DNA from: Perkinsus marinus ATCC 50983
Lineage: Eukaryota > Perkinsozoa > Perkinsida > Perkinsidae
Length of the DNA: 33,303 bases
Reading direction: 5' to 3'
Assembly (NCBI RefSeq): GCF_000006405.1
Contig: NW_003216446.1
Span: 71,209 to 104,511, forward strand
Both the position numbers and the translations under genes were made by a program. Positions 1-33,303 of this stretch are shown piece by piece. The notes under the pieces are model-generated. The model was not told where the DNA came from. It saw only the letters and a list, made by a program, of their open reading frames with translations, and ran no database searches. Numbering within the stretch: position 1 is the first letter of the stretch; each line of letters opens with the position of its first letter.

Positions 1-731
1 ACTGCGATGTAATGTCGCTCTCAACTACACTTCGAACGACGAAATTGCGCGTTTTCATTCTTCAGTATCGTCGTACTGTACGATACTGTCGACTCGTACA
101 CAATCGATGACTGCCAATCATCACACGCTATTAAAAACTCAGCCAAACTCAACATTGTACAGGTCTCAAAAACATGTTCCATCAATGGAGGACCATCATG
201 AGAATTTGGTCAAAGGTGGTTACAGAGTGGAATTCCAGTAGTGATGAGTAATAGAAAGTAATAGTGAGTTTACCAATTCAAAGAATTGAGCTCAGTATTA
301 GTGAGAACGGTCTCACTAAGTGAAATAAGTGAAATCTCAAGTGAAATAGCCATCGTAACATACGGGATGAAACTTTACGACACTCGTCATATTTCATACT
401 GTACGTGACTTTTATTAAGTCACTGATTGTTGATACATGATTGAAATCTACGAATGATCTCGGGATCGCGCTGGGAAGGCTATGTTGCTGGCAACAATAT
501 AGAGTTTATATGCATCTAAATTAGAGACGTTATTGATCCTAATTAATCTTATACACGTAACGTTCGCTCTTACAATGGCAAGTGCAAGTGTCCTGTTAGC
601 TCGAATAAGTTGTCAATGACGACTTCTCATCGATATTACATTCTTTCTGTTTTTATATCGTAAATAGCGCTCTGAAAATTCTTCGCCTTTAAGCGTGATG
701 ATAAGTATGTAACAGGCGTTGAGTCAGAGCG
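1..731. other. gene-less stretch
   Basis: No reading frame with recognisable protein content was seen on either strand. The sequence is AT-leaning with short direct repeats near 245-345 (variants of agtgaaat) but no transposon ends. Nothing is assigned. Confidence 0.5.
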
Positions 732-753
732 GCTATCAGTGATAACTTATCAC
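732..753. repeat. 14-nt inverted self-copy insertion, one mismatch (M6 ttatca)
   Basis: The layout is l-M6-r'-M6'-l'-M6-r with l = g and r = c. The left core reads ctatca instead of ttatca; the inverted core and both flanking bases fit. Probably an old, slightly decayed event. Confidence 0.7.
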
Positions 754-1611
754 GGAATACCCATAATCCAGAACATAGTTGTTGTAACTTTCGAAAAGCC
801 TAGGTGCTATCCTCGTGAATACCTTCTTTTCTACCTAACGAATATCCCCTAAAATAATCGGTGAGATAGACCAATTCCAATTATTCCGCAATTCACTACT
901 CATTGATCACTCATTTTATACGAGAAAATGTTCCATACACAACTTAACTCACGCGTTAGTGCTTCACATATGATTCGGAACTCCCTGAAGAAATCGTATA
1001 ATATCACTTGTACCGAAGCTCGACTGAATCCGATACACGGACTCCCCTAGCTGATGGTCCCGTGAATCACCCGTTGCGGAGCTCCTTCATCCGTTTTCCA
1101 TCGAAGGAGCGCGAGGCATATACAGAGCTGAGCTATCTGTCACGCTGTTGTTCGCTGACTGGGGACTCACGTTTTCTGCACTGTTGTTAACATCTGACCA
1201 ATACACTACAGCAGATCCCAAGTGTCAACTGTCTAACCCACCTCGATTCATAGGACTGGAGGTCGATAGGACAATACTATGACGTTCGTAAAGTGCAGAA
1301 CTCCCCTCGTCAGACTCCTCACTCGCTGAATCTGACATTTGTCCGATTGCTACTAGTCATGGACCGATGATAAGGGTCCGATACGAAACTTTCCCTGACA
1401 ATCCGCGAATTATCTCCAGGCCTGCATGATAGTCACCAGTGTAGGCGAGTACCCGCATTACCATCCTCGGAGTCACCAGATTCTCCGGTGGCGGTGACGC
1501 TCATGGTCTCGGAATCTCCATCTGAGCTACTCTCCGTGAGACTTCTTACTGAGGGAAAAATGATCCGTATGTCGCGCGTAACTCTAGTCATAAGCATGAA
1601 TACCAGATTCG
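754..1611. other. gene-less stretch
   Basis: Small open frames on both strands, such as a 60-codon frame at 1008-1190, have no recognisable domain. Nothing further is supported. Confidence 0.4.
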
Positions 1612-1630
1612 CTGTCTTCGTCGAAGACAG
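1612..1630. repeat. perfect 9-bp palindrome with 1-nt centre
   Basis: Arms 1612-1620 and 1622-1630 are exact reverse complements around a single t. There is no third core copy beside it, so it is not a complete 14-nt insertion structure. Confidence 0.85.
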
Positions 1631-1743
1631 GTCCGCGAGCGTCGCCACTCTCTGAGTCTTCTGAAGGTCGAGAAAGTAATTGCATGAGATGATCATAGCT
1701 AGTGGTCACTACCAGAATCAGCAGCTGTTACTGGCAGTAACTT

Positions 1744-1788
1744 GGAAGATTCTACTCTGCAGTAACTTACTGCAGAGTAGAATCTTCC
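1744..1788. repeat. perfect 22-bp palindrome with 1-nt centre
   Basis: Arms 1744-1765 and 1767-1788 are exact reverse complements around a single c at 1766. The 10-mer gcagtaactt at the centre of the hairpin is also present just upstream, so a copied and inverted neighbour sequence is plausible. The hairpin has no terminator-like T run and no reading frame nearby. Confidence 0.95.
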
Positions 1789-3228
1789 GAGCGTCCCAGC
1801 ACGTCTCTGCGTGGCACGCCCCCTTCTCAACCGTGGTAGCTGTCGGTTTTCCGGGATATACCTGAGGATCACACAGAACACGGTTCGGGCTTCGGAAAAT
1901 TCCGATCCATGTCATCTCCCAATGCTGAGGTTTGCGGTTTCTTTGGAATCATTCCAATAGGATCAACTTACTGTGGCTTAGTTCCCAAGTCAATTTCGAC
2001 TGCGTATGTGTGTGAGCAACAACCCCAGTCGCGGGATTCCTTGCACGTGCAAGTGGCCGTAGTTGTTGGTTGGTTCATTGCATTAGCGCTCTCCTTAGTA
2101 GAGACGAGATAAAAGCAAAAATATCGATCCATCACCTCGTCAAGGGTGAGCTCATCACCTAGCGAGTAACTTCGACTTATTTCGATCATGCAGTCTCGTT
2201 ACCCGCAGGAAAATCTTCAGAGAGGATTCCTTGTAGGAAGACTCGCATCCGACTCTGTAATGCATCTTCGCCCTGATGGGGGGGACATCGGTGATTCTCG
2301 ACCACGAAATACCGAGCGTGCACCCCTTCAATAATTTCGGACACTGTTTCTGATACCTATTGCAAACTTTGATTCGTGTAGATACCATGTACTCGATACC
2401 ATGAGGTATATGCCATACCTCATGAACAAGGCCCCTTTGGTGTATCTTGGTGCCTCGGAGTCGCATCTCGTGTCCATAATCCATAACGTTGATAGGTTCT
2501 GGACGCTTCACAGAATGCTGTTGGCTGGACAGTCTTAGGGCATTAATAACCTACAAACAGCATGTGGTCCATAGTTCATGATGAGTTCGTGGGAAGTGAC
2601 GCAGGCAACATACTCACTCGTTTTATTCTAGTTGCAAATGGAGAAATACCTAAGCGCTTGCTGCCAACGATGCGAGTATGGCTTTTGTGAAAAGACTCGA
2701 CTATATTATTCAATACCTACATTCAATGAGTTCAATCCCAATCAGACAACATGATGTATGACTTACCTGAGCACCTTCTAGTCCTTGGGCTGTGAGCGCG
2801 ATATTTGGGTATCCATATTGCTGTACATCCAAAGTGGTCTGTAGATACTCGGCCCCACGCTGGCAGATACCCCGCACAGTTTTTATCAGGGCAGATGCCA
2901 GGAGATATACAAGGCATCAGTGCATGACGCGTGCAGCCAAGACTTGTGTCTTTTAACCTGTTACATGGATGAGCGTTACGTGTGTACCGTTGGTACCAAG
3001 GTCCTACCACCGGAAAGGCATCGCCGAGCAGCGACTGATTATCTTTCAAGTTTTTTGACAAATGGAAATAGCAACGTCCTAGAAGTTTGATTCCTTAATG
3101 CAGCTGTGCAACTGTGAACTCACCGTTTCGTATACCAGGGAGTCGATCCTCACACGCCCTCAGTGCACCTTGATGAGTATCGTGAACGCACAAGTTCACT
3201 ACATCTATCAAGGTTTTATCCCCACGGC
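1789..3228. other. gene-less stretch
   Basis: Several open frames of 60-118 codons overlap on both strands without recognisable domains. Seen by eye: an even palindrome ttgcacgtgcaa at about 2041 and a 10-bp inverted repeat at about 2399-2423. No gene is supported. Confidence 0.4.
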
Positions 3229-3900
3229 TGATATGAGGTACACTCAAGGTGTACACTGGTATAACAGCAAAAATTCCAATATGAGGTACACTCAAGGTGT
3301 ACACTGGTATAACAGTGAAAATTCTAATATGAGGTACACTCAAAGTGTACACTAATATGACATGGGGAAATTCCAATAGGAGGTACACTCAAGGTGTACA
3401 CTGGTATAACAGTAAAAATTCCAATATGAGGTGCACTCAAGGTGTACACTAGTATGACACGAGAAAATTCCAATATGAGGTACACTTAAGGTGTACACTG
3501 GTATAACAGTAAAAATTCCAATATGAGGTGCACTCAAGGTGTACACTAATATGACACGGGGAAATTTCAATATCAGGTACACTCAAGGTGTACACTAATA
3601 TGACACGGGGAAATTCCAATATGAGGTACATTCAAGGTGTACACTGGTATAACAGTAAAAATTCCAATATGAGGTACACTCAAGGTGTACACTAATATGA
3701 CACGGGGAAATTTCAATATCAGGTCCACTCAAGGTGTACACTAATATGATACGGGGAAATTCCAGTATGAGGTACACTCAAGGTGTACACTGGTATAACA
3801 GTGAAAATTGTAATATGAGGTACACTCAAGGTGTACACTGGTACAACAGTGAAAATTCCAATATGAGGTACACTCAAGGTGTACACTGGTATAACACTCA
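3229..3900. repeat. tandem array, about 14 units of 48 or 49 bp
   Basis: Units start about every 48-49 bp (3235, 3283, 3331, 3380, 3428, 3477, 3525, 3574, 3623, 3671, 3720, 3769, 3817, 3865). Each holds an inverted repeat, gtacac-tcaag-gtgtac. Two unit types are interspersed: a 48-bp type whose spacer reads ggtataacagtraaaatt, and a 49-bp type whose spacer reads aatatgacacggggaaatt. The open frames on both strands here are by-products of the repeat. Confidence 0.95.
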
Positions 3901-4012
3901 ATGATATGCTTCACCCCACTTCCTCGTCATCAAACTACCTCATCATCCATGTCATCAGACTCGGCCGACTCTGCTCTGAACATGACCAATCACCGCTCCG
4001 TGTAAATCGGTG

Positions 4013-4034
4013 GTTCCTCGGAGGAACTTCCTCC
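4013..4034. repeat. 14-nt inverted self-copy insertion (M6 ttcctc)
   Basis: Perfect fit. Direct cores 4014-4019 and 4028-4033 flank the inverted core 4021-4026. Left flank g pairs with c at 4027 and right flank c pairs with g at 4020. Confidence 0.93.
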
Positions 4035-4228
4035 ATCCATTGGCAGAGCTATTGCCATTAAGCATCGTACGAAATGCAGACTGATAGCATATGCTTCTTG
4101 GCAACAGGTTGTTCTATCGATATTTGACAGAGTAAACACTACTACGCAAAGTCCTCCAATAACGGGAAAACGTAAATCGTCGATCACGTACAACAACCTC
4201 AAAATGACTCTCAGTCTGAGGGACTCAG

Positions 4229-4250
4229 GTCATGTAACATGACTCATGTT
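4229..4250. repeat. 14-nt inverted self-copy insertion (M6 tcatgt)
   Basis: Perfect fit. Cores lie at 4230-4235 and 4244-4249, with the inverted core acatga at 4237-4242. Flanks are g and t, with matching complements inside. Confidence 0.93.
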
Positions 4251-4735
4251 CGAGGCAAGAGGGACGAGCTAAAGGAAACAAAACGTTCGTAATAGACTGT
4301 GAGTTATGAGGTTATGAGTCACCTGCTACAGAGGACCGTGAGCATCCTCCTAAGACGTATCTGCGAAAAATTGCGCAGTCCGCAGCGCACGCCCACAAGC
4401 GTGAACGTCTCAGGGTAGAGTCCACTCAGTACTGTTATAGTACTCCCAGTGCTAGCGATTCAGCGACCGAGAGTCCTCCGTGGGTTGTGTATGAATAAGA
4501 TACAGGGATAGCTGTAATAGACTCATAGAATGGGTTACTCAACTGATCGGTGAACGTAGAATGGAGCATTGGTCCGCTGCAGACCACTATTATGAGGGAT
4601 GATACAAGATATAATTCAGCATGGAATTCATTATCGCGGAAACTTCCCTTGAAGTCAGTGTCCCCTATTTATAATCAATATTTTATATCATGAACGACAA
4701 GGCAATCGGTCGATAGCTCCTCTGAGGATCGAACG

Positions 4736-4757
4736 ATTCTGGCCCAGAATTTCTGGG
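4736..4757. repeat. 14-nt inverted self-copy insertion (M6 ttctgg)
   Basis: Perfect fit. Cores lie at 4737-4742 and 4751-4756, with the inverted core ccagaa at 4744-4749. Flanks are a and g. Confidence 0.93.
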
Positions 4758-4838
4758 GATTATTGTGGTGTCTTGCAGTTATTATTTGATCCACCTCCTC
4801 GCTCCCTCCTTTGGGTCGCGTTCTCCTTCGGTACCAAT

Positions 4839-4860
4839 GCATATACTATATGCCATATAG
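4839..4860. repeat. 14-nt inverted self-copy insertion (M6 catata)
   Basis: Perfect fit. Cores lie at 4840-4845 and 4854-4859, with the inverted core tatatg at 4847-4852. Flanks are g and g. Confidence 0.92.
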
Positions 4861-5679
4861 ACACATCTCCCTTCTCAAAGGATACCCCAGTTTACACTTC
4901 CACTAAGCATAAATAGTAGTTCCCTGACAGTCTGGAACCCTCAATGCGATCAGGCTTATCGATCATTCCCCTCTCCTCTATCCCAGATACGTCATGTGGC
5001 CCATATGCGATAGTGATCAGCGCCGAAGCATTGACGGAGCACCCAACAATATTTTTTCTCGCAAGCTCGCTCCGCTCGCTTGCCTTGGAACGCTCACATT
5101 AACAAGCGCCAAAACCTTGCTTGGAATACCTTTCATGCTTCACGCTTGAAATTACATTTGTTGCTTAGGGTAACAATACTCGCTTGGCGTAGTATTGTTA
5201 CGCATACCCAAGCTCGTTTTCTTATCCCAAGCAATCTCCATAATCCAAGCAAATACACTTAATCCAACGTGGATTATCCAAGCTATATGGTGCATGCCAG
5301 AATGTGCTTGGATTAGTGACAAATAAATAAAGGCAAGCGAGCGAAGCGAACTTGGCGAGGAAATCCCAGGCATGATGGCCATGGTCAGACACAACCATTG
5401 TTCTGACAAGACTCAACACGAATGCTCGTCTTGAAAACGACGAAACTTTGTCGTTTCTGAATCATTTGTCATGATGCATACTACACGTAAAGCTTTGTTG
5501 GACAGCTTACCATTAAAACTCATCAAAACTACAATAAAACGACACCCCACCGTCGATGACGGAAAAAAGTGCTATCACCGGCGACCACTGCTGTACTTCT
5601 AGTCGTTAACCCATTTCTCGCTACAGTAGCGGATGACCAGTGGTCAACAGTCTTTACCTTATCATTGCTCTTCTCAGTC

Positions 5680-6595
5680 TGATCCATACGTATTCTATAA
5701 TTACGATCCTCCCAATAACTTTAATCTTTCGCAAGGATCTCTAGAGAGCGATAATGAGCACGAGTTTGATCTACCACCTTCTTGTAGTCAGCTCTCAGGC
5801 CTTCAGTAGAACGTTTTAGGACTTCTGACTCGCTAAGATTAGCGTTGATACATCTACCAGCACTAACAATCTTCTTCACACGCTTATAATAAGTGACAAC
5901 TCTCTCACTAGGACCCTGCTTAACTCAATCAAAACTTTCTCTCCAACGAAGTGGATCATCAGTAATATGTTACTTATCACCCAAAAATCTCTCAGCCATA
6001 GATAATATAGTAATAGTACCGAGGCCCAAAGCCGACGACTCCTCCAGAAAGCCGAAGATATCGGATAAGACATTAGCATCAACAGCACGGATAAGGAAAG
6101 ACCAGCAGGTATCAGCATCCAAACGATAGATGTGTACTACTTGTGAAAACGATCTCACCCAAGCCAAGACAGCCTGTCTCAGACAGGTCTAATATCATCT
6201 TCACATTTTATGCTATCCGAACTAGGCAACTGAGCAATAGCCGATATTGGTATCAGCTCCACTCCTATCAGTGACAATAACGTCACGCAGATAGTCAGAT
6301 ATATAAGATCGTCCATCTGAATGAACTTCTGAAACAGCATGAGTAACGGGCACGGGATTTGCACCTGGCAGGAGCAGGCAGGCCTGCTCAACCAGCTGAC
6401 AAAACAATAACGTGTCCGCTAAACTCGTAGACTTTTCAGCTTCCTCAAAGTCAACAGGCTTTACAAACCGGACACTATCCTCGGGAGCGCCGAGGAGCAC
6501 CGCAAGTCGATGTAAAGCATCACTCGCAACATCACGAGGATTTGGAAGACCAGCATAAAGGAGTTGTCGAAACCGGGGTAGTCACTGCATCGGGT
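5680..6595 (-). pseudogene. degenerate gag-like protein relic (copy A)
   Basis: Read on the minus strand, the fragments join into one gag-like protein. The first block is MQ-stop-LPRFRQLLYAGLPNP and continues through LGAPEDSVRF and EVHSDGRSYISDYLRD. A second block holds WVRSFSQVVHIYRLDADTCW, and a third reads VKQGPSERVVTYYKRVKKIV followed by EGLRADYKKVVDQTRAHYRS. The last block resembles the capsid region of LTR-retrotransposon gag (the 'W..f..vKQG.sE.v..Y..R' pattern followed by an 'l.GL' pattern). It is broken by in-frame TAA, TGA and TAA codons, one frameshift near 6225-6250 and a 14-nt insertion at 6166-6187. No zinc knuckle, protease or polymerase was found. The family assignment rests on pattern recognition alone. 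Confidence 0.6.
6166..6187. repeat. 14-nt inverted self-copy insertion in the gag relic, copy A (M6 agacag)
   Basis: Cores lie at 6167-6172 and 6181-6186, with inverted ctgtct at 6174-6179. Flank l is a instead of g, and copy B at 27750-27771 keeps the perfect form. It breaks the gag-like frame. Confidence 0.88.
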
Positions 6596-7188
6596 ACCAT
6601 TGTAGTGAGTTAAGCCGAACCCAAGTAAACTTGTAATGGATAGAAGTAGTAGGTTTATGAATACAACCAACATAGCAAAAACCTTATATGTACGTGATCT
6701 TAGCGTCACGCTAAAATGACACAGCTAACACAAAATTCAAAAACAGATAATTGTAAAGCAGGGGTAATCTCTAATACTGTAGCATAGGCAAAATACCTCC
6801 GAGGGCTTGCTGCTAGGTGGGATCACCATCATCCGCTCGTATTATTCGGCATGTTCAACTCTACTGTCGTTCGCGAACATAGATGCATCGCCCTTATAGC
6901 GGATTCGCTGCAGCCAATTCCATACTGTCCTCTCCAGATCCAGACCGGTCAGGCTGACTCTCGGCAAGTCGCTCACCTTGTTGGAAAGGCTGGGTGATAG
7001 TTGTGTAGGCAGCAACACCGTCTCTCACGGGTCGGCCAACGAGGTTGCGGCCTTCCTCACTCAGTCATCGTTGCTTCTTCGCCTGTGAGGGCATGATGTG
7101 ATACTCTGGATGTGCACCTAGATCAATCTTCAACGTGGAATGGTTGCTGCGAGAGTGTTGGATGATGCGAGCTCCGTATGTCCAATGC

Positions 7189-7210
7189 CTCCATCGGGTG
7201 GAGTCCACCC
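7189..7210. repeat. 14-nt inverted self-copy insertion, one mismatch, copy A (M6 tccacc)
   Basis: The left core at 7190-7195 reads tccatc, the right core at 7204-7209 tccacc, and the inverted core at 7197-7202 ggtgga. Flanks fit. It is shared with copy B at 28792-28813. Copy C has lost this stretch, so no empty allele is available. Confidence 0.75.
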
Positions 7211-7298
7211 TACACTCTTCGCATAGCCTGGACCATTCTAGCCGATGGACCACTTGGTGTTGCTTCACTCGAACATAGTTGTTCTCGTAGACGAAGTG

Positions 7299-7320
7299 CT
7301 CGCCATTGGCGAGTCGCCAA
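7299..7320. repeat. 14-nt inverted self-copy insertion, copy A only (M6 tcgcca)
   Basis: Perfect fit. Cores lie at 7300-7305 and 7314-7319, inverted core tggcga at 7307-7312, flanks c and a. Copy B keeps the exact empty site at 28916-28923, and copy C is also empty with one base change. Confidence 0.97.
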
Positions 7321-7457
7321 GCCTGTTGGAAGTTGCCTCGTGCGCATTCTGCAGCGTATGATAATCATACTAAGATACCTGACTACGATATCATTCGCCG
7401 AGAGCGACTTATGTCTCTCGTTGCCGAGTACGGCGCTGCTCTATTGTCGAGGAGAGG

Positions 7458-7479
7458 TTGCTCTCAGAGCAATGCTCTG
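7458..7479. repeat. 14-nt inverted self-copy insertion, copies A and B (M6 tgctct)
   Basis: Perfect fit. Cores lie at 7459-7464 and 7473-7478, inverted core agagca at 7466-7471, flanks t and g. Copy C has the exact empty site at 21030-21037. Confidence 0.97.
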
Positions 7480-7554
7480 CTTTAGTACCTTCATACGCTC
7501 CTCACATTAGCAGAATCCACTGATGGAACCCTAATGGTATTGGGTATATCTTCG

Positions 7555-7576
7555 ATTCATTTAATGAATTTCATTA
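7555..7576. repeat. 14-nt inverted self-copy insertion, copy A only (M6 ttcatt)
   Basis: Perfect fit. Cores lie at 7556-7561 and 7570-7575, inverted core aatgaa at 7563-7568, flanks a and a. Copy B has the exact empty site at 29158-29165. Confidence 0.97.
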
Positions 7577-7646
7577 TGAAGTACACATAAGCTAGCGGTA
7601 ACTTCGAAAACCCCTCCTATTCGATTACACAACAGGGCCGAGGACT

Positions 7647-7668
7647 GACCAAAGTTTGGTCACCAAAC
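7647..7668. repeat. 14-nt inverted self-copy insertion, copy A only (M6 accaaa)
   Basis: Perfect fit. Cores lie at 7648-7653 and 7662-7667, inverted core tttggt at 7655-7660, flanks g and c. Copy C has the exact empty site at 21190-21197, and copy B is empty with one base change. Confidence 0.97.
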
Positions 7669-8210
7669 TCGCAAGCGCGCAAAGCAGATGCTATACAGTA
7701 TACCCAGTATAGCTTATACTCGGAGTGAGCCTCACGTTCCGCGGGAGGCAGTAGGTCAAATGAGTATACACATCATTCTAAATATAATACGCTGAGCCAT
7801 ATTCTGCTGAGCCGAAGAGTACGGCGAGAGCGGTGGAAACGACATCAAGACTGAACCACGACTATCGATCCCCAACATCATAAACCACAGGGAACAATCC
7901 GAGTATTTGTGATCGCCCTAAATTGGGGCCGTAGTTGCTACTGCCGAATGTGATATCAGCAAAAAAACACCAGCGTCCGGACAATATCCTACCAAACGGA
8001 TTCCTCCGTCAAAAATACTCTCCCAAGACTGTATCTAGTTCGGAAAGGTCTAAACGTTTATCACCAATATGTCGGGCAGATCGCCAGCGAGATGTGGTAG
8101 AGGGATATGACTCTTTCATGTATGCGTCTTGGGACGTATTGATATCGCGGCCAAGACTGGCGGCGTGAAATGAAGAATGATGATAAGCAAACGATCGCAA
8201 CGAGAAAAGC

Positions 8211-8230
8211 GTGTGTGTGTGTGTGTGTGT
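8211..8230. repeat. GT dinucleotide microsatellite
   Basis: An uninterrupted gt run inside copy A. The matching run in copy B is at 30525-30546; copy C lacks it. Confidence 0.95.
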
Positions 8231-8674
8231 AAACTTAGGGTAACCCGTGACGCTTCAGTGCGTATTACGGGAGGTGTGTGTCGTGGTAGACTAATGGTAT
8301 CTCAGAGACCTGAATCGGGTCTCGTACTATCAGTGATAGTCGGGTTTCGTTGCGTAGTGACAGTATACCACAACGCAAGGAAGCTAAGCTGGGAAGAAAA
8401 AGTTTCCGTAGCTGCTCCGCAACGGAACTGGTTGTTCTTCTGTAGAACAGAACGCGACGACGAATTAGTGACGCAGTTCAACTGGAGAGGCAAACACCTA
8501 TTTTGTAGAGGAAATAGTATTACAGGGATGCCGCGTCGCCGTAGAGGTTCGTCGCCGACGTAAATATGGAGTTGAGACCTGAAGTTGAGAAACATGCATC
8601 CAAACCACGACCCCAAACCGCAGTAGATAAGGTGACGACCAAGATTACCGTGTAGTCGATGAGATTATGCTCCT

Positions 8675-9157
8675 ATGTATAATGTCAGTTATGTGAGTGA
8701 AACCCACGGGGATTCCTCCACCAGAACTAGAGTCTGGTGCCTCAAACTGGTCGGCCAACCTGACTGATGATATTTGGTTTATACTGGATCTCCTGTATCT
8801 TTCACCCCCATCAAAAGATAGATCCTCAGCAACACCCTCCGAGACTCCACCGACCCGGTGGCACCGGGTAGAGTCTCCCCTCATGCGTAACGCGGTGTTG
8901 GCATACATGGACAAGCTGCGTGCTGCAGGGCTCGCTAGGCACAATTTCCTATTACAAATGAGTAATATCGTCGCTGAATTTGGCGTTACTCGCGAATTGA
9001 CAGTTCTGCGACTGGTGTATGCTAGCGTCGATGAGCTTTTCCTTTCATATTTAGTCGGGTGCTATGACTTCTGATAATGGCCCGTCGAGGAATATCCGGA
9101 AGGAGGTTTTCACTGACCTGTATAATACAGTATAAGAGGAGTTCCTAGCCGATAGTA
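8675..9157 (+). other. stretch with an unassigned 125-codon open frame
   Basis: An open frame at 8697-9074 starts from GTG and contains the segment MRNAVLAYMDKLRAAGLARH, then SNIVAEFGVTRELTVLRLVY. No domain is recognised and no splice structure is obvious. A decayed 14-nt insertion at 8847-8868 lies inside it, so the frame is at least partly accidental. A long antisense frame covers the same bases. Not called as a gene. Confidence 0.25.
8847..8868. repeat. 14-nt inverted self-copy insertion, one mismatch (M6 caccgg)
   Basis: The left core at 8848-8853 reads caccga, the right core at 8862-8867 caccgg, and the inverted core at 8855-8860 ccggtg. Flanks c and g fit. Confidence 0.72.
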
Positions 9158-9196
9158 GTACAAGGACCTCACAGAGAGGTCCTTCCTTGTACAAAT
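9158..9196. repeat. hairpin at the edge of the satellite
   Basis: aaggacctc and gaggtcctt pair around a 5-nt loop, with outer gtac/gtac and further pairing of caagg. The inner gaggtcct is the same word that recurs in every unit of the satellite that follows. Confidence 0.7.
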
Positions 9197-11140
9197 TGTC
9201 AGTTTCCACATCATTTCTTTATCATGTGGTCGGAATAGTAAATCTTATACTAGTGGATGCAACTCTGCAGCGTTCAAGCCAGATCGGCGCCTTTGAAAGG
9301 GGTCCTCCGCTGCACAAACCGTCAGTTTCCACATCAGTTCTTCATCATGTGGTTGACATAGTAAATCTTATAGTGGTGGATGCAACTCTGCGGCCTTCGA
9401 GCCGGATCGGCGCCTTTCGAAGAGGTCCTCCCCTGCACAAATCGTCAGTTTCCACATCATTTCTTCATCATCTGCTCGGGATAGTTGAACTTATACAGGT
9501 GGATTGAACTCGCTGACCTTCGAGCCGGATCGGCGCATCACAGAGAGGTCCTCCTCTGCACAAATCGGTAGTTTCCACATCATTCAACTCTGTGGCGTTC
9601 GATCCGGATCGGCGCCTCACAGAGAGGTCATCCCCTGCACAAATCGTCAGTTTCCACTTCATTTCTTTACCATGTGGTCGGGATAGTAAATCTTATATTG
9701 GTGGATGCAACTCTGCAGCCTTCGAACCGGATCAGCGCCTCACAGAGAGGTCCTCCCCTGCACAAGTCGTCAGTTTCCATATCATTTCTTCATTATGTGG
9801 TCGTAAAGTAGATCTTATAGTGATGGATGCAACTCTGCAGTCTTCGAGCCGGATCGGCGCCGTTTGAAGAGGTCCTCCCCTGCACAAATCATCATTTTCC
9901 ACATCATTTCCTGATCATGTGGTCGGGCTAGTAAATCTTATAGTGGTGGATGCAGCTCTCTGGCCTTTAAGCCGGATCGGCGCATCATAGAGAGGTCCTC
10001 CCCTGCACAAATCGTCAGTTTCCACATCATTTCTTTATCATATGGTCGGAATAGTAAAACTTATGAAGGTGGATTGAACTCTCTGGCCTTCGAGCCGGGT
10101 CGGCGTCTCACAGAGAGGTCTTTTCCTGCACAAATCGTCAGTTTCCACATCATTTCCTTATCATGTGGTCGGAATAGTAAACCGTATATTGGTGGATGCA
10201 AATCTGCAGCGTTCGAGCCGGATCGGCGCCTTACAGAGAGGTCCTCCCCTGCACAAATCGTCAGTTTCCACATCATTTCTTCATCATGTGGTCGGAGTAG
10301 TAAATCTTATAGCGGTGGATGCAACCCTGTGGCATTCGAGCCGGATTGTCGCCTCACAGAGAGGTCCTCCCCTGTACAAATCGTCAGTTCCATATCATTT
10401 AACTCTGTGACGTTCGAGCCGGATAGACGCCTCACAGAGGGGTCCTCCACTGCACAAATCGTCAGTTTTCACTTCATTTCTTTACGATGTGGTCGAGATA
10501 GTAAATCTTATATGGGTGGATGCAACTCTGCAGCCTTCGAGCCGGATCGGCGCATCACAGAGGGGTCCTCCGCTACACGAATCGTCAATTTCCACATCAT
10601 TTCTTTATAATGTGGTCGAAATAGTAAACCTTATAGTGGTGGGTGCAACTCTGCAGCCTTCGAACCGAATCAGCGCCGTTTGAAGAGGTCTTCCCTGCAC
10701 AAATCATCATTTTCCACATCATTTCCTGATCATGCGGTCGGGGTAGTAAATCTTATAGTGGTGGATGCAACTCTCTGGCCTTTGAGCCGGATCGGCGCAT
10801 CATAGAGAGGTCCTCCTCTGCACAAATCGTCAGTTCCCACATCACTTCTTCATAATGTGGTCGGAATAGTAGACCTTATAGTGGTGGGTGCAACTCTGCA
10901 GCCTTCGAACCGGATCAGCGCCTCACAAAGAGGTCATCCCCTGCACAAATCGTCAGTTTCCACATCATTTCCTGATCATGTGGTCGGGGTAGTAAATCTT
11001 ATAGTGGTGGATGCAACTCTCTGGCCTTTGAGCCGGATCGGCGCATCGTAGAGAGGTCCTCCCCTGCACAAATCGTCAGTTTCCACATCACTTCTTCATA
11101 ATGTGGTCGGAATAGTGAACCTTATAGTGGTTGGTGCAAC
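9190..11140. repeat. satellite, about 16 units of about 124 bp
   Basis: The marker gtggatgcaactctg recurs at about 9252, 9376, 9500 and onward, spaced about 124 bp. Other shared words are agccggatcggcgcc, gagaggtcctcccc and tgcacaaatcgtcag. At least two units are shortened, near 9580 and 10400. Open frames on both strands (for example 10074-10610) come from the repeat and give repetitive peptides; they are not called as genes. Confidence 0.95.
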
Positions 11141-11176
11141 TGACCCCATTATCCTTCCGATGTCATCGGAGGGGCA

Positions 11177-11198
11177 ATGGAGATTCTCCATTGGAAAA
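11177..11198. repeat. 14-nt inverted self-copy insertion, one mismatch (M6 tggaga)
   Basis: Cores at 11178-11183 (tggaga) and 11192-11197 (tggaaa), inverted core tctcca at 11185-11190. Flanks a and a fit. It lies just outside the hAT-like element. Confidence 0.7.
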
Positions 11199-11519
11199 TC
11201 AAATCCGAACTAGGGTGGCTCGCGGAAGGAAAAATAGAAAAATTATTTCCTTCGGAAGGAAATTTGAAGTTTGAAGGAAAAATGAAGGAAAAATACGGAA
11301 AAATATGGAAAAATAAATTTTTCCGCTTGGCCTGCCAAGTTCGGCAGGCCAGAGCGTCACTGTCTTATTCGATCAGGCTGCTAGCAAATGATTTGCACTT
11401 ACCAATCATGTTTCATAGCTTGATTAGATGTAACTGATCCAAAGCGTTACAAGATTTGTGAGATCTCCACACTGGAGGAGCCAGGGCGTGCGCTAAAGTT
11501 CCGCCGCTGAACAATCGCG

Positions 11520-11541
11520 CTTTCCATTGGAAAGTTTCCAA
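11520..11541. repeat. 14-nt inverted self-copy insertion (M6 tttcca)
   Basis: Perfect fit. Cores lie at 11521-11526 and 11535-11540, inverted core tggaaa at 11528-11533, flanks c and a. Confidence 0.93.
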
Positions 11542-11800
11542 CGCTCGGAGATTAGAGCTGTCGTTGAACATTTCTTGATTGATTCTTTAATGTCTGCATT
11601 TATTCGTTACCATCACCACTTCTGACTCTGTTCTATCGTCCCCATCATGTATGCCAGTCTTATTTTTTCTCGAATGAGGGGATTGTCGAAAACTTTTGCG
11701 CTCATATCAGCAAGAAACGCAGACGGGAACACTGACGAATCACGATGCGAAGCGAGGTGCAAACCTCGGTCTGTCCGTAACGGCGATTAATGATTCTGTC

Positions 11801-11822
11801 AGAGCCTCAGACTCTGAGCCTG
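11801..11822. repeat. 14-nt inverted self-copy insertion, one mismatch (M6 gagcct)
   Basis: Direct cores lie at 11802-11807 and 11816-11821. The inverted core at 11809-11814 reads agactc instead of aggctc. Flanks a and g fit. Confidence 0.72.
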
Positions 11823-11866
11823 CGGCCGGTTACAGAACCACTGCCTGCGTCAGGGCTACCTAATAG

Positions 11867-11953
11867 GTGAAGTGTCAACATAGCATACTCCAAAACAAAC
11901 GGATAGGTAGTACTTATCCGTTTGTTTTGGAGTATGCTACGTTGATATTTCAC
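11867..11953. repeat. 40-bp hairpin with 7-nt loop
   Basis: Arms 11867-11906 and 11914-11953 match at 36 of 40 positions around the loop gtagtac. Three of the four differences become G-U pairs if the plus strand is transcribed, leaving one A-C mismatch. It sits inside the hAT-like element. No promoter or host gene is evident. Confidence 0.9.
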
Positions 11954-12006
11954 CGTGCTGTGCTTGTCGGAATGCAGCATTTTCCCACTTGAATGAAATG
12001 ATCATG

Positions 12007-12028
12007 GTGCGAACTTCGCATTGCGAAG
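12007..12028. repeat. 14-nt inverted self-copy insertion, flank mismatch (M6 tgcgaa)
   Basis: Cores lie at 12008-12013 and 12022-12027, inverted core ttcgca at 12015-12020. The right flank fits; the left flank is g where a is expected. Confidence 0.72.
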
Positions 12029-12522
12029 TGCCATGCAATAACTGGAAGTTTCAGTCCGAAATCGCAAGCTGGGCCTTCCAGTGAAAGTGCGAATCGAATT
12101 CTCGCTCGCCACAAAAATCTTTGATCATCTTGGCGAGCAAGGTTTCCCTATACTCAGTCTAACCGAGACCACTAACACAGGCATATATCCCAGGCATCAC
12201 CTGGTGTGAGACCTCTCGCTTTTTGGGATTTTTGTGCCCATTTATGGTCGTTTCGGAAATTTTTTCTTTATTTTTCCTTATTTTTCCTTATTTTTCCTAT
12301 TTTTCCTATTTTTCCTGCTCGAAAGAATTTTCTAAATTTCCTTCATCTTTCGGAAGGAAATGGAAGGAAATAATTGGAAGGAAATAATTCGTGCCACCCT
12401 AATCCGAACAATGTCCCGGTTTGAATCTCTGAAAGTCCTTCATTGCAAATTTGTGAATTGCACTTTACTGTTCAGCATTACAGGGCAGCCCGTAGAGCAC
12501 CATCAGCACTTGAAATTTGCTA

Positions 12523-12558
12523 GTCGCAACTTGCGAGTCGCAAGTTGCGACTCGCAAG
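12523..12558. repeat. nested double 14-nt inverted self-copy insertion (M6 tcgcaa)
   Basis: tcgcaa occurs at 12524-12529, 12538-12543 and 12552-12557, alternating with ttgcga at 12531-12536 and 12545-12550. The single-base spacers are c, g, g, c. This is exactly what results when a second event of the same kind hits the inverted core of the first event; other orders give different spacers. Confidence 0.93.
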
Positions 12559-13842
12559 TCACAATCCGCGGCACGACGCTGACGAGAATTTCCTTCCATC
12601 GAATGAAAGTGAGCTTTCATTGGTCGAAATTGGTCTTGTGTTCGACGAATTTGAACTTACGTTTCTGAATTCATAAATTTCATTTACGAATTTGAACTTT
12701 CATTTTCAACCGGTCTACGAAAATCGAGCTTCCATTTCGAATTTGAACTTTCATTTCACGAAAAACACCTTTCACTTGTCGAAATCAAATTTCATTCACC
12801 TAATTTGTTCTTTCAATTGTTGAATTTGAGATTGAAGAGGTGTAGTCATAGGGGCAATTAAGAATGACCAATTCTCAACAAGTTAACAAGTGGTTCTGAA
12901 CTAATGATCAACACAATCGTTGATAACGACTCGTTATAAAGTATATGCTAGGCTAGCCGAACGCTTTGCGAGTCGCAAGTCGCGATTCATACTGTACCAA
13001 GATGAAACTGATGGGAATCTGTATCCGTCACGGATGCATTCATTACGCTGCCCATCTATAATAGATGGTCTATCCGTGTACGGTTTGTGGCAGGTTTACG
13101 GCGTGTGCGGAATCTTAGTGAACGGAGGTGTTCGCGCACGTATACACGAATCTCGCTCACTCATTAATCGCAGCATGAAACGACTCGCAGCCCTCAGGTT
13201 GAAATGGATAAGATAAGAAGCCTTATTACCTATTATGGCTATCCCATGTGTTGTTGAGTCAACCAGTGCGGATTTCACTACTGCCATGGTGCCACCATGC
13301 CACCATGGTTCTCCACCATGATGGTGGAGAACCCGCTGGCTGAGCTCCTTGAAGTCCTTGGTATTGCTGATTCAGCAAGGCTGAACCCGCACTACTACTA
13401 TGGTTATCTGCCGCTGAGTTAGAGACTGCCATGGAAGGTCAATCTATTAGTAAGAATGTCTATCTACGACGTAATTTCTTCACCTATATAAACGTCGAAG
13501 GCTCTAACTCTCAAGCTGCAAGCCCCTCTCGAAGGCCAGCAAACACAGTACATCCACAGAAGGTTACATCTTCTGCTCCCACTGTGCGAGTCTACCCTCA
13601 ACGGGTCCCAACGGGTCTCAAGTCTGTCCCGCTCCCAACGGGACTCAGATAAGTTCTTTATCTGAGCGGGAACTGGAATGTGCGGGAAATCGCTGATTTC
13701 CCGCTTCTTCCCGCTACTACAAACCACAAACCGAAATCGTCACTTAGGAAATGTCGTCCCATCGAAGGAGACCCCTTGCCGACCACTAACCGCGGGCGAG
13801 CCAGTATTAGCCTAGTGCCGGCTTGGCCTTCATTAAACCTCA
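12559..13842. other. gene-less stretch
   Basis: From about 12620 to 12830 there are degenerate repeats around tttgaactttcattt. Open frames at 12920-13216 and 13431-13727 have no recognisable domain. The words ggtctat and cgtgtacggt with gtggcagg at 13062-13095 recur at 22571-22599, so a small dispersed repeat is likely. A degraded 14-nt structure is possible at 12916-12937 (two mismatches). Confidence 0.4.
13307..13333. repeat. perfect 13-bp palindrome with 1-nt centre
   Basis: Arms 13307-13319 and 13321-13333 are exact reverse complements around g at 13320. The neigh bouring bases 13287-13306 repeat catgg and ccacc words, so the region may have been built by several local copying events. 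Confidence 0.9.
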
Positions 13843-13864
13843 GTGAAGCGGCTTCACTGAAGCC
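13843..13864. repeat. 14-nt inverted self-copy insertion (M6 tgaagc)
   Basis: Perfect fit. Cores lie at 13844-13849 and 13858-13863, inverted core gcttca at 13851-13856, flanks g and c. Confidence 0.93.
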
Positions 13865-14050
13865 CTTTACTAGGGCTGATATAGGAAGAAACGTGCTGAT
13901 TGTATAGATAGTCATAGTGGTTGGGACTAGAAAACTCCTAGTAGGGAGTAGCCAACAACAACAGGAACAACAACAGATGATGATCGACCGATCAGTTTAA
14001 AAGCATTCGCTAGCGTATACTTACTTATTTTCCAATATGTTACCTATGAG

Positions 14051-14072
14051 GGGCCAACTTGGCCCGGCCAAG
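14051..14072. repeat. 14-nt inverted self-copy insertion (M6 ggccaa)
   Basis: Perfect fit. Cores lie at 14052-14057 and 14066-14071, inverted core ttggcc at 14059-14064, flanks g and g. Confidence 0.93.
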
Positions 14073-14130
14073 GCCAGATCGTTCATCTCGTGACTACTGA
14101 TCTGATCAGTAGCACCGTATGCTAGAGAAT

Positions 14131-14152
14131 ATCAGTAGTACTGATTCAGAGC
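14131..14152. repeat. degraded 14-nt inverted self-copy (M6 tcagta)
   Basis: The left core, inverted core and both flanks fit. The right core at 14146-14151 reads tcagag (two mismatches). Confidence 0.5.
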
Positions 14153-14379
14153 ATCTCGAATAACTCTGATTGACCCAGATGCTCCCGTGGATGGTGTCGG
14201 GAACGCTCTTCGTAAGAGCTACGTTCGCAGATAGTTGCAGCGACTTATGATATTTCAGTGATTCGCGTCACCGTTGAGTTCATATGAGTATATTTTCCAC
14301 TTAGCGGACCATTGAGTGACTTATTCTAGGCTAGAATTGCTAGCTAACATTGTAATTTGTGGGGAACCCCTTGCAGCTC

Positions 14380-14401
14380 GTTACCAATGGTAACTTACCA
14401 T
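14380..14401. repeat. 14-nt inverted self-copy insertion (M6 ttacca)
   Basis: Perfect fit. Cores lie at 14381-14386 and 14395-14400, inverted core tggtaa at 14388-14393, flanks g and t. Confidence 0.93.
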
Positions 14402-15399
14402 TGATACCTTACCCATGATCAAGTAGTTGCGAAACAGTTAACGACCATAGAAACAGCATATCTCAGACTCGCACCTGCGTCGATTGTATAGTAAATGAGC
14501 AACCTAACCACTCGAGCATTTACACCGTAAAACTTGAAATGTAACTTTATTCTATACCTGTAACCATGGTTGAGTAGATACTTAAGTACGCCTCAAGTTA
14601 AGGAGCTCCTCAAGTGGCTTCTAAACGTCGTCAAATGAGTTGAGTGCTTCTAGAGTAGAGCTCAAGTAACTCTTTAAGTTGATCCTAAATTTTAGGCGCC
14701 TTAAATTAAGTATCCTTGTGAAAAAGGCCCAAAATGCTTTGAGAAAAATGCTGGCGAAGCGTCATGATGTACGTCTCAGCATTTCCGCGAGTTAGGGCCG
14801 GGATGAAGCAAAGCGATTGGGCCTTACCGCAATCTCAAATAAGTCCTTGAGGACGTGGGTTAGCCGAACGACTTAACTGCCTTGCTCACCTTGCTCAAAA
14901 GAGCTAACGTTAGATCATAATGTTCCCAAATTGAGGGCGAGTCCGAGGGACTTGAGTAACCTAACCGGTTCTCGATGAGGACCGGTTAGAACTTTTCATT
15001 CCTGAGTCAGACTATCTTATCTCAGATTCTCGAGCTCTTTACCGTTTGAAGGTAGGTAAGTAAAAGAGGTCCCATTGAACATGGTCTTGCAGTCCCCCGC
15101 TGATCAAAGATTTGCACCGTCAATTGCCAGTCGACATTCTCAAATTTTGTGAAATCCTTGAGAGAATACCTCCATATTACGATGATCATAATATAATCTA
15201 TGCGCTATTATGATGATCCTCGTGCTCTTAAGGTCCCGCATACTGTTGTCGTCATACATGGAGGTGATGAAGATGATTGAAAGTCATCCAAAACGCAGTT
15301 TTGAAAAGAAAATGAGAAATATTTCAAATTTTCCAGAAAATTTCTGAAAAATTCAGTGATATTTCAGGTGAGGTATTTCACGGTGTCTTCCTGCGCGGA
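14402..15399. other. gene-less stretch
   Basis: No gene is recognised. Words of the type ctcaagt and gagtaac recur in both orientations at 14580-14960, and a 9-bp inverted repeat around taaccggtt lies at about 14961-14989. AT-rich sequence at 15300-15360 precedes the gag fragment. Confidence 0.4.
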
Positions 15400-15641
15400 C
15401 GAAGCGACTCTTTGTGCCCGTTCCTGAGAAGTTTGCTGATAAGGCAGCGGACAATATACGTGACTGGTTTGAGGCTTATGAGCTTTATACCTACGGCAAT
15501 CTCTATGATGACCGTACACGTGCCTGTTTCTTAAGTGCGTTCCTTACTGATGATTCTGCTAACGTTTGGAAGACCCAATGCTCGAAGGTCAATTATGATT
15601 ATGAGTGGAAACTGTATGGAAGTCCCACAAGGTGTGCCTAA
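15400..15641 (+). pseudogene. gag fragment of an LTR retrotransposon
   Basis: The frame contains VPEKFADKAADNIRDWFEAY, then ELYTYGNLYDDRTRACFLSA and FLTDDSANVWKTQC. This matches the usual start of a retrotransposon gag domain: 'P..F.G...d...W...fe.y', then 'd..ra..l...L.gdA..W'. It stops at a TAA after about 75 codons with no zinc knuckle, protease or polymerase following, so it is a 5'-terminal fragment. It differs in sequence from the minus-strand relics in copies A and B. The true start is unknown; translation is open upstream of the GTG at 15414. Confidence 0.6.
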
Positions 15642-16044
15642 GGCTCATAGGGACTCTGGAATTACCGGAATGTATCAACGCACGTGTATGCAACCCCCCA
15701 TTGCATACAACACATCATTGTGCCGCCCCGTTTTTGGGACGTGAGGACCGAGGTGGGCGGCACCTAGTTAACTACTGACCATATACGATATTCCCGATGA
15801 CATAGCTACCACAGTAGTAGTAGACATACATCTGTCTCAATCGACTTATGTCATTCTCAGGTTACGTAACATTTATACGTTTCATAGAGAATCAATCTAT
15901 AGAACTCAGACAATTAGTGATACAGACCAAAGTTTGGTTTGAGTGGTGAGCTTAGTTACTAAACTCGCCAGTCAACTGGCACTATTTCTCGAAAACGCAT
16001 TGTTTAGAATTGATGACTACTGCTCCTACGGCTACAGGCTTATA
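15642..16044. other. gene-less stretch
   Basis: No gene seen. A 6-bp palindrome with a 1-nt centre (accaaa, centre g, tttggt) at about 15925 resembles the core used at 7648 but has no third copy. Confidence 0.4.
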
Positions 16045-16066
16045 CAGCTCAGTGAGCTGAGCTCAC
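16045..16066. repeat. 14-nt inverted self-copy insertion (M6 agctca)
   Basis: Perfect fit. Cores lie at 16046-16051 and 16060-16065, inverted core tgagct at 16053-16058, flanks c and c. Confidence 0.93.
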
Positions 16067-16097
16067 CTCTTCCCAAGCATACTTCTGAACTTTTCGA

Positions 16098-16240
16098 GTT
16101 TCGAGGCTCGATCTCGAATCGATTCGGTCCCAGAAGTTATATAATCGATTGGCTCAATGTCGATACCGGGAACCGAGAATCGATCTCGAATCGATTCTCT
16201 CGATTCAAGGGCGCCGGTTCGATCCAAGGCACCGGCATTT
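16098..16240. repeat. cluster of tcgaatcgat-type words upstream of the hAT gene
   Basis: gagtttcgaggc and several copies of tcgaatcgatt occur here, and a similar cluster lies at 20286-20410 beyond the 3' end of the transposase gene. Such subterminal repeats are typical of hAT elements and could be transposase binding sites. No terminal inverted repeat pair or 8-bp duplication could be located around them. Confidence 0.4.
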
Positions 16241-16451
16241 TTATGTATTTTCTATTTGAAAAGTTGCGCACAATGAAACCACTGAAACCCAAACCCGTGA
16301 CATACAGCCTATAAGTTTTGAGTTACTGCTACAAATAGTTGAGCCGCTATAGTGTAGCGCTGCTAATTGTTGTTGAAATAGTAGCCAAGCTGCATGGCCG
16401 GCGGCCGTTAGCCGCCGTGTCACGGCGCATTTCGCGCCGTTCATCGTTAAA

Positions 16452-16473
16452 CGAAGCACTGCTTCGGAAGCAC
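16452..16473. repeat. 14-nt inverted self-copy insertion, flank mismatch (M6 gaagca)
   Basis: Cores lie at 16453-16458 and 16467-16472, inverted core tgcttc at 16460-16465. The left flank fits; the right flank is c where g is expected. It lies about 75 bp before the hAT start codon. Confidence 0.75.
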
Positions 16474-16545
16474 ATAGCCTAGAAGTTTTCCTGCGTATAC
16501 CATCTGATTTCGTTTGTCGTAGCACAACGTACCATTCGCTTTCTC

Positions 16546-19500
16546 ATGCCTACATCGAATGCAGCAACGCCGCGAGGTCAGGGTTCCGGATTCTTTCCAC
16601 CCGGTATTGGAGGTGGCTTCTCTGGTGGCAGAAAGCGTCGCAGGATTGAAACTGGGATAGCACCCATTATGGATCTGTCTTCTGAGCACAGCTCTCCTGA
16701 AGCGCACTCTTGCTCTCGTGGTGTTCTTCGACGCTCTTTTGGTGCTCCTTCTCGCTCCTCTGGTGCTCCTCCTCGCTTCTCTGGTACTCCTTCTCGCCCC
16801 TCTGGTGCTCCTCCTCGCTTCTCTGCTACTCCTTCTCGCCCCTCTGGTGCTCCTCTTCGCTTCTCTGGTACTCCTTCTCGCCCCTCTGGTGCTCCTCCTC
16901 GCTTCTCTGCTACTCCTTCTCGCCCCTCTGGTGCTCCTCCTGGCTCCTCTAGTGCTCCTTCTCGCCCCTCTGGTGCTCCTCTTCGCTTCTCTGGTACTCC
17001 TTCTCGCCCCTCTGGTGCTCCTCCTCGCTTCTCTGCTACTCCTTCTCGCCCCTCTGGTGCTCCTCCTGGCTCCTCTGGTGCTCCTTCTCGCCCCTCTGGT
17101 GCTCGTTGTCGCTCTTCTGGTACTCCCTCTCGCTCCGGTGATTCTCCTCCTCGCTCCTCTGGTACTCTCTCCCGCCCCTCTCAGATCTCAGCAAGAACTG
17201 TTGAGGCTCCACCTGATGCCTACGCTGAACCGCCGTGCAAGTCTAAGCTAGATTACGAGAAATACGACACTTGCCCCAAAGAAAATCGCCGCTCAAAGCC
17301 AAGCAGGGTGTGGGAGCAGTTTCATGTCATTCGGTGCAAGCGAACTGGGTTTGTCTACCCAGAGCGCGCGGTCTGCAAGAAATGTGGACAGGTTTACTCT
17401 ATGAGGAAGCAAAATACTTCGGCGCTTCTATGCCATATCGACAACGGATGCGACGAACAAAGGGATCAGCCACCAATAGCATCGTACTTTTACCAGAAAC
17501 GGAAGGTCAATTCCAATCAGAAATCTGCTGTGAATGCGGCGTTGGTTGATCTGCTGGCATGCGTGCCTGGTATAAGCTTCAACGGAACCCAGATAGCAGC
17601 ATTCAAGAAATTCGTTGAGGTCGCGGCTCAGTGGGGGCAGAAAATAGGTCGGGCTTCGATGCATCGCAAGTCTTATTTTGCCCCAAGACTCTTACTGACG
17701 ACATGTTGAAGAAAGGGGCGGACGCCACAGAGAAGATTAAGAACCACCTAGCTCAGCAGCCAAAGCCAATAATGGTAGTACGGGAAAAGGTCAGCACGGG
17801 ATCGGTATTGGGAAGGCGGACTAACGGAGGTATCTGTCAGCCTTGCAATCTGCGAGTTTGTAGATACTTTTCGACGGCTGGACCAGCCACCATAAGCACG
17901 AGAATGTGCTTGGAGTCACCACACTTTTGAATGTTAACGACGTGCAGCGGAGCGTTCTTCTGGCACTGGAGACACCAGAGACCATGACCGCTGATGACAT
18001 TCAGGAAAGCTTGGAACGGGTAATCTCAACGTTAGCGACTAATGGTTAGTCCATAAATATCGACTCTATATTTTTGGACTAACCGCCAGTTAGTCCATTC
18101 ATCGACTCGATAATATCGAGGAGCAATGGATCACTGAAGCTCAGTGAACAGTATTAATGTTTTCAGGTATGTTCTAGATATCAAATCCCGATAGAAAAGG
18201 TGCTATTTGCCAGTGATAGCTGTTCGGCGAATACGGCGGCTCTCGGGCAAGGCAATATGGCCTCCGTGTGCTGTTTTGCACATATGGTGCAAAACGCCCT
18301 GAAGGCCGGGATGACACACCCTGTGGACAATGCGATAGACAACTGCGAGGATGCGCTACGCAGCATGAACACTGGAGAGACTCTTGAAGCTTTTCTCGAG
18401 GAGCAGGCAACGGCTCCGGTCGAGTCGGTTCTTCTGACAAGCTCGCGCCTCGTTGCGTACTTCAAGAGGTCGAAGCTGAATGGCAAGCTAGCACGTCTTG
18501 GATACAACAAGTAATAGAGTCGCTGTGTATGTTTCAACGGTCAGATCAGGCTAAAGCGAAGGAGCACAGTTCGCTGGGACTCTGTTTATGAGATGATCGA
18601 TAAGATAATTAAGAGCTGGTCGGGTATTGAAGAACTTCTCAGAGAAAAGAATAAAACGAGGTGATACCTTAAGTCAGCTTAGTAAGATCCAAGCTTAGAA
18701 AGCGTCCAGCTGTTCTAGGCCAAAACTAACCAGTAGTGTTAACTTTATTGCGCTCAGGAACTTCCAGAACTTGCTTTCGAACAAAGAGCTATTGATTCAA
18801 ATTCGTAGCTTCTTAATCCCTTTTCGCATAGCGACCAAAGTTATGCAAGGGAGGAAGCCGGGAACGGCAGTAAAATCCATTGTGTGAGTCAAACGGAGTG
18901 GTTCATTTTCTTCGCCTTGAAGTAGTCTGTGAATCCTCAGGAAGCTTGAGCGGTGCTGGATATTCCTTCAAACTTCTCCTCCTGGAGAATTTGAGGATTT
19001 GCAAATGGTACGCAGTAACGTCAAAGAGCAGTTCTTCCTGAAGGTACCTCGGAATGGACACGTAGTTTCCGATTGGATCTCTCGATTGCAGGTCATATGT
19101 AACCTTACCCCAGACGCTTTGCTCCCTGCAATGTTGCACCCTGCAACGAAGGTCAGAGGTGTAGAGAAGCTAAAAATGGTTACTGAGTATAGAAGACGTA
19201 TCAAGGGTGAAGAGTCTATTCTCCGCCGTGAGGACTTAATCGAAGCGCTAAAAGGATGGTCGCTCATCACCGAGAACAGCAACGAAAACAATATACACAC
19301 TAATCATAGTACTAGCGAGAATGATGCTGCTGAAGCTAATATGCTAGAACAAGTGGTCGAAATTGCTGACGACAGCCTCCTGCAAGGATTGATTGACGTG
19401 AAAGACTTGCCTAGGTGGAGTGAGAGGGGTAGGGACAGAACAGCTGATGAAAAAGCCCTGCTGATCGATAAAGAAGTTAAGCAATGGGCTAAATTGGGTG

Positions 19501-19733
19501 GGCATTGTGAAGACTATGAGACCTTTTGGAATACTGCTAAGCTGGATTATCCCTATCTTGCTCGCACGGCAACGGTGGCACGCGGGGTGGTTATATCAAC
19601 GGCATGTGTGGAGAGTCTGTTCTCCGAGATCCGGGATATCATAGGTGATAAGCGCACCAGAATGAGAATGGAGGTTGTTGAAGCACTTCTCAAAACTCGT
19701 CACACATACAGATTGTGGGACAATGACAAGTAG
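16546..19733 (+). CDS. hAT-superfamily transposase with BED zinc finger, multi-exon
   Basis: A cut-and-paste DNA transposase. Proposed exons: 16546-17619, 17688-17774, 17830-17859, 17897-18019, 18167-18510, 18550-18660, 18758-18883 and 18941-19733, about 895 aa. Introns of 37-147 nt were placed where GT-AG sites keep the family alignment and phase; the first (17620-17687) is the least certain. Order: a Ser/Pro/Arg repeat tail (about residues 60-210), a BED finger (VW..F, CKKC at about 276, HIDNGC) and the hAT core. The core includes NVLGVTTLL, ASDSCSANTAAL, CCFAHMVQNAL and TVRWDSVYEMI. The C-terminal dimerisation domain reads YPYLARTATVARGVVISTAC then VESLFSEIRDIIGDKRTRM. In this spliced frame the first catalytic Asp position reads SLAICEF, so it may be Ala. 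No stop interrupts the assembled frame, so it could be intact. Confidence 0.82.
16720..17175 (+). repeat. coding minisatellite, 42-bp units
   Basis: About ten units of 14 codons encode variations on PSRPSGAPPRFSGT. The sequence is open in all three plus frames, giving Leu-rich and Cys/Ser-rich alternatives that are shadows. It encodes the low-complexity linker between the transposase N terminus and its BED finger. Confidence 0.9.
18099..18120. repeat. 14-nt inverted self-copy in a transposase intron, one mismatch (M6 tatcga)
   Basis: Left core 18100-18105 catcga, right core 18114-18119 tatcga, inverted core tcgata at 18107-18112; flanks t and g fit. It lies inside the proposed intron 18020-18166. 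The same intron holds gttagtcc at 18045-18052 with its inverted copy at 18076-18083. Confidence 0.72.
18511..18549 (+). other. 39-nt spliceosomal intron in the hAT gene
   Basis: gtaata to gatcag in phase 2. Removal joins LGYNK to LKRRSTVRWDSVYEM, where RWDSVYEM corresponds to the conserved TRWNS block of hAT transposases. The intron carries two stop codons in the reading frame. Confidence 0.8.
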
Positions 19734-19742
19734 ATGTGAGAA

Positions 19743-19764
19743 ACTCACAATGTGAGTCTCACAT
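19743..19764. repeat. 14-nt inverted self-copy insertion (M6 ctcaca)
   Basis: Perfect fit, 10 bp after the transposase stop codon. Cores lie at 19744-19749 and 19758-19763, inverted core tgtgag at 19751-19756, flanks a and t. Confidence 0.93.
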
Positions 19765-20121
19765 GCTTCGGTGATAATTATTATGCAATTCTGAGGCTGA
19801 TTCCACAACTACAAGCTTTCAGTGTTTGATTTCGCTGTCGAGGTGCATCAGGCGACCCTACTTCTAGCCTTACTTGAAACCTAATGTCTATGGGGTTGAT
19901 GAACATAAATGTCGAATATGAGTTGATTAAATCGATGGTATGTAAATCATACTAAGCGGTGTCATCAAATGTCATACTCTTCTATTTGATAGAATCTATT
20001 GTGTCTTTGACCTTTCGATTAAATCATTCATTTTGCATATGCAATTAACTCATCGACTACATGCTATCTACACTCTTTATAGGGCGCTGAGTTCAAGAGT
20101 GGCAAGACAGTAAGGGTACCA

Positions 20122-20143
20122 GTGCATGACAGGCACTGCCTGT
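20122..20143. repeat. 14-nt inverted self-copy insertion, one mismatch (M6 tgcctg)
   Basis: Left core 20123-20128 tgcatg, right core 20137-20142 tgcctg, inverted core caggca at 20130-20135; flanks g and t fit. Confidence 0.72.
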
Positions 20144-20449
20144 GGCTATCAACTGAGCGGTCTAGCCTCGACCCTTATTTTTTTTTCGCGCGCTACGCGC
20201 GCGTGGATGTGCTCTGCGGCAGCCGTCCTAAATTGTTGTCGAACTAAGCCTCAATGCCGACGTAAAAGAACATTTCAATGGATTTTGAGTTTCGAGGCGG
20301 ATCGATTTCTCGAATCGAATCGATTCGTGCGCCCGCCGTAGCATCCTCGATTGATTAGCACCGAACAATCGATCGATTTTCGATATCTCGATCCAATCGA
20401 GCCTCGGTCCGATGTATGTTCCCAAGCCTTGCTGAAGATGGGTGCAGAA

Positions 20450-20471
20450 ACTGCAATTTGCAGGCTGCAAA
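20450..20471. repeat. 14-nt inverted self-copy insertion, flank mismatch (M6 ctgcaa)
   Basis: Cores lie at 20451-20456 and 20465-20470, inverted core ttgcag at 20458-20463. The right flank fits; the left flank is a where c is expected. Confidence 0.72.
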
Positions 20472-20705
20472 TAATATTAGTCGTGAGTGGTCCACTCCGA
20501 TGGCAGTTGCTTTCTCTTTGAAGTCTATAAAAGCAGTAGAGTTTGTCATCCGTACTGCAGCATAGGCAAATTACCCCTAGGGCTTGCTCCTAGGTGGAAC
20601 CACCATCATTCGCTCGTATTGTGCGGCAAGTTCAACTCTACTGTCGTTCGCGAACATAAATGCCGCGCCCTCATAGCGGATTTGCTGCTCCGGGTATGTT
20701 GTGCT

Positions 20706-20728
20706 GATCCGGATGTCACATCCGGATC
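20706..20728. repeat. perfect 11-bp palindrome with 1-nt centre
   Basis: Arms 20706-20716 and 20718-20728 around c at 20717. The words ggatgt and acatcc recur at about 20748-20760 as another 7-1-7 palindrome. Confidence 0.9.
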
Positions 20729-21601
20729 CTAACATTATACCCTCACACATCCGGGATGTGCATCTAGATCAATCTTCAACGTGGAATGGTTGTTGAGAGA
20801 GTGCTGGATGATGCGAGCTCCATATGCCCAACGCCTCCAGGGGTGCTTGCTTCACTCTAACATAGTTGTCCTCGTAGACGAGGTGCTCGCTAAGCCTATT
20901 GGAGGTGCCTCGTGCGCATTCTGCAGCATATGATAAACATACTAAGGTACTTTACTACGATATCATTCGCCGAGAGTGACATTTTTCTCTTGTTGCCGAG
21001 GGCGGCGCTGCTCTTTTGTCAAGGAGAGGTTGCTCTGCTCTAGTACTCTCATATGCTCCTCACATTAGCAGAGTCCGCTCATGGAACCCTAATAGTATTG
21101 AGTACATCTTTGCTTTGTTATGAAGTACACATAAGCTAGCGGTAACCTCTAAGATCCTCCTGTTCGATTACACAACAGGGCAGAGGGCTGACCAAACTCA
21201 CAGCGTGCAAAGCAGATGCTATACAGTATATCTAGTATAGCCTATACTCGGAGAGAGCCTCACGTTTCGCGGAAGGCAGTAAAAAAATGAGTATAACGAG
21301 TAGTAGGTCAAAGGAGTATACACATAATTCTAAATATAATACGGTGAGATATATTCTGCTGAGCCGAAAAGTACGGTGAGAGCGGAGGAAACAACATCGA
21401 GGCTGAACCACGACTATCAGTCTTCAACATCATAAACCACAGGGAATACTCCGGGTATTTATGTTCGCCCGAAATTGAGGCCACGGTTACTACTGCCGAA
21501 TGTGATGTCAAGCACAATATCCAATCAAACGGATTCCTCCGTCAAAAAATACTCTTCCAAGACTGTATCTGGTTCGGGAAGGTCTAGACGTTTATCACCA
21601 A

Positions 21602-21623
21602 TATGTTGCCAACATAATGTTGG
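21602..21623. repeat. 14-nt inverted self-copy insertion, copy C only (M6 atgttg)
   Basis: Perfect fit. Cores lie at 21603-21608 and 21617-21622, inverted core caacat at 21610-21615, flanks t and g. Copies A (8068-8075) and B (about 30372-30379) are empty, with atgtcg as the core. Confidence 0.96.
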
Positions 21624-22379
21624 GCAGATCGCCAGCGAGATGTAGTAGAAGGATATGACTCTTCCATGTATGCATCTCAGGACATATTGATATCGCAGCC
21701 AGGATTGGTGGCGTGAAGTGAAGAATGATGATGGAAAGGCGGTCGCAACGTTGATGTAAATGAGAAAAGTGTGTGTCGTGGTAGACTTGTGGTATCTCAG
21801 AGACCTGAATCGGGTCTCGTACTATCACAACGCAACGAAGCTAAGCTGGGGAGAAAAAGTTTCCGTAGCTGCTCTGCAACGGAACTGGTTGTTCTTCTGT
21901 AGAACATCTACATATCAAAGTGACGGATTAGTGACGCAGTTCAGCCTGAGAAGCAAACACCTATTTTGTAAAGGAAATAGTACTACAGGAATGCCGCGTC
22001 GCCGCAGAGATGCACCGTCGGAGACCGCTAAGAACCCCTCATCATTCATCTTAAATATGCATCCATCACACGCGGCAAATGAGTTGTCACAAATCGACAC
22101 CCCAATCGCAGTAAAAATCCGGTAGATCCGTAGTAAAAGCAGTAAAAACACTGAATTTACCGGAGTTTTTCGCCATACAGAACTCTGACTATGATCTCGC
22201 TAACTCGCACTCAAAACAGTGAGGGAGTGACATAAGCGAACGAGCTCCGTAGAACGTTCAAAAAGACGAAGCACCACGAAAGCACACCCCACGAAGACAT
22301 GCGCAGTGCGCATGCGCACACACGCACGCATCCAATGCTCGTCGATCCAATCGGTCATCCTGAGCATAGTCGTTGCTTA

Positions 22380-22401
22380 GTAAGCATTGCTTACTAAGCA
22401 A
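22380..22401. repeat. 14-nt inverted self-copy insertion (M6 taagca)
   Basis: Perfect fit. Cores lie at 22381-22386 and 22395-22400, inverted core tgctta at 22388-22393, flanks g and a. The bases just before also pair with it, so the predicted empty site was itself a short palindrome. Confidence 0.92.
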
Positions 22402-22406
22402 TGCTG

Positions 22407-22425
22407 ACGTAGCCTACGTCGTAGG
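22407..22425. repeat. 12-nt variant of the inverted self-copy (5-bp core cgtag)
   Basis: Cores lie at 22408-22412 and 22420-22424, inverted core ctacg at 22414-22418, flanks a and g with matching complements. Same layout as the 14-nt class but with a 5-bp core, 6 bp from the structure at 22380. Confidence 0.6.
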
Positions 22426-22513
22426 TCCTACCAAGTCGGAATAAGACCCAACTACGCTAGTCGTTCCGATAAGAGATAGACGGATTATAAGCCGCAAGAG
22501 GCAGCCGCCTCCA

Positions 22514-22535
22514 ACAGTGAATCACCGTCGGTGAT
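22514..22535. repeat. 14-nt inverted self-copy insertion, one mismatch (M6 cggtga)
   Basis: Left core 22515-22520 cagtga, right core 22529-22534 cggtga, inverted core tcaccg at 22522-22527; flanks a and t fit. Nearly the same sequence recurs at 33264. Confidence 0.75.
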
Positions 22536-22950
22536 CGTGTCTGTCTTGACTCCTTCATTTCCTTATAGTTGGTCTATACGTGTACGGTCCGTGGCAGGTG
22601 TATACCCTACATGTGGTAGATCTAGACTCTCTATTATCCATCTCAACATCAAGCCTTGAAGGTAGAGACACGAGGGGTTGATAGACTGAAAACAATATCA
22701 TCACACACAATACATTGAACACCTTATCATCACTTGTATCATTATATTAGCATAGTAGCTACCCTAGACTTTAGCACAGCCTGTAGGATATTGTGCAATA
22801 GGGACGATTGTGGAGGGTGACGAGTAGAGGAGAACAAGGTCCTAGTCATTAGTAACCCGCTCGTCATCTGGGGAACTCGGGCAGATTATCGGACTTCTCC
22901 TCTCTGTGCGGCGGAGAGTGCATCGGTGTCAGATCCTCCGACAATGGGTT

Positions 22951-23023
22951 GCGGGCTACGGACTTCGCTCTCTCATTGTCCGCCCCCCTCCCTGAGTGAT
23001 CCGTTGGTGCGCTCTCCTGCCCA
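22951..23023 (+). repeat. 73-bp direct repeat, first copy
   Basis: From gcgggctacggac to ctcctgccca. The second copy at 23259-23331 differs at a few bases. The spacer between them is about 235 bp. Confidence 0.9.
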
Positions 23024-23258
23024 TTGTTTGGTACTAACCGACCCTTGGAAGAGTTTTATTGGACGGTACAGGTGTGTAACGAAGTAAGAGTTTTACTGTG
23101 AAACTCTCGGGGACCGGAGGAGACCCTCACGCATGTGCAGTTGGCGAGAGGTCATCCTGCCGTGTCACGCGGTGGCCGAAGTCAGCCCACGCGCTGAGGT
23201 CTCTAACGACCGTCAATGGGTATTTTTTTTGTTTGCCCACCCTCCCACCCGGGGGGAT

Positions 23259-23331
23259 GCGGGCTACGGACTTCGCTCTCTCATTGTCCGTCCCCCTTCC
23301 TGAGTGATCCGTTGATGCGCTCTCCTGCCCA
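23259..23331 (+). repeat. 73-bp direct repeat, second copy
   Basis: Matches 22951-23023 with a few base differences (for example cgtcccccttcc against cgcccccctccc). Confidence 0.9.
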
Positions 23332-23603
23332 AGGTCGTGCGGAATCTTGTTCATTGATAGCGTTTTACGTGAAGTACGCGATTTGATCGATATTGTTAGT
23401 GCAAAAGGACTCTGGAATGAGGGAAAGTTCTGAGGATCTTGTTTCTCGGTAGCGTCGGGGTATGTTTGAACTTCGATAGCGAGTTGTAAACACCTTCTGA
23501 TGACTCATCATCTAGCGCCGATGCCAGCGTTGAGTTGTTGCAAGTAGTGTTGACTTGATGAAGAAGACGCTAGAGTTTGCCATCAGCTCGTGGCATTAAG
23601 TTC

Positions 23604-25593
23604 ATGCTAAATGATTGGTCAGCCTTTAACCATCTTGCTGAGTTTCCTTATCCTTTCAGTTTGGGGCGACGACTTGGATCCTCGAGGCCTATTCGATCAC
23701 ATCATGAAGCAATCCGGTGGGAATACTTGACGTGCTCTGACCTCAAAGCTACTGTTCTCTTGTCAGGGTCTGTCTATACTCCCGACGAAGATGAGCAGCA
23801 TTTTCACCGTTTCACAAATCAAGTGAAAGAAGAACTTCTGCAGACGAGCACGTCGTCTGAGCGCTTGGTTGAGATCTTCAACGACACCAAGCCGGTCTTA
23901 CTGCAATCCGTAGTTGAGACTATCAACTCGATGCAGGATTCGTGGACTGCTTCAAAGGATCAGCCGCGTTTCAGGGGTATGTCACAGATTCAGACCTTCA
24001 GTCACACCGCTTCAAGTGACAAACTTGAAGCCTGAGATTACTGTTTCACAGGTATGTCAGTCCAAGACCTTCCTCGAGGGTGCTCCTTCTCCGAGAGTCC
24101 CGACGAGGGGATTCGTCTTGTCGAGTCGACCAGGCCAGTGGTAGAGGATTTGCCACCGGAATTTAACGCCAGTCAAAAGTTCAGCTATTGCCATCATGTC
24201 ATCGGCCATGTGAGGTGGTCTTCGTTGTTGCTTCCACGGTCACTTCCTGATAAGGATGTATCGCTCAGAGATCAAGGATGGTGTGGTAACTGTTGGGCAG
24301 TATGCCCCACTGAAGTTTTAAATGATCGCCTATGTATCAAGTCCAGGGGCAAAATCAAGGAGATTCTATCCGCTGGTTACGTCACTTCTTGCTGCAATCG
24401 CGCACATGGATGTCTCGAGTAAATTCCAACCACGAATAATGGCTGATTGACATCGCTTGTTTCTTTCAGTCGAATGTTTCTATCGCTTGTTTTCATGTGA
24501 GTGAGAATTGAGACACATCTCATTTTCAGTTCGAAGGGCTGCAATGGTGGGACATTTGTTGAAGCCATGAGTTTTTTGGAAGACTATGGTGTCGTGACTG
24601 GTAGGAATCTCTGCTACAGATCAACTGATCCATGAACATCAATCCTAATCCTTGAAGGTAATGACTTCAAACCACAGGGTCAACTGAGTGAGGCTGATGG
24701 TTGCTGGCCGTATCCGTTCCAGAAGTGCAACCATGTACCAACGGAAAATAGTGAATACCCAAAGTGCAAGGATGTGAGTCAATCACAGGATCTCATACAG
24801 TAAGTTCTCTGGCCGTAGGTGGCTCATCAGCCTCTCCCTCCATGTCGAACAACATGCACCAACAAGGCATACAAGAAGAGCTTAAAGAAGTGAGAGGAAC
24901 TCAGATGCGGAGCTGATATTCATTTCGACGTCAGAGATGTTCACCGAGCGAAAAGCTGGAGGAAAGTATTTAATGATGCTCAGAGCATCAAGCAGGAGAT
25001 ATTTGATAATGGCCCAGTAAGCTGCTCGGTCCATGTTACCTGGACTTGGGAATGGAAACTTCTCAAAACTCCTGCGAAACTTTTATTGTCATGTTTGAGC
25101 ATATTCTTATCAGTTGGTAGAGCTCCTACCATAGGAGGGATTCATCCTCATTCATGTGATCTCAAGAATGATGTACCCTGCACCAAGTATCGATTGCGTA
25201 GGATCTTTCTTGGATGAATAGCCCGAGCCCATGTTCAGGCGAGTTCAGACTCAAGTTGAGTCCTTCAACGAGTTGTTGCAAGTACAATTCGATTACGATG
25301 CATACGCACGGCGATGTTATGCTTGGAGCATTTTGCCGTTTCAGGTCTTCAGCGCCTTCAAGATGTACGAAGATTTCAGATATTACAAGTCTGGAGTTTA
25401 CGTGCCAACGACCAAGGAAGTCCTCTCCTTCCATTTGGTCAAAATTATTGGTTGGGGAGCCGATTCCGTTCAAGAATATTGGTTGGCGATGAATTCGTGG
25501 AACGAAGAGTGGGGAGATCATGGACTAATAAAGATGGCATTTGGGAAGAATCGTTTGGAAGAAACGGTACTTTCCATAGAGCCAGATATGTGA
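23604..25593 (+). CDS. cathepsin B-like papain-family cysteine protease, multi-exon
   Basis: A secreted or lysosomal-type peptidase of family C1A. Proposed exons: 23604-23976, 24052-24214, 24269-24418, 24530-24600, 24658-24773, 24819-24889, 24905-25016 and 25345-25593, about 434 aa. GT-AG phases agree throughout. The propeptide motif reads INSMQDSWTASKDQPRFRGM. The mature start is near LPPEFNAS, and the Cys block is VRDQGWCGNCWA with the catalytic Cys. Then come GCNGGTFVEAMSFLEDYGVV, GCWPYPF, DNGPVFSAFKMYEDFRYYKS and SFHLVKIIGWG with His, and MNSWNEEWGDHG with Asn. So the catalytic triad is present, although the usual GGH is SFH and the late conserved Cys is missing. The occluding-loop region is short. 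No signal peptide is resolved; the start is the first in-frame ATG and an upstream exon is possible. One 15-nt segment with an in-frame TGA must be skipped (24890-24904), so it may instead be a pseudogene. Confidence 0.8.
24890..24904 (+). other. possible 15-nt intron, or nonsense-bearing segment, in the protease gene
   Basis: The segment starts gtgaga, ends ctcag and contains an in-frame TGA. Its length is a multiple of three, so the frame continues either way: removal joins AYKKSLKK to CGADIHFDV. Splice-like ends at both borders favour an ultrashort intron; a simple nonsense mutation is the alternative. Confidence 0.5.
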
Positions 25594-25730
25594 TCAGTAG
25601 ACCGTTAAGTTCGTATCCTCCAATTTTTCGCCCATATCATTCAGTTCAGCGGGTGATTCCATGATTATCTGCTTTGGTTTTCAAGGCTTGAGCTACGCTT
25701 AATCAGACAACGCTTATGGTGGCAGTGCCA

Positions 25731-25761
25731 CCATTATGGTGCCACCGTGGCACCATAATGG
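25731..25761. repeat. 14-bp palindrome with 3-nt loop in a palindromic cluster
   Basis: Arms 25731-25744 and 25748-25761 are exact reverse complements around ccg. Immediately upstream, atggtggca and tgccaccat form another 9-1-9 palindrome. Words atggtg and caccat alternate at least five times. Confidence 0.85.
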
Positions 25762-26118
25762 TGCGAGGCCAGATGGATGTTTCGCCATATACCATTGGGA
25801 TTTCATTCGACTCGGAGGTCTTCTTTGACGTTCTTCGCCCCTCGTGTTTTGTTCGACAATTTGGATTGTCAGTCCTTTGGAAGACACGGGTTGGACTCGG
25901 TCCGCGAAGTCCTCCAGCCACTGCAATCACTGACTTCCGTCATTCAACGGCGCTGAACGAGCCAACCCTAAAGAAATTAATATTCAAAAGAGGTCGACTT
26001 CCTATGCTCTTGCGAGAGTTCCACCATGCGCACATCTTCGGGCACCGGGCACGATGATGAAGGCGACAGCATCGCGGATATAATCAATACGTCGTAGTCG
26101 TAGTCACTACGAGATGCC

Positions 26119-26140
26119 ACTAGTAATACTAGTGCAGTAT
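26119..26140. repeat. degraded 14-nt inverted self-copy (M6 ctagta)
   Basis: Left core 26120-26125, inverted core 26127-26132 and both flanks fit. The right core at 26134-26139 reads gcagta (two mismatches). Confidence 0.5.
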
Positions 26141-26383
26141 AGACTGCACCGTGAGCGGATATCTACTGTCTGTACGAATGCATCGATATAGCCCATAAAA
26201 CGGCGCTAAACGCTCGAGTCGCTCGGTCTGTCTGTCAGCTCAAGGGGGAAAACGACCAGCAATCACACCCGAACCCGGACGATCCAAGCAGTAATTGGTC
26301 CTGGAATATCTGACTTCTCGTGACGGAGCGAACCCGAGGACGTGACTGTCCGACGGGGATCAGGCTGATCCCCGAAGCCGATC

Positions 26384-26405
26384 AGATCAGGCTGATCCGA
26401 TTAGC
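26384..26405. repeat. degraded 14-nt inverted self-copy (M6 gatcag)
   Basis: Left core 26385-26390, inverted core ctgatc at 26392-26397, right core gattag at 26399-26404. The right flank fits and the left does not. A 9-1-9 palindrome on the same words lies at 26355-26373. Confidence 0.5.
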
Positions 26406-26423
26406 GCAGCACCCCACGGAACT

Positions 26424-26445
26424 GCTCTGAATCAGAGCCTCTGAT
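26424..26445. repeat. 14-nt inverted self-copy insertion (M6 ctctga)
   Basis: Perfect fit. Cores lie at 26425-26430 and 26439-26444, inverted core tcagag at 26432-26437, flanks g and t. Confidence 0.93.
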
Positions 26446-27229
26446 CCCCGTGATCGTCCCGGTTCGGATTTCACTGTCGATGATCAACCCCCATTATGAT
26501 TGACAACACTGCGAGTTTGATATTTTCGATTCTTACATATTGCGAAGAAACATACACATTATCACTGATGTACCTTATTCTTCCTCCGACTCTGAGTCGC
26601 TCTCTTCAAAGAGGGACATGGACTTAGTCGAAGCCAGCTTCCGTATCTCGGTCAAATCAATGTAGATGCTGAATGGGAGTCTGCTCCTTCGAGACTACAG
26701 AGGGCGTAACCGTTGAAGCGATTAACCATTCTTAGCCACATCTGGGAGGATTACCTATACCCAAGCTCGTTTCCTTATCCCGAGCGATCTCCATAATCCA
26801 ATCAAATACACTTAATCAAACGTGGATTATCCAAGCTATATGGTGCATGCCAGAATATGCTTGGATTAGCGGCCAATAAATAAAGGCAAGCGAGCGAAGC
26901 GAGCTTGGCGTGAAGATCCCAGGCATGATGGCCATCGTCAGACACAACCATTGTTCTGACAAGACTCAACACGAATGCTCGTCTTGAAAACGACGAAACT
27001 TTCCGTGTAGATGCATCATTTGCCATGATGCATACTACACGTAAAGCTTTGTTGGACAGCTTACTATTAAAACTCATCAAAAATACAATAAAACGACACC
27101 CCAGCGTCGATGACGGAAAAAAAGTACTATCACCGGCGACCACCGCTGTGCTTCTAGTCGTTAACCCATTTCTCGCTACAGTAGCGGATGACCAGTGGTC
27201 AACAGTCTTTACCTCATCATCGCTCTTCA

Positions 27230-27278
27230 GAATACGTATGAATCAGACTGAGAATCTCAGTCTGATCCATACGTATTC
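27230..27278. repeat. 24-bp palindrome with 1-nt centre, specific to copy B
   Basis: Arms 27230-27253 and 27255-27278 pair with one mismatch around a at 27254. Copy A has only the right arm (about 5673-5696), so the left arm plus about three bases is an insertion of about 27 nt, an inverted copy of its neighbour. Confidence 0.88.
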
Positions 27279-28175
27279 CATAATTACGATCCTCCCAAAA
27301 ACTTAAATCTTTCGCAAGGATCTCTAGAGAGCGATAATGAGCACGAGTTTGATCTACCACCTTCTTGTAGTCAGCTCTCAGGCCTTCAATAGAACGTTTT
27401 AGGAGTTCTGAGATTAAAAAGATTAACGTTGATACATCTACCAGCACTAACAATCTTCTTCACACGCTTATAATAAGTGACAACTCTCTCACTAGGACCC
27501 TGCTTAACTCAATCAAAACTTTCTCTCCAACGAAGTGGATCATCAGTAATATGTTACTTATCACCCAAAAATCTCTCCGTCATAGATAATATAGTAATAG
27601 TACCAAGGCCCAAAGCCGACGATTCCTCCAGAAAATCGAAGATATCGGATAAGACATTAGCATCAACAGCACGGATAAGGAAAGACCAGCAGGTATCAGC
27701 ATCCAAACGATAGATGCGTACTACTTGTGAAAACGATCTCACCCAAGCCGAGACAGCCTGTCTCAGACAGGTCTAATATCATCTTCACAAGCATATTTTA
27801 TGCTATCCGAACTAGGCAACTGAGCAATAGCCGATACTGGTATCAGTTCCACTCCTATCAGTGACAATAACGTCACGCAGGTAGTCAGATATATAAGGTC
27901 GTCCATCTGAATGAACTTCTGAAATAGCATGAGTAACGGGCACGGGATTTGCACCTGGCAGGAGCAGGCAGGCCTGCTTAACCAGCTGACAAAGCAATAA
28001 CGTGTCCGCTAAACTCGTAGAATTCTCAGCTTCCTCAAAGCCAACAGGCCTTAGAAACCGGACACTATCCTCGGGAGCACCGAGGAGCACCGCAATTCGA
28101 TGTAAAGCATCACTCGCAACATCACGAGGATTTGGAAGACCAGCGTAAAGGAGTTGTCGGAACCGGGGTATTCAC
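27255..28175 (-). pseudogene. degenerate gag-like protein relic (copy B)
   Basis: Minus-strand homologue of the relic at 5680-6595. It retains LGAPEDSVRFLRPVGFEEAE, YISDYLRDVIVTDRSG, MRSFSQVVRIYRLDADTCW and RADYKKVVDQTRAHYRSLEI, and reads AKDLSFWEDRN where copy A has a stop. It shares with A the TAA after FLGDK and the TGA before VKQG. The 14-nt insertion at 27750-27771 separates DDIRPV from SAWVRSF, and its removal joins them in one frame. Copy B has lost several codons near 27410-27425. The family call is as uncertain as for copy A. Confidence 0.6.
27750..27771. repeat. 14-nt inverted self-copy insertion in the gag relic, copy B (M6 agacag)
   Basis: Perfect fit. Cores lie at 27751-27756 and 27765-27770, inverted core ctgtct at 27758-27763, flanks g and g. 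Taking out 14 nt restores the minus-strand reading frame, which shows directly that this is an insertion into formerly coding sequence. Confidence 0.97.
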
Positions 28176-28596
28176 TGCATCGGGTACCATTGTAGTGAGT
28201 TAAGCCGAACCCAAGTATACTTGTAATGGATAGAACTAGTAGGTTTATGAATACAACCAACATAGCAAAACTTTATATGTAAGTGATCTTAGCGTCACGT
28301 TAAAATGACACAGCTAACACAAAATTCAAAGACAGATAATTGTAAAGCAGGGGTAATCTCTAATACTGTAGCATAGGCAAAATACCTCCGAGGGCTTGCT
28401 GCTAAGTGAAATCACCATCATCCGGTCGTATTAGTCGGCAAGTTCATTTCTACTGTCGTTCGCGAACATAGATGCATCGCCCTTATAGCGGATTCGCTGC
28501 CGCCTATGCCATACTGTCCTCTCCAGATCCAGACCGGTCAGGCTGACTCTCGGCAACTCGCTCACCTTGTTGGAAAGGCTGGATGACAGTTGTGTA

Positions 28597-28618
28597 GGCA
28601 GCATTGCTGCCGCAGCAA
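28597..28618. repeat. 14-nt inverted self-copy insertion, copy B only (M6 gcagca)
   Basis: Perfect fit. Cores lie at 28598-28603 and 28612-28617, inverted core tgctgc at 28605-28610, flanks g and a. Copy A has the exact empty site at 7008-7015. Confidence 0.97.
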
Positions 28619-28791
28619 CACCGTCTCTCGCGTGTCGGCCATCGAGGTTGCGGCCTTACTTACCCAGCCATCGTTGCTTCCTCACCTGTGAGGGCATGAT
28701 GTGATACTTTGAATGTGCACCTAGATCAATCTTCAACGTGGAATGGTTGCTGCGAGAGTGTTGGATGATGCGAGCTCCGTATGTCCAACGC

Positions 28792-28813
28792 CTCCATCGG
28801 GTGGAGTCCACCC
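28792..28813. repeat. 14-nt inverted self-copy insertion, one mismatch, copy B (M6 tccacc)
   Basis: Counterpart of 7189-7210, with the same single mismatch in the left core (tccatc). Confidence 0.75.
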
Positions 28814-28870
28814 TTCACTCTTCGCATAGCCTGGACCATTCTAGCCGATGGACCACGTGGTGCTGTTTCA

Positions 28871-28892
28871 CTCGAACTCTTCGAATCGAACA
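28871..28892. repeat. 14-nt inverted self-copy insertion, two mismatches, copy B only (M6 tcgaac)
   Basis: Direct cores lie at 28872-28877 and 28886-28891. The inverted 8-mer at 28878-28885 differs at two positions from the expected copy. Copy A has the exact empty site at 7268-7275, so a 14-nt insertion is certain. Confidence 0.88.
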
Positions 28893-29060
28893 TAGTTGTC
28901 CTCGTAGACGAAGTGCTCGCCAACCCTATTGGAAGTTGCCTCGTGCGCATTCTGCAGCGTATGATAATCATACTAAGGTACCTGACTACGATATCATTCG
29001 CCGAGAGCGACATATGTCTCTCGTTGCCGAGTACGGCGCTGCTCTATTGTCGAGGAGAGG

Positions 29061-29082
29061 TTGCTCTCAGAGCAATGCTCTG
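29061..29082. repeat. 14-nt inverted self-copy insertion, copies A and B (M6 tgctct)
   Basis: Perfect counterpart of 7458-7479. Copy C has the empty site at 21030-21037. Confidence 0.97.
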
Positions 29083-29614
29083 CTTTAGTACTTTCATACG
29101 CTCCTCACATTAGCAGAATCCACTGATGGAACCCTAATGGTATTGGTTACATCTTCGATTCATTATGAAGTACACATAAGCTAGCGGTAACCTCGAAAAC
29201 CCCTCCTATTCGATTACACGACAGGGCCGAGGACTGAACAAACTCGCAAGCGTGCAAAGCAGATGCTATACAGTATACCTAGTATAGCTTATACTCCGAG
29301 TGAGCCTCAAGTTTCGCGGGAGGCAGTAGGTCAAATGAGTATGCACATCATTCTAAATATAATACACTGAGCCATATTCTCCTGAGCCGAAAAATACGGC
29401 GAGAGCGGTGGAAACAACATCAAGACTGAACCACGACTATCGATCCCCAACATCATAAACCACAGGGAACACTCCGAGTATTTGTGATCGCCCTAAATTG
29501 GGGCCGTAGTTGCTACTGCCTAATGTGATATCAGCAAAAAAAAGCACCAGCATCCGGACTATATCGTATCAAACGGATTCCTCCGTCAAAAATACTCTCC
29601 CAAGACTGTATCTA

Positions 29615-30339
29615 TACCTTTCAGAAATCTTTTTGGCGGATTAGGCTATCAATTCAGCTGATAAGGAAGTCACCTTCGCGAACAGGGACATCAATTTAGC
29701 GATGAAGGTTGAATAGGGAAATCAATTTCGCGAATAAAGACATCAATTTCATGATTAAGGAATGCAACTTCACGAGCAAGGACATCAATTTAGGGTAGGA
29801 GCTCTGATGATGACGATTTACGATGTGCAGCTCTATAAGCCATTCCTGGATGATAGCGCAACCCCACACGATGCTCAGAAACCATATTAATAGTTAATTG
29901 CAACTATTCGGCATGCCATGACTGACATAGAAATATATAAAAAATCTCAACGTCAGAACTGAATCGCCCGAAATAAGCACGACACGGCACGCAGTGTTTC
30001 TCTCTCGGAGAGAGAAACACTACAGATGACAAGCTGGGCAACATCTTTCCAGAAGTATCTTCGGGAAAGATGCTTCTGCGCAGCGTAAAGGATTCGTTTA
30101 CACATTATCTGTCAATTCTAGCAGCACGAAGATTCTTCTGTGTTCATCAGAGCTCTAACCCGAAATTGGTGTCCTTGCTTGTGAAGTTGCATTCCTTAAT
30201 CATGAAATTGATGTCTTTATTCGCGAAATTGATTTCCCTATTCAACCTTCATCGCTAAATTGATGTCCCTGTCCGCGAAGGTGACTTCCTCATCAGCTGA
30301 ATTGATAGCCTAATCCGCCAAAAAGATTTCTGAAAGGTA
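29615..30339. mobile_element. fold-back element with 196-bp inverted ends and TA target duplication
   Basis: Inverted ends 29615-29810 and 30144-30339 match closely and start tacctttcag. They are flanked by TA at 29613-29614 and 30340-30341. Copy A shows the empty site gtatc-ta-gttcgg at 8031-8043, with a single TA. Each end is largely built from 21-bp tandem units of the type gacatcaatttcrcgaataag, with one 10-bp partial unit. The 333-bp centre holds no gene; the 62-codon frame at 30070-30258 is repeat-derived. A TA duplication suggests mobilisation by a Tc1/mariner-like transposase, although other TA-targeting families are possible. Confidence 0.93.
29993..30021. repeat. perfect 14-bp palindrome with 1-nt centre
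   Basis: Arms 29993-30006 and 30008-30021 around g at 30007, inside the centre of the fold-back element. A second pair, catctttcc and ggaaagatg, lies at about 30042-30072. Confidence 0.93.
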
Positions 30340-30524
30340 TAGTTCGGAAAGGTCTAAACGTTTATCACCAATATGTCGGGCAGATCGCCAGCGAGATGTG
30401 GTAGAGGGATGTGACTCTTTCATGTATGCATCTTGGGACGTATTGATATCGCGGCCAAGGCTGGCGGCGTGGAATGAAGAATGATGATAAGCAAACGATC
30501 GCAACGTTGACGTAAACGAGAAAA

Positions 30525-30546
30525 GTGTGTGTGTGTGTGTGTGTGT
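30525..30546. repeat. GT dinucleotide microsatellite
   Basis: Copy B counterpart of the run at 8211-8230. Confidence 0.95.
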
Positions 30547-30603
30547 AAACTTGGGGTAACCCGTGACGCTTCAGTGCGTATTACGGGAGGTGTGTGTCGT
30601 GGT

Positions 30604-30625
30604 AGACTAAATTAGTCTGACTAAT
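30604..30625. repeat. 14-nt inverted self-copy insertion, copy B only (M6 gactaa)
   Basis: Perfect fit. Cores lie at 30605-30610 and 30619-30624, inverted core ttagtc at 30612-30617, flanks a and t. Copy A has the exact empty site at 8288-8295. Confidence 0.97.
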
Positions 30626-30673
30626 GGTATCTCAGAGACCTGAATCGGGTCTCGTACTATCAGTGATAGTCGG

Positions 30674-30714
30674 GCTTCGTTGCGTAGTGATAGCATATCA
30701 CTACGCAATGAAGC
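30674..30714. repeat. 19-bp inverted repeat with 3-nt loop
   Basis: Arms 30674-30692 and 30696-30714 pair with one mismatch. Copy A has a more diverged form at about 8343-8380. Copy C has only the right-hand sequence, so the left arm arose by inverted copying after C split off. Confidence 0.82.
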
Positions 30715-31025
30715 TAAGCTGGGGATAAAAAGTTTCCGTAGCTGCTCCGCAACGGAACTGGTCGTTCTTCTGTAGAACATCTACATATCGAAGCGCGACG
30801 AATTAGTGACGCAGTTCAACTTGAGAGGCAAACACCTATTTTGTAGAGGAAATAGTACTACAGGGATGCCGTGTCGCTGTAGCAGTTCGTCGCCGACGTA
30901 AATATGAAGTTGAGACCTGAAGTTGAGAAACATGCATCCACCCCACGAGACCAATCGACACCCCCAATCGCAGTAGATAAGGTTGACGAGCAAGATTACC
31001 GTGTAGTCGATGAGATTATGCTCCT

Positions 31026-31847
31026 GTCAATTCCTCCCGATTGTCACTCCTAGATCCAAGAGACAGTAAATAGCATCTTGTTGAGTCATCACGACAATGC
31101 TATCAGTTGTATGTCTTTACTTTTCCACCAAACTTGCTATCGGTGCCTCCACGCGACGCCATGCGTGCTGTCCCCAAGCAGAAGGGCGTCACGCCATTGA
31201 TCATGGCATCTTTTTCCCATTATGTCTCTACTACTCTGCCTGTTGATTATGGCATCTATTAACGGTAATGACTTGAGTACTGAAGTAGTTGGGGATGATC
31301 TATTACGTACCTCTGCTGGAATAAGAAGTTCCGGAGTTACACCGATACCCCATTGTGTAGCGATATAGTGGTTTGGGTGGTTGCCACGGGGAAAACCATG
31401 ATCCGCACTATTTGCGGCGACTAAACACACCTGAGAGTTGACACTCTGGTGCTGTTGGTTTTCTCGATGGCGCCTTTCACATCATCGTCGCATATGTAAG
31501 TCATAGTTCGAGCTCTGGTCTAAACCAAATACATTATGACAGAACTGACGATGCAATAACGGCCCTTATACCTCTAGAGGGTGCAGGTGGCCGGGAGAAG
31601 CCTCGTACGTATCCCATCAGATGCTGAGTTCCAGCAACTGGGCCTCTCCGAGTGAGAAGTTTTAGCGTCCCGGCGAGCGCTCGACTAATCTAGCGCTCTT
31701 TGTGTATTGTGATATATTCATATCTCGCTCATCTTGTGATTCATATTTTATTGTGATTCATATTTCGCTTTTATGCAAATTGCATAAATCGTGCATGTCC
31801 ATGGAAGTTAATTACGTTGTAACACTCATCACTCACATCTCTTTGTG
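31026..31847. other. gene-less stretch
   Basis: No gene recognised. tgattatggcatct-like words are repeated at about 31200 and 31244, and ttgtgattcatatt is repeated at 31734-31768. A 9-1-9 palindrome lies at about 31772-31790. Confidence 0.4.
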
Positions 31848-32996
31848 TTAACCGTCTACATGGGAGATGCTCAAACCCATATAGTCATTATGTCTGATGA
31901 CCTCAGAAAATGCATTCACCATAGCAGCACGGTCGTCGACTTGATCAGGAATACAACGAACCAACGCGCTCGAAGAATATTCGCCAAACCTTAACTGCAT
32001 AGCACCCATACTAGAACATAACATCAAACCAGGCAGGATAACGCCACCCATAATCAACCTTAGCAGCGACACATTGTCCTCAACACTAATAGTATCCATA
32101 CGCATTGAGGTCAAAGCAGAAGCTGCAGCCACGATTGCCGATTCAACTGGAGACGTGCTAGGCAACACGCTATAGGAGACATTGAGGCGGGGGAAGTCGT
32201 AAGTGGTTCTTGGACCAAGCGTACCCAACAAGGGGTGCGCTGGGTCAGGAGCCCAATTCGCGCCGGCGTCATAGTAGTCAAACCCGCACAAAAAGCTGAG
32301 AGCGAAGCTATAGCCAGCATCAATCGCGTCAACGTCCGGCAAGACACGAGCAGGCACGTCAACACACTTTCTGATCCCCGCCCACAAAGCATCATTTGTT
32401 ATTTCGTCGCCGGCAGGTGCAATAATATCGCCACCCTGTCCCTCGGCCCAGCCGCGGCCCAATCCGCCGGCTGCCAAAGCCTCAGCACCCACAATTGTCC
32501 ATGGTGTGCCACCCCAGCGAGGACTAGTTATCAAAAACTTACCTATAGCCACCGCCTCGGGCCCTAATAACACATTCATAATAGCCAACTCACTCGTCGA
32601 CAAATTATGCTCCATAGCATCGATCATCAAGCGTTCACCCGAACGAAACTAATTGATATTGGTCTCTAGATAACTCAAATACTCATTGCGAGGTACACCG
32701 TTGACATTTGGCAGCGCACCAGGCAGCCTGGTTGGCATAAAGGTTGTGCTATTTTTCCATCCGGAAATTTCCGGAAGGAAATTTGCAAGAAAAATAAATG
32801 ATGGAAAAATAGGGAAAAATAACACCATCTCTCGCCTTTTCTTTCCGCTGGAATCCATCAACTCTCGAGCGATGTATGCCCGGGCAAAGCGAGTAAATCT
32901 CCGACTATTATGCAGAGTACATCTAAGATGTAACATCTTCGGGAACACCTCTTGACAAAAGGCTTCTGTGCATATGCCCGACAAATCTTGATCCAC
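31848..32996 (-). pseudogene. unrecognised long open frame interrupted by one TAG
   Basis: The minus-strand frame runs from 32996 to a stop at 31848-31850, broken only by TAG at 32649-32651. The part after the stop is 260 codons, Ala/Gly-rich, with segments LMIDAMEHNLSTSELAIMNV, LGPEAVAIGKFLITSPRWGG, YDFPRLNVSYSVLPS and RLIMGGVILPGLMLCSSMGA. The part before it, from about MPTRLPGALPNVNGVPRNEY, reads in the same frame. Its far upstream end overlaps ggaaggaaat-type repeat sequence and a 14-nt insertion, so the true start is probably the Met of MPTRLPG at about 32737. No domain is recognised. A structural or capsid-like protein of a retroelement or an endogenised virus is a guess from composition alone; a host gene with TAG mutated or read through is equally open. 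Confidence 0.5.
32918..32939. repeat. 14-nt inverted self-copy insertion (M6 acatct)
   Basis: Perfect fit. Cores lie at 32919-32924 and 32933-32938, inverted core agatgt at 32926-32931, flanks t and t. It lies upstream of the minus-strand frame at 31848-32740. Confidence 0.93.
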
Positions 32997-33035
32997 GAGC
33001 CACTCGTGGCAAGGGTATGAGAATCACATTGTATA

Positions 33036-33068
33036 CCACATTTTCTCTCATAATGAGAGAAAATGTGG
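33036..33068. repeat. perfect 16-bp palindrome with 1-nt centre
   Basis: Arms 33036-33051 and 33053-33068 around a at 33052. No third copy of the arm is present. Confidence 0.95.
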
Positions 33069-33263
33069 CTCACAATGTTCTCGACTTTGACTCATGACAT
33101 AAATGCCATGATTTAATGGGTTGCGTTTAGTGAATCGTAATCGATTTTGTCTCGAAGAATACATAGAGCCTAGTACTTCATGAAGTCTCAACGATTTCGT
33201 CGCGGCAAACGACACTTTGAAGACACGGAGGAATGCTCCAGGGTAGAAGAGTACCACAGGCGG

Positions 33264-33285
33264 ACAGTGAATCACTGTCAGTGAT
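33264..33285. repeat. 14-nt inverted self-copy insertion (M6 cagtga)
   Basis: Perfect fit. Cores lie at 33265-33270 and 33279-33284, inverted core tcactg at 33272-33277, flanks a and t. Confidence 0.93.
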
Positions 33286-33303
33286 ATTCGAGAGAGTACT
33301 AAT

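What the first reader, a model, noticed from the sequence alone, without database searches (positions are those of the whole stretch)
732..33285. A recurrent 14-nt insertion that is an inverted copy of its own target (8-bp inverted copy, 6-bp core duplicated)
Seen directly: 24 loci fit l-M6-r'-M6'-l'-M6-r without a mismatch. They start at 4013, 4229, 4736, 4839, 7299, 7458, 7555, 7647, 11520, 12523, 13843, 14051, 14380, 16045, 19743, 21602, 22380, 26424, 27750, 28597, 29061, 30604, 32918 and 33264; 7458 and 29061 are one event in two paralogues. About a dozen more have one mismatch (for example 732, 6166, 7189, 8847, 11177, 11801, 12007, 16452, 18099, 20122, 20450, 22514). A perfect fit imposes 14 base constraints, so about 0.0001 are expected in this window under equal base use. 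The cores share no consensus and the insert has no constant bases, so it is not a classical transposon. The size is nearly constant (6-bp core, single-base spacers). Double template switching during replication is known to make inverted copies, but of variable length. Fixed geometry suggests a defined intermediate, such as a staggered break of set length repaired by copying from the opposite strand. I know of no described system with this signature.
Basis: partly seen in the sequence, partly recalled or inferred. Interest (0 to 1): 0.96.

Follow-up and report, generated by a model that had tools for sequence, protein, structure and literature searches.

The report
Jumping-gene exit scars, 22 bases long
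The repeated 14-base insertions look like scars left when "hAT" jumping genes cut themselves out of the DNA of a marine single-celled parasite, with many of the scars healed in one and the same way so that past jumps stay readable in the sequence.

Summary
In detail: 24 perfect 22-mers l-M6-r'-M6'-l'-M6-r, 0 in 200 Markov copies, 0 in 50 kb of E. coli, none at cores 7-20. Nine perfect sites have an unfilled copy shorter by 14 nt; at eight it holds exactly the 8-bp target lMr, at one with a base change. Outgroups show gain at four.

My explanation: excision footprints of hAT transposons. An 8-bp target duplication plus hAT chemistry (flank cut 1 nt outside the element, ends sealed as hairpins) gives ends lM-r'-M'l' and r'M'-l'-Mr. 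Opened and annealed over their shared 8 nt, they give exactly lM r'M'l' Mr. Support: targets carry the hAT preference nTnnnnAn (36 of 70, 27% expected, p=1e-5); one-base-centred palindromes are by far the most enriched; the window holds a hAT element with an 8-bp duplication and 99.9% identical copies, one of them absent from a near-identical contig. Host: Perkinsus marinus, from one identical protein.

The kind is known; the uniform product and density are unusual. Not shown: one site occupied in one copy and footprinted in another. Annealing is inferred.

The parts
4013..4034 (.). 22-nt footprint, target GTTCCTCC
   Evidence: perfect fit
4229..4250 (.). 22-nt footprint, target GTCATGTT
   Evidence: perfect fit
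4736..4757 (.). 22-nt footprint, target ATTCTGGG
   Evidence: perfect fit
4839..4860 (.). 22-nt footprint, target GCATATAG
   Evidence: perfect fit
7299..7320 (.). 22-nt footprint, target CTCGCCAA; copies c2 and c3 unfilled
7458..7479 (.). 22-nt footprint, target TTGCTCTG; shared with c3 (29061), c2 unfilled
7555..7576 (.). 22-nt footprint, target ATTCATTA; c2 and c3 unfilled
7647..7668 (.). 22-nt footprint, target GACCAAAC; c2 and c3 unfilled (c3 with a base change)
11520..11541 (.). 22-nt footprint, target CTTTCCAA
   Evidence: perfect fit
12523..12558 (.). cluster of overlapping footprints with period 14; perfect frame at 12530
13843..13864 (.). 22-nt footprint, target GTGAAGCC; unfilled in the C132 copy
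14051..14072 (.). 22-nt footprint, target GGGCCAAG; unfilled in the C132 copy
14323..14344 (.). 22-nt footprint with one mismatch, target ATTCTAGC; unfilled in C40, C285 and C15 copies
   Evidence: in the pairwise alignment the C285 copy shows a net 7 because it has 7 extra bases next to the site
14380..14401 (.). 22-nt footprint, target GTTACCAT; shared with C40, C285, and C15 (one mismatch)
16045..16066 (.). 22-nt footprint, target CAGCTCAC; shared with the copy at C333:67 kb
16070..16077 (.). left 8-bp target duplication TTCCCAAG of the resident hAT element
   Evidence: single copy at the unoccupied paralogue
16078..20418 (+). resident hAT transposon, 4341 bp, CATAC...GTATG ends; near-identical copies in C79 and C157
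18158..18511 (+). open piece of the hAT transposase gene with a CxxH motif (VCCFAHMVQNAL)
   Evidence: role of the motif from the Kat1/Hermes passages
18999..19733 (+). open piece of the hAT transposase gene, PF05699 dimerisation domain E=8.6e-7
19743..19764 (.). 22-nt footprint inside the hAT element, also in the C79 and C157 copies
20419..20426 (.). right 8-bp target duplication TTCCCAAG
21602..21623 (.). 22-nt footprint, target TATGTTGG; c1 and c3 unfilled, both with one base change
22380..22401 (.). 22-nt footprint, target GTAAGCAA, in a period-14 cluster 22373-22405
26424..26445 (.). 22-nt footprint, target GCTCTGAT
   Evidence: perfect fit
27227..27278 (.). 28-nt insertion (27227-27254) forming a palindrome with one-base centre and arms of 24, absent from c1; second footprint class
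27750..27771 (.). 22-nt footprint, target GAGACAGG; shared with 6166 (one mismatch)
28597..28618 (.). 22-nt footprint, target GGCAGCAA; c1 unfilled
28871..28892 (.). 14-nt insertion with two mismatches to the model, absent from c1 and c2
29061..29082 (.). 22-nt footprint, same event as 7458
30604..30625 (.). 22-nt footprint, target AGACTAAT; c1 and c2 unfilled
32918..32939 (.). 22-nt footprint, target TACATCTT
   Evidence: perfect fit
33264..33285 (.). 22-nt footprint, target ACAGTGAT
   Evidence: perfect fit

Best explanation
Each 22-mer is the excision footprint of a hAT DNA transposon. Step 1: an element inserts and duplicates its 8-bp target lMr. Step 2: the transposase cuts it out; on each side the flank is cut 1 nt outside the element and sealed as a hairpin, whose tip is the complement of the base next to the element (left end reads lM-r'-M'l', right end r'M'-l'-Mr). 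Step 3: the hairpins are opened at some distance from the tip, exposing single strands that share the 8 nt r'M'l'. These anneal, and gaps are filled and ligated, giving lM r'M'l' Mr, a net gain of 14 nt. Shown here: the geometry, 8-bp unfilled alleles, gain polarity at four perfect sites, the nTnnnnAn target bias, resident and recently moving hAT elements with 8-bp duplications, and the one-base palindrome centre. Inferred: that an element once sat at each footprint, the hairpin step in this organism, and annealing over 8 nt as the reason for the uniform product.
For: Geometry: core 6 with spacers 1 and 1, i.e. an 8-bp target with 1-nt offsets. Nine perfect sites have an unfilled copy that is shorter by 14 nt; at eight of them an unfilled copy holds exactly lMr, and at the ninth (21602) both unfilled copies differ by one base. 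Target bias T2/A7 is 36 of 70 in 35 distinct perfect events (p=1.0e-5) and 68 of 142 in 71 events with one mismatch allowed (p=6e-8); nTnnnnAn is the Hermes preference (PMC10368747 passage). One-base-centred palindromes: arm exactly 7, 113 against 3 in the control; arm 13 or more, 19 against 0 in the control and 0 for centre length 0. [quoted passage not shown] Kat1 forms its hairpin mostly 1 nt from the end (PMC4763223 passages). Resident hAT: window 16078-20418, copies in C79 and C157 about 99.9% identical, each with its own 8-bp duplication; 11 of 15 copies examined at both ends have clean 8-bp duplications, A7 in 10 of 11 and T2 in 5 of 11; C79 carries the element and the 99.7-99.8% identical stretch of C202 does not.
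Against: No site was found that is occupied by an element in one copy and footprinted in another. Of 10 resident insertions searched, 7 had an empty copy elsewhere, none with 14 extra bases by match length (40 of 75 candidates scored); the window's own insertion also has a plain 8-bp empty copy. Short footprints that keep both cores and both complemented bases are not clearly in excess: 0 against 1.0 expected for the classical form, at most 6 against 2.3, whereas published hAT footprints are diverse. Direct repeats in general exceed the Markov control there because of tandem repeats, so that test is blunt. Other loop lengths also show a mild palindrome excess. Only one hAT family's duplications were checked, and it need not be the family that made the footprints. 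Footprints are many relative to the hAT transposase matches found (14, a lower bound).
Confidence: 0.83

Rival explanations
1. Ordinary template switching or snap-back synthesis during replication or repair makes inverted copies of neighbouring DNA, with no transposon involved.
For: It makes inverted copies in principle; longer single palindromes and a few non-14 inverted insertions exist.
Against: Lengths would vary, but 33 hits sit at one geometry and none at cores 7-20; the one-base centre and the T2/A7 bias are unexplained.
Confidence: 0.03
2. Another transposon superfamily with 8-bp duplications (Merlin, P, KDZ or similar) makes the footprints by a similar hairpin route.
For: Two preserved Merlin-related open frames and several remnants are reported in P. 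marinus, and Merlin duplications are 8-9 bp (PMC8101967 passages). No element was caught at a footprint site.
Against: The P. [quoted passage not shown] Merlin was not searched in this genome. Flank hairpins with a 1-nt offset are documented for hAT; the target bias is the hAT one; recently mobile hAT copies are present.
Confidence: 0.08
3. A hAT-derived or host hairpin-forming nuclease acts on 8-bp target sites directly, or in an integrate-and-leave-at-once reaction, so that no stable insertion precedes the 14-nt gain.
For: No occupied allele was seen at any footprint compared; events are dense (six 14-nt differences between two copies about 95% identical over 3,357 aligned bases); the target bias fits integration preference.
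Against: The product needs two direct copies of the core, which a real insertion supplies; conventional elements with stable insertions exist.
Confidence: 0.05

Closest known systems
Excision footprints of hAT transposons (Ac/Ds, Tam3, Hermes, TcBuster)
   Same: Palindromic insertions centred on the complement of the base next to the element; target duplications (8 bp for hAT); microhomology-assisted joining of opened hairpins (passages of PMC5873905, PMC1978519, PMC3499496). One product can prevail at one site: 11 of 17 Ds excisions in Arabidopsis gave the same footprint.
   Different: Published sets are otherwise diverse (28 different footprints among 128 revertants in Candida, two of them predominant); here one 22-nt form, holding the whole 8-bp duplication as an inverted copy, recurs at many unrelated targets.
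Kat1, a domesticated hAT transposase of Kluyveromyces lactis
   Same: Flank hairpins formed mostly 1 nt from the terminal repeat; CxxH motif needed for hairpins (PMC4763223 passages).
   Different: Acts at the mating-type locus; here footprints lie at many sites without a shared sequence beyond nTnnnnAn.
V(D)J recombination P-nucleotides
   Same: Hairpin opening away from the tip leaves palindromic additions (comparison made in PMC1978519 passages).
   Different: RAG hairpins have no 8-bp duplication and no 1-nt offset centre (recalled).
Template-switch mutations
   Same: Inverted copies of local sequence (recalled).
   Different: Variable length and no target consensus (recalled).

Membership tests
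hAT excision footprint | target of 8 bp | tested here: met
   9 of 9 perfect sites with an unfilled copy are shorter there by 14 nt; at 8 of 9 an unfilled copy holds exactly lMr, at 21602 with one base change; geometry grid
[quoted passage not shown]
   r' and l' centres by definition of the scan; one-base centres the most enriched of loop lengths 0-7
hAT excision footprint | target preference nTnnnnAn | tested here: met
   36 of 70 against 27% expected; three events with two-letter cores left out
hAT excision footprint | hAT elements with transposase and 8-bp duplications in the same genome, recently mobile | tested here: met
hAT excision footprint | same site seen occupied by an element and, in another copy, with the footprint | tested here: inconclusive
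   10 resident sites searched; 7 had empty copies, none with a footprint by length (40 of 75 candidates scored). The c1 family was found only in its three window copies, none with an element at a footprint target
hAT excision footprint | diverse footprints (usual, not defining) | tested here: inconclusive
   short classes not clearly in excess, but long one-centre palindromes form a second class; deletions and precise repair are invisible to these scans
hAT excision footprint | hairpin intermediates in vivo | not testable with these tools
   needs biochemistry
Template-switch mutation | broad length distribution (recalled) | tested here: not met
Merlin excision footprint | 8-9 bp duplications and GG ends at resident copies | not tested
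   features from PMC8101967 passages; Merlin was not searched in this genome

The most novel reading that the evidence does not exclude
A hairpin-forming, hAT-derived enzyme in Perkinsus acts on 8-bp sites genome-wide without a stable transposon insertion, so the 14-nt gains are a one-step mutational process that keeps writing inverted copies into the genome.
Probability: 0.06. Interest if true: 0.88.

Novelty: new variant of a known kind. Interest (0 to 1): 0.56.

Why it matters
A uniform footprint that can be recognised with almost no chance background lets past transposon excisions be counted from sequence alone, which is hard when footprints are ragged. It would give an excision record for an alveolate parasite, and it points to a repair route that joins hairpin-capped ends through the target duplication itself. 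That makes a concrete question testable: how far from the tip hairpins are opened, and when microhomology of the full duplication wins. It also warns that a sharp inverted-copy signature need not mean a new mutational system.

Tried and rejected
Template switching: rejected on fixed geometry. A 6-bp-duplication transposon reading (the core alone as duplication): less good, because the complemented bases on both sides and the T2/A7 bias define an 8-bp target. The window's inverted repeat at 29612-30342 as the agent: rejected; it is a 0.7-kb element with a TA duplication (mariner-like by eye). Classical short hAT footprints as a parallel class: no clear excess. Copies of the c1 family elsewhere, to catch an element at a footprint site: the search found only the three in this window. 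Host by 18S rRNA: not answered; an actin locus was translated in one frame and judged by eye without result; the host comes from transposase identity. Transposase against solved structures by sequence: 0 matches. No Rfam family and no tRNA in the window.

Rows dropped: the target-bias count left out 3 perfect events whose core has only two letters (4013, 7647 and one in L011). The footprint-class scan left out such cores too and the last 60 bases of each source, so it counts 29 where one search counts 33. The indel census has 38 rows that are not independent: one event appears in several pairwise alignments, one 14-nt event aligned as 15, and one as 7. Indels under 4 nt, alignment ends and the 0.7-kb insertion were left out. 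My note says 37 rows; the recount is 38. One search scored 40 of 66 candidates, one search scored 40 of 75.

Papers: passages only were seen of PMC5873905, PMC3499496, PMC4763223, PMC1978519, PMC8101967 and PMC10368747; all others as search listings. I found no description of this 22-nt product in the listings of searches (an open-licence library) nor of footprints in Perkinsus in 49, 59 and 73. Yu 2004 is not held; Colot 1998 and Lazarow 2012 were not looked up. It may well be in print.
Full report
What was checked. The 24 perfect 22-mers of the form l-M6-r'-M6'-l'-M6-r are in the window; one start is 12530 rather than 12523, and 7458/29061 are one event in two paralogues. In 200 order-3 Markov copies of the window there were 0 hits against 24, and 50 kb of E. 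coli had none with up to two mismatches. Across 19 sources (5 of them wholly N) with 141,991 non-N bases, 33 hits fall at core 6 with spacers 1 and 1, one at core 6 with spacers 1 and 0, and none at cores 7-20 with spacers 0-4. At core 5, 14 hits have spacers 1 and 3 in either order and the same 14-nt period; about that many (33/4 for each order) are expected as chance extensions, and 5 further hits have other spacers. Outside the window there were 9 hits in 108,688 bases. This sample is not random, so a genome-wide figure of a few thousand perfect events is only a rough extrapolation.

Filled and unfilled copies. The window holds three paralogous stretches: c1 about 5200-8600, c2 about 20560-22080, c3 about 26750-30950. 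c1 and c3 are about 95% identical, and c2 is the outgroup (83-88%). The 22-mers at 7299, 7555 and 7647 are in c1 only, with c2 and c3 unfilled; 30604 is in c3 only, with c1 and c2 unfilled. These four sites show gain. 7458/29061 is in c1 and c3 with c2 unfilled; 21602 is in c2 with c1 and c3 unfilled; 28597 is in c3 with c1 unfilled and c2 not comparable. Against a copy on contig C132, 13843 and 14051 are unfilled there; polarity at these last five is open. At all nine sites the unfilled copy is shorter by 14 nt. At eight an unfilled copy has exactly the 8-bp lMr; at 21602 both unfilled copies have one base change, and single unfilled copies at other sites (for example c3 at 7647, c2 at 7555 and 30604) also carry changes. 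The event at 14323 (one mismatch) is unfilled in three copies, and 28871 (two mismatches) is unfilled in c1 and c2. Among 38 indel rows of 4 nt or more in ten pairwise alignments, 17 are exactly 14 nt, from 11 different sites (rows are not independent). Other events with a comparison copy were filled in every copy seen: 27750/6166, 14380, 16045 and 19743.

What makes them. The window contains an open piece of a hAT transposase gene with PF05699 and another with a CxxH motif. These belong to a 4341-bp element at 16078-20418 with copies about 99.9% identical on C79 and C157; each copy is flanked by its own 8-bp duplication. Searches with the two ends found 18 and 17 places, many of them, by their coordinates, shorter copies of about 1.43-1.6 kb. 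Of 15 copies examined at both ends, 11 have clean 8-bp duplications, 2 have flanks that do not match, 1 has diverged ends, and 1 has Ns on one side; three more were seen at one end only. C79 has the element and C202, 99.7-99.8% identical over the 5.6 kb compared, does not, so the family moved recently. A 529-aa hAT reading frame from contig C25 is 100% identical to a Perkinsus marinus ATCC 50983 protein, with the next hit, from P. olseni, at 79%; this one protein identifies the host.

Mechanism. hAT enzymes cut the flank 1 nt outside the element and close it as a hairpin (Kat1: hairpin mostly 1 nt from the repeat). [quoted passage not shown] Apply this to a target lMr duplicated on both sides. 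The left hairpin strand reads lM-r'-M'l' and the right one, in the same orientation, r'M'-l'-Mr. Both contain r'M'l'. If the hairpins are opened beyond that stretch and the strands anneal over these 8 nt, the product is lM r'M'l' Mr, the observed 22-mer with no free parameter: 8 is the duplication, 6 is 8 minus two offsets, 14 is 8 plus 6. This derivation is mine; the published passages give the parts, not this product.

Independent tests. First, the 35 distinct perfect targets (three with two-letter cores left out) have T at position 2 or A at position 7 in 36 of 70 cases against 27% background (p=1.0e-5); with one mismatch allowed, 68 of 142 (p=6e-8). That is nTnnnnAn, the preference given for Hermes. 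The resident duplications show A7 in 10 of 11 and T2 in 5 of 11. Second, palindromes with a one-base centre stand out: arm exactly 7 in 113 cases against 3 in a Markov control (the 22-mers themselves give many of these), and arm 13 or more in 19 cases against 0 in the control and 0 for centre length 0. Other loop lengths show a milder excess (for example 12-15 at arm 7 for loops 3, 4, 5 and 7 when the inner pair is not complementary). The long ones (31 rows, some of them copies of one another or part of the period-14 clusters) include a 28-nt insertion in c3 that is absent from c1, centred on one base with arms of 24. A single hairpin opened far from its tip would explain this second class.

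Results against. I did not catch one site occupied by an element in one copy and carrying a footprint in another. Ten resident insertions were searched with joined flanks; seven had an empty copy elsewhere, all of plain length without 14 extra bases (judged by match length, 40 of 75 candidates scored). The family of the window's c1 copy was found only in its three copies here, so it could not serve either. Short footprint classes that keep both cores and both complemented bases are not clearly in excess (0 against 1.0 for the classical form, at most 6 against 2.3), unlike published hAT sets, so the near-uniform outcome needs an explanation. I infer annealing over the full duplication, but did not test it. 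Precise repair and footprints with deletions would be invisible to my scans, so the prominence of the 22-mer is among recognisable products only.

Verdict. It is best filed as hAT excision footprints, a known kind, in an unusually uniform and dense form. Confidence in hAT excision is 0.83. Confidence that annealing over the duplication is the repair step is lower, about 0.65.

Noticed in passing
window 12517-12557 and 22373-22405: Period-14 clusters in which footprints overlap (2.9 and 2.4 copies); perhaps two rounds at one site or repeated annealing during repair. Unexplained.
   Followed up: partly
window 11866-11954: Palindrome with 44-nt arms (91% complementary) and a one-base centre, the longest of the second class.
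   Followed up: partly
window 29615-30339: 0.7-kb element with inverted ends of about 199 nt inserted in c3 with a TA duplication; mariner-like non-autonomous element by eye.
   Followed up: partly
G000:C282, around 1006-2667 and array to 15721: A hAT copy sits inside what looks by eye like a tRNA-Cys gene, in a tandem array with a unit of about 373 bp (spacing).
   Followed up: no
window 16607-17265, 9059-11235, 3231-3897: Minisatellites of 21/42, 123 and 48 bp; the first lies in a long open frame within the hAT element.
   Followed up: no
window 24054-24422: Fragment of a papain-family peptidase (PF00112, E=2.7e-8).
   Followed up: no
L023 (C200:1-10000), 211-3309: Six one-mismatch 22-mers and no perfect one in 10 kb; in three of them both direct copies of the core agree and the inverted copy differs. 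Possibly older events.
   Followed up: no
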